This document shows positions 1 to 64,000 of a stretch of DNA of 64,000 nucleotides, piece by piece. The stretch comes from Bolinopsis microptera (Eukaryota; Ctenophora; Tentaculata; Lobata; Bolinopsidae). Numbering within the stretch: position 1 is the stretch's first letter; the number at the start of each line of letters is the position of its first letter. Location of the stretch: assembly GCF_026151205.1 (NCBI RefSeq), contig NC_087084.1, positions 7,117,394 to 7,181,393 on the forward strand, written 5' to 3'. Below the pieces are notes generated by a model. The model was given only the letters and a program-made list of their open reading frames with translations. It ran no database searches and had not been told where the DNA came from. A program made the position numbers and the translations under genes.

Positions 1-540
1 CACGCAGACTGGGCTGTAGGTATCCGAAACTGTTGCTCATATCACCTAATTATGTATAATGTATAATGTGCAATGTATAATGTAGAATGTATAATGTACA
101 ATGTATAATGCATAACATCCCATAGATACAATCTTCACGCAGACTGGGCTGCAGGTCTCCGAAACTGTTGCTCATATCACCTAATAATGTATAATGTACA
201 ATGTATAATGTACAATGTATAATGTACAATGTATAATGTACAATGTATATTAATGTATAACCTGCCACAGATACAATCTTCACGCAGACTGGGCTGGAGG
301 TCTCCGAAACTGTTGCTCATATCACCTAATAATGTATAATGTACAATGTATAATATACAATGTATAATGTACAATGTATAATGTACAATGTATAATGTAT
401 AATGTATAATGAACAATGTATAATGTACAATGTATAATGTACAATGTATAATGTACAGTATACAATGTATAATGTATAATGTACAATTTATAATGTATAA
501 TGTACAATGTATAATGTATAACCTCCCACAGATACAATCT
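1..540. repeat. Composite tandem repeat: acceptor-like segment plus ATGTATAATGTACA microsatellite
   Basis: Three diverged units start near 1, 137 and 283. Each has about 60 bp of unique sequence (CGCAGACTGGGCTGCAGGTC, then CCGAAACTGTTGCTCATATC) followed by a variable tract of 14-bp units related to TAATGTACAATGTA. The first part is also found at 541-562, where it leads into the first visible calpain exon. The second part, read on the minus strand, encodes GDMSNSFGD and resembles GDMSSSFGD of the antisense gene at 3,948-4,568. The minus-strand reading frames through the tract are repeat artefacts and not genes. Confidence 0.85.
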
Positions 541-560
541 GCACGCAGACTGGGCTGCAG

Positions 561-3500
561 GTCAGGGCCCCAAGAAGGACCACTACAATCTGGAGTACAA
601 CCCTCAGTACAAACTAGACGTGTTGGAGGCTAAGAAACCCTGCACTATGTGGATATTGCTGAGCAGGTGAGGTGATGACGTCACTTTAGGGGTGTGTGAC
701 GTCACGTGAGAGAGACTGAGAATGTGTGACGTCACGTGAGAGAGACTGAGAATGTGTGACGTCACGTGAGAGAGACTGAGAATGTGTGACGTCACGTGAG
801 AGAGACTGAGAATGTGTGACGTCACGTGAGAGAGACTGAGAATGTGTGACGTCACGTGAGAGACTGATAATGTGTGACGTCACGTGAGAGACTGATAATG
901 TGTGATGTCACGAGATAGGGACTGAGAATGTGTGACGTCACGTGAGAGAGACTGAGAATGTGTGACGTCACGTTAGGGGCGTGAGACGTCACGTGAGAGA
1001 GACTGAGAATGTGTGACGTCACGTGAGAGAGACTGAGAATGTGTGACGTCACGTGAGAGAGACTGAGAATGTGTGACGTCACGTGAGAGAGACTGAGAAT
1101 GTGTGACGTCACGTGAGAGAGACTGAGAATGTGTGACGTCACGTGAGAGAGACTGCGAATGTGTGACGTCACGTGAGAGAGACTGGGAATGTGTGACGTC
1201 ACGTGAGAGAGACTGAGAATGTGTGACGTCACGTGAGAGAGACTGCGAATGTGTGACGTCACGTGAGAGAGACTGAGAATGTGTGACGTCACGTGAGAGA
1301 GACTGAGAATGTGTGACGTCACGTGAGAGAGACTGCGAATGTGTGACGTCACGTGAGAGGGACTGAGAATGTGTGACGTCACGTGAGAGAGACTGAGAAT
1401 GTGTGACGTCACGTGAGAGAGACTGAGAATGTGTGACGTCACGTGAGAGAGACTGAGAATGTGTGACGTCACGTGAGAGAGACTGAGAATGTGTGACGTC
1501 ACGTGAGAGAGACTGAAAATGTGTGACGTCACGTGAGAGAGACTGAGAATGTGTGACGTCACGTGATTTAGCCGTATTTCTTCCACAAAAGTAGTTCTGT
1601 ATTAATTAACGTTCCTCTTCCAGGCATATAACAGAGAAAGACGATTTCGCGAACAACAAAGAATTCATCACTCTACACGTTTATAAAACCAACGGAGACA
1701 GGGTCTACTATCCTGATGACGCTTTACTTAGTGGTTAGTATTTTATTGATTACATACCAATCTTTATAAAGAGGAAACTCTAAAATCATCAAATTCTTAA
1801 AAATTCACCCAACCCAAGTTTTTTCGGTAGAACTACTACTACCGCAATTACCCGCAATATCCCGACCCACGTTCAACAAGTTCTCTAAACCTCTAAACCT
1901 CTAAACCAACAAGTTCTCTAAACCTCTAAACCTCCTCAGGTACGAAGATAAACTCGCCCCACTATTTAGCCCGTATAAACGCAGGAGCCGGTTCAAGTAC
2001 CTACACTCTGGTGGTATCCCAGTATGAGAAGACTAGTACTATTAGCTACAGGTTAGTGCTTATCTTACTGTTGGTTACTATTGGTTAATATTGGTTACCA
2101 TCGGTTACTATTGGTTACTTAAAGTTAATATTGGTTACTTATCGTTAATATTGGTTACTTGTCGTTACTATTGATTACTTAAATTTGCTATCGGTTACTT
2201 ATCGTTACTATTGGTTACCCAAAGTTACTTTACCGGTTACTATGTTAGTTCCCATCGGCCAGAAAACTTTAAAAGACTTTCGCTGTTTCATGTATGCTAT
2301 GCACATTTTTCAAGTTTTTAAGAAAAGTGATGAAAGAAATGAAACAAATCTCTTTTTAAAGAATTGTAAAAGAATTAAATAATGATACGTCATAACTAAT
2401 TCATGCATAAAATTGATGATAGAATACCAGCAGGGACAAAAGAAAATCGCGATTATTTTGGCCCAAAAAATACCGCGACAAGCCAAACAGGCGACATCAG
2501 ATGATATATAAAATTTGTCGCAAAAAATGGGGAAAATCGCGATTTCGTACATGCCGCACATGCCGCGACTTCCTTTTGTCCCTGAATACCAGTGCATCAT
2601 ATGTTACATGATAATGATGTTATGTACAAAATAACAAACAAACACGCCTCAACTTCAAGGATCCACCAATACAACAATCAAATACAGCATAATATAACAA
2701 AAGAAATGTTTGATTATTAGCGCTGAAAATAAAATTGGCCCAACATCAAGTATCCACTGAAAAAGGTCTTGCTCAAAGTGAACACATCACCACACTCACA
2801 AGGAGTGGTAGTGACACATCACCACACTCACTAGGAGTGGTAGTGACACATCACCACACTCACTAGGAGTGGTAGTGACACATCACCACACTCACTAGGA
2901 GTGGTAGTGACACATCACCACACTCACTAGGGGTGGTAGTGACACATCACCACACTCACTAGGAGTGGTAGTGACACATCACCACACTCACTAGGAGTGG
3001 TAGTGACACATCACCACACTCACTAGGAGTGGTAGTGACACATCACCACACTCACTAGGAGTGGTAGTGACACATCACCACACTCACCAGGAGTGGTAGT
3101 GACACATCACCACACTCACTAGGAGTGGTAGTGACACATCACCACACTCACCAGGAGTGGTAGTGACACATCACCACACTCACCAGGAGTGGTAGTGACA
3201 CATCACCACACTCACTAGGAGTGGTAGTGACACATCACCACACTCACTAGGAGTGGTAGTGACACATCACCACACTCACCAGGAGTGGTAGTGACACATC
3301 ACCACACTCACCAGGAGTGGTAGTGACACATCACCACACTCACTAGGAGTGGTAGTGACACATCACCACACTCACTAGAAGTGGTAGTGACACATCACCA
3401 CACTCACTAGGAGTGGTAGTGACACATCACCACACTCACCAGGAGTGGTAGTGACACATCACCACACTCACTATGAGTGGTAGTGACACATCACCACACT

Positions 3501-6500
3501 CACCAGGAGTGGTAGTGACACATCACCACACTCACTAGGAGTGGTAGTGACACATCACCACACTCACTAGGAGTGGTAGTGACACATCACCACACTCACT
3601 AGGAGTGGTAGTGACACATCACCACACTCACCAGGAGTGGTAGTGACACATCACCACACTCACCAGGAGTGGTAGTGACACATCACCACACTCACCAGGA
3701 GTGGTAGTGACACATCACCACACTCACTAGGAGTGGTAGTGACACATCACCACACTCACTAGGAGTGGTAGTGACACATCACCACACTCACTAGGAGTGG
3801 TAGTGACACATCACCACACTCACTAGGAGTGGTAGTGACACATCACCACACTCACCAGGAGTGGTAGTGACACATCACCACACTCACTAGGAGTGGTAGT
3901 GACACATCACCACACTCACTAGGAGTGGTAGTGACACATCACCACACTCACCAGGAGTGGTAGTGACACATCACCACACTCACTAGGAGTGGTAGTGACA
4001 CTACCACTCCCACACCCCCACCATCAGCTGCATTCCAGTCCTGCAGCGCGCTGTAGAATGCAGTAGTTTGCTCCTCTGTCAGGTTCATGTCTCCCAATCC
4101 GTCCAAGTTATCACTGGAGAGAGCCTGATTGATGGCATCTATCTGGTCCTGTGTAAAGGAACCTGCTTTCTTGAGAAGTTCGTCAAAGCGCTCTTTTTGT
4201 TCCCCAGCGAAGTCGTCGAAGTCGAAGGAATCTTCGAAGTCGTTGAAGGCGTCTTCCATATCACCTCCAAGGTCACCGAACGTATCACCTATATCTCCGC
4301 CAAGGTCACTGAACGTATCACCTATATCGCCGCCAAGGTCACTGAACTGATCACCTATATCTCCGCCAAGGTCACTGAACTGATCACCGATGTCATCAAA
4401 AGCACCACCAATATCTCCCCCCATTTTATCCATGACATCATCAACATCACTTCCAAAGTCTCCGAAACTGCTGCTCATATCACCAAAGTCACCCATGTCG
4501 AAGTCACCTTGTCCCTGTGCCAGCTGTACGGTACCCGCGAGCAGTACAAGGATTAACATTGTTGACATGGTGTTTGCCTGAGTGTTTTATGTTGTATAGA
4601 GTGCTGTATAATGTATTATGTATAATGTGTAATCTACAATGTACACTGTACAATGTACAGAGATTGGAGATCATGAGGAGGAGATATTATTGTCGGAAAT
4701 GGAGTTCATTTTATTTCTACCTACAGCGATCTACTCATCTACCCTAAGTGACAAAAAACTTGCATTTATTTGACCGGACAATTCATTCAACATATAGACA
4801 AAAACAGGTTAAACCTGTTACAGGCTGGTTTTAGACCTTAATGCTAACTCAGGTTGGAACGTTAAGTAACTAGAGGATAACCAAATGTTGCACATAAACA
4901 CAACGACTCTTCAACAACTGACCAACAACACTAGTATTGTCAGTGAGCGCAGCATGTCGGTGATCTCAAACTTAGGGGAACATTATCAATAGAAAGTATC
5001 AGGTCATGAGTCATGACGCAATTGATCACGTGATTAATTGTGTTGTGACGTAAAGTGGTGATTCTGTTCCTCCTTTACCTTTATAAAAGATTCTGAGTTC
5101 TGGTTCAGTTATTGATTACCACAGTACCAGACATTATATCATCGTATCATATTACTTGGTGGTAGAAGTCACAGTCACATGATGTCAGATTTGTAGTACA
5201 AGTGCAGCTTTGTTGTGAATGTATCTTACCCTTTCTAAAGGCTGGGTGTACAATTATATTGCAAAATTATGTGAGATTCCTCTAACAGCCGGCTGTTAGA
5301 GGAATATTACCGTAATATAGCCGGTTGGCATTGTGCCAATTTGCCTTGCCATATGCCAGGCCATTGTGAATGCAAAGAACATAATCAATAAAACAAATGC
5401 AGCCAGTCTACAGTCCACACCCTGGCTCACCCTGGCTCACCCTGGCTCACCCTGGCTCACCCTGGCTCCAATATAATTCTAAATGAAAAGCTCGAATAAG
5501 CAATAATTGTACAATATTTGTACAGCAGGCGAAGCGTCTGTGAATTATCTGAATTAGTTTCTGGACAAAACAGTGTGAATAGTATTAGTTGGTGTGAATC
5601 ATTGTCCAGACTTGTCCTGTACATGGGAAATAATGGTATGGTATGTAAATTGGAAGGGTAGAGTTGTATTGAAAAGTGGGAATCGTCCTGTAACAATACA
5701 AGGACAAAAGAAAATCGCGAGAATTGGCCAAACATTGCGGCGCTGCGGCAAGCCAAACTTGGCGAAATTCGCTGCATATTCGCGGCATTGATTTCACCTA
5801 CCGCACGATTTCATCATCCATTGTATGTGAATGTGTAGTGGTCAAGTTTATGTCTAATGGTAATGTTTATGTTAATATTATTGTATTTTGCGACTTAAAT
5901 TTAAAGTATTATACACAGACTTCTACAGGCTAGAAAACTTGGAACAGTAAACAAAATATTGATAGACTCGCTGTTTTGACACGGTACTCCGTGCAAACCA
6001 GTTCATGCTTCTCCATCAAAGATTTGGTTCATAATCCAGCATCATCATGATATAACAAACATAACGCTTAATTTTGAATGGTTTTAATCACTTTCCTAAA
6101 ATAAAATGTAGACTAGGTAACCCTACTATAATATAATAACTGAACGTTAAGACGTTAACAAGCCTATCCCCTGACTGGTACCTGTATAATTGAATACTAT
6201 GGTTTAAATTACTGTCTCATGTTCTCTTTACATAATTCAATCTGAAGATCTACAAACACAGTACACACCCACCTACATTAAGTCTTAATGCCTGAAAAAT
6301 AAATAAACGAAATGACTGTATATTTAAAGATTTTAAATCTACGGACACTTGAATGTAAGCTACAATTGACTGCCAGAGCGTCTATACATAGATCTATAGA
6401 TCCGGCGAAAATGGTCATATTCTCAGATTCAAAACATTCTCAAAAATACTCATGATCCCCCTCATGAAAATTCCGAAATTAAGTAGAAAAACGATATACA

Positions 6501-9500
6501 GTAAAGTGCAACAAAACAGTGCCATTTTAAACTGCTGCGTGAATAGACAGTACTCTGTACTACTGACTATTCACGAAACTGACAGTAGAGTAGAGCAATG
6601 TATTCGGGATAATGACTAGAAATTACCCTGCTAAAATATCAAGCCTGCCCTTACAAGCTGTCACTTGAAGTCACGTGACCATTATTAGGATGTCTAGAGA
6701 GAGGTGTGGTTACAATTTGTATTCCAATATCGATGTACTGATATTAGCTTGTCCATATAAGGATTAATTTAACATTAATTTAACACAACAAATATGGGCA
6801 TGCTGGACACTTTGATCAGTTTCCCTGCCCCTTGATGCGTTGTCACTTGGGTTTTAAAGTTTCCTCCGGTCTGTAGATAGTAGAAAAAGAGAGGGCAAAA
6901 AGAAAGAAAAGATTAAGAAAAGATACAGAGAAAGAACAGAGAAATAAAAGAGAAAAAAAGAATAAGAAAATAGAATGCGAAGGAGATATTAGAACAATAT
7001 CAACGCGACAGCAAAGAAGCCATTTTCGGCTCATGTGCAATGTATCTACTAACCACTAACTTTAGGTATTCAGTTACAAAGTGATAATAACATAAACCCG
7101 CCACGCAAAGGGTTTATATAACAGATCATCCCGCGCTAGCGGGATGATCTGATAAACACATACGAGTGCGCGCAGCGCACGAGTTTTGTGTTAATATGTA
7201 ATCCCGAAGCGCCAGCTGAGGGATTACATTTATTTAGCCCTGAGCGTGAAGTGTTTATGGATTATAATTATCTCCGGCGATTTCGACAAGGGATTTATAC
7301 TTTAGAAGAGAGTGATAAAATAGTTTTTATTTCGGAATACGGGTCTGATTTTAGTAATATTTTCATTTCTATTTAAGCAATAGCTTGAACGTTAGCAGGA
7401 ACAAGAGCTGGAAGGAGAGCAAGCAAAACAATACTATTTTTAGGGCACGGACAAGGGTAGCTGGCTAGTCGCCAACTTCTCACGCCACGCGTTGGAGAAA
7501 TTCCAAGAATTAGCTGCTTTGGCAACGTTCCCAGGAATTTGCGTGTAAAAGAAGTGGACGGTTACGATGTTTCATATCACGTGGTGCGCTTTCGTGTCAC
7601 GTGGTATAGACTCGGCGTATGCTATTGGTGGCACGTGGTACGCACGTGACGCGCCCACGTGATCGCGCGTCTAACTGTTCTACTATTATCGAGTTCTAAT
7701 CAGCAGTATCATTGATTATTGTAAGTCGGAGAATTGAATGATAAACATCAGTTACGACTAAAAAGCGGGCCGGGTTTATACAAATTTCCGGGGCGGGATG
7801 ATATCACCTTGAGATGTTTATCTAACAGCGGGCCGGGCTGAGTGATAATATGATCCCGCGTCGAAATCCCGGAGATATTTATAATATCTTATAACCTAGT
7901 TCATTATTTTAACATTGTTTTCAATTGCAGCACACTTCTTTAAATTTAATTGCATTCGACTCGATGTAGAGTAAAATTTAATTTTAAAATTTATGAGTTG
8001 TTCCCTCATTAATTAATTTACTACTGTTTTTTAGGTCAAAAATACAGAAAAGTAAACGTGGGCCAGTGAGCCACAGCTCCGAGAAACTTTAAGTCACAAT
8101 TTCGTATTACTCTAACTCAGTTGATGAAGTAAAATATAATTTGACAAAGTAAAATATATTCGAAGAAATAGTGTTATACTGTTATACATAATTTGTTGTA
8201 TTAAACGAATTTGTTGCCTTAATGTTGCCTTAATGATGCCTTAATGTTGTCTTAATGTTGTCTTATCGTTTGTTGTCTTATTGGTGTTTGTTGCGTTAAT
8301 GTTGTCTTAATGTTGTCTTATTGGTGTCTTAATGTTGTCTTATTTTTGTGTTAATGTGTCTTATTGGTGTCTTAATGTTGTCTTATTGTTGTCTTAATGT
8401 GTCTTAATGTTGTCTTAATGTCCCATCGGTGTTCGTTCTAGTTGCCTTTCCGTATATTGTGAACATTAAGTATATGATATATGTGAACATTAAGTCTAGA
8501 ATAATTGAAATACTGTCCAATGGTTTCCAGGAAGTCAGAGACTCGAAAACAACTGGTGATAACTGATAAACCGGGCTTTCATAATTGTCCACTTCTAAGA
8601 TTATAGACTAATTATATATGATTATTATTGGCTTAATTTAATGCATATTTCAGTATACGAGTGTTTTCTTAATGAGTATGCATATTTCAGTATTCGAGTG
8701 TTTTGTACAGAGAACTTCAAGATAGGTAACATCCCCCACCACTATCCATACGAGTTCAAGTTAACAGGAGAGTGGACTGCTCAACTTGCTGGAGGCTGCC
8801 CTAACTACAGGTACAATTTAGTTATTCAATTAAGTTAAGTATTAACTAATTAGTTATTTAATTAAGATTTTAGTTGATATCAATATTTTGATGGCCTGTA
8901 ATAGTTTGAAATATTCTTTGACTTTAAATGATGAATATGATTATTTTTGTGTAATCCTGAGAATGTTTACGGTTTGTTTCCTTATCCTTAACACAACAAT
9001 TATGAAGTGCAATTATACTCGTATAGTCACGCTATATAGTGACAAATATCAGCTGTCATTATAAAGTGCTTGTCATAACTCATTGTATAGTGTTGTCACT
9101 TGTCACTATACAGTGCGATTACCCCTATCCTTAACACAGCCCACCCCAGCACCCACAAGAACAACCCGACCTACCTTCTAACAGTGGACCCTCACGACTG
9201 TTCAGAGACGGAGTGCTTTGTTAAGCTGGAGGCTCCCAAAGCTTTTCATACTGGCTTCTCCATCGTCCCAACTTCAGGTTAGATAGCACGTGACATTTAA
9301 GTTTGATGCCTCAATTTGGTCAAAATATTATGTCTCAAGCGTATGAAAATCTGTTCCTTTGTGAAGTGAAACTTTCATCCTCACATCATAATTCCAAATC
9401 ATTCAGATCAAAAGTTCAGCAAAACGAACTCCGGGAAATTCAGAAACGGAATGTCCGTGAAAATCTTCAAACGTCTACCAGCGGGGACATACCACATAAT

Positions 9501-9588
9501 ACCATCTACATTTGAGCCTGGACAGTGCGGGAAGTTCTTCTTAACAGTCGGCTCTACTAACCGTATCAAAATAGCAAGGAAGAGTTGA
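561..9588 (+). CDS. CAPN7: Calpain-7 (PalB-like cysteine protease), C-terminal six exons
   Basis: Exons 561-666, 1,624-1,733, 1,940-2,051, 8,691-8,810, 9,150-9,277 and 9,407-9,588 join in frame (all GT-AG) to give about 252 C-terminal residues ending in TGA at 9,586. They cover the two C2-like calpain beta-sandwich domains of calpain-7. The first contains NPQYKL, WILLSRHIT, DDFANN, INSPHYL and TLVVSQYEK; the second contains GGCPNYS, THKNNPTYLL, IIPSTFEPGQ and KFFLTVGS. The upstream MIT and catalytic Cys/His/Asn parts lie before the window. In animals the family acts with ESCRT-III proteins at endosomes; that is family knowledge. The first acceptor could be at 560 or 565. The start of exon 9,150 was chosen because it restores the conserved THKNNP. 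The 6.6-kb intron holds an antisense gene. Confidence 0.93.
674..1566. repeat. 30-bp minisatellite of overlapping CRE and E-box motifs
   Basis: About 29-30 units of 30 bp fill the first visible calpain intron almost from its donor site at 667. Nearly every unit carries TGACGTCACGTGA, which is a full CRE palindrome (TGACGTCA) overlapping a CACGTG E-box, then GAGAGACTGAGAAT. Two 28-bp units lie near 850-900 and an irregular unit near 970-990. Each unit also has a GTGAGA that resembles a 5' splice site. The 244-residue minus-strand frame through it (852-1,586) is a repeat artefact. Confidence 0.95.
1874..1937 (+). repeat. CTCTAAAC short repeat forming an intron pyrimidine tract
   Basis: A 34-bp segment (AACAAGTTCTCTAAACCTCT...) is duplicated in tandem immediately before the acceptor at 1,939. 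The CTCTAAAC units supply both the pyrimidine tract and several branch-point-like CTAAAC motifs. Confidence 0.75.
2061..2240. repeat. Degenerate TTGGTTACTA tandem repeat
   Basis: Irregular 10-11-bp units of the type TTGGTTACTA, TTGGTTAATA or TCGTTACTA run for about 180 bp just inside the donor end of the large calpain intron. No coding signal is present. Confidence 0.8.
2431..2584. mobile_element. 154-bp MITE, hAT type, with 8-bp target duplication
   Basis: The element begins CAGGGACAAAAGAAAATCGC and ends GCGACTTCCTTTTGTCCCTG, imperfect terminal inverted repeats of about 20 bp. It is flanked by a perfect direct repeat AATACCAG (2,423-2,430 and 2,585-2,592). An 8-bp target duplication and CAGGG ends are typical of hAT transposons. 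It is far too short to encode a transposase, so it is non-autonomous. A related, poorer copy is at 5,700-5,800. Confidence 0.88.
2780..4003. repeat. 32-bp minisatellite, about 38 units
   Basis: The unit ACACATCACCACACTCACTA + GGAGTGGTAGTG is repeated head to tail with very few changes. The main variation is a two-state T/C change (CACTAG or CACCAG), with rare private variants (GGGGTGG near 2,930, AGAAGTGG near 3,380, TATGAGTGG near 3,473). It has no spacers, so it is not a CRISPR array. Its right end is read as the C-terminal codons of the antisense gene at 3,948-4,568. Confidence 0.95.
3948..4568 (-). CDS. Secreted acidic protein with 11-residue GDxFSDLGGDI repeats, nested in a calpain-7 intron
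   Basis: Single-exon frame of 206 residues on the strand opposite calpain-7. Residues 1-19 form a signal peptide (MSTMLILVLLAGTVQLAQG). Residues 20-60 are rich in Gly, Asp and Phe (GDFDMGDFGDMSSSFGDFG). Then come about five 11-residue repeats of the form GD(Q/T)F(S/G)DLGGDI, a strongly acidic EDSFDFDDF stretch, and a helical part (ERFDELLKKAG, QIDAINQALSSDN). The final 24 residues (GGGVGVVVSLPLLVSVVM, then a short tail) are hydrophobic, could serve as a GPI or membrane signal, and are encoded inside the 32-bp minisatellite, where the stop also lies. The family is not recognised. The repeated acidic pattern would suit calcium or mineral binding, which is inference. The + strand frames across it are shadows. 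Confidence 0.75.
   Translation of the reverse strand: MSTMLILVLLAGTVQLAQGQGDFDMGDFGDMSSSFGDFGSDVDDVMDKMGGDIGGAFDDIGDQFSDLGGDIGDQFSDLGGDIGDTFSDLGGDIGDTFGDLGGDMEDAFNDFEDSFDFDDFAGEQKERFDELLKKAGSFTQDQIDAINQALSSDNLDGLGDMNLTEEQTTAFYSALQDWNAADGGGVGVVVSLPLLVSVVMCHYHSW
4586..4662. repeat. ATGTATAATGTACA microsatellite, 5' flank of the nested gene
   Basis: A short diverged tract of the same TGTATAATGTACAATGTA motif seen at 1-540 lies just upstream (minus-strand sense) of the start codon at 4,568. It links this gene's 5' flank to the composite repeat at the start of the window. Confidence 0.7.
4663..5275. other. Intron sequence, no gene seen
   Basis: AT-rich intron DNA between the nested gene and the palindrome cluster. 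It probably includes the promoter and 5' UTR of the antisense gene. A TATAAAAG at 5,092 has no convincing initiator at the normal spacing on either strand. A CACGTG lies near 5,027. Confidence 0.5.
5276..5350. repeat. Cluster of perfect palindromes
   Basis: A 30-bp perfect inverted repeat without loop (ATTCCTCTAACAGCC and its complement, 5,276-5,305) overlaps ATATTACCGTAATAT and is followed by TTGGCATTGTGCCAA. These are three consecutive cruciform-capable sites in 75 bp. They may be ends of a decayed DNA transposon. Confidence 0.85.
5418..5468. repeat. 10-bp tandem repeat (CACCCTGGCT)5
   Basis: Five exact head-to-tail copies of CACCCTGGCT inside the large calpain intron. Confidence 0.95.
5700..5800. 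mobile_element. Diverged relative of the hAT-type MITE
   Basis: AAGGACAAAAGAAAATCGCG at the left, plus GGCCAAA and GCGGCAAGCCAAAC inside, match the MITE at 2,431-2,584 over about 80 bp. The right terminal repeat and a target duplication are not recognisable, so this is a decayed or truncated copy. Confidence 0.6.
5801..6875. other. Intron sequence, no gene seen
   Basis: AT-rich DNA without a credible reading frame. Weak inverted pairs occur at 6,540-6,590 (GACAGTACTCTGTACTACTG), and a CACGTG lies near 6,672. Nothing else can be supported. Confidence 0.5.
6876..6990 (+). repeat. Purine-rich (A/G) tract
   Basis: About 115 bp almost wholly of A and G (GAAAGAAAAGATTAAGAAAAG type) on the + strand. 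It is capable of triplex (H-DNA) formation and gives a low-complexity Phe/Leu/Ser frame on the minus strand that is not a gene. Confidence 0.85.
7093..7227. repeat. Four consecutive stem-loops
   Basis: In 135 bp: TAAACCC/GGGTTTA (7,093-7,116), a 13-bp perfect stem CAGATCATCCCGC with loop GCTA (7,122-7,151), GTGCGC-GCA-GCGCAC (7,166-7,180), and GTAATCCC/GGGATTAC (7,198-7,227). The stems are more GC-rich than the flanks. The 62-residue + frame starting at 7,188 has no family signature and is not called. Confidence 0.8.
7578..7661. promoter_or_regulatory. Cluster of five CACGTG E-boxes
   Basis: Exact CACGTG at 7,578, 7,598, 7,632, 7,643 and 7,656, five sites in 84 bp with CpG-rich spacing. CACGTG binds bHLH-ZIP factors such as USF, Myc/Max or MITF/TFEB families. 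Placement in the calpain intron suggests an enhancer or internal promoter (inference). Confidence 0.55.
7780..7875. repeat. GC-rich imperfect repeats (AGCGGGCCGGG)
   Basis: AGCGGGCCGGG occurs near 7,764 and 7,827, with GCGGGATGATATCACC and TGATAATATGATCCCGCG in opposed orientation between and after them. This echoes the hairpin motif GATCATCCCGC at 7,122. It is likely part of the same decayed element. Confidence 0.5.
8212..8430. repeat. TTAATGTTGTC tandem repeat
   Basis: Irregular 11-14-bp units (TTAATGTTGTC, TTATTGGTGTC, TTAATGTGTC) run about 220 bp, ending roughly 200 bp before the next calpain exon. Confidence 0.85.
8641..8714 (+). repeat. Tandem duplication of a splice acceptor
   Basis: A 37-bp segment beginning ATGCATATTTCAGTATACGA (8,641) is repeated at 8,678 with few changes. 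Both copies contain TTTCAG and the first exon codons (ATTCGAGTGTTTT). The second copy is the real acceptor of the 8,691 exon. Use of the first would add a codon run ending in TAA at once, so it is a decoy. Confidence 0.8.
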
Positions 9589-10226
9589 TGATGCCGGTTT
9601 AGCTTGGATTAGTGTGAAGTTTCTAGTGGGTTTTCTAGAGCACGTGCGCTGCAAAACTGCAGTTCAGAATTGAGAAGAATTTGATATTGTTATTGTTAAT
9701 TTTAATATTGATAATTGGTTACTCTTTGTACTTTTTGTCAGTGAATAGTCACTGACGTTCGTGCTAATGTAAACAGAAAATGAAGTCTCTTTGAGATTTA
9801 AAACAGCTCTTTGAAGATACTATAGCCGCGAGGGACTACGGTATAATATTAATAGTATAATACCATTTAAAGTAACATTTACCATTTATAGTGCCATTTA
9901 CATTGTTCAAGTTCTTTAGTAGTTAAGTTTTATTAAGTATTATCAGAATGAATGCAAACTATGACATTTTAATACAGGTCTATTTAATGTTTGCAATTTC
10001 GTAGTGTTTTTAAATTCTGTGTTATATAAATTAGGATAAGGTACAGAGGATTGGTCGTATTTTACCAGTATCTTCTTGTTGGTTGTGTGGATAAACCGAT
10101 TTCAATTTGACATTTGAATTGAAGAAACAGTATAACTGTGTTGTTATTTATATCTACACTTTATAGACTAAACTTTATTCCTACTCTTCCGGCCAATTTT
10201 ATTAAGAACAAAAATCACTATCGTGT
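9589..10226. other. 3' flank of calpain-7, no gene seen
   Basis: AT-rich DNA after the calpain stop. A GTCAGTGA-ATAG-TCACTGAC stem-loop lies at 9,737-9,756. No clear AATAAA was found close to the stop. No reading frame with family features. Confidence 0.5.
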
Positions 10227-11190
10227 GTCAATTATAGTTGACTGACTAATTGGTTGCAGGACAGAAATTCGGTCAAAACTGTAAAATTTCGGCTTCGAAA
10301 ACTGAAAATGGGACAGGGTATTGGACAGTATGATTTTCCAATTTTTTTCGAGATTTTGACTTGCAGTACCCCAATTTGGTTTCATACCATCATCAATTAA
10401 CTGACTAATTGGTTTCTGGGCAAAAATTTCATCCAATCTGTCAAATGTGTGTTCAGACATTTTCATATCTGAAAATGGGACAGACTTTTGAAAATACAAC
10501 TTTTCGTTTTGTTAAGCTTTCTGCTGTGAGCTTCCTCCGACCGCAATCAAACTTCCAGCACCTCAATCGTTTCATTTGTCATCTATAGTTTACTGACTAA
10601 TTGGTTGCAGGTCAGAAATTTGGTCAAAACTGTAAAATTTCGGCCTTGAAAATTTCAGCTTCAAAAACTGAAAATGGGACAGAGTATGGGACAGTATGAT
10701 TTTCCAATTTTTTTCGAGATTTTGACTTGCAGTACCCCAATTTGGTTTCATACCCTCATTAGTTATCTGACTAATTGGTTTCTGGGCAAAAATTTCATCC
10801 AATCTGTCAAATGTGTGTTCAGACATTTTCATATCTGAAAATGGGACAGAGTTTTGAAAATACAACTTTTCGTTTTGTTAAGCTTTCTGCTGTGAGCTTC
10901 CTCCGACCGCAATCAAACTTCCAGCACCTCAATCGTTTCATTTGTCATCTATAGTTGACTGACTAAATGGTTGCAGGTCAGAAATTTGGTAAAAACTGTA
11001 AAATTTCGGCCTTGGAAATTTCAGCTTCAAAAACTGAAAATGGGACAGAGTATTGGACAGTATGATTTTCCAATTTTTTTCGAGATTTTGACTTCCAGTA
11101 CCCCAATTTGGTTATATACCATCATCAATTATCTGACTAATTGGTTTCTGGGCAAAAATTTCATCCAATCTGTAAGCCGTGATTATTTGA
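10227..11190. repeat. Satellite of 359-367-bp units, about 2.7 copies
   Basis: Units begin TTGACTGACTAATTGGTTGC near 10,235, 10,590 and 10,955. Each has an internal half-repeat: CTGACTAATTGGTTGCAGG is echoed by CTGACTAATTGGTTTCTGGG about 150 bp on, and TGAAAATGGGACAGAG occurs twice. Further single copies are at 13,795 and 18,075. The short minus-strand frames through it (starting MYFQ/MKMSEHTF) are the same repeat read three times and are not supported as genes. Confidence 0.9.
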
Positions 11191-11580
11191 TAGATTTTAG
11201 GTAGTTTTGTGTAACATCGATGCTAGTGAGTTATAATTATGCAGTGGAAGTGGAACATCAAGTTCTGGTCGGGGGAAGTGCTAATTGCATCACCTCAGAG
11301 GAGAGAGGGGCGAACTTTCGTCTCTTAGAGGATTTTTGAGGTTAAATCAAGTTTAATGACGGTTCAGACAGCACCTGGTAGAGTGATAATTATATCACTC
11401 CAGGTTGTTAACATCCCGCAACAATGGTGATCTTTGTTGGAGATGTTGAATTCGCACCTTGAAGGGGAGTTGCTTAGATCACGTGGGTTTTAGGTAGGAT
11501 TAGATTAATGTCTGGACAAAGTCGGCCGAACCAAATTTAGCCGCACTGTTCTACGCATTGCAGTCAGCAACCAGACCACC
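11191..11580. other. Upstream region of LamG gene A
   Basis: Non-coding. The last 55 bp (from CCGAACCAAATTTAGCCGCA) are shared with the region just before LamG gene B, marking the left edge of that duplication near 11,526. A CACGTG lies at 11,480. Confidence 0.5.
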
Positions 11581-13159
11581 ATGATGTTCACATACAGAAT
11601 CTCGCTCCTCTTGCTTCCCTTCCTGACATCTGTCCTTTCTCACAAGCCACACGTTGCTCTGAAGTTTGGAGATGACCTCCTTAGCTACATAATGATAAAC
11701 CCCGACATGTCACCTCTGGAGGAGGCAGTGTCGGTCTGTAGTTGGGTCAAACAACTGAGCCCTACTTCACGCCATGGATTCTGGATGCACTACAGGACTC
11801 AGGATAGTGGTCATGAGATTGATCTCTCTGATAACCTCGGCTGGGCTTTTCTACAACAAATCAATACTCCGCACAGCCAGACACCAGCACATTCTCAGTG
11901 GTATCATGTATGCCTTGCTTGGTCCTTTAGCAGTGGTACAGCAACGCTTTACTACAACGGTGAGCAGATTGGGTCTAGCAGCACCAGTAAAAAGTTCTCT
12001 GTCTCTACTGGCTCCATTTGTATTGGACAACGTCATAGTACCTTCAAGATGGAGGCTACCTTTTTCAGTGGTTACTCGTTCGGTGGAGAATTAACCAAGC
12101 TGAACATCCTGAAACGGAAAGTCTCCGACCAAGAGGTAGCAAAAATGTATAAGTCAGGAGCATGTTCCAACTACGAAGACACGCTAGAAAACCACATCCA
12201 CCTTTCTTGGGAGACGCTGCTGTCAGATGACACTGAAAAACATGGGAATATTGTAAAGTTGAGCTTAACTTGTCCTGACCACACATACGAGCCAACCACT
12301 GGGATACCCACCACTGTGGGACCTACAGAAGAGTCTGAGGGGGGTTGCAACAATCGCTGGGCTTTCCTACGCTTGTCCGACATTTACAATAAGGTGGAGA
12401 TAAATTAAAGAAAGCGATGATTAAGTAAATTCGATAAACAACCTGCTTAGGTCAATTTGATCTTGTATGAATGAAATTAAGACAACCGATTATGTTTGTG
12501 ATGACGATTGCTAAAGTAAATTTTAAATCAACTTATCATGTCCATATTAGATTACTAGGTAGTAAAATAATATTGTCACATCATTTCAGACAATCGAGAA
12601 GGAAATGCTTCAAGACTTTAGAGAGAGATGGGAGCTTCTTGCCGAGTTTGATGGCCATCAAATAGACGACACCCTAATAGCACATTTGACAAAACATCAC
12701 TGTAGCAGCGAGATGTCAAGAGGAGACAACGAAACTGAGGAATCTGGTGATTGCAATAACCGTTGGGCCATCCTCCGCTTTCCTGACTTTTTCGAGAACG
12801 TAAGAACTTGTAGACGTAGACTGAGGTTTGAAAATATACTTTGACGGTTGTAACTTGTACTTGTAAATGCGTCAGGTCCCTATCAAGGGGTTTTAATTTT
12901 ATACACGACGTTTTTAAATCTAAATATGTTTCGTTTTTCAGATTTCTTACCTACATTATATAAGACTTTGTTGCAAACTAGGAGCTAGTCAAAATGAACA
13001 CAGCTGTAAATTTAAAATAATCAATTCAAGGAAGTAACATCAGAAATGATCGAGGACTTGAGAGGACGCTGGGAGTTACTAGCTGAGTTTACAGGGCATA
13101 CAACTGATAATGCTCTAATAGCTCACCTGAAAAAACATCACTGCAAAACTGTGGAATAA
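11581..13159 (+). CDS. Secreted LamG (pentraxin-like) protein with C-terminal RWELLAEF repeats, gene A
   Basis: Exons 11,581-12,393, 12,590-12,799 and 13,031-13,159 join in phase 0 to give 383 residues. The ATG has an ACC Kozak context. Residues 1-20 are a signal peptide (MMFTYRISLLLLPFLTSVLS). Residues 25-205 are a LamG/pentraxin-type jelly roll: VCSWVKQLSP, WYHVCLAWS, LYYNGEQIGS, ICIGQ, FGGELTKLNILKRKVSDQEV. A Thr-Pro linker follows, then two copies of a roughly 65-residue module (CNNRWAxLR...RWELLAEFxGH...LIAHLxKHHC), each cut by an intron at the same place. If intron 1 is retained, the protein ends at 12,406 after VEIN. A secreted lectin or recognition role is inferred; the C-terminal module is not a family I recognise. 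Confidence 0.85.
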
Positions 13160-13794
13160 CTGACAGGTATAACGCTGTATAACTTCTTGGGTAAATTTAA
13201 AATTACGTGAATCTTGCCTTTTAGTTTTATAGAATGTCTAACATTTTACCCATTTTAGTTTCTTTCAATTTGCGAGAAACCGCTAATCTAACGGACAGTA
13301 AACGTATTTGATAACTTGTTATTTTCAATTAAAAGCAATAGACTAAAAATGAGATTTAACGCCCGTGTCTCTCATTGCAGATCTACAAAACCAAAAAGTC
13401 ACGTGACACCTTAACCGATCTCTGCTGTGTGTGATACTGATATGATGGATTAACAATTAAAACACGGAAAAAACATTACTTAACTTAACCTTAGATAAAA
13501 CATTGTAAAAATACCATCAACAGTTTGTGATTTGCATGTGAACTCGAAACCATGATTAAAATTCGGTTAGACCAATTTTGTTCAATAACTGAATCATATC
13601 TAAAACATCCTATTAAAGTTAAAATTTTAACAGCTGTTTTCAAGTTCACATAGCCATGTCACATGTGTCTACGCGTACTGCGTGACTGGTTAAGAACTGG
13701 TATTGTTTGAGTAAGTGATTATTTAACAATAAATCGGTAACATGTTCTCTTTTAATTATCATATTATTTACAATAGAATACAATGTAACTTCCA
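13160..13794. other. 3' flank of LamG gene A
   Basis: Shared, with small differences, with 17,420-18,074 after gene B, so it belongs to the duplicated block. A possible 3' UTR acceptor (CTCATTGCAG, 13,370-13,379) is conserved in both copies, and the sequence just after it contains GTCACGTGAC. Confidence 0.55.
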
Positions 13795-14241
13795 GCACCT
13801 CAATCGTGTCATTTGTCATCTATAGTTGATTGACTAATTGGTTGCGGGTCTGGAATTCGGTCAAAACTGTAAAATTTCGGCCGCCTGGAAATTTCAGCTT
13901 CAAAAACTGAAAATGGGACAGAGTATGGGATTGGGACAGTATGATTTTCCAATTTTTTTCGATATTTTGACTTCCAGTACCCCAATTTGGTTTCATACCA
14001 TCATCAATTAACTGACTAATTGGTTTCTGGGCAAACATTTCATCTAATCTGTCAAATGTGTGTTCAGACATTTTCATATCTAAAAATGGGACAGAGTTTC
14101 GAAAATACAAATTTTCGTTTTGTTAATGTTAAGCTTTCTGCTGTGAGCTTCCTCCGACCAAAATCAAACTTCCAGCACCTCAATCTTGTCATTTGTCATC
14201 TATACTTATAGTTGACTGACTAATTGGTTGCAGGTCAGAAA
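13795..14241. repeat. Copy of the 359-367-bp satellite, interrupted by a LINE
   Basis: One full unit and the start of a second (GACTGACTAATTGGTTGCAG at 14,213). The second unit stops abruptly at 14,241, where the minus-strand LINE remnant begins. Confidence 0.88.
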
Positions 14242-14242
14242 T

Positions 14243-15185
14243 TGTGAGTGAGCCTTCTCTAGCTAGTTCGTCAGCTCTTTCGTTTCCTGGAATTCCTGCA
14301 TGTCCCGGGACCCACCCAACAGCGACTGAGTGGGTTTGTCCTAGATTGTTTAGGTAGTTAATAGTATCAAGTACTCATCTAGATGTGACCGTGTGATGTG
14401 TGAGTGTGACTGCTAGAATTGCTGCCTGTGAATCTGAAAAGAATGTTATACTCCCAGGTTCTGTAATAGTATAGTGCTAGTTGCCCAGTGTGCTGATTAG
14501 TTAAGAGCAAACAGTTCACATTGGTATACAGTTGCCTGAGTGCCTAGGTGGAAACTTTGTCTCTGGACCTCGATTGAATTTCTTATTACACAGTAACCTG
14601 CGCCAGAGAACATTTCTATTTTTGAGCCATCTGTGATAGTTTCTGGTCCAAAACTCTGGTAGTTTCGATAATGTCCGTGATTTTACATTTCATCGCTGGT
14701 ATGGTTGAGATAGCTTTGTCCAACTTGTATGCATAGGATTTACAGTTCTGTTAAACTGGCAGTTAGAAATTAGAATTCCAATTTCCGTTGATTTTAAGTT
14801 TCCTAGCTGTAAGGATGGCCATTTCCTTGAGTTGTAAGTCAATTGACTCAATGACTCCTGCCAAGTGTTCTAGTGGTGTGCTTTTGAGTCCTCTTGATAT
14901 CATGATACTAGTGTGTCTCTGAATTGCATGCATCTTTGTCTTTATGTACCGGGCTTCGTCTATTCCATGCTGCTATACAAATGCAGCGGAACCTAGAGAG
15001 GGAAGGATAATTTGACTATATATCCATCTCGTCCCTGTAGGGGTAATACCCCACATTTTACCAACTGCTCTGTTAGTGTTACACGCCTGATATGAAGATG
15101 TTGTACCGCGTTGTCACATTGCAGCTGAATATATATGCTTCCCCTGCATGACAGCTCGTTGCCAATGGTTACTCCTAGAGCAAAA
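14243..15185 (-). pseudogene. LINE remnant: RT C-terminus and RNase H domain
   Basis: Read on the minus strand, the segment shows LGVTIGNELS, then GKMWGITP...RWIYSQIILPSLG and GLKSTPLEHLAG (the part between reverse transcriptase and RNase H of many LINEs). RNase H follows: TDGSKIEMFSGAGYCV, LGTQATVYQCELFAL, SDSQAAI-like, and GWVPGHAGIPGNERADELA near the end. Several frameshifts and stops break it. RNase H marks it as of the I/R1/Jockey-related groups. It lies between the duplicated LamG blocks and truncates a satellite unit. Confidence 0.85.
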
Positions 15186-15189
15186 AGTC

Positions 15190-15400
15190 ATTAGTTAGAC
15201 TTGAGTAAATGTTCCGTGAAAACTGTGAGAGATAAACTTTTGAAACTTTTTTCGGCTGTGTCGAATGCTTTTATGGCCTTTTGACCGATATAAAGAAATA
15301 CAAAATTGACCAAGGAATAAATAATTAAGGCCCCACAAAATTGATCTCCAGGTGGTTTCAAAATCACAAAATAAATAAATATCGTTGTCTCTAAGTGACA
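15190..15400. repeat. Dispersed repeat, also at 54,690-54,900
   Basis: TGAAACTTTTTTCGGCTGTG...ATGCTTTTATGGCCTTTTGA and CAAAATTGACCAAGGAATAA align with 54,745-54,880 (GAAACTTTTTTGACTGGGTC, AAATTGGCCAAGAAATAGG) at moderate identity in the same orientation. Short minus-strand frames here are not genes. Confidence 0.7.
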
Positions 15401-15842
15401 CGACATAGAATTAGACGGGTTCCTGCTACTGTTGCTAATTTGGTTAAAATATCCAGCGAAATCTGAAATTCCGGTAATTTGGGTTTATTGTCACTCTAAT
15501 TACGAAATGACTGTTTGGCTTCCCCCAATGGTAAAAACCCTAACTTTTTCCCACAATCATGGCGAATGATGATGACATCTCTTATATTTATAACATCGTA
15601 AAATTTGTAAAATTCCCATGTTACCGGGCAGGAAATATTACTAACGAAGATAATTTCCATGGAAACTAGTTAGCACATCGTGAGATGGACCTTATTCATT
15701 ATCACGTAGGCCTAAATTCCACAGCGAGCTGCACAATCGCAACAGTACTCTAGATTTTTTGCTCTTAAGCTTTCTCTCAGCCGAACCAAATTTCGCCGCC
15801 CTGTTCTACGCATTGCAGTAAGCAACCAGCAACCAGACCACC
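15401..15842. other. Upstream region of LamG gene B
   Basis: Unique DNA up to about 15,780, after which it matches the region upstream of gene A (CCGAACCAAATTTCGCCGCC). The 66-residue minus-strand frame at 15,712-15,912 overlaps the LamG signal-peptide exon and is a shadow. Confidence 0.5.
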
Positions 15843-17419
15843 ATGATATTCGCATATAGAATCTCGCTCCTCTTGCTTCCCTTCCTGACATCTGTCCTCT
15901 CTCACAAACCACACGTTGCTCTGAAGTTTGGAGATGACCTCCTTAGCTACATAATGATAAACCCCGACATGTCACCTCTGGAAGAGGCAGTGTCGGTCTG
16001 TAGTTGGGTCAAACAACTGAGTCCTACTTCACACCATGGAGTCTGGATGGACTACAATACTCAGGATTCTAGTACTGAGATTTTTCTCTCTGATAATCTC
16101 TACTGGGCTTTTCTACAAGGAAGCAATACTCCGCACAGCCAGACACCAGTACATTCTCAGTGGTATCATGTATGCCTAGCCTGGTCCTTTAGCAGTGGTA
16201 CAGCAACGCTGTACTACAACGGTAAGCTGATAGGGTCTCGCAGCACCGGTAGAAAGTTGTCTGTCTCTACTGGCTCCATTGTTATTGGACAATATCATTC
16301 AACCTACAAAATGGAGGCTACCTTTTATAGCAGTGCTCGCTCGTTCGGTGGAGAATTAACCAAGCTGAACATCCTGAAACGGAAAGTCTCCGACCAAGAG
16401 GTAGCAAAAATGTATAAATCAGGAGTATGTTCCAACTACGAAGACACGCTAGAAAACGACATCCACCTCTCTTGGGAGACGCTGCTGTCAGATGACACTG
16501 AAAAACACGGGAATATTGTAAAGCTGAGCTTAACTTGTCCTGCCCACACACACGAGCCTACCACTGGGATACCCACCACTGTGGGACCTACAGAAGAGTC
16601 TGAGGGGGGTTGCAAAAATCGCTGGGCTTTCCTACGCTTATCCGACATTTACAATAAGGTGGAGATAAATTAAAGAAAAGCGATGATTAAGTAAATTCGA
16701 TAAACAACCTGCTTAGGTCAATTTGATCTTGTATGAATGAAATTAAGACAACCAATCATGTTTGTGATGACGATTGCTAAAGTAAATTTTAAATCAACTT
16801 ATCATGTCCATACTAGATTACTAGGTAGTAAAATAATATTGTCACATCATTTCAGACAATCGAGAAGGAAATGCTTCAAGACTTGATAGAGAGATGGGAG
16901 CTTCTTGCCGAGTTTGATGGCCATCAAATAGACGACACCCTAATAGCACATTTGACAAAACATCACTGTAGCAGCGAAATACTAAGAGGAGACAACGAAA
17001 CTGAGGAATCTGGTGATTGCAATAACCGTTGGGCCATCCTCCGCTTTCCTGACTTTTTCGAGAACGTAAGAACTTGTAAACGTAGACTGAGGTTTGAAAA
17101 TATACTTTGACAGTTGTAAATGCGTCAGGTTCCTATCAAGATTCAAGGGGTTATATACACGACGTTTTTAAATCTAAATATGTTTCGATTTTCAGACATC
17201 TTATCTACATTATATAAAACTTTGTTGAAAACTAGGAGCTAGTCAAGATGAACACAGTTTTAAATTTAAAATAATCATTATCAATTTAAGGAAGTAACAT
17301 CAGAAATGATCGAGGACTTGAGAGGACGCTGGGAGTTACTAGCTGAGTTTACAGGGCATACAACTGATAATGCTCTTATAGCTCACCTGAAAAAACATCA
17401 CTGCAAAACTGTGGAATAA
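15843..17419 (+). CDS. Secreted LamG (pentraxin-like) protein with C-terminal RWELLAEF repeats, gene B
   Basis: Tandem paralogue of gene A, 4.26 kb downstream. Exons 15,843-16,658, 16,856-17,065 and 17,291-17,419 give 384 residues with the same introns and phases. The signal peptide (MIFAYRISLLLLPFLTSVLS), the first 63 residues, the linker and the C-terminal modules are almost identical to A. Residues of about 60-165, the centre of the LamG domain, carry some 23 substitutions plus a one-residue insertion (for example VWMDYNTQDSSTEIF for FWMHYRTQDSGHEID, and VIGQYHSTY for CIGQRHSTF). Read-through of intron 1 would end at 16,673. The pattern suggests that the ligand-facing surface has diverged while the frame is conserved. 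Confidence 0.85.
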
Positions 17420-18074
17420 TTGACAGGTACGCTGTATAACTATAACTTCTTAGGTTAATTTGCAATTCCGTGAATCTTGCCGTTTAGTTTTATAGAATGT
17501 CTAACATTTTACCCATTTAATTTTAAGTTTCTTTCAATTTGTGAGAAACCGCTAATCTAACGGACAGTAAACCTATTTGATAACTTGTTACTTTTCAATT
17601 AAAATCAATAGACTAAAAATGAGATTTAACGCCCGTGTCTCTCATTGCAGATCTACAAAACCAAAAAGTCACGTGACACCTTAACTGATCTCTGCTGAGT
17701 GCTGTGTGTGATATGATGGATTAACAATTGAAACACGGAAAAAACATTTCTTAACTTAACCTTAGATAAAACATTGTAAAAATACCATCAACAGTTTGTG
17801 ATTTGCATGTGAACTCGGAACCACGATTAAAATTCGATTAGACCAATTTTTTTCAATAACTGATCATATATGAATATCCAAAACATCCTATTAAAGTTAA
17901 AATTTTAACAGCTGTTTTCAAGTTCACATAGCCATGTCACATGTGTCTACGCGTACTGCGTGACTGGTTAACTTTAAGAACTGGTATCGTTTGAGTAAGT
18001 GATTATTTAACAATCAATCGGTAACAATTAGTCGAGTTTTTCTCTTTAAATTATCATATCATTTACAATAGAAT
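17420..18074. other. 3' flank of LamG gene B
   Basis: Duplicate of 13,160-13,794, with the CATTGCAG acceptor-like site and GTCACGTGAC conserved. No reading frame. Confidence 0.55.
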
Positions 18075-18510
18075 ACAATATAACTTACTTCAATCGTGTC
18101 AATTGTCATCTATAGTTGATTGACTAATTGGTTGCGGGTGTGAAATTCGGTCAAAACTGTAAAATTTCGGCCGCCTGGAAATTTCAGCTTCAAAAACTGA
18201 AAATGGGACAGAGTATGGCCTTGTATTGGGACAGTATGATTTTCCAATTTTTTTTTTTCGATATTTTGACTCAACCCAATTTGGTTTCATACCATCATCA
18301 ATTAACTGACTAATTGGTTTCTGGGCAAAAATTTCATCCAATCTGTCAAATGTGTGTTCAGACATTTTCATATCTGAAAATGGGACAGAGTTTTGAAAAT
18401 CAAAAATACAATTTTTCGTTTTGTTAAGCTTTCTGCTGTGAGCTTCCTCCGAACGAAATCAAACTTTCGCGCAGCAGCTCAATCGTGTCATTTGTTATTT
18501 TCAGCATTTA
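18075..18510. repeat. Copy of the 359-367-bp satellite
   Basis: One unit with the same half-repeats (TTGATTGACTAATTGGTTGC, AACTGACTAATTGGTTTCTG), the right end of the LamG duplication. It lies about 110 bp from the start of the large array. Confidence 0.88.
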
Positions 18511-18542
18511 GATTTCAACGTTCCGTCATCCGTGGCTGGTGG

Positions 18543-18620
18543 TTGACGGATGTTACTCGTCTAAATTTCTTCGAAGTAGCGCGCGCCCGATGTAGTGCCT
18601 CCCGATGGCCCGAGCTACGA
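18543..18620. repeat. Left-flank direct repeat of the large array
   Basis: 45 bp from TTGACGGATGTTACTCGTCT to AGTAGCGCGCGCC (18,543-18,587) are identical to 52,034-52,078. A weaker match continues (CCCGATGGCCCGAGCTACGA against CTCGATGGCAAGTGCTACGA) and stops exactly where the array begins. Both copies encode RATSKKFRRVTSV on the minus strand, but no longer frame supports a gene. Confidence 0.8.
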
Positions 18621-19542
18621 TGCCTTGACCTTTCGACGAGTGTTTGCCCACAGGGGATCAAAAAAATATGAATCACCTTGAAACATAACTTTGACACGTG
18701 AACTTATCAAACGACTGTAATGATTCCATTTAATTTTATTAGTATATTAGCTAGTTTATAGTAGTTACACACGATCAAAGAATTGAATAGCACAATTGGG
18801 CTCATTTGTTATGCGACCGTGTTTTCCCTCGGTGGGCCAGAAGGTTTTTGTTTGTGTAGTAGTGAGGGGGCGGAAAAACACGCTTTAATATAAATGAATG
18901 TTAAATATTGTAATTGACATTAGTGTGCCACAAGTTGATGTGGTTAAAACAAAATTTATGTCTAAACTTTTATCGTAGAAGGGCACTGATTTACCCACAT
19001 CACTAAGGCATATGGAGGATAATTAGCACAAAAGGATAAAAGCCTTTAAAACATGGACCTCCTGCTATTCAACGTACGTAATCCTAGCTCCAAAATAAAT
19101 AATTGCTCTAATTAGAAATCATCTGGCTGATACTTTTCAAAATTGTGGTCCCCTTGGGGCTTCGGTTAAAGCCCTTACAGGCAACAGGTCCTTATACAGC
19201 TCCCCAATTAATCTTTGTCATGCCCAGCCAGTACTTGTCATAAACCTGTACCAACTATTTTAAAATAAGTATACTTTTGCTAGAATTTTACATTTTAAGC
19301 CATAGAGCAATATTCTCAATTTTAAATTTAAAAAACATTTTACCCTAACTATGATGTGGTGGCATTTTCATACTTAACTAAAATTAAACTTTGGCAAAGT
19401 CAATAGATTATTAGTCACAACATTAATTATAGTTTAAGGGAATCCATTTTGCAATTGTGTTTCCATTGATTAGAATTTATGATATGTATTGAGTGAATAA
19501 TTGGTAAATAAATTAACTTTGTTTTATTACTTTTGTTTTATT
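18621..19542 (+). repeat. Array, partial unit 0 (3' region only)
   Basis: The array enters inside the 3' region at TGCCTTGACCTTTCGACGAG and runs to the terminal CTTTTGTTTTATT repeat. The CXC, GC and RT blocks are absent. Confidence 0.85.
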
Positions 19543-20680
19543 AATTCAGATGTTGTTCAATGAGTTCGCCACAAATGTTCAAATTATGTAGGTGGGTTAA
19601 AGGGACAACAATTGCTAGTAGTGATTTCTTTATTTGGCCGTTGACTACATTGGAAACATTTTGCAGGAGTTTTCCAGACGGCTTTTATCGTGAGTGGTGT
19701 TATTTACTTTGTTATGCACAAGCCATGCCAAACATTTTTGTTTTTGTGTTAGCCGTGCTACCAGGTGCAGAGTTTTATATAACACTAAACACTTATTCAC
19801 TATACAAATTTGCTAATACAATATCAAGCAGTGTCCGATCTTGCTGCAACGTCAGACACACAGTTCAGCCGCCAGTAACGTTAAGTGAACACCGAAACAC
19901 GAGGTTAGTGTTCATTTTGTAAAATCACTTTATGGATGGATAATTCAGTAATTGTGGAAGAAAATTACAGTCATGCCACCTATAGCGTCTATGTCATGGG
20001 TCTGATTAACGGCCAAGAATAAAAAACGTTGTGCGAGCATAAGAAAACACCGAGCTATATGTTGAGGTAGGGAGTAGCTGCGCGCGCGCTTTTAACATTA
20101 TTACGTTATAGCGCCGTACGGAAACGCAATATTTATAGTATTAACGTATTTGTTTTCATATATTTCCACGTTTTATCAATATCTTAGCATGGTCCAAAAC
20201 TTGTTTAAAGTTGTCATTATTGCCCACTCATTATAGAACCTGCTTTGGGAATCTAGAAGAGATCGGTTTAGCCTTTGATTTGATTGAGTTTACAGATGTG
20301 TTCACAAAGGAGGTTTATTCTGTGGATTGGAGGTCCTTGATTGATTCCAATGCCAGAGTTTTATAATAAGTTATGGCTTGGCTTTGGTGGTATTAGACGG
20401 TCATCCCTCAGTTCCAGACATGTTTAAGTAAAGAGTAGAGAGGATATTGGGTACCTTATAATTTTCACTATTTTAAAAAGTTCAGTTATAGTTACGAAGT
20501 TTGTAAAAGATTCATGAACAGTAAGGAGTTTTATGGACGTTAATAATGGTTGGTTGATTCCTTGGAATGGATATTCAGCTCCTAGTTTTTGACAACCATA
20601 AGGGTCTAACAAAGTTTATTATGATTTTCCGATTTGTCTCCCACCTAACTTTGGAGGCACGTAAAACACGATACTGCTGG

Positions 20681-21240
20681 TGCCACGCTTTCAATGGATC
20701 GACACAACCAGTTGGATACAACCGCGATTTAGGTTAGGATCCGGCTTTTCAGACGATCGGCATCTATGATTGAATGTGTAATAGTGCTTTTTATTCGGCA
20801 AATTCTTACACCCAGCAACCATAAAGCATGTCGGAGAACTTTTGATTGATGAAGTGATTTCATAACAATCGAGAATGACTAGATGAAGCTAGACTTTCAG
20901 TTCTTGACAGAAGTCGCAATCTTCAACTGCAGGACATTCAAGTTGGGGACAGCTCCCGCCACAATCTGCGGACAGCCTGAACAACATTCTAATCTTGTTT
21001 AACCATCAGCTGCAGCGTAAGATAATAATAACCTAGATCGATAAGCTGAGGATGAAAATGAATAATGGGGGATGTACAGTGACCACTCTTATGAATAAAG
21101 CTCCGAAAAAGCTCATTAAAACATCAGTTTGCAACTGTTTTAAGTAGTTGGGAATGCTTGTTCATGCAGAAAGCAGGAATACAATTGTGGATCAACCTGC
21201 CTTAAATGTCAGGACAATTGCACAATGTGCTGCTGAGGAA
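20681..21240 (+). pseudogene. CXC (tesmin/TSO1-like) TE-protein fragment, unit 1
   Basis: The six copies together (by eye) give HAFTGSDTTSW, then LPPTS...EQHS.VYHQLQ, LDP.SWGW, VPVTT..., and a cysteine array C-x-C-x4-C-x3-C-x-C-x6-C-x3-C-x2-C-x3-C. This matches the tail of CXC-domain proteins common in invertebrate repeats. In this copy the cysteine part is broken near 21,140 and 21,175. Confidence 0.6.
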
Positions 21241-21529
21241 TTATAAGTAAGGACTCTTATCTAGTATTTAATATGGTCATATCTAAATTACTGCTTCGAT
21301 TTCACGATAATTTGAGTGAAAGTTGTTTATTATCATGTTACGTAATTTTAAAATATTTTGATCGAAAATAATTTTATAATTTTGAATATTTGTTTTATAA
21401 TTGATTAAACTAATTATATTAATTATCTAATCAAATGGTTGTCAGATAAAAGTTGTTTATCTTTCCTGTTTGAACACATCTTTTAATCTAGAACTTTCTA
21501 TGACATCAGAAGTCGTTTTTATTGGCCTA

Positions 21530-21945
21530 TCCGTCGCGGGTGTTAGAGTTCCGAGGCGGAGCCGACGGACCTCCGAGCGGATTCGGCACGGTGCTCCGCT
21601 AAAATGTATGTACACTGGACTCGAAGTACATTTTGGCGGAATCCAGCGGAGCACACGAGCGAATCCGAGCGGACTCCGTGCGGACTTTTAATTCCGCCCG
21701 CGGACTCCGAGCGGCCTCCGCGGCGGCTCGGCAGAGTGCCGTCCGGCAGAGGCTAAGCCACTGGCGGACTTCCGGACGCTGCGGACTCGGCGGAGTGCTT
21801 GCGGGACTACGCCCGGAACCTCTCCGCAAAGAATTGAAATCCGCCGGAGTCCGCCCCAGCTCGGCGGACTCCGCTCGGAGTCCGCCCGGACTCCAACAGA
21901 GTCATGACCTTCTAGACCTCCGACTTCGACCCTCGGACTAAATTT
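21530..21945. repeat. GC-rich palindromic block, unit 1
   Basis: About 400 bp of CGGACTCCGAGCGG / CGGAGTCCGCC motifs in both orientations, in an otherwise AT-rich unit. The long frames on both strands here are composition artefacts. Confidence 0.9.
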
Positions 21946-22114
21946 TTCACGTGAATTCAACATAGCATTTTGCAATATTGTGGTCAGATAAAGGTCGCGA
22001 AGTGTATAACTTAACCATTACCATAACAAATGTCAATTGTGTACAACTCTAGTCCTAACTTTGAACCCTACTAATGTCATAAACGTTGACCCTAACCCTC
22101 CACCAAACCGTACC

Positions 22115-23530
22115 GCAGCGAATTATCATGGCATTGATATTCTCCAGGCTTTACAGTTTCTTTCCCCTGTCGCAAGGAATTATTTTATGATTATCTATAA
22201 TGGCTTCAGGAAAAATCATTCGACAAGCCATTGCACTTAAACTTCTTCTGTCGATCTAACATTGAAAAATAACTAAGGATAAAAAATCATTGTTCTAGGG
22301 GCATATTTCATTGATTTAAGTTAAAGCTTTTGATACAATCTGTAATATAAACTGCTTAAAAAACTGAATGATTATGGATTCGTGGGACTGCAAATAAATG
22401 AATAGCCAGTTACCTCATATAATAGGCAGCAATATGTTTTCAGTACTTGGTGACAGAATCCGAAATAAACTGTCTGTAATATTTGGTGTGCCCAGGGTCT
22501 GTATTCAGGTCCCGTGCTTTTATTATCTACATCAATGAAAATATATAGAGTATAAGAACCTATGTAAGTTTATTACTTTTGCCGATGCAAATAACATATT
22601 TGTTGTCTGATAAAATGTATAAAACACTTTACTGCAAGCTTTACAAAATCTTAAAACTTGTCTCATCAATATATGATAGAGTTTCTTCTGCTGCATATCA
22701 ACACAAAGAAATGTTGTTATATCCACTTTAAGCCGAACTGTAGAAATGAACAGATTCAATCACTAATGACATTAGAATAACTGACAATGGAATAATATAA
22801 TAATTAAAAAGGTTAGAGGAAACTAAGTTTCTTGAGTCATTATGGACAAAAAACTGAACAGGGATGCTCATTGGGAGCGTTAAGTCGTAACATTGAAATT
22901 GTGATGGTAGACTCTGTGGAATCAGTCGCTGTGTACCTAAAACACTTAATTAAGGACCTGTACCACACCCTTTTTGAATCTCATCTATGTTATGGAATAT
23001 ATGTTTGGGGAGGTGTATCATAATAGTTAAACTAGAAGAAGCCATATTTAAAACACAAAAGAAATGCATAAGAATTCTCTTTGGTGATATTGATGCGTAC
23101 TGCAATAAGATCAAAACATGTGCCAGAGTAAGGCCTATCATAGGGATAAGACGGTAAAGTTATCAAGCAGATGTTAGGGCAAAGATTTCTTTGAACCTAG
23201 AAACACTGTAAACAATACTGTACGAGTATAATTCCTGACTGTACACAATTCTTCATAAGTAGTTGCACTGTTTACTTGAAATGTTTTTAAAATTATAAGT
23301 TCCATCACCAGTCTAATGTTCTCTTTATTAATCAGGTCACCAGACGTGCAATCTACCTCATCACACCACTCCGTCAGACTATTCATCTACAATCAAACCA
23401 GTATTTGGAATCACTGCCGTAAGTCAACGAGTGAAAATAGTCTTCTCCCACTACTATCAGTATATTCTCAAGTATAATCTAAGAAAGCTGTCGTTAGAAC
23501 TACAATCTAAATAGACAGACAATACTATGT
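22115..23530 (+). pseudogene. LINE reverse transcriptase fragment, unit 1
   Basis: GFRKNHSTSH is readable at about 22,204. DLSKAFDTI, VPQGSVLGP and FADDT are present but shifted by indels, and the RT-end FGITAVSQRV lies near 23,400. The endonuclease and first RT motifs are absent. The type is CR1/Rex1-like. Confidence 0.75.
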
Positions 23531-26069
23531 GCAGTCTACAACTTTGGATGCAAAGTATTATCCATTGAAAATAGGTTAACTAACTAAACTTAATCATATG
23601 AGTAAACCACGGTGTTATTGACAAAGTACCATGACAAGGGTTATCAGACCTATATATTAATCTAAGAGACGAAACAATACGGATCCTATAAACAATTTTA
23701 AAATCCTGCGGCACAGGATCTGTTGTTTTCCTACTCTGCTCTCCCAAACCCCTTCCTTCCCCTTTTCTTCAGGTTTATTTTCAATTTTTTTCAAATTAGA
23801 TAGCAGATATATTTTCTTTCGAATTCAGTAATGGCATTATACATATTTGGTATGGTGTGTATGTTGTGTTTAGTGTTTGCAACTAGGTATGTGCTGTATA
23901 TGTTTGAAGAATTGAGGCTCACGACGTATCGTCCCATGGGTTGAGTTGTAAGCTGTGTATATGTTCAATCGCCTTACTTCGTATGGTGAAAACATCGACA
24001 GGTTTGCCTTGGACCTTTCGGACGGAGTGTGTTGCACAACCGGGGATCATAAAAATATGATCACCATGAACATTACTTTGACCGGAACTTATCAAACGAC
24101 TGTAATCGATTCCATTTAAATGTTTGTCAGTCATTAGTAATATAATTAGCTGTATTAGTAGATACACCACGATCACAGAATTAGAAGAGCACAATTGGGC
24201 TATTTGTATCTGCGACCGTGTTTCCTCGTGGGCGACAGGTTTTGTTGTGTAGTAGTGCTGGGAAATAACACGCTTTAAATAACAGAATGAATGCTAAATA
24301 TTGTTAATTGACATTGTTTTTTTGGCCACAGTTTATGTGTAAAACAAAATTTATGGTCAAACATTATATATCGTAGAAGGCATGATTTACCAACATCACT
24401 AAGCATCTGGATGGATAGTTTGCACACAAGGCATAAACTGACCATTTAAAAATGACCACCAGCTATACAAGTAAATATAGCTACAAAAATATATAATTGC
24501 TCTACATAGAAACATCTAGGCCTGATCTTATCACATTGTGGTCCCTGGGTTCAGGTATAAGACCATTCACAGGCAACTGGGTCTTTTACCAGCCTCAATA
24601 AAACTAGTCATGCCAGTTCTGTCATAACTGTAACCAACATATTTAAAAATATGATATCTTTGCTAGAATTTTCACATTTTGAGCATTGAGCAATTCTTAT
24701 CAATTTTAAAATTTTAAAATACTAATTTTACCCATAACTATGATGTGTGCATTTCATTATTAAACTAAAATTCATCTTTGAAGTCGATAGATTATTAGTC
24801 ACACTAAAATTATAGTTTACAGACATCCTTTTTGCTTTGTGTTTCCTTTATTAGAATTTATGATTGTATTGATTGAATAAATTGGTAATTAATTTAATTT
24901 TGTTTTATTAACTTTTGTTTTATTATTCAGAAGCAGTAGTTGTTCAATGATTCGCCACAAAAATGTTCAAATTATGTAGGAGGTTAAAGGACCACAATTG
25001 CTCGTAGTGCTTCTTTGTGCCCGTTGACTACAATGAACAATTTTGCAGGAGTCTTCTCCAGACGGGCTTTTATCGGAAGTGCGTGTTATTTACTTGGTTT
25101 TGCACAAGCCAGGCCAACATTTTTGTTTTTTGTGTTAGCCGTGCTACCAGGTTGCAGAGTATTATAAAAACTAAACAATTTATGCACTATACAAATTTGC
25201 TAATACAATATCATGCAGAGTACGATCTAGCTGCAAACGTCAGACACCACAGTTCAGACGAAGTTACGATTTACGTGAAACACCGAAATATAGAGGTTTA
25301 GGTGTCATTTTTGTAAATCACTTTTAGGATGGATAATTCAGTAATTGTTGAAGAAAATTACAGTCACTGCCACCTTTAGCGTTATGTCATGCGGTATGAT
25401 TTAAGGCCTAAGCATAACGTTACGTGGCGCATAAGAAACCAGCGCTATGTTGAAGGAGAGTAGCTGCACGGCGCGCTTTTTAACATATATTACGTAATAG
25501 CGCCGTACGGAAACGGCAATATTTAAGTAATTATGTATTTGTTTACATAAATTCCACGTTTTTATCAAATAATCTTGCATGGTCCAAAACTGTTTTAGTT
25601 GTCATTATGCCTCTCATATCGAACATGCTTTGGGCATCTAGAGAGATCGGTTTAGCCTTGATTTGATGAGTTACTGGATGTGTTCTCAAAGTCTGGTTTA
25701 TTTGTGGATTGGAGTCCTTGAATTGATTCCAAAGCACCAAGAAGATTTATAAATATAGTTATGGCTTGGGACTTTGGTGGTATTAGACGGTCATCCTCAG
25801 TTCAGACATGTTAAGTAATGAGTAGAGAGATATGGGTTACCATATATTTCCTATTTAAAAAGTTCAGTTATCAGTACGAGTTCGTAATGATTATGAACAG
25901 TAGGAGTTTATGGACTGTTTAAAATAATGGGTTTGGTTGATTCATTGGAATAGAATTCAGCTCCTAGTTTTTGACAACATAAGGTCTAACAACGGTTATT
26001 ATGAACTACCGATTTAGACTCCCCCTAAACTTGGAGGCACGTAAACACGATACTGCTGTCCCCCTGCTG

Positions 26070-26632
26070 TGCCACGCTTTCCCAGTTCAGACTCCACAGT
26101 TGGATCACGGAATTGTAAGGATGGCTATTAAGACCGATCGCACTCTATCGTTGTAAGTAGTAATAGTTGCTTTTTTTTCGGCAAATTCTACAACAGCAAC
26201 CATTATGAATGTCGGAGAACTTTTGATGCTGAAGTTGATTTAATCTCATAATCGAGATGACTTGATGAAGCTAGACTTTCAGTCTTGAACAGAAGTCGCA
26301 CAACTTCAACAGCAGGCATCAGTGGGAACAGCTCCCGCCAACCATCTGGGCAGCTGAACACACATTCTAATCTTGTTTACCATAGCTGAGGCGTTAAGAT
26401 TATAATAACATAGATACGATAAGCTGAGGATGAAAGAAGAATAATGGGGCGCATGTTCCAGTGACCACTCTTATGGAATACAGCTCCGAAAAAGCTCTTT
26501 AAAACAAATCCAGTTGCAACTGTTTAAAGTCAGGTTGTGGCAATGCCTTTGTCTACATGCAGAAAGCAGGAATACATTGTGGATAAACCTGCCTTAAATG
26601 TCAGGACAATTGCACCAATGTGCCAGCTGAGG
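26070..26632 (+). pseudogene. CXC TE-protein fragment, unit 2
   Basis: Best-preserved start of the cysteine array (CNCLKSGCGNA at about 26,513). The second half (RKAGIHCG, then CLKCQDNCTNVPAED near 26,595) is in another frame after an insertion and carries one stop. Confidence 0.6.
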
Positions 26633-26934
26633 ACTTTCATATTGTAAGACTCTTATTTAGTATATAATATGGTTAAATATAAAGTACTGCTTCGATTTCC
26701 CGATTAATTTAGTTGAAAAAGTTGTTTATTAGTCCTGTCTACGTATTTAATATATTTTGATCAGAAAATAATGTTATAATTTTTGAATGTATGTTTTATA
26801 ATTGATTAATAATTTATAAATTATCTAATCAAATGGTTGTCAGATAAAAGTTGTTCTCTTTCCTGTTTGAACACATCAGTTTAATCTAGAACTTTCTATG
26901 TCATTAGAGAAAGTCGTTTTTATTGGAACTACGT

Positions 26935-27330
26935 AGCGGAGTAGAGTCCAGCGGCGGAGCCGCCCGGCACTCCGAGAGGACTCCGGCGGTTGCTCCGATA
27001 AAATGTATTAACACTGGACTCGAGTACATTTTGGCGGGACTCACGAGCGGAGCCGAGCGGACTCCGAGCGGACTCCGAGCGGACCTTTAAAGTCCGCCGC
27101 GGACTAGAGGCGGCTCGCGGCGGCTCGAAGAGGTCCGCGCGCAGAGTAAAGCCACTAGGCGGACTCCGGTCCGCTGAGGACTCCGGCGGAGTGCTTGGCG
27201 GACTCCGCGGACCTCTCAGCCAGACTTGAATCCGCCGGAGTCCGCAGTCGGCGGACTCCGCGCGGAGTAAGCCGACTCCAAACAGCGTCCACTGACTTCC
27301 GACCTCCGACTTCCGACCCTCGGCTAAAAT
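26935..27330. repeat. GC-rich palindromic block, unit 2
   Basis: Repeated GAGCGGACTCC / GGAGTCCGC. It includes TTTAAAGTCCGCCGCGGACT as the central near-palindrome. Confidence 0.9.
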
Positions 27331-27494
27331 TTGTCACGTGACATACAACATAGCATTTTGCCAATTATTTGGTCAGATGAAAAAGGTCGCTAGTGATAAA
27401 CATTAACATTACTCACAGTCAATAGGGTTACAACTCTAGTCCTAACTTTGACCCTTAATTTTATAACTTTGACCTTAACCCTCACCAAAACCGT

Positions 27495-28880
27495 CCGCAG
27501 CGAAATATTCATTGTCATTGATATTCTCCTGGCTTTACAGTTTCTTCAGTCGCAAGGTTATATATGAAAATCATATGGCTTCAGAAAAAATCATTCGACA
27601 AGCCATGCACTTACTTCTCTGTCGACTACATGAAAATCATAGAGATAAAAATTCATGTACTAGCTTCTGCATTGATATAATGTAAAAGTTTTTTGATACA
27701 ATCTGTCATGATAAAATGCTTAAAAAACTGAATGATTATGGAATTCGAGGGAATGAAATAAATTTATAGCCAAGTTACCTTCTATTAGGCAGCATATGTT
27801 TTCAGTACTTGGAGAAGATCCGAAAAACTGTCTGTAATATTTGCGTGTTGCCTCAGGAGTCAGTATTAGGTCCCTTGCGTTTCATTATCTACATCAATGA
27901 AATATATAGGAGTATTCAGGAAATACGGTAAGTTTTACTTTTTGCCGATGACACCCAACATATTTTGTTTGTTGATAAATGTATAAAAAACAACTTTACT
28001 GCAAAGCTAACAAAATTCTTTAAACTTGTTCTTCATATATGAAGTGTAACTTGCTGCATATCAACACATAAGAATGTTGTTATATACACTTTAAGCCGAA
28101 CTGTAGAGATGAACCAGATTCAAACACTATTGAATTTGAACTGTCAATGGTTATTTATAATATTTAAAAAGTGAGGATTAAGTTTCTTGGAGTCATTATG
28201 ACCAAAAACCTGAACTTGGGATGCTCACTGAGAGCGTTAAAATAGTTATAATTGAAAAGGTGAGATGGTAGATATGTTGGAATAGACGATGTGTACCTAA
28301 AACACTCTATTAAGGACCTGTACCACACCCTTTGAGAATTCACAACCTATGTTATGAATATCGTTTGGGGATGGTGTATCAAATAATAAACTAGAAGCCA
28401 TATTTTAAATACACAAAAGAAAATGCATAAGGAATTCTCTTTGCGTGATAATGATGCGTACTTCAATATGTTCAAAACATGTGCAGAGTAAGGACTAGCA
28501 CTAGGGTAAGACGGTATGTTATCAAGCAGTTGTTAGGCAATTGCTTTCTTTGTTCTAGAACACAGTAACCAATCTGTAACGAGTTTAAACTTCCTGACTG
28601 TCCCATCAATCTTCATAAGTTGCCCTACTGTTTACTGGAAATGTTTAAAATAATAAGTTCCCAATCCACCAGTCTCAATGTTTCATTTATTCAACAGGTC
28701 ACCAAGACGAGACAACTACTCATCCCACCACTCCGTTCCTCTTATTCATCTACCTAATCAAACAGTATTTGAATCACTGCCGTAAGTCAACGAATAGTGA
28801 ATTAGACTTCTCCACTCCTATACAGTATTTCAAAGATAATCTTAGAAAGCTTGTTAGAACTACATTCTAAATATGACAGA
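27495..28880 (+). pseudogene. LINE reverse transcriptase fragment, unit 2
   Basis: The catalytic FADDT is intact at about 27,940. KLNDYGIRG lies near 27,730 and the region of CYGISVWGG-type RT C-terminus near 28,350. It is frameshifted in at least ten places. Confidence 0.75.
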
Positions 28881-31438
28881 CAACTATGGTGCAGTTACAA
28901 CTTTGATGCAAATGATTTCATTGAAATAGGGTAATTAACTAAACTTAATCATATGAGTAAACCACGGTGTATTGCAAAGAACATGACAAGGGTATCAGGG
29001 ACCTATATATTAATCTAAGGACGAACAAAACGAATCTTCATACAAAAATTTTAAAATCCTGCGGGCACAGATCCTGTTGTTTTCCTACTCTGCCTCTCCC
29101 CAAACCCCTCTCCTTCCCTTTCTTTCAGGGTTATTCTTCAATTTTTTTAATTAAGATAGCAGATTATTTTCTTTCGAATTAGTAATGGAATTATACATTA
29201 TTTGGTATCGTATGTATGTTGTGTTAGTGTTAGTAACTAGTATGTGCTTGAATATTTTGAAGAATTTGGAGGATCACGACGTCTCGTCCCTTGGGTTGAG
29301 TTGTAAGTGAGTATATGTTCAAATAGCCTTACTTCGTATGGTGAAACATCGAAAGTTTGCCTTGACCTTTAGGTGGAGTGGTTTGCCCTCGGGGATCAAA
29401 AAATATGACTTATCCATGAACACTTACTTTGACACGTGAACCTTATAAAAAACGTCTGTAATGATCCATTAAATTTTCTTAGTATATTTAGCTAGTTTAT
29501 AGTAGATACACATCGATTCTCAAGAATAGAAAGCACAATTGGGCTCTTTGTCTGCGACCGTGTTTCCTCGGTGGGCCGGACAGGTTTTTGTTGTGTAGTA
29601 GTGCTGGGGAAAAATACCACGCTTTAAATATCAATGAATGTAATATTGTTAATTGACATTAGCATGCAAACAGATTTATGTGGTAAATACCAAATTTATG
29701 TCAAACATTATTTTCGTAGAAGGCATGATTCTACCAACATCACTAAGCTTATGGCATGGATAATTAGCACACAAGGATAAACTGACCTTTTAATCAAGAC
29801 CACGAGCTTTACCACGTAATCATAGCTCCCGAATAAAATAAATTGCTCTACATAGAAACATCTGGCCTGATCTTAATCACATTGTGGTCCCCTGGGGTTC
29901 GGGTAAAGGCCCTTTACAGGCAACTGGGTCCTTTTACAAGCCACAGAAAATCTAGTCATGACCTGTACTGTCTCATAACTGTAACCAACTATTTAAAAAA
30001 TAGATATCTTTTGCTAGAAATTTTACATTTTAAAGCCATAGAGCATCTTCTCAATTTTAAAATTTAAAAATAACATTTTTCCCTAACTTGATGTGGTGGG
30101 CATTTCATACTTAATAAAATTAAACTTTGAAAGTTCATTAGATTATTAGTCACAACAAAAATTATAGTTTAAGACATACATTTTGCTATTGTAGTTTCCA
30201 TTTTAGAATTTATGATATGTAATGTTTGAACTAATTGGTAATATATTTATTTTTGTGTTTATTAACTTTTCCTGTTTTATTAATTCAATGTTGTTCAATG
30301 AGTTCGCCAAAAAATGTTAAAATAATGTAGTGAGGGTTAAGGACACAATTGCTAGTAGTGCATCTTTGTGCCGTTGACTACAATGAACATTTTGCCGGGA
30401 GTTTCTCCAGACGGCTTTTTTATCGGGAGTGCGTGTTATTTACTTGGTTTTGCAAAAGCCAGGCCAACATTTTGTTTTTGTGTTAGCCGTGCTTCCAGGT
30501 TGCAGAGTATTCTAAACATAAAAACAATTATAAACTATTCATATTGCTTATACAATATCATCAGAGTCCGATCTAGCTGCAAAAACGTCAGACAACCACA
30601 GTTTCAGCCGCAAGTAAACGTTTAAGTGAAACACCGAACACACGAGTTTAGGTGTTCATTTTGTAAATAAATTTTTTTTTTTTATGGGTGGCTAATTCAG
30701 TAAATTGTTGAGAAATATTACAGGTCACTGCCACCTTTAGCTGTTTATTGTCAGGGTTCTGATATTAACGGCAAGAATAAACGTATAGTGCGCGCATAAG
30801 ATACCCGCGCAAATGTTGAGGTAGGGAGTAGATGCGGCGCGGTTCTTAACATATATTACGTTTAGCGCGTACGGAACAGGCAATATTTAAGTAATTAAAG
30901 TATTTGTTTACATAAATTCAACGTTTTTATCAATATATAGCATGGTCAACAAAAAACTGTTAAAGTTGGTCATTATGCCCATCCCATTATCGAACACTGC
31001 ATTTGGGAATCTAGAGAGATACGGTTTAGCCTTGTTTTGATTGAGTAAGGAGGTGTTCACAAGTGTCAGGTTTATTCTGTGGATTGGGAGTCCTTGAATT
31101 GTTTCAAAGCCAAGAAGATTTAAAATAAAGTTATGGGCTGGCTTTGGTGGTTTTTGACGGTCTACCCTAAGTTCAGACATGTTCTAAGTAGAGAGTAATA
31201 GAGAGATAATGGTGCCCTAATACTTTCACTATTTAAAATGTTCAGTTATAGTACGAAGGTTTGTAAAGATTATGACAGTAAGGTGTTTATGACTGTTAAA
31301 TAATGGTTTGGTGTTTCCCTTGGAATAGAATTCTGCTCCTAGTTTTTGACAACCTAAGGGTCTAACAAGTTTATTATGAATACCCCGTTTAGGACTACTC
31401 CCTTAAACTTGGAGGCACGTAAACACGATACCTGCCTG

Positions 31439-31999
31439 TGCCTCGCCTTGCAATGCGATCAGACCCACCAGTTGGGACCACGGAATGGTAAGGATAGGCT
31501 ATTCAGAAACGATCGCATCATCGATGAAAGTGTAATAGATGCTTTTTATTCGGCAAATTATACACAGCAACATAAAGCATGCGGAGAACTTTTGATGCAG
31601 CAGTTGATTTCATCACAATCGAGATGAATAGATGAAGATAGACTTTCAGTTCTTGACAGAAGTCGCAATCTTCAACAGCAGACATCATGTGGAACAGATC
31701 ACGCCAACATATGGGACAGCTGTACAACATTCTAATCTTGATTACCTAGCTGGCAGGGCGTAAGTTAATAATAACTAGATCGATAAGCTGAGGATGTAAG
31801 AAGAATAATGGGGCGAACCTGTACCAGTGACCAATCTTATGAATACAGCTCCGAAAAAGCTCATCTTTAAAAAATCAGTTGCAACTGTTCTAAAGTTCAG
31901 GTTGTGGCATTGTTGTTCATAGCCAGAAAAGCAGGAATACATTGTGGATCAAACCTGCCTTAAATGTCAGGGACAATTGCACCATTGTGCCAGTGAGGA
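31439..31999 (+). pseudogene. CXC TE-protein fragment, unit 3
   Basis: Same block as in units 1-2. The cysteine array begins at about 31,870 but is shifted by extra bases near 31,882 and 31,922. Confidence 0.55.
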
Positions 32000-32299
32000 C
32001 TTCATAAGTAGACTCTTATCTAGTATATAATATGGTCATATATGAAAGTACTGCTTCTCGAATTTCACGATTATTTAGTGAAAAGTTGTTTTATTTATTC
32101 ATGTTTACGTATTTTTAAATATTTTGGATCGGAAAATAATTGTATAATTTTGAATATTTGTTTAATAATTGATTACTAATTAATTATTATCCAATAAATG
32201 GTTGTCGATAAAAAGCTTGTTCTCTATCCTGTTTTCGAAAACATCAGTTTATTCTAGAACTTCTCTTAAGACATTCAGAAGTCGTTTTTATTGCACTAT

Positions 32300-32705
32300 C
32301 CGTCGCGGAGTAGAGTCGCGGCGGAGCCGCCGGACTCCGAGCGGACTCCGGCGGTGTGCTCCGCTAATAAATTGTATTTACACTGGAATCAGAGTACATT
32401 TTGGCGGACTTTCCGAGGGAGCGGAGGCGGACTCCGAGCGGACTCGAGCCGGACTTTTAAAGTCCGCCGCGGACTCGAGCGCTCCGAGGCGGGCTAGGCA
32501 GAGTCGTCCGCCGCAGAGTAAGGCCACTAGGCGGGACACCGGTTCCGCTCGCGGTCTCCGGCGGAGGGGTGCTTTGGCGGACTCGCCGGACCTCTTCCGC
32601 CAAGACTTGAAATCCGCGGAGTCCGCCAGATCGGCGGACTCCGATCGGAGTCGCCGGAACTCCACAGAGTCCACTGACTTCGACCTCAAGACTTCCGACC
32701 TCGGC
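32300..32705. repeat. GC-rich palindromic block, unit 3
   Basis: The least AT-interrupted copy. A spurious 168-residue Arg/Ser-rich frame (32,202-32,708) runs through it only because stops are rare in GC-rich DNA. Confidence 0.9.
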
Positions 32706-32879
32706 TAAATTTGTCAGTGACATACCAACATAGCATTTTGGGCTAATATCTGTGGTCAGTGAAAAGGTCGCTAGTGATTAAACTTAACCATTACCCTCAC
32801 AAGTCAATTGTGTACAATATAGTCCTATACTTTGGACCTTAATGTATAAACGTTGACCATAAACCTACCAAACCAGTTT

Positions 32880-34240
32880 CCGGACAGAGCAATATCAATG
32901 TCATGATATTCTACAGGCTTTACAGTTTCTGCAGTGCAAGGATTATTTTATGAAAATCAATATGGGCTTCAGAATAAATCATTCGAAAGCCATGCACTTA
33001 ACTTTTGTACGAATACTGAAAAATCACTAGAGCTAAAAATAATGTACTAGCATCTCATTGATTTTAAGTAAAGTTTTATACAATTGTCTGATAAACTGCT
33101 TAAAAATCTGAATGATTATGGAATTCGTGGGACTGCTAAATAAATAATAGCCAGTTACCTCTCATAATAGGCAGCAATATGGTCAGTATTGGCGGAAGAA
33201 TCCGAAAAACTGTTCTGTAATATTTGGTGGGCCTTCAGGGGTCAGTTTTAGGTCCCTTGCTTTTTTTATATACATCATATGAAAATATACTGAGTATCAG
33301 GACCTAGGTAAGTTTATACTTTTTGCGTGACACAAACATATTTGTTGTAGATAAATGTATAAAAACACTTACTGCAAAGCTAACAAATTCTTAAACTTGT
33401 CATCATATATGAGAGTAACTTGATGCATATCAACAACAAAGACATGTTTGTTTTATCCCACTTTTAAGGCCGAACTGTAGAAATGAACCAGATTCAAACC
33501 ACTAATGAATTAGACTGAAATGAATAATATAATAATTAAAAAGGTAGTGGAAACTAAGTCTTCTTGGGAGTCAATTATTGACAAAAACTGAACTGGGGAT
33601 GCTCACTTGAGAGCGTTAAATCGTAAAATTGAAATGTGCGATTGGTGACTATGTGATCAGACGCTGAGTCATAAAACACTCTATTAGTGACCTGTACCAC
33701 ACCCTTTTTGAATTAACACCTATGTTATGGACTATTGTTTGGGGGAGGTGTATCAAATAATTAAATAGAGCCATATTTAAAACACAAAAATAATGCATAA
33801 GAATTATCTTTGGGTGTAATGAGTGTACTTCCAATAAGTTCAAAACATGTGCCAGAGTAAGGCCTATCACTAGGGATAAGCCGGTAAAGTTATTCAAGCA
33901 GATGTTAGGCAAAGATTTCTTTGAACTAGAACACTGTTAACCATTCCTGTAACGAGTATAACTTCCTGGACTGTCCACACATCTTCATATGTTGCACTGT
34001 TTACTGGAAATGTTTAAAATTAATAAGTTCCAATCACCAGTCTAATGTTCTTTTATTAACTGGTCACCAAGACGAGACAAATACCTCATCCCAACCACTC
34101 CGTCCTCACTATTCATCTCCAATCAAACAGTATTTTGAATACTGCCGTAAGTCAACGAGCTGAAATAGACTTCTCCACTCTATCAGTAATTCAAGAATAA
34201 TTTAGGAAAGCTTTGTTAGAACTACATTATATTTATGTCA
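32880..34240 (+). pseudogene. LINE reverse transcriptase fragment, unit 3
   Basis: NDYGIRGTA-type codons near 33,110. The FADDT site (about 33,322) has lost bases (TTTTGCGTGACAC). The RT C-terminal LYHTLF and CYG..VWGG region is near 33,690-33,750. Confidence 0.72.
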
Positions 34241-36792
34241 GCCAACTATGGGCAGTTACAACTTTGATGCAAATGAAGTATCATTGATATAGGTTAATTA
34301 AACTAAAATTAATCATATGAGTAAACAACGGTGTTATTGCAAAGAACTGACAAGGGTATCAGAAACTATATATTAATCTAAGAGACGAAACAAAACGAAT
34401 CATCATACACAAATTTTATAAATACTGCGGCACAGGTATCCTGTTGCTTTCCTTCTCTGCCTCTCAAACCCCTCCGCCTTTCCCTTTCTTCAGGTTTATT
34501 CTTCAATTTTTTAAATTAGATGCTGATATATTTTCTTTCGAATAGTAAATGGCATTATACATTATTTGGTAATCGTTATGTAGGTTGTGTTTAGTGTTTT
34601 GCTAACTAGTTATGTGCCTGTATATTTGAAGAATTTTGAGGCTCACGAGTCTCTCGTACCATGGGTTGTGTTATTGTAAGCTGGTATATGTTCAAATAGC
34701 CTTACTTCGTATGGTGAACTTCGACAGGTTTGCCTTGACATTTCGGACGAGTGTTTTGCCCACCGGGGATCAAAAAATATGATCACCATGAACATTACTT
34801 TGGACACGTGAAACTTATCAAACGAACTGTAATGATTCCATTAAATTTTCTTGTATATTTAGCTAGTTGTATAGTTTGATACACCTCCGATCACAGAATA
34901 GAAGAGCACAATTGGCTCTTTGTTTCTTGAAGACCGTGGTTTCCTCGGTGGCCCGACTAGTTTTTGTTGTGTAGTAGTGCTGGGGAAATAACGCTTTTAA
35001 ATATCAATGAATGTAAATATTGTTTAATGAACATTAGTGCACAGTTTATGTGTAATAAACAAATTTATGGTCAAACATTATATATCGTAGAAGAGGCATG
35101 ATTTACCAACATCACTAAGCATCTGGATGGATAATTAGCACACAAGGATAAACTGACCTTTAAAACATGACCACCGCTATACCACGTGAATCATAGGCTC
35201 CAAAATAAATTAAATTGCACTTAATTTGAAACATCTGGCCTGATTTATTCAAATTGTGGTCCCCTGGGGTTCGGTAAAGCCCTTACAGGGCAACAGGGTC
35301 CTTTTACCAGCCTCAATAAAACTAGTAATGCCAAGTACTGTCATAAATGTAAACCAAACTATTTAAAAAAATAAGATATCTTTGCTAGAATTTTAAATTT
35401 TAAGCCATAGAGCAATATTCTCAATATTTTAAAATTTAAAATAACTTTTTACCCTAACTATGAGGTGGTGCATTTAATACTTGAACTAAAATTCAACTTT
35501 GAAAGTCAATAGGGTATTACGTCACAACAAAATTATAGTTTAAGACATCCATTTTGCATTGTGTTTCCTTATTAGAATTCTATGATATGTTTTGATTGAA
35601 TAATTGTAAATAAATTTAACTTTTGTTTTATTATACTTTTGTTTATTAATTCAGATCGTTGTTAATGAGTTCGCCCACAAAAATGTTCTAATTATGTAGG
35701 AGGGTAAAGGACAAAATGCTAGTTAGTGCTTCTTTGTGCACCGTTGACTACAAGAACATGTTTTGCGGGTTTCTCAGAAGCTTGTATCGGAGTGCGTGTT
35801 ATTTACTTGGTATGCACATAGCCAGGCCAACATTTTGTTTTTGTGTTACGACCGTTGACTACACAGGTTGCAGGAGTATTATAAACACTAAAAAATTATA
35901 CACTATACAAATTTGCTAATACAATATCATGCAGAGTCCGATCTAGCTGCCAAACGTCAGACCACCACAGTTCAGCAGCAAAGTTAAGTTTAAGTGACAC
36001 CGTAACACGAGGTTTAGGTGTCATTTTGTAAATCACTTTATGGATGGATTAATTCAGTAATTGTTGAATGACAATTACAGTCACTTTGCCATACTTAGCG
36101 TTAGGTAATCAGGCTCTGATTACGGCCCAAGAATTAAAAGTACGTCTGAGCGACTAAGAAACACGCGCAAATGTTGAGGACGGAGTAGCTGCGGCGCGAT
36201 TTTTAACATATATTACGTTATAGCGCCGTAAGGGAAAACGGCAATATTTAAGTATTTAAGTATTTGTTTACATAAATTACACGTTTTTATCAATAAATCT
36301 CGCATGGTCCAAAACTGTATAAAGTTGTCTTTATGCCACTCATTATCGAACCTGCATTTGGGAATCTAGAAGAGATCGGTGTTAGCCTTTGTTTTGATGA
36401 GTTTACACGGTTGTGTTCACAAAGTCAGGTTTATTCTGTGGATTGGAAGTAATTGATTTGATTCACCCAAAGCACAAGAAGTTTATAATAAAGTTATGGC
36501 TTGGCTTTGGTGGTATTTGACGGTCATCTCAGTTCAGGACATCGTTTAAGTAAAGAGTAGAAGAGTTATGGGTAACTATATTTAACTATTTATTAAGTTC
36601 AGTTTATAGTAGAATGTTTGTTAAGATTATGAAAAGTAGGAGTTTATGAATGGTAAATAATGGTTTTGTTGATTCCTTGGATTAGTTTCCAGCTCACATG
36701 TTTTATTCCATATTATGGGGTTATTACAAGTTTATTATGAATCTACAGATTTAGTATCCCTAAACTTGGAGGCTCGTAAAACGATACTTGCT

Positions 36793-37363
36793 GTGCCAAC
36801 GCTTTCACTGGATTCAGACACCACCAGTTGGATCACGGAAATTGGTAAGGTTCGGCTATTAGAACGATCGATCTATCGATGAAAGTGTAATAGATGCTTT
36901 TTTATTCGGAAAAATTCTACACCAGCTAACCTTAATGCATGTCGGAGAACTTTTGATGCTGCATGTTTGCATTTCATCACAATCGAGTTGACTAGATGAC
37001 TGCTAGACTTTCAGTTCTTGAACAGAAGTCGCAATCTTCCAACAGGCAGACATCAATTGGGAACAGCTCCCGCCAAAATTCAGGGTCAGCTGAACAACAT
37101 TCTTCTCGTGTTTACCATCAGATGCAGGCGTAAGATAATAATACCTAGATCCGATAAGCTGAGGATGAAAGAAGATAATGGGGCGCATGTTACCAGTGAA
37201 CCACTTTATGGAATAAGCTCCGAAAAAAGATCATTTAAAACATCAGTTGCACTGTTTAGAGTCAAGGTTGTGCAATGCTTGTTCATGCAGAAAACAGGAA
37301 AACATTGTGGATCACACACCCCTGCCTTAAATGTCAGGACAATTGCACCATGTGCCAGCTGAG
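36793..37363 (+). pseudogene. CXC TE-protein fragment, unit 4
   Basis: The block start HAFTGSD is disrupted. The cysteine region at about 37,247-37,345 has lost one Cys codon base early and gained CACACC near 37,318. Confidence 0.55.
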
Positions 37364-37659
37364 ACTTCATAAGTAAGATCTTTCTAGTATATAATATGGT
37401 CATATATAAAGTACTGCTTCGATTTCCGTATTAATTTAGTGAAAAGTTGTAAATATTCATGTTACGTAATTTTTATATTATTTTGATCGAAAATAATTTT
37501 ATTAATTTTTTGAATATTTGTCTTAATAATTGATTAACTAATTAATTAATTTCTAATAAAATGGTTGTCAGATATAAACGTTGTTCTTCTTCCTGTTTTG
37601 AACACATCAGTTTAATCTAGAACTTTCTAAGAACTTCAGATGCGTTTTTATTGAACTAT

Positions 37660-38055
37660 CCGTAGCGGAGTAGAGTCCGCGGCGGATGACCGCCGGAATA
37701 CGAGCGGACTCAGGGCGGTGGCTACGACTACAAATGTATGTACAATGGACTCAGTAATTTTTGGGCGGTTACGAGCGAGCCGTGCGGACTCCGAGCGGAC
37801 TCGGAGGAAGTAAGTCCGCGCGAATCCGAGCGGCTCCGCGGCGGCTAGGCAGAGTGTCCGCCAGCAGAGTATGCACTAGGCGGACTACGGTACGCATGCG
37901 GACTAAGGCGGAGTGCATTGGCGGAATCCGCCGGACATCTACGACCAGACTTGAATCGCCAGGAGTCCGACAGCTCGGCGGACTCCGCTCGGTTTCCGCC
38001 GGACTCCAAGCAGAGGTCCACGTACTTACGACTCAACTCTCCGACATCGGCTAAA
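37660..38055. repeat. GC-rich palindromic block, unit 4
   Basis: Same architecture as the other units with more C-to-A changes (for example CGGACTACGGTACGC), slightly lowering GC. Confidence 0.88.
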
Positions 38056-38224
38056 TTTTTGTCACGTGAAATACAAATAGCATTTGCTATTTTGTGGGTC
38101 AGATGAAAAGGTCGCTAGTGATTAAACTTAAACATTACCCTACTTCTGTCATAGTGTACAACTCTAGTCCTAACTTTGACCCTTTTATGTTAAAACGTTG
38201 ACCCTTAACACCTCCACCAAAACG

Positions 38225-39640
38225 TACCGCAGCGAAATATCATATGTCATTGATATTCGACCAGGTTTACAGTTTTCTTCCAGAAATCGCAAGGTTTATT
38301 TTATGAAAATCAATATGGCCTTAAGAATAATCATTCGACAAGACTTGCTACTTAAATTCTCTGTCGCAGATACTACAATTTAAAATTCACTAGAGATTAA
38401 AATATTCATGTACTAGGAATCTTCCATTTGTTTTAAGGTAAACGCTTTGATACAATCTGTCATGATAACTGCCTTAAAAATGTATGATTATGGAAATTCG
38501 AGGGACTGCAAATAAATTAATAGCCCAGTTACCTCTCTATTAGGAAGCATTATGCTTGCAGTACTTGGAGTAGAATCCGAAAAACTGTCTGTAACTATTT
38601 GGTGTGCCTCAGGGGTCAAGTATTTGGTCCATTGCTTTTCATTATCTAAATCAATGAAATAGTAGTAGGTATCAGAACTAGGTAAGTTTATACTTTTGAC
38701 GATGCACCAAAAGATTTGTTTTGTAGATAATGTTATAAAAACTTTACTGCAAAGCTAACAAAAATTCTTAAACTTGTTAATCATTTGAAGAGTAACTTGC
38801 TGCATATCACACACAAAGAAATGTTGTTATATCCACTTTAAGCCAGAACTGTAGATATGAAACCAGATTCAAACACTAATGAATTGAATGACACTGAATA
38901 AGATAATATTTAATAGGTAGAGGAAAACTAAGTTTCTTGAGTCATTAATGACCACAATAAACTGAACTGGGATGCTCCACTTGAGAGCGTTTTTAAATCG
39001 TATATTGGAAATGTGAGTCTTGTAGACCTATGAGGAATTCAAGACGCTGTGTACCTAAAACACTCTATAAGGAACTTTACCACACCCATTTTTGAATCAC
39101 ACTATGTTTGGAATATCTGTTTGGGTAGGTGTATCAAATAATAATCTAGAGCCATATTTAAAAACACAATAGCAAATGCATAAGAATTCTATTTGGTGTT
39201 AACTGTTGCGTACTTCAATAGTTCAAAACGATGTGCCTGAGTAAGGTATCACTAGGGATAAGTCCGGTAGTTTCAAGCAGTTGTTAGGCTAAAAGATTCT
39301 TTGAACTAGAACACAGTAAACCAAATCTGTAACGAGTATAAAATTCCTGACTGTCCCACAATCTTCATAAGTTGCAACTGTTTACTGGAAATGTTTAAAA
39401 TTGAATAAGTTCAATACAGTATCAATGTTCTTTTATTCAAACAGGTGGAGGCCACCAAGACAGACAACTACCTCATCCCACCAACTCGTCCCTCATATTC
39501 ATCTTCCAATAACCAGTATTTGGAATACTGCCGTAAGTCAACGTGTTGAAATAGACTTCTACACTCCTATCAGTATATTCAAGATTAATCTTAAGGAAGC
39601 TTTGTTACGAACTACAATCTAAATATGACAGACAACTATG
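38225..39640 (+). pseudogene. LINE reverse transcriptase fragment, unit 4
   Basis: VPQGS is recognisable near 38,606 (GTGCCTCAGGGGTC). FADDT at about 38,693 is damaged. The C-terminal AVSQRVEIDF...PISIFK is readable at about 39,525-39,585. Confidence 0.72.
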
Positions 39641-42178
39641 GTGCAGTTACAATTTGATGCAAAATGAAATTATCATTGAAATAGGTTAATTAACTAACTT
39701 AATCATATGAGTAAACCACGGTGTTATTGCAAAGAACCATACAAGGGTATACAGGACCTATATATTAATCTAGAGACGAAACAAAACGAATCAATACAAC
39801 AAATTTTAAATCCTGCGGGGCACCAGGTTCCTGTTGATTTTCCTACTATGCCTCTCCAAACCCTCTCCTTCCCTTTCTTCAGGTTTATCTTCAATTTTTT
39901 AATAATTTGTTAGCAGATTTATTTTCTTTTCAGAATTAAGTATGGATTATAAATTATTGGTATCGTATGTATGTTGTGTTTAGTGTTTTGACCTTAACTT
40001 AGGTAGATGCTGTTTATTTTGAAGAAATTTGAGGCTCCACGACGTTCGTCCCAGGGGTGAGTTGTATGCATGTGTATATGTTCAATCGATTACTTCGTTA
40101 TGGGTGAATCATCGGACAGTTTGCCTTGACCTTTTCGGACGAGTGTTGGCCCACCGGGGATCAATAAAAATTATGTTCACATGATATTACTTTGACACTG
40201 TTGACTTATCCAAACGACTGTATTGATTCATTAAATTTTCTTAGTTTTTTAGATAGTTTATAGTAGTTACACACGATCACGAATAGAGAGCACAATTGTA
40301 TTTGTCTGCGACCGTGTTTCCTCGGTGGGACGACAGGTTTTTTGTTGTGTAGTAGTGTGGGGAAAAAAAACACGCTTTAAATATCAATGAATGTAAACTA
40401 TGTAATTACATTAGTGCAAAAGTTTATGTGGTAAAAAATATTTATGGTCAAACATTATAACTCGTAGAAGGGCATGATGTACCCACTCACTAGATCTGGA
40501 TGGATAATTAGCACAAGGATAAAATGACCTTTAAACATGACCACCAGCTATACCCGTAATCATAGCTCCAAAATAAATAATTTGTATACATTGAAACATC
40601 TGCCTGATATCTTTCACATTGTGTCCCATGGGCTTCGGTAAAGCCCGTCAGGCAACTGGGTCCTTTAACAGCCACAATAAAAAATAGTATGCCAGTACTG
40701 TCATAATTAGTAAACCAACTATTTTAAAAATAAGGATTTCTTTGCTAGAATTTTACATTTTAAGCCATGAGCAAATCTTTCTCAATTAAACATTTAAAAA
40801 ATAACATTTTACCTAAATATGACTTGTGTGGCATTTTCATACTTACTAAAATACAAACTTTGGAAAGTCAATAGATTATTAGTCACAACAAATTATAGTT
40901 TATGACATCCATTTTGCATTGTGTTTCCATTATTAGAATTTCATGATATGTCTTTGATTGAATAATTGGTAATATATTTAACTTTTGTTTTATAACTTTT
41001 GTTGTTTTAATTAGATGTGTTCAATGAGTTCGCCAACAAAAATGTTCAAGTTATGTAGGAGGGTAAAGGACACAATTGCTAGTAGTGACTTCTTGTGCCC
41101 GTTGGACTACAATGAACATTTTGCGGAGGTTTCTCCAGACGGCTTTTATCGGAGTGCGTGTTATTTACTTGGTTAGGCAAAAGCCAGGCCCAACTTTTTG
41201 TTTTTGTGTTAGCCGTGTGCTTGCTACCAGGTTTGCAGAGTATTATAACACTTAAACAATTATACACTATACAAATTTGCTAATTCATATCATGCTGAGT
41301 CCGTTCAGCTGCAAACGTCAGACTCACCTGTTCAGCGCCAAGTAACGTTTAACGTGTACACCGAAACACGAGTTTAGGTGTCATTTTGTAAATCACAATT
41401 AATGGATGGAAATTCAGTATTGTTGAAGAAAATTTACAGTACACTGGCACCTATTGCGTTCTTTATGTCATGGGTCTGATTAACGGCAAGAATATACGTA
41501 CGTGCGCGCATAAGAAACCCGCGCAAATGTTGAGGTAGGGAGTAGCTGCGGCGCGCTTTTAACTATATTACGTATAGAATTTAACGCCGTACGAAACAGG
41601 CAATATTTAAGTAATTTAAGTATTTGTTTACATAAATTCCACGTTTTCTATCAAGAATCTAGCAGGACCAAACTGTTTAAAGGTAGTAATTATGCACTCA
41701 TTAGCGAACTGCTTTGGGCATCTAGAAGAGATCGGTTTAGCATTGATTTGATTGAGTTACAGGATCGTGTTCACAAAGTCAGTTTATTCTGTGGATTGGT
41801 AAGTCCTTGAATTGATTCCAAAGCCAAGAAGATTTATAAATATAGTTATGCTTGGCTTTGGTGGTATTTGACGCGTCATCCCTCAGTTCAGACATGTTAT
41901 AAGTGAGAGTAGAGAGATTGGGTACCCTATATTTCCTATTTTTAAAAGTTATCAGTATTATAGTTCGAAGTTTGTAAAGATTATGAAACAGTAAGGAGTT
42001 TATGGACTGTTATAATGGTTTGGTTGATTCCTTGGAATAGAATTCAGCTCTAGTTTTTTGACAACATAAGGGTCTAAAATAAAAATAAAAAAAAAAAAAA
42101 AAATAACAAGGTTTTCTCTATGGAACTACCGATTTAGATCCCCCTAAACTTGGAGGCACGAGTATAAAACGATACTGC

Positions 42179-42751
42179 TGTGACACACGCGTTTCACTGG
42201 ATCAGACACCAACAGTTGGATCCATCGGAATTGGTAAGGATCGGCTATCAGAACAATGCGCATCTATCGATGAAAAGGTGTAATAGATGCTTTTTATGCG
42301 GCAAATTCTACACAGCAACTATAAAGCATGTCGGAGAACTTTTGATGCTGACAGTTGATTTCATCACATTCGTAGTTTACTAGATGAGCTAGACTTTCAG
42401 TTCTTGAACAGAAGTCGCAAATCTTCAACCCAGCAGACATCAAGTGGGAACAGCTCTACGCCAACATCTGCGGACAGTGAACAACATTCTATATTGTTTA
42501 CCATCAGCTGCAGGGTAAGATATTAATAACTAGATCCGATAAGCTGAGGAGATGAAAGAAGAATAATGGGGCGCATGTACCAGTGACCACTCTTTTGAAT
42601 ACAACGCACCGAAAATGATCATTTAATACTCTCAGTTGCAATGTTTATATTCAGGTTGTGGCAATGATTGTTCAAGCAGAAACTGAAGGAATACATTGTG
42701 GATCAACCTGCCTTAAATGTCAGGTCAATTGCACCAATGTGCCAGCTGAGG
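42179..42751 (+). pseudogene. CXC TE-protein fragment, unit 5
   Basis: HVGELLMLTVDF is readable at about 42,330. The cysteine array at 42,634-42,740 keeps the later Cys codons (CLKCQVNCTNVPAE) but loses the first CxC. Confidence 0.57.
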
Positions 42752-43059
42752 GACTTCATTAAGTAAGACTCTTATCTAGTATATAATATGGTCATATATT
42801 AAGTACTGATTCGATTTCCGATTAATTTTAGTGAAAGTTGTTTATTATTCAATGTTACGTAATTTTAAAATATTTTGATCGAAAAATAAATTTGATATTT
42901 TTGAATATTTGTTTAAATAATTGAGTAACTAATTATAATTTAATTATTCTAATCAAATGGTTGTCAGATAAATAAGTTGTTTCTCTTCCCTGTTTTGAAA
43001 ATCATCAGTTTTAATCTAGAACTTTTCTAAGACATCAGAACGTCGTTTTTATTGGCACT

Positions 43060-43460
43060 ATCCGTCGAGGAGTAGTGTCCGCGGCGGAGCGCCGGACTCG
43101 AAGCGGGACTCACGGCGGTGCTAGCTTAAAATGTATTTACACTGGATCGGGTACATTTTGGCGGACTCCGAGCGGAGACGAGGGACTCCGAGCGGGACTC
43201 CGGAGCGGACTTTAAAGTCCGGCGCGGACTCGAGCGGCCTACGCGGCGGCTCGCAGAGTGTCCCGCCGCAGAGTAAGACACTAGGCGGTCTCCGGTCCGC
43301 TTGCGGACTACGGCGGAGTGCTTGGCTGGACTCCGCGGACCTCTCCGCCAGACTTGAATCCGCCGCGAGTCCGCCAGCTAGGCGGTACTCCGCTCGGAGT
43401 CCGCCGGACTCCAACAGAGTCCTCTGACTTCCGACCTCCGACTTCCGACCATCGGCTAAA
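43060..43460. repeat. GC-rich palindromic block, unit 5
   Basis: Same block. The frames on both strands (about 43,121-43,565) are artefacts of its composition and inverted symmetry. Confidence 0.9.
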
Positions 43461-43629
43461 TTTGTCAATTGACATACAACATAGCATTTTGCAATATTGT
43501 GTAGATGAAAAGGTCGTTAGTGAATAAACTTTTACCATTACCCTCACAAAGTCAATAGTGTACAACTCATAGTCCTATCTTTGACCTATAATGTATAAAG
43601 TATGACCCTAACCCTCCACCTAACCGTCC

Positions 43630-45020
43630 GCAGCGAAATATCATTGTCATTGATATTCTCCAGGCTTTACAGTTTTTCAGTCGCAAGAGAGTATTATATG
43701 TAAATCAATATGCTTCAGAAAAAATCATTCGACAAGCCATGCACTTAAACTTCTCTGTAGACTACATTGATAAATAACTTAGAGGATAAGAATCATGTTC
43801 TAGGCATCTTCATGATTTAAGTAAAGCTTTTGATACAATCTGTCATGATAATGCTTAAAAAACTGAATGATTATGGAATTCGAGGGACTGCAAATAAATT
43901 AATAGCAGTTACCTCTCTAATAGGCAGCATCTTGGTTTGCAGTACTTGGTGAAGAATCGAAATAAATCTGTCTGTATATTTGGTGTGCCTCAGGGGTCAG
44001 TATTAGGTTCCCTTGCTTTTCATTATCTATTCTATGAAATATATAGAGTATCAGACCTAGGTAAGTTTATTACTTTTTGCCGATGACACAAACATATTTG
44101 TTGTAGTTTATGTATAAAACACACTTTCTGCCAAGCTAACAAAATCTTATCCTAGTTACACTTCTATATATGAAGATAACTTGCTGCATATCAACACAAA
44201 AGAAATGTTGTTATATCCACTTTATGCCGAACTGTAGAAATTGACCTGATTCAAACACCTTATGAATTAGAACTGACACTGAATAATATAATACATTATA
44301 ACGGTAGAGGAAACTAAGTTTCTTAGGAGTCATTGATTGACCAAAAAACTGACTGGATGCTCACTTGTGAGCGTAAAATCGTAATTGATATGTGAGATTG
44401 GTTAGGACTATGTGAATCAGACGCTGTGTACCTAAAACACTCTATAAGGACCTGTACCACACCCTTTTTGAATCACAACCTATGTATATGGAATATTGTT
44501 GGGAGGTGTATCAAATAAATAACTAGAAGCCATATTAAAAACAATAGAAATGCATAAGAATTCTCTTTGGGTGATAAATGATTGCGTACTTCAATAAGAA
44601 ACTTCAAAACATGTGCCTGCGAAAGGCCTATCATAGCGGATAAGTCCGGTAAAGTTATCAAGCCAGAGTGTTAGGCAAAGATTTCTTTGAACTAGAAACA
44701 CAGGTAAACAATCTGCTAAGTAGTTTAAATTCCTGACTGTCACCGATCTTCATACAGTTGCACTGTTTATGGAAATGTTTAAAATTAATTAAGTTCACAT
44801 CACCAGTCTCAATTGTTTCTTTATTCACAGGTCACCAAGGACGAGACAACTACCTCATCCACCCACTCCGTCCTCACTATTCATCTACCAAATCAACATG
44901 TATTTGGACTCTCACTGCCCGTAATTCAACGAGTGAATAGACTTCTCCAATCCTACAGTATATTCAAGAATAATCTTAAGAATAGCTTTGTTAGAAACTA
45001 ACAATCTAAATATGACAGAA
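43630..45020 (+). pseudogene. LINE reverse transcriptase fragment, unit 5
   Basis: Among the clearest copies. SKAFDTICHD lies near 43,823, VPQGSVLG near 43,987 (one extra T after it), an intact FADDTNIFVV near 44,083, and FKNNLK near 44,970. Confidence 0.78.
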
Positions 45021-47557
45021 ATATGGTGAAGTTACAACTTTGATGCAATTGAATTATCATTGACAATAGGTTAATTAACCTAACTTAATCTTATGAGTTA
45101 AACCACAGGTGTTATTGCAAAGAACCATGACAGGGTATCTGACCTATATATTAATCTAAGAGACGAACAAAACGAATCATCATACAACAAATTTTAAAAT
45201 CCATGCGGCACAGTATCCGTTGTTTTCCAACTCTGCTCTCCCAAACCCTCTCCTTCCCTTTCTTCGGTTTATTCTTCAATTTTTTAAATGTAGATAGCAG
45301 ATATATTTTCTTTCGAATAGTATATGGCATTATACATTATTTGGTATCGTAGGTTGTATGTTGTGTTTAGTGTTTTGATAAAATAGTATGTGCTGTATAT
45401 TTGAAGATTTTGAGGCTCACGAGTACTAGTCCCATGGTGGAGTTGTAGCTGAGTATATGTTCAAATCGCCTTATTCGTTTGTGTGAAACATCGACAGGTA
45501 TTGACCTTGACACTTTCGGACGAGTGTTTGCCCACCGGGGATCAAAAAAAATATGATCACCATTGAACATTACTATGACACGTGAACTTATCATCGTCTG
45601 TAATGATTCCATTAAATTTCTTAGTATATTTAGTGTTTATAGTAGATACACACGATCACAGAATAGAAGAGCACAATTGGCTCTTTGTTCTGCGACCGTG
45701 TTTCCTCGGTGGGCCGAACAGTTTTGTTGTGTATAGTGCTGGGGGAAAAAAAACAGCTTTAAATATCAATGAATGTAAATATTGTTTAATTGACATTAGT
45801 GCCCACAGTTTATGTGCGTAAAACAAATTTTTGGGTCAAACATTATATATCCGTAGAAGGGCATGATTTTACCCACATCACTAAGATTGGATGGATAATT
45901 AGCACACAAGGATAAACTGACTTTAACATGACCACCAGCTTACCACGTAATAATAGCTCCAAATAAATATTGCTCTACATAGAAAAATATGGCATGATAT
46001 TATCACAATGTGGTCCATGGGGTTTAGGTAAGCCCTTACAGGCATACTGGGACCTTTCTTTTACCAGCCACAATAAAAACTTGTCTGCAGTACTGTCATT
46101 AAACTGTAACCAACTATTTAAAATTAAGATATCTTTTGCTTAGAATTTTACATTTAAGCCATAGAGCATTCTTCTCATTTTTAAATTTAAAAAAACATTT
46201 TACCCTAACTATGATGTGGTTTGGCATTTTCATACTTAACTAAAAATCAACTTTGTGCAAAAGTCAATAGATATTAGTCACAACAAAATTATAGTTTCTA
46301 AGACATCCATTTTGCATTTTGTGTTCATTATTAGAATTTATGATATGTATTGATTGAATAATTGGTAATAAATTTAACTTTTGTTTTATTAAATTTTGTT
46401 TTTATTAATATAGTGTTAGTTCAATGAGTTCGCACAAAAATGTTAAAATTATGTAGGGGGTAAAGGACACAATTGCTTAGTAGTTGCTTCTTGTGCCGTT
46501 GACTACAATGAACATGTTGCGGTTTCTCCAGTCGGCTTTTATCGTGGAGTGCGTGTTATTTCTTGGTTATGCACAAGCCAGGCCAAAATTTTGTATTTGT
46601 GTTAGCGGGATACCAGGTTGCAGAGTATTATAAAACACTAAACATTATACACTATAAAAATTTGCTATTACAATATCATGCAGAGTCCGATCTAGCTGCA
46701 AAAGTCAGACACCCACAGTTCAGCCGCCAAGTAACGTTTAAAGTGAAACACCGAAAACCGAGGTTTAGGTGTCATTTTGTGAAATCACTTATGGATGGAA
46801 TAATTCAGTAATTGTTGAAGAAAATTACTGTCACTGCCACCTATGCGTTATGTCATTGGGTATGATTAACGGCCAAGAATAAAATCGTACGTGCGGCTAA
46901 GAAAACCCGCGCAAATGTTGAGGTTGGGAGTAGCTGCGGCGCGCCTTTTCTGACATATTATTAGTATAGCGTCCGTTACGGGATTCTGCAATATTAAGTA
47001 ATTAAGTATCTTGTTTACATAAATTCCACTTTTACAATAAATGTAGCATGCGTCCATAACTGTTAAAGTTGTCATTATGCCACTCATTATAGAACTGCTT
47101 TGGGCATCTAGAAAGAGATCGGGTTTACGCCTTGATTTGATTTGAGTTTACAGGATTGTGTTCACCAAATTCAGGTTTATTCTGTGGATTGGAGTCCTTG
47201 AATTGATTCAAAGCCAAGAAGATTTATAAATAAAGTTATGGCTTGGCTTGGTGGTTATTAGACGGTCATCCCTCAGTTCCAGGACAATGTTAAGTAAGAT
47301 GTAGAGAGTTATGGGTACCCTATATTTCACTATTTTTAAAAAAGTTCCGTTTATAGTACCGAAGTTTGTAATGGTTATGAACAGTAATGAGTTTATGAAT
47401 GTTAATAAGGGTTTGGTTGATTCTTGGAAAATTGAATTCAGCTCTAGTTTTTTGGAAAATAAAGGGTCTAACAAGTTTATTATGAAAAAACGTTTTTTTT
47501 TAAAAAACCCGAATTTAGGATCCCTAAATTGGAGGCACGTAAAACACGATACTGCTG

Positions 47558-48111
47558 TGCCACGCATTCACTGGATCAGACACCAGTTGGAACCACGGAA
47601 TTGGTAAGTTCGGTATTCAGAACGATCGCATCGATCGTTGAAAGTGTAATAGATGCTTTTTATTCGGCAAATTCTACACCAGAAACCATATTGCATGTCG
47701 GAGAAATTTTGATGCTGCAGTTGATTTCATCAAATCGAGAATGATAGATGGAAGCTAGACTTTCAGTTCTTGAACAGAAGTCGCAAATCTTCACAGAGAC
47801 ATCAAGTGGAACAGCTCCCGCCAACATCTGGGGACAGATCTGCACAACATCTTTCTAATCTTGTTACCCATCAGCTGCTGGGTAAGTAATAATAACCTAG
47901 ATCCGATAAGCTGGGATGGAAGAAGAATAATGGGGCGCATGTACATGACACTCTATGTATTTACAGCTCCGAAAAAGCTCATTTTAAAACATCAGTTGCA
48001 ATGTTTAAGTCAGTTGTGGCAATGTTGTTTCAGCAGAAAAGCAGAGGAATTCATTGTCGATCAACCTGCCTTAAATGTCAGGACAATTGCACCAATGTGC
48101 CATGCTGGTAG
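47558..48111 (+). pseudogene. CXC TE-protein fragment, unit 6
   Basis: ESVIDAFYSANST is readable at about 47,640. The cysteine region 47,996-48,100 is shifted and has lost a base in the first CxC. Confidence 0.55.
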
Positions 48112-48409
48112 GACTTCATAAGTAAGACTATTTTCTAGTATATAATATGGTCAATATATAAAGTACTGGCTTCTTTCCCGATTAATTATGTGAAAAGTTG
48201 TTTATTATTCATGTTACGTAATTTTTAAATATTTTGATCGACAATAATTTTATATCTTTATGAATATTTGTTTAATAAATGATTAATAATTATTTACTTA
48301 TTAATCAAATGGTTTGTCCAGATAAAAAGTTGTTCTCTTTCATGTTTTGGACAAATCAGTTTAATCTTGAACTTTTAAGAAATCAGAAGTCGTTTTCTAT
48401 TGGCACTAT

Positions 48410-48810
48410 CCGTCGGGAGTAGAAGTCCGCGGCGGAGCCGACGGACTCCGATCGTACTACGACGGTTGCTCCGCTAAAGTGTATTTACACTGGACACGAG
48501 TTCATTTTGCGGACCATACGAGCGGAGGCCGGAGCGGACTCGAGCGGGACTCCGAGCGGACTTTAAAATAAAGTCCGCGCGGACTCCGAGCGGCTCCGCG
48601 GCGGGCTCGGCAGAGTGTCCGCGCAGAGTAAGCCACTAGGCGGACTCCGGTCCGCTGCGGACTCCGGCGGATGTGCTTGGCGGACTCCGCCGGGACTCTC
48701 GCCAGACTTGAATCCGCCGGGAGTACCGCCAGCTCGGAGGAATAAGCCGGAGTACGCCGACTCCAACAGAGTCCACAGACTTACGACCTCCGACTTCCCG
48801 ACCTCGGCTA
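48410..48810. repeat. GC-rich palindromic block, unit 6
   Basis: Last copy. TAAAATAAAGTCCGCGCGG near 48,565 replaces the usual TTTAAAGTCCGCC centre. Confidence 0.9.
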
Positions 48811-48974
48811 ATTTAGTCACTGTGACATACAACATAGCCATTTTGCAATATTGTGGTCAGATGAAAAGGTCGCTAGTGATAAACCTTAATCATTTACTCC
48901 TCACAATGTCAATAGGGTACAACTCTAGTCCTACTTTGACTCTATAATGTATAAACGTTGACCTAACCTCCACC

Positions 48975-50385
48975 ATAACCGTCCGCAGCGATAATAAATC
49001 AATGTCATTGATAATCTCCAGGTTTACAGTTTCTTCCAGTGACAAGGTTTATTATATGAAAATCAATATGGCTCAGAAAAAATCATTCGACAAGCCATGC
49101 ACTTAACTTCTCTGTCGACTACATTGAAAAACACTAAGAGATAAAAATCATGTAATAGGCATCTTCATTGATTTAAGTAAAGCTTTTGATACAATCTGTA
49201 ATGATAAAAACTGCTTAAAAAAATGAATGATTATGGAATTCGAGGGATCTGCAAATAAATTAATAGCCAGTTACCTCTCTAATAGGCTAGCAATATGTAT
49301 CAGTACTGGATGATGGATACGTAAAACTGTCTGTATTATTTGGTGTGGCCTCAGGGGGTTCATAATAGGTCCCTTGCTTTGCATTATTTAACTCAATGAA
49401 AATATTGAGTACAGACTAGGTAAAAAGGGGGGGGGTGTTTTTATAATATTTGCCGATGACACAAAATATTTGTTGTATGTGATAAATGTATAACTTTTAC
49501 TGCAAAGCTAACAAAATCTTAAACTTGTTATCAATATATTGAAGAGTAACTTGCTGCATATCTACACAAAGAATTGTTGTTATATCCACTTTAAGCCGAA
49601 CTGTAGAAATGAACCAGATTCAAACACTAAGATTAGACTGACAATGAATAATATTAATAATTAATAAAAGGTAGATTAGTGGAAAATAAGTTTTAGGAGT
49701 CATTATTGACCAAAACTGAACTGGATTCACTTGAGAGCGTTAATTGTAATTGAAATGTGAGTTGGTTTAACTAGACTATGTGGATTCAGACGGCTGTGTA
49801 CTAAAACACTCTATAAGGTCTGTAACCACACCCTTTTTGAATCAAACCTATCGTTATGGATATCTGTCTTGGGTAGGTGTATCAAATAATAAAACTAGAA
49901 GCCATATTTAAACAACATAAGAAATGCATAGAATTCTCCTTTGGTGTTAAGATCGTACTTCAATAAGTTCAAAACATTGTGCCAGAGTAAGGCCTATCAC
50001 TAGGGATTAAGGACCGGTTAAAGTTATCAAGCAGATGGTTAGGTAAAGATTTCCTTTTGAACATAGAACACAGTTAAACCAATCTGTAACGGTATACTTC
50101 CTGACTGTCAACAATCTTTATAAGTGAACTGTTTACTGAAAATGTTTAATTTAATAAGTTCCAATCACAGTCTCAATGTTCTCTTTATTCAAAGGTCCCC
50201 AAGTCGAGACAATACTCTACACGCAATACGTACTCCACTATTCATCATACCAATCAACCAGTATTTGAATTCACTGCCGTAAGTCAACGAAGTGATACTA
50301 GACTTCTCCAATACATATTCAGTATATTCAAGTATAATCTTAAGAAAAGCTTTGTTAGAACGACAATCTAAATATGACAAGACAA
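48975..50385 (+). pseudogene. LINE reverse transcriptase fragment, unit 6
   Basis: SKAFDTI near 49,180, FADDT intact near 49,451, and the C-terminal FINRS-like stretch damaged near 50,190. AAAGGGGGGGGG near 49,427 is private to this copy. Confidence 0.75.
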
Positions 50386-50646
50386 CTATTGTGTCCTGTT
50401 ACAACTTTGATGCATATGAATTATCATTGACAATAGGTTAATTAACTAAACTTAACTATATGCGATGTAACCACGGTTGTTATTGCAATGAACCATGACA
50501 AGGTATCTGAACCTATATATTAATCTAAGAGACGAAACAAAACGAATCATCATTACAACAAATTTTAAAATCTGCGGGCACAGGATCCTGGTTGTTTTAC
50601 TACTCTGCCTCTCACAATCCCCTATTTTCTCCTTCCCTTTCTTCAG

Positions 50647-51093
50647 GGAATACGTGGGGACCTTATTGAAGCTTTTAAGGTTATTAATGGCTTGACTGAT
50701 TATGGTTCAGACTTGTTCAGACCAAGCAGATCAGGTCTTAATCTGGTTTCATCCAATAGATGTAGTAAGAGTGTGACAAAGGTCAAGAATCTTCAGTGTT
50801 CTTTTCTTCCAGAGCGGGTTGTTCCTTATTGGAACAAACTCCCTTCGGAGGTGAAGAACTGCTTGACAGTTTTGAGTTTTAAAATTGGATTGGAAAGTTT
50901 TAAAAAGAATATGATTTCTAAATGTATTGTAAATGACTTTCATTTTTGGAATGTTTCGAAAGAAGTTTTAACAAGAATTGAAGGTACCAGTTATATCAGT
51001 AATAAGGAAAAACACAATGATTATCTGTGGTTCCATCCTTATGTAGCAAAGAAACGTTTTATAAATCTTTACTCCACTGGGAAGTATGAATAA
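50647..51093 (+). pseudogene. C-terminal fragment of a second LINE
   Basis: Begins exactly at the array edge and reads GIRGDLIEAFKVINGLTDYG, then RVVPYWNKLPSEVKNC and LSFKIGLESFKKN, ending in TAA at 51,091. This RGDLIE...WN.LP...FK layout is the end of the ORF2 of CR1/Jockey-like LINEs. No RT core is attached. The DNA is clean, unlike the array just before it. Confidence 0.82.
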
Positions 51094-51234
51094 ATTAAAT
51101 TTTGTAATGTTGTTTTTATTCATGATTAATATTTGATAAATTATTACCTTTAAATTTGATGGAGAAATAGTTATTTTTCCATGTAGTGTGATGATACTTT
51201 GTAGACATTAGTGATGATGTTATGTCATAATTTT

Positions 51235-51257
51235 TACTTTACTTTACTTTACTTTAT
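51235..51257 (+). repeat. (TTTAC)n tail
   Basis: About four and a half copies of TTTAC. The position after the LINE C-terminus and its UTR fits the short tandem repeat that ends many CR1-like elements. Confidence 0.8.
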
Positions 51258-51531
51258 TCTTTGACCCATTCCGCCATGGCCATGGGTGGATGGCCTTCCG
51301 GTCTGTTCGCTCGCTACGGAGTTCCTCTTGAAGACCATAGCAATCACAAGAGTACTAATTGAAAAGATTGTACCAAGACCGAAAATCACTAGATGTAACA
51401 TATCAACCCAGTTACAGAGTTTCGATAGTAAAGTAGCACTTAAACAGTAAACGAAGTGTTTTCGATACGAACATCAGGTCAATCGCGAGCTGGTTGTTAA
51501 GCTCCTCCGCATAACCGACAACGAATGCCAT
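51249..51531 (-). pseudogene. Possible decayed coding segment, unknown
   Basis: Two overlapping minus-strand frames look protein-like. A 39-residue frame (51,531 to 51,412) contains GYAEELNNQLAIDLMF. A second frame ending at 51,249 contains a strongly hydrophobic stretch (MLHLVIFGLGTIFSIS...LVIAMVF) and a His/Gly-rich end. It could be a frameshifted membrane-protein exon or part of a transposon. No family is recognised. Confidence 0.3.
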
Positions 51532-51539
51532 GGTAAACC

Positions 51540-52020
51540 TGTCGTGAAGCCATGCGCGGCGCGGTTGTAACTACAACTTTCATTAAAATCAACATATTAT
51601 CACATATGTATTAATCACATATATATTAATATCTGAAAACAATTTATGGTATTGCCTTTTACAGATTGTAAATAATATTTTTGTTTATTGTTTTATTCAA
51701 TAATTTTAAGTGTTTTTATTGGTTTTACGATTAGTTGAAAATAGCTTTTAAATAAAATTTAAGGTCGCGCAATACAATTACAAATTATGAATTACAAAAT
51801 AAAAATTTTTGAGCACATCTAAATAATTTTAATTAAAAATTACATTTAATTATATTATTGATTATTGCTATATGTAAATTGCTGTTGCTAAATCGCTATA
51901 ATACTCCACCTAAAGCTTATTTAACCAGGCCTGCAGGAACTTTTAATTTTGAATTTGCGTACGCCGTACTAAAATGTACATAATGTTTATATATAATATA
52001 ATTAATTGACGAATGACGAT
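51540..52020. other. AT-rich spacer, nothing seen
   Basis: Very AT-rich DNA without repeats or frames that can be supported. Confidence 0.5.
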
Positions 52021-52033
52021 GTCAATTTTTTGT

Positions 52034-52120
52034 TTGACGGATGTTACTCGTCTAAATTTCTTCGAAGTAGCGCGCGCCGCTTTCTTCTCGATGGCAAGTG
52101 CTACGAAGTAGCGCGCGCCG
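52034..52120. repeat. Right-flank copy of the array-flanking direct repeat
   Basis: 45 bp identical to 18,543-18,587, same orientation. Here AAGTAGCGCGCGCC occurs twice (52,065 and 52,105). This copy continues into unique sequence instead of the array. Confidence 0.8.
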
Positions 52121-52133
52121 GGCCAGATCATTA

Positions 52134-52782
52134 ATATATATATATATATACTAAAAACCCGCTAGTCGAAAGCTTTGTTCGAGGAAATTTTAAAAAATCA
52201 GTTATGCTATGTTTTAATTTCTCTTCATCATACAGCTCTGTTATACAGTAGACATAATGGAATTTATTTAACAATGGCGACAGCGTTAATAGTATTCGGA
52301 TTCCCAAAACGATACTTTTTACCGCATCAAAAAATACCAATCACAACCAAAGTTATGAATATAAGTCATAGCGTGAGCGTAAATGTGAGCTAGTTTTGAA
52401 GTCATGACGTAGCATACAGCATAACAACGCGCGTAGTTAAGATGTTCTTGCTCGCGCACGTGCATTTTTATCGTTGCTACGCAACAGCGCAGTAAACATT
52501 TGCTAAAATAACGACATTATTCTAACGGTTATTTTACCTCACTTCCGACGTTAATTATAAAAAATCTAAAGCCTAAATCAAAATTCTAAGAATGCTATAG
52601 CCTATTCCTATCCTTTTTCTACAACCCTGCTAAAAATGGCGAGGTTTCAACTCCATTTGCGAGCTGGGTTTGATTTCACCAGAGGGTCATTTTGAGGTCG
52701 ATTTTCGGTGTTTTTTCTTCTATGTCCCCGTTGCCGGGGAAATTTTGTCAAGTTTAAATTATAGTATAGATATATAACAATG
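52134..52782. mobile_element. Probable MITE with TATATATACTA ends
   Basis: Left end TATATATATACTAAAAACCC, right end TTATAGTATAGATATATA in opposed orientation, about 650 bp apart. The first 130 bp (CGCTAGTCGAAAGCTTTGTT...) match 59,145-59,275 and 61,590-61,720 upstream of the zinc-finger copies. No coding capacity. TA-rich ends suggest a TA-target element, but this is tentative. Confidence 0.5.
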
Positions 52783-53352
52783 GTCAAAGTTTGTATCAAA
52801 ACATTTAAATGTTAATACATAACTGATCGCGTTTTATAATTTGCCACGCCGCGCATTTTCAAACGCTAGGCAGAAATCTTTCTGTAGAATCGAGCGCTAC
52901 ACCATTTCGTCAATAATATTTAACGTTATGACTGTGTTTAACTTTGCCGTTGAATCGAATCGGCTGGTATTCATATTAGGACGACGAGCAGCATGTCGAC
53001 CGAATTGAAATACGGTGTATCTGCTGTTATGTTGCTGTTATGTTGACGTATTGAATGTCATTGTGCAAATCGGTGCAACTCTCTACGGTCTTTCAAAAGA
53101 TATAATAATATAATCTTACTATAAAATAATAATAATAATCTAAACTTTTATATTATAGTGGCACAACAACTTAAAATGCACAGGTGTGCCACGAAAACAG
53201 TTCAGGATACAATAAAACCTGAAAAAGCAACCCACATTTATATTCTAAACCAGATAAGGGTGATTAGACTTGATTCACTAAATAAACAATAATGTGTATG
53301 TGGTATGCCTTTTACAGTATAACCAAATAGGGAAAACTAGGATTGAAAAATA
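52783..53352. other. Spacer and 3' UTR of the minus-strand LINE
   Basis: AT-rich. An (ATA)n-like stretch near 53,124-53,142 could be the LINE tail on the minus strand. No gene seen. Confidence 0.45.
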
Positions 53353-54680
53353 TTAAGATACAATATTATGAGCACGTTTGAAAAGAAATGTTTTCAGATA
53401 CACTTTAAAAGAGTCCAATGTTGTACAATTCTTAATCTCAAATGGTAGTTCATTCCATAATTTAGGGCCAACTTTCTGAAAAGATCTTTCTCCATATTGT
53501 GTGTGCACTCTAGGTTCAGTCAAATAGATAAGATGATTATAGTTTGCAAATTTAAACATTGTACTTAAATAATCTGGTCCCATGCCATTTAGACATTTAT
53601 AAACAAGAAGTAATAATTTGTACTGAATTCTGTAACTGATAGGCAGCCAATGAAGGTCTTTCAGAGTATCTCCTAAATGATCATGTTTATATAGTCCTAC
53701 TATTGCTTTAGCAGCAGCATTTTGAATGACTTGAAGCTGATGGATGAGGTAGTCACTGATTCCAAAGATATCTGATTCAACACATGAGGTGAGGCAATCA
53801 CAAGTATTTGGGTTTTTCCTGGGTTGAGTTGTAGGCAGTATTCAACCATCCAGCGCTGTATGGTCCTGGCGCAATTTACAAGTTGAATACCCAAAACATT
53901 CACCTGATCACAAGGTTTGAAGGTTTTGTATACCTGGTGGTCATCTGCATATCCTTGCACGTTGAATCCAGATTCCTCTATAATCCTATACAGAGATTGG
54001 ATGTATATGTTGAACAAAACTGGTCCTAACACTGAACCTTGTGGTACACCAAATTCAAGAATGATTGTATCACTTGTCGTGGAGCCTACCCTAGTTCTTT
54101 GAGTACGTCCTACTAAGAAGCTTTTAAACCATTTAAGACCAGTTCCTCTGATATGTAACTCTTCAGAAAGAATCTTGAGCAACTTTCTGTGTTCTACTGT
54201 GTCAAAGGCTGCAGATAGATCAAGCATCATAAGAACAGTGGAGGATTTGCTATCACATGCCAGAAGTAGGTCATTTGTTGCTTTCAACAAGATGGTCTCA
54301 GTAGAGTGAAACTTTTTATAGGCAGATTGTTGAGGAACATTGAGATCGTTTTTAACCAAGTTCTCATTTAACCTTTTTAGCACAACTCTTTCGATCAGTT
54401 TACCAAGAAAAGAGAGGTTGGCAATAGGTCGATAGCTCTTGAAGTCATTAGGATCAAGTTTGTGGTCTTTAATGGTTGGTATTATATCAGCCGTTTTCAG
54501 GCCCTCAAATGTACCCTTGGTTAGGGACTGGTTGACCAGTTCGCATAAGACAGGACTAAAGTTTGTGATGTTATCTTTGAGAATCGATGTTGGAAGGAAA
54601 TCAGATGGTGCACACTTGATCCCACTTTCCTTAATGATGTCAGACAGCTCTTCCTCTGTGCATGGATTTATCCATGCCAT
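53353..54680 (-). pseudogene. CR1/Rex1-like LINE, 5'-truncated, reverse transcriptase
   Basis: The minus-strand frame 54,680-53,700 (326 residues) contains the RT motifs in order: FKSYRPIANLS, QSAYKKFHSTET, LDLSAAFDTVEHRKLL, FGVPQGSVLGPVLF, YADDHQVY (catalytic YADD) and LNPGKTQ. After a frame break near 53,700 the typical end follows: LKDLHWLPISYRIQYK, GERSFQKVGPKLWNELPFEI and LKTFLFKRA, stopping at 53,353. The endonuclease and the RT start are missing, so this is a 5'-truncated copy with an internal deletion or frameshift. Confidence 0.9.
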
Positions 54681-54689
54681 TTTACTGAC

Positions 54690-54900
54690 ACTACGGCATC
54701 AACTTTAACGCAAATTTCCGCAAAAACCATAAAAGATGTACAACTGAAACTTTTTTGACTGGGTCAAATGCTTTAATGGCCTCCAAATCAGTATGAAAAA
54801 ATAAAAAATTGGCCAAGAAATAGGAGTTTTAGAGCCCAAAATTTGGTACCCCAAGTGGTGTCAAAAACGCTAATTAAATAGGTAATAATTATTTTAGTCT
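54690..54900. repeat. Dispersed repeat, also at 15,190-15,400
   Basis: Lies directly upstream (minus sense) of the LINE and aligns to 15,190-15,400 at moderate identity, ending GGTGTCAAAAACGC against GGTTTCAAAATCAC. Confidence 0.7.
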
Positions 54901-55314
54901 CTTGAGCCTTGACACCACTTTATATTAGGGTTAGTGGTGTCTAACTAGTCCTGCTAGTATAATATAAAGTTTAATATTAGTTTTAGTTTTAAATATTAAT
55001 ATTGATAGTACGAAATTTGTAGAATGTAAAGTGCTTTGTACTTTAAAGATGGATTCTGCAAGTAAGAATCCTACCAAAGATACTCCTCATACAGAGATCA
55101 GGAAATAACTTTTACGAGACAAGAGTAGGACTGCCCAACGCGTCTTTTGTGAGTAAAAATGTTTAAATTAAACATGCTTTATCTTACATAATTTTATCAG
55201 TAATGATGATTTGGTGTTTTGACACACTCTTGTACTTTAAACGAACAACTGTAAAAACTCTGTGGCCCATGTCTATGGTTGAAATATCATCTATGCGTGA
55301 TTAAAATTCCGGTA
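54901..55314. other. Spacer, nothing seen
   Basis: AT-rich DNA between two LINE remnants, without supported features. Confidence 0.5.
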
Positions 55315-56027
55315 CTCTGACCGCGGTAATGCTCTTCATTGATTTCAAGAAGGCCTTCGACAGCGTGCACCGTGGACTCCTCATAAAGATCCTCCTGCCA
55401 TATGGAATTCCCAAGGAGATTGTAGGCTTGATACAAAGAATGTATGCAGATACATTTGCTCGTGTGATTACCGAGGATGGTCTGAGTGAAGCATTCTTCA
55501 TCCTAGCAGGAGTGATGCAGGGAGACACTTTGGCGCCCTACCTATTCATAATCGTAATTGACTACATTATGAGGGTGTCCCTAGAGGGTGGGGACTTTGG
55601 GTTTACTCTACACCCTAGAAGAAGCCGTTGCTATCTGGCAGTCAAGGTCACTGATGCGGACTTTGCTGACGACCTTGCTCTTATAACAGATAGTGTTGCG
55701 GAGGCACAAGATTTCCTCAGGAGTCTGGAACTGGCGGCCAACTCAGTTGGACTCCAACTCAACGAGGGGAAAACTAAGTACATGGGAATCAACATTATAG
55801 GAGATGATGATAACCCAACTCTGGTTGCTGGGAGTGGGAAGAACATTGAGAAAGTCGATGACTTCGTATATTTGGGTAGTAGAATGAAGAGTTCGGAGAA
55901 GGACTTCGAAGTGAGGAAAGCTAAGGCATGGGGAGCGTGTCACCAGATGAAGCTTGTATGGAAGTCGGATATGCGTAGAGATCTCAAGATACGACTGTTC
56001 CTGGCTACAGTCGAGTCCATCCTTCTA
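55315..56027 (+). pseudogene. RTE-like LINE reverse transcriptase, 5' part of interrupted copy
   Basis: Starts inside the RT (MLFIDFKKAFDSVHRG) and continues with AGVMQGDTLAPYLF, DADFADDLAL (catalytic FADD), GLQLNEGKTKYM, FVYLGSRMKSSEKD and VWKSDMRRDLKIRLFLATVE up to 56,027. There a 1.2-kb insert breaks the frame; the match resumes at 57,248. Endonuclease and N-terminal RT are absent. The open frame running to 56,213 is a fusion with the insert. Confidence 0.9.
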
Positions 56028-57242
56028 CAACAAATTTTAAAATCCTGCGGCACAGGATCCTGTTGTTTTCCTACTCTGCCTCTCCCAAACCCCTCTCCTT
56101 CTCCTTTCTTCAGGTTTATTCTTCAATTTTTTAAATTAGATAGCAGATATACTTTCTTTCGAATCAGTAATGGCATTATACATTATTTGGTATCGTATGT
56201 ATGTTGTGTTTAGTGTTTGCTAACTAGGTATGTCCTGTATATTTTGAGGAATTTTGAGGCTCACGACGTCTCGTCCCATGGGTTGAGTTGTAAGCTGAGT
56301 ATATGTTCAAATCGCCTTACTTCGTATGGTGAAACATCGACAGGTTTGCCTTAACCTTTCGGACGAGTGTTTGCCCACCGGGGATCGAAAAATATGATCA
56401 CCATGAACATTACTTTGACACGTGAACTTATCAAACGACTGTAATGATTCCATTAAATTTTCTTAGTATATTTAGCTAGTTTATAGTAGATACACACGAT
56501 CACAGAATAGAAGAGCACAATTGGGCTCTTTGTTCTGCGACCGTGTTTCCTCGGTGGGCCGACAGGTTTTTGTTGTGTAGTAGTGCTGGGGAAAAAACAC
56601 GCTTTAAATATCAATGAATGTAAATATTGTTAATTGACATTAGTGCCACAGTTTATGTGGTAAAAACAAATTTATGGTCAAACATTATATATCGTAGAAG
56701 GGCATGATTTACCCACATCACTAAGCATCTGGATGGATAATTAGCACACAAGGATAAACTGACCTTTAAACATGACCACCAGCTACACCACGTAACCATA
56801 GCTCCAAAATAAATAAATTGCTCTACATAGAAACATCTGGCCTGATCTTATCACATTGTGGTCCCCTGGGGTTCGGTAAAGCCCTTACAGGCAACTGGGT
56901 CCTTTTACCAGCCACAATAAAACTAGTCATGCCAGTACTGTCATAAACTGTAACCAACTATTTAAAAATAAGATATCTTTTGCTAGAATTTTAAATTTTA
57001 AGCCATAGAGCAATCTTCTCAATTTTAAAATTTAAAAATAACATTTTACCCTAACTATGATGTGGTGGCATTTCATACTTAACTAAAATTCAACTTTGAA
57101 AGTCAATAGATTATTAGTCACAATGAAATTATAGTTTAAGACATCCATTTTGCATTGTGTTTCCAATATTAGAATTTATGATATGTATTGATTGAATAAT
57201 TGGTAATAAATTTAACTTTTGTTTTATTAACTTTTGTTTTAT
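56028..57242 (+). mobile_element. Solo insertion of the array's 1.2-kb 3' region, with TTCTA target duplication
   Basis: 1,215 bp that match the 3' region of every array unit (from CAACAAATTTTAAAATCCTG through the pyrimidine tract to two copies of AACTTTTGTTTTATT). They sit inside the RTE reverse transcriptase and are flanked by TTCTA (56,023-56,027 and 57,243-57,247). Removing one TTCTA and the insert restores the RT frame exactly. The copy is clean, without the scattered indels of the array. It fits a 5'-truncated retrotransposed copy or a short non-autonomous element. Confidence 0.88.
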
Positions 57243-57247
57243 TTCTA

Positions 57248-57718
57248 TATGGCTCTGAAACATGGACTGTCAGCCAGACCCTCGCAAAACGTATTGATGG
57301 ATGTTATACGAGAATGATGAGGATGGCACTGAACATTGACTGGAAAGAGCGGCAGACTAACGCCAAGGTGTATGGACACCTCATCAGAGCATCTGATAAG
57401 ATAGCTGCACGGAGGATGAGACTCGCAGGTCATTTAGCCAGACATGAAGAACTATTGATTCAATATTCATCAACTTCTCTTCTGGGAACCCCTTCAAGGA
57501 CATCGTCGAAGGGGAAGACCACATCTCACATACATTGACATCCTTCGGAAGGACACGGGGCTTGGCGACAGCAAAGAGATTAACAAACTCATGCTGGATA
57601 GACAGATTTGGAAGAAGACTATTTCTGTTCGGACGCTGAAGCCACCCTAATTCGAGTAAGTCGTACACACACGGATCAAAAATACAGAATATTGCCCGTG
57701 TTCAATAATAATAATAAT
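57248..57718 (+). pseudogene. RTE-like LINE, 3' part with (AAT)n tail
   Basis: Continues the interrupted RT: YGSETWTVSQTLAKRIDGCY, MRMALNIDWKER, RRMRLAGHLARH. After a frameshift near 57,450 come WEPLQGHRRRGRPHLTYIDI and LMLDRQIWKKTI. The element ends in an AAT repeat (57,704-57,718), the usual short tandem tail of RTE-type LINEs. Its last 85 bp (from CGCTGAAGCC, 57,634) recur at 59,967-60,051. Confidence 0.85.
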
Positions 57719-57738
57719 ATTCCATTTCTGCTTCTTGT

Positions 57739-58975
57739 TATTCAGGCTGAAAGTCTATCTTTGGGAGAAACCTCTCTGTCTGGGATCAAACATAAGTTGA
57801 AAAAAAAAACAAAAACACACAGGAGAGAAAACTTATTCTTGCACTTTGTGTGATTACAAAGCAAGTCGATCGAGCGATGTTGCTCGTCACAAACTGACAC
57901 ACACAGGAAAGAAACCCTATTCTTGCAGTTTATGTCATTATAAATCAAATCAATCAGGCCATCTTGCTCGTCACAAACAACTGACACACACTGGAGAAAA
58001 ACCTTATTGGGGGGGGGGGGGGGGGCAACCATATTAAAGTACATTAAATACATTAAAGTATATCCCCGGGTCAAAATCGGAAAAAATCCTACATTTTAAT
58101 ATACATTAATATACCTACAATTAGAAGATTTATATTCTTCGTTAAGATTTACATGATGAACTATATTTTTCACTCAGATTCGCAAGATAAGCCTGTTTTA
58201 GGACTAGTACATGAAGTTCCATCCAGATTGGTCAAAAATTGGCTGAGCTATGAGCTTTAAAAAATATGCCCATATTTGGGCATACGCTTTTGCCCAAATT
58301 CGCTTTTGCCCAAATTCGATAAAATTTCAATATTTTTTAATGAGACTAACTCTATGTGAAAGATATAACTCAGTGTTTGTTGAATATAGTGGATACTAAG
58401 TAAAAAGACCTCCATGAACAAAATTGGGAAAATTGCACATAATATCTCGGTTCGGAATACAAGCCAAAATGATTTCATTAAAATTGAAATAACTCCATCA
58501 GTTTTCAATATTTTTTCAAGAACTTTTTGGAATCGATTAAGAATTGCATTTCAAGCTTATTTTGGGCAACAATTTTTGATGTAGGCCTCCAAGGGATATA
58601 TTAAAGTATATTGTAGGTATATTAAAGTATATTAAAGTATATCCCCGGGTCAAAATCGGGAAAAATCCTACATTTTAATATACTTTAATATGGTTGCCCC
58701 CCCCCCCTTATTCTTGCAGTTTGTGTGATTATAAATCAAATCAATCGGCAATCTTGCTTCTCACAAACGGACACACACCGGGGAGAAACCTTATTCTTGC
58801 AGTTTGTGTGATTATAAATCAAATCACTCTTGCAATCTTGCTTCTCTCAAACAGACTCACACTGGTTAGAAACCTCATTCTTGCAGTTTTTGTGATTTTA
58901 AATCGAATCGATCGGGTAATCTCGCTTCTCACAAACGGACACCCACCAGGGTGAGAGAAATTCCGGAAGAAAAAT
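57739..58975 (+). pseudogene. C2H2 zinc-finger gene copy C, broken
   Basis: Lacks the N-terminal exon part; the RTE lies in its place. It starts at ESLSLGETSLSG, shifts frame within an A-run (57,800), reads one finger CDYKASRSSDVARHKLTH and a second CHYKSNQSGHLARHKQLTH with an extra residue between the histidines, then is cut by a MITE at 58,009-58,707. After it three more fingers (CSLCDYKSNQS..., CDYKSNHS..., CDFKSNRSGNLASHK) are readable across further frameshifts, ending near 58,975. Confidence 0.85.
58009..58707. mobile_element. MITE with poly-G/poly-C ends, copy in gene C
   Basis: Left end G17 then CAACCATATTAAAGTACATT; right end AATATACTTTAATATGGTTG then C11, which are inverted repeats. 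The core is 671 bp (58,026-58,696). A module AGTATATCCCCGGGTCAAAA is present near both ends in the same direction. TTATT (up to CCTTATT) is duplicated at the insertion point inside a finger codon run. No transposase frame. Confidence 0.88.
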
Positions 58976-59663
58976 TTCGCTAGTTAATACATTAAATTAT
59001 TATAGAGCTTATGTTTGATAAATTTACTTCGACAGAATTTTTATGACCATGGTTAATTTTGATAGCTACAATTTGTGGCTTGATTATAATATATTTTATT
59101 TAATAATTTGATGATTGAAATTAGTTACCAATTATAATACACTAGTAGAAACTCGCTAGTTGAAAGCTTTGTTCAAGGACATCTTAAAAATCAGTTATGT
59201 TTAATTTCTCTTTATCATCAAGCTCTGTTATACTACTCCTATGGAAAGTAGGGATTTTATTTGACAATGACAACAACGTTGAATTTTGAGATAATGATAA
59301 CTTTTATTGACTTAGTTATTAACTTAGTCAACCTAATTTAGACAATGTTGTAAAATCTTGCAACCAATGAATTGTTTGAAAAAGGAAGAAAATCCTTATT
59401 TAAATCAGCACAAGCAGTTTCACTTCATTTTATCGCTGATAATTTCAATTATTGTCGATAACTTCCAAAATCTTGTTGGTTATCACAAACAAATATTTGA
59501 CCAATATTGCAAACTTTAGAGTGTACTCTGTTTTTGGTTTATTGCTCAATCAAATTTGAATATATAATTTATTTGGTATTTTTCATGATTGAGTCGTTAC
59601 AAATTATAGTAAATAATCTTGTTATTTTTAATTCTGTTCGCTTAAGACGTAAAGAACATTGAT
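58976..59663. other. Upstream region of zinc-finger copy B
   Basis: Matches 61,322-62,104 upstream of copy A, less a 75-85-bp segment. It includes 59,145-59,275, related to the left end of the MITE at 52,134. It probably holds the promoter; no TATA box with clear spacing is seen. Confidence 0.55.
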
Positions 59664-59966
59664 ATGCAAACATTTTTATCAGGAATGTCACTTCTAAAAA
59701 CAGAAAGGTTTGAGGGGATTGATATCAAAGAAGAGATGACAGACGACCAACAAGTTAACACTACTTCAACCTGGTCATCATCAGTATGCAATTGTAAATG
59801 TGAGGAAGACGACGGAAGTAACAATCTGAAAGCTGAAGCCGTGCTGTGTAATCAGCTTGAAGCTAGTTCAGAACACTTCAAGCAAGTAGGCGAAGTTGTA
59901 AAGATTGAGGATGTCAGGATTTTCCGTGATGTCCCGCCTAAAGATGAACCTTTGGACTATAAAGAA

Positions 59967-60051
59967 CGCTGAAGCCACCCTAATTCGAGTAAGTCGTACA
60001 CACACGGATCAAAAATACAGAATATTGCCCGTGTTCAATAATAATAATAAT
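59967..60051 (+). mobile_element. 85-bp RTE LINE 3' tail
   Basis: CGCTGAAGCCACCCTAATTC ... (AAT)n is the terminal 85 bp of the RTE element at 57,248-57,718, joined directly to the zinc-finger codons AAAGAA. This is an extreme 5' truncation or a recombination product. Confidence 0.85.
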
Positions 60052-60338
60052 ATTCCATTTCTGCTTCTTGTTATTCAGGCTGAAAGTCTATCTTTGGGAG
60101 AAACCTCTCTGTCTGGGATCAAACATAAGTTGAAAAAAAAAACAAAAACACACAGGAGAGAAAACTTATTCTTGCACTTTGTGTGATTACAAAGCAAGTC
60201 GATCGAGCGATGTTGCTCGTCACAAACTGACACACACAGGAAAGAAACCCTATTCTTGCAGTTTATGTCATTATAAATCAAATCAATCAGGCCATCTTGC
60301 TCGTCACAAACAACTGACACACACTGGAGAAAAACCTT

Positions 60339-60341
<3 letters not shown>

Positions 60342-60395
<54 letters not shown>

Positions 60396-61079
60396 ACCAT
60401 ATTAAAGTACATTAAATACATTAAAGTATATCCCCGGGTCAAAATCGGAAAAAATCCTACATTTTAATATACATTAATATACCTACAATTAGAAGATTTA
60501 TATTCTTCGTTAAGATTTACATGATGAACTATATTTTTCACTCAGATTCGCAAGATAAGCCTGTTTTAGGACTAGTACATGAAGTTCCATCCAGATTGGT
60601 CAAAAATTGGCTGAGCTATGAGCTTTAAAAAATATGCCCATATTTGGGCATACGCTTTTGCCCAAATTCGCTTTTGCCCAAATTCGATAAAATTTCAATA
60701 TTTTTTAATGAGACTAACTCTATGTGAAAGATATAACTCAGTGTTTGTTGAATATAGTGGATACTAAGTAAAAAGACCTCCATGAACAAAATTGGGAAAA
60801 TTGCACATAATATCTCGGTTCGGAATACAAGCCAAAATGATTTCATTAAAATTGAAATAACTCCATCAGTTTTCAATATTTTTTCAAGAACTTTTTGGAA
60901 TCGATTAAGAATTGCATTTCAAGCTTATTTTGGGCAACAATTTTTGATATAGGCCTCCAAGGGATATATTAAAGTATATTGTAGGTATATTAAAGTATAT
61001 TAAAGTATATCCCCGGGTCAAAATCGGGAAAAATCCTACATTTTAATATACTTTAATATGGTTGCCCCCCCCCCCCCCC
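60342..61079. mobile_element. MITE with poly-G/poly-C ends, copy in gene B
   Basis: Same 671-bp core (60,394-61,064) as the copy at 58,026, at the same site in the finger array, so it was duplicated with the gene. Its left end is a run of 52 G and its right end 15 C; tract lengths differ from copy C while the core is almost unchanged. Confidence 0.88.
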
Positions 61080-61324
61080 TTATTCTTGCAGTTTGTGTGA
61101 TTATAAATCAAATCAATCGGCAATCTTGCTTCTCACAAACGGACACACACCGGGGAGAAACCTTATTCTTGCAGTTTGTGTGATTATAAATCAAATCACT
61201 CTTGCAATCTTGCTTCTCTCAAACAGACTCACACTGGTTAGAAACCTCATTCTTGCAGTTTTTGTGATTTTAAATCGAATCGATCGGGTAATCTCGCTTC
61301 TCACAAACGGACACCCACCAGGGT

Positions 61325-62104
61325 GAGAGAAATTCCGGAAGAAAAATTTCGCTAGTTAATACATTAAATTATTATAGAGCTTATGTTTGATAAATTTACT
61401 TCGACAGAATTTTTATGACCAAAATCTTGTCGGTCATCCCAGAAAATATATTTAAATGATATTGCAAACTTTAGATTGTTCTCCGTTTTTTGGTTAATTT
61501 TGATAGCTACAATTTGTGGCTTGATTATAATATATTTTATTTAATAATTTGATGATTGAAATTAGTTACCAATTATAATACACTAGTAGAAACTCGCTAG
61601 TTGAAAGCTTTGTTCAAGGACATCTTAAAAATCAGTTATGTTTAATTTCTCTTTATCATCAAGCTCTGTTATACTACTCCTATGGAAAGTAGGGATTTTA
61701 TTTGACAATGACAACAACGTTGAATTTTGAGATAATGATAACTTTTATTGACTTAGTTATTAACTTAGTCAACCTAATTTAGACAATGTTGTAAAATCTT
61801 GCAACCAATGAATTGTTTGAAAAAGGAAGAAAATCCTTATTTAAATCAGCACAAGCAGTTTCACTTCATTTTATCGCTGATAATTTCAATTATTGTCGAT
61901 AACTTCCAAAATCTTGTTGGTTATCACAAACAAATATTTGACCAATATTGCAAACTTTAGAGTGTACTCTGTTTTTGGTTTATTGCTCAATCAAATTTGA
62001 ATATATAATTTATTTGGTATTTTTCATGATTGAGTCGTTACAAATTATAGTAAATAATCTTGTTATTTTTAATTCTGTTCGCTTAAGACGTAAAGAACAT
62101 TGAT
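61325..62104. other. Upstream region of zinc-finger copy A
   Basis: As 58,976-59,663, with an extra segment at about 61,420-61,495 (CCAAAATCTTGTCGGTCATC...) that is itself a diverged copy of 61,907-61,985. It contains the presumed promoter. Confidence 0.55.
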
Positions 62105-63181
62105 ATGCAAACATTTTTATCAGGAATGTCACTTCTAAAAACAGAAAGGTTTGAGGGGATTGATATCAAAGAAGAGATGACAGACGACCAACAAGTTAAC
62201 ACTACTTCAACCTGGTCATCATCAGTATGCAATTGTAAATGTGAGGAAGACGACGGAAGTAACAATCTGAAAGCTGAAGCCGTGCTGTGTAATCAGCTTG
62301 AAGCTAGTTCAGAACACTTCAAGCAAGTAGGCGAAGTTGTAAAGATTGAGGATGTCAGGATTTTCCGTGATGTCCCGCCTAAAGATGAACCTTTGGACTA
62401 TAAAGAACTTCGGTGTAATAACTGTAATCTTGCGCTAACACCATCGAATGTAATACCTGCGAAAAGAAAGTCTTCTTATTTTCCTATACCTACTGAGTCT
62501 GATTGTGGTATTCAGGCTGAAACTCTATCTATTGGAGAAACCTTTCCGTCTGGGACTAAACAGAAGTTGAAAAAACAGAAACAAAAACACACCAGAGAGA
62601 AAACTTATTCTTGCAGTTTGTGTGATTACAAAGCAAGTCGATCGAGCCATCTTGCTTCTCACAAACGGACACACACTGGGGAGAAACCCTATTCTTGCAG
62701 TTTGTGTGATTATAAATCAAATCAATCGAGCTCTCTCGCTCGTCACAAACTGACACACACCAGGGAGAAACGTTATTCTTGCAGTTTGTGTGATTACAAA
62801 TCAAATCAATCGAGCACTCTTGCTTCTCACAAACTGACACACACCGGGGAGAAACCTTATTCTTGCAGTTTGTGTGATTATAAAGCGAGTCGATCCAGCA
62901 CTCTTGCTCGTCACAAACGGACACACACTGGGGAGAAACCTCATTCTTGTAGTTTGTGTGATTATAAATCTAATCAGTCGGGTGATCTTGCTCGTCATAA
63001 ACTGACACACACCAGGGAGAAACCTTATTCTTGCAGTTTGTGTGATTTTAAATCGAAACGATTAGACAATCTTGCTTCTCACAAACTGACACACACCGGG
63101 GAGAAACCCTATTCTTGCTTTCTTGCAGTTTGTGTGATTATAAAGCGAGTCGATCCAGCACTCTTGCTCGTCACAAACTGA
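62105..63181 (+). CDS. C2H2 zinc-finger protein, copy A (best preserved)
   Basis: Single-exon frame of 358 residues. Residues 1-105 are acidic, with sumoylation-type motifs (IKEE, VKIED) and a CNCKCEEDD patch. Residues 106-155 form a linker ending KLKKQKQKHTREK. Six classical fingers follow (C-x2-C-x12-H-x3-H, 28-residue period, TGEKP/TREKP linkers). The helices vary at contact positions: ASRSSHLAS, SNQSSSLAR, SNQSSTLAS, ASRSSTLAR, SNQSGDLAR, SKRLDNLAS. In finger 7 an 8-bp duplication (TTCTTGCT near 63,117) shifts the frame, and a further base is missing near 63,196. Without these, one or two more fingers would be read. Likely a nuclear DNA-binding protein. Confidence 0.85.
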   Translation: MQTFLSGMSLLKTERFEGIDIKEEMTDDQQVNTTSTWSSSVCNCKCEEDDGSNNLKAEAVLCNQLEASSEHFKQVGEVVKIEDVRIFRDVPPKDEPLDYKELRCNNCNLALTPSNVIPAKRKSSYFPIPTESDCGIQAETLSIGETFPSGTKQKLKKQKQKHTREKTYSCSLCDYKASRSSHLASHKRTHTGEKPYSCSLCDYKSNQSSSLARHKLTHTREKRYSCSLCDYKSNQSSTLASHKLTHTGEKPYSCSLCDYKASRSSTLARHKRTHTGEKPHSCSLCDYKSNQSGDLARHKLTHTREKPYSCSLCDFKSKRLDNLASHKLTHTGEKPYSCFLAVCVIIKRVDPALLLVTN

Positions 63182-64000
63182 CACACACCAGGGAGAACCC
63201 TATTCTTGCAGTTTGTGTGATTATAAATCATATCACCCTTCCAATCAATTAAACAAATAATCAATTAAACAAATAATCAAAGTTTTAGCACATTTTACAG
63301 CATAAAATTTAAACAAATGAAAACATATAATGCTCTTAGTGGTAAATGGCCGTTTGTTCTGAGCTGTATGGTTTTTTGACTATCAACTAGTGGGGCAAGG
63401 AATGTACTGGCTGGTAGCTTTTGTATACACCAGAACGCTAGTCTGGTTGATTAGTGACCAAATTAGAGGCGTTGATAGGAAGGCAACATAATTTGTGGGT
63501 GTAAGAGGGAATATTTGGCATGCATTATTCTAGCAGCTATTTTGTAACAAATGGTCTTTACGATTATTAAGGACGGTAAGTATTTTGGGTGTTCAATACT
63601 AAATCATGGCTAAATGTCTAAGTGGGGGCTGGGGGTTTAAATTTAGGGGAGAAAAAGAAATGAATATTGGGTTATAATATTAATCATAGATGTCAACCCT
63701 GATATAACTATTGTACTAAAAATTTGATCATAATGCTTAGGGTCTTTATTAGAATTCAAATTGGATACAAAAATAGGATCTCTTTACACTACACTTACTC
63801 ACTCACACATCATATTTAACTTGACAGAGGAATACCTGGCAGAGTAAGTCGATTTGGTCATGAAATTTTGGAGGTCAGGTGGAATCCCTGCAGGAGCCTA
63901 CGAAAATGTAAGGTTACAAATATCAAAGTCTTTATTTGTACAGTCATACACGGCATGACAATGCTGGTTGGAAAGTAGTGAAGATTTCAGTTTGGATTTC
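63182..64000. other. 3' flank, no gene seen
   Basis: The rest of the finger array in a shifted frame runs to about 63,250 (CDYKSYHPSNQLNK). An AATCAATTAAACAAAT repeat (two copies, 63,243-63,275) follows, then DNA with no supported reading frame. Confidence 0.5.

Follow-up and report, generated by a model that had tools for sequence, protein, structure and literature searches.

A head-to-tail array of composite units

The window studied here is a stretch of 64,000 nucleotides from a Bolinopsis microptera contig (C13:7117394-7181393), and the genome searched with its parts comprised 264.65 Mb in 232 contigs. Comparison of the window with itself showed units of about 5.37 kb following one another head to tail across 18621-50647; this array has five full units and one 96% unit. 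With its kilobase-sized head-to-tail units the array has the form of a macrosatellite. An initial annotation of the window had described a head-to-tail unit of roughly 5.37 kb in five full and two partial copies. The unit and its period hold, with unit lengths of 5145-5391 bp, as do the five full copies and one incomplete one. The second partial copy may be a separate, polished LINE-A 3' end that lies outside the array. The features are as follows, with unit phases counted from 18621.

18621..50647, + strand: whole array, read here as uncorrected read sequence; part of a noisy block of about 82 kb pieced together from C8 and the window
18621..24004, + strand: unit 1, 5384 bp
24005..29357, + strand: unit 2, 5353 bp
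29358..34730, + strand: unit 3, 5373 bp
34731..40121, + strand: unit 4, 5391 bp
40122..45502, + strand: unit 5, 5381 bp
about 45503..50647, + strand: unit 6, 5145 bp, cut at phase of about 5145
30280..31384, - strand: LINE-B fragment of unit 3, reversed reverse transcriptase (RT) C-terminus and 3' UTR of a second LINE
31400..32288, + strand: cysteine-rich (CXC-like) element tail of unit 3; polished inverted pair at L011
32293..32904, + strand: GC-rich block of unit 3, a dispersed repeat; 694-nt inverted arms of a foldback-like element at L033
32903..35649, + strand: LINE-A segment of units 3-4, 2.74 kb, RT C-terminal part and 3' UTR
18621-19544 (3' part), 22137-24925, 27521-30283, 38253-41010, 43653-46408 and 49011-50647 (cut), + strand: equivalent LINE-A segments
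56025..57243, + strand: polished 1.2-kb 3' end of LINE-A beyond the array, identical to L009 in 1209 of 1225 columns, as against about 90% for array units
Phases in unit 3: LINE-A 3' end 1-925; LINE-B, reversed, 923-2027; cysteine-rich element tail 2043-2931; GC-rich arm 2936-3547; LINE-A 3546-5373

The unit is a nest of transposon pieces: the 3' end of a 5'-truncated LINE-A, a reversed LINE-B fragment, the tail of a cysteine-rich element and a foldback-like GC-rich arm. LINE-A runs from phase 3546 across the unit border to about phase 925. In its polished copy L009 an open frame spans 1028 aa or more and shows an RVT_1 match of 1.9e-36 (Pfam), along with two endonuclease matches, both below the Pfam cut-offs. 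The long frame and strong RVT_1 match are those of a non-LTR retrotransposon (CR1/Rex1-like, a clade label taken from the initial annotation alone), whilst the array repeats only a 5'-truncated 3' part. The RT C-terminal part and 3' UTR found here bear out the truncated LINE reverse transcriptase with its 3' region that had been proposed. The reversed LINE-B fragment, absent from the initial annotation, corresponds to the terminal part of another LINE (L008:1205-2273).

The part at phase 2043-2931 has its match in a dispersed element rich in cysteines, which forms an inverted pair in L011. This part had been called the tail of a CXC-domain transposon protein. The cysteine pattern is present in the polished copies, but a search of two L011 pieces for a CXC (tesmin/TSO1-like) profile returned no Pfam family up to E 10. 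The GC-rich block, described earlier as palindromic, is present as a dispersed repeat at phase 2936-3547, and its L033 copy forms 694-nt inverted arms that are 99% complementary. Inverted repeats within the block of unit 3 are short and imperfect, with arms of 16-19 nt.

The joins between the four parts

The genome searches, in which the best 40 candidates were scored per search, found no polished copy with all four parts together. Outside the arrays the scored matches end at the joins, and the parts have separate copies elsewhere. A single known composite element with these domains does not occur among the scored matches, nor does a dispersed copy in that order. The proposed chimera is supported as a tandem mosaic of transposons.

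There is one partial, two-part exception. On C5 (L034) a LINE-A 3' end, 97.6% identical to L009, is followed by a 234-bp spacer and then by a reversed LINE-B, 92-97% identical to L008 and broken by about 2 kb of other sequence. Within the 6 kb examined, this locus has neither a direct LINE-A/LINE-B join nor the other two parts. It may be related to part of the nest. Finding it left the probabilities that we assign below unchanged.

Noise in the array relative to polished copies

Five array LINE-A segments were compared with L009, from which they differ by a mean of about 9.8% per position. Each 2.74-kb segment carries 73-98 substitutions, 81-102 insertions and 76-92 deletions. Single-base events make up 404 of the 464 insertions and 374 of the 401 deletions. 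Transitions number 3-15 per segment and transversions 67-95, a ratio of about 0.1. By contrast, the polished copies L009, L010 and L008 are equal pairwise at 2738 of 2741, 2731 of 2742 and 2730 of 2738 columns (99.6-99.9%). The noise extends along the whole unit, identity lying at 0.77-0.85 in 18 bins of 300 bp.

A per-position majority vote over the five segments reproduces L009 at 2703 of 2732 positions. The same vote matches the polished copy at 1036 of 1049 positions in LINE-B and at only 802 of 858 in the cysteine-rich part, so that the polished cysteine-rich reference L011 is probably itself truly diverged. Positions at which 0 to 5 of the LINE-A segments differ from L009 number 1698, 788, 204, 31, 9 and 2, against a binomial expectation of 1634, 885, 192, 21, 1 and 0. 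The spread is slightly wider than binomial, with fixed differences contributing to the surplus of positions where many segments differ. Uncorrected reads would carry noise of this kind, independent in each copy, dominated by indels and amounting to about 10%, with a majority that recovers the polished LINE sequence.

Differences between the units are star-like. In a MAFFT alignment, 465 columns divide the units two against four, and they are distributed over all 15 pairs with 22-44 each; this pattern is used here and the alignment's substitution counts are not, as MAFFT inflates them in such indel-rich data. A real duplication of 91% identity within the window (11522-14196 against 15777-18495) served as a control; transitions account for 63 of its 116 substitutions, and 17 of its 44 indels are 1 bp long.

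The noise follows the strand of the unit

On the unit strand, all 23 full LINE-A segments of the genome's three source blocks show more A>T than T>A and more C>A than G>T. The reversed LINE-B shows both excesses, again on the unit strand, in 6/6 units. The bias holds for arrays in either chromosome orientation, including one reversed on C3. As it persists in the reversed C3 array and in the reversed LINE-B, the bias tracks the strand of the unit rather than that of the coding sequence. For the cysteine-rich part, all 6 units have more A>T than T>A, but only 4/6 have more C>A than G>T. This part also carries 26-35 transitions per unit, as expected if the L011 reference is itself diverged. An error spectrum tied to the read strand is found in LINE-A and LINE-B, and in the cysteine-rich part with the 4/6 result for C>A.

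Errors simulated as uniform gave 25-38 transitions among 79-99 substitutions, about one third. The spectrum of the array is therefore special, and we infer that it is the sequencing machine's own. The strand bias is common to all three source blocks; three independent reads would agree by chance in 1 of 4 cases.

One block at four scaffold positions

Parts of the array recur on other contigs with identical noise. Where parts were compared directly, C13, C8, C2 and C3 show zero mismatches, with different cut points and unrelated flanks. The C8 copy is free of mismatches from window position 18621 to 41331 and extends to the left of 18621. The C2 copy, which is reversed, extends to window position 42803 and the C3 copy to 25836. 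The left extension is common to C8, C2 and C3, and C13 does not have it. The middle parts of the C8, C2 and C3 blocks are known through probe matches alone, which are 100% on C8 and C2 and on C3 have scores equal to those on C8. Thus, one read-derived block occupies four scaffold positions. A finished piece of this chromosome is not what these data support; the array consists of uncorrected letters, and parts of the same block with the same errors stand on three other contigs.

Two more arrays have different noise (C3:21.068-21.105 Mb and C12:4.532-4.549 Mb). The resulting three source blocks measure 82.5, 36.7 and 17.1 kb and share the same period. Twelve 700-bp flanks of the six arrays gave no matches to each other and a single 47-bp match to a unit. 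On C13 the left flank adjoins a 366-bp satellite and the right flank starts in a high-copy dispersed repeat. These flanking repeats are plausible places for an assembly gap.

Probable uncorrected long-read sequence in the scaffold

The array is very probably uncorrected long-read sequence of a tandem repeat, put into the scaffold during assembly, most likely at gap filling, with a young and nearly uniform macrosatellite underlying it. We base this on noise that is indel-rich, transition-poor, strand-asymmetric and independent in each unit, on a majority that equals the polished copy, and on the recurrence of parts of one noisy block, identical to the letter, at C13, C8, C2 and C3. The sequence and placement of the array are an assembly artefact, and its divergence and position here carry no biological information. 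The source would be a long-read platform, and a gap filler would have placed the noisy block in the scaffold. Several points count against uncorrected reads. The substitutions are non-uniform, so that a machine-specific spectrum must be assumed; the cysteine-rich part departs from the C>A bias in 2 of 6 units and is rich in transitions; the spread per position slightly exceeds the binomial one; the strand bias is shared by all three source blocks; the junctions have no homology to anchor a fill; and 82 kb is long for one read.

The match to the output of gap fillers is good. For simulated and real PacBio reads, results given in PMC8848313 include mean identities of about 88-90% for LR_gapcloser, 89-95% for PBJelly and 91-97% for TGS-GapCloser, and the same source reports that PBJelly sometimes overfilled gaps. 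According to a passage of PMC6324547, LR_Gapcloser accepts uncorrected reads, and one in PMC7757076 describes gap extension and overfilling by PBJelly. In line with these programs, the array lies at about 90% identity to the true sequence between polished flanks. The difference is that one block stands here at four loci without anchoring homology. On these resemblances, any particular program is a candidate only.

Because the errors differ from unit to unit, the assembler did not create the tandem order by repeating one stretch. The independent noise excludes a local assembly duplication of one unit, one of two outcomes that the initial annotation had said would overturn its chimera; for the other, a known full-length element, the absence of dispersed copies in the whole order among the best 40 candidates per search leaves the chimera in place. 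Fills of this kind matter because raw reads can pass for tandem repeats that are ancient and diverged, and for segmental duplications between chromosomes, and would lead the dating of repeats astray.

The probable repeat behind the array

The 23 full LINE-A segments lie 5345-5403 bp from their neighbours. Out of 2726 positions, only nine have a most frequent departure from L009 that is shared by more than 8 of the 23. Eight of these depart in 17-20 segments, which we take as fixed differences. The ninth, position 2616, departs in 11 and lies beside a fixed change; it could be real variation or come from noise in the alignment. With no clear subset variants in these 23 segments, which cover about half of the unit, the true units look nearly uniform. 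The tandem repeat probably exists in the animal as a young transposon-derived macrosatellite. The underlying DNA would consist of near-uniform 5.37-kb units in which pieces of two LINEs are nested with those of a cysteine-rich and a foldback-like element, with unequal crossing-over or a circular intermediate as candidate routes of tandem amplification.

Within the uncorrected-read explanation, the reads are likely to come from a real chromosomal macrosatellite of near-identical units at one or a few loci, formed by nesting and then unequal exchange. The period shared by the source blocks of about 82, 37 and 17 kb supports such an origin, as do the commonest changes, confined to at most 8 of 23 segments save at the eight fixed positions and position 2616, and the polished C5 locus with LINE-A, spacer and reversed LINE-B. 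Against it, the scored matches (best 40 candidates per search) include no polished copy of the exact joins, no flank can be assigned to the array, and position 2616 may be real variation.

The missing polished copy of the joins, within the same 40 candidates per search, would suit reads from an extrachromosomal circle or a head-to-tail concatemer of one 5.37-kb unit, as would units that are very uniform and lie on the same strand in all three sources. We consider this origin improbable: nothing shows a circle, the strand agreement has the 1 in 4 chance given above, and chromosomal tandem repeats are commoner than extrachromosomal circles. It is also rather unlikely that the full picture applies of a very young, uniform macrosatellite built from a nest of four transposons (15 units in one block and about 25 over all three), missing from the polished part of the assembly as searched and possibly maintained or spread in the form of circular concatemers.

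We reject the reading as a genuine old macrosatellite, its units having diverged to about 82%, that was partly copied to other chromosomes as recent segmental duplications. The block on C13, C8, C2 and C3 with its differing ends and unrelated flanks, and the star-like unit differences with two-against-four columns over all pairs, would fit such a history. It is nevertheless highly improbable on the error spectrum and the majority test. Transitions are scarce, indels, mostly of 1 bp, outnumber substitutions, the errors are strand-asymmetric and the majority equals the polished copy. Moreover, polished LINE-A copies agree at 99.6-99.9% when array copies differ by 9.8%, and the real duplication in the window looks quite different.

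Beneath the uncorrected reads, the satellite illustrates, neatly but in no unusual way, how transposons become tandem repeats. Cassandra reportedly forms tandem retroelement arrays and DXZ4 is said to be a macrosatellite. The present repeat resembles these in its kilobase-sized or retroelement-derived head-to-tail units, and differs in that its unit is built from fragments of four different transposons.

A polished LINE-A/LINE-B locus and other repeats

Polished sequence on another contig, C5, holds a LINE-A 3' end followed by a reversed LINE-B, an arrangement that matches the order of these two parts within the array's unit.

L034 (C5:13485000-13490999), 1705-3205 and 5163-5350: polished LINE-A 3' end, then reversed LINE-B

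At L034 the two are separated by a 234-bp spacer. This locus is possibly a relative of the array's transposon nest.

Relative to the unit, the errors had the same strand bias in all three noisy source blocks (C8, C3, C2 and C12 arrays; stretches L001-L028), the chance of one shared bias across three blocks being 1 in 4.

Further repeats were found in the window:

693-1566 and 2777-4001: minisatellites (30-bp and 32-bp units)
10226-11173, 13781-14243 and 18087-18495: 366-bp satellite
11509-12408 and 15822-16673: two similar ORFs within a 91% duplication
57633-59967 and 59966-62408: adjoining copies, C2H2 zinc-finger region

The satellite also forms arrays at many sites genome-wide, on many contigs, with at least 358 matches in a genome search (a lower bound, from a 323-bp probe). 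A Pfam scan, covering the first ORF alone, matched Laminin_G_3 and Pentaxin. The adjoining copies share 99.5-100% identity over long stretches, so that either they arose by duplication very recently or one of them is a duplicate made in assembly. Coding repeats for C2H2 zinc fingers lie within this region.
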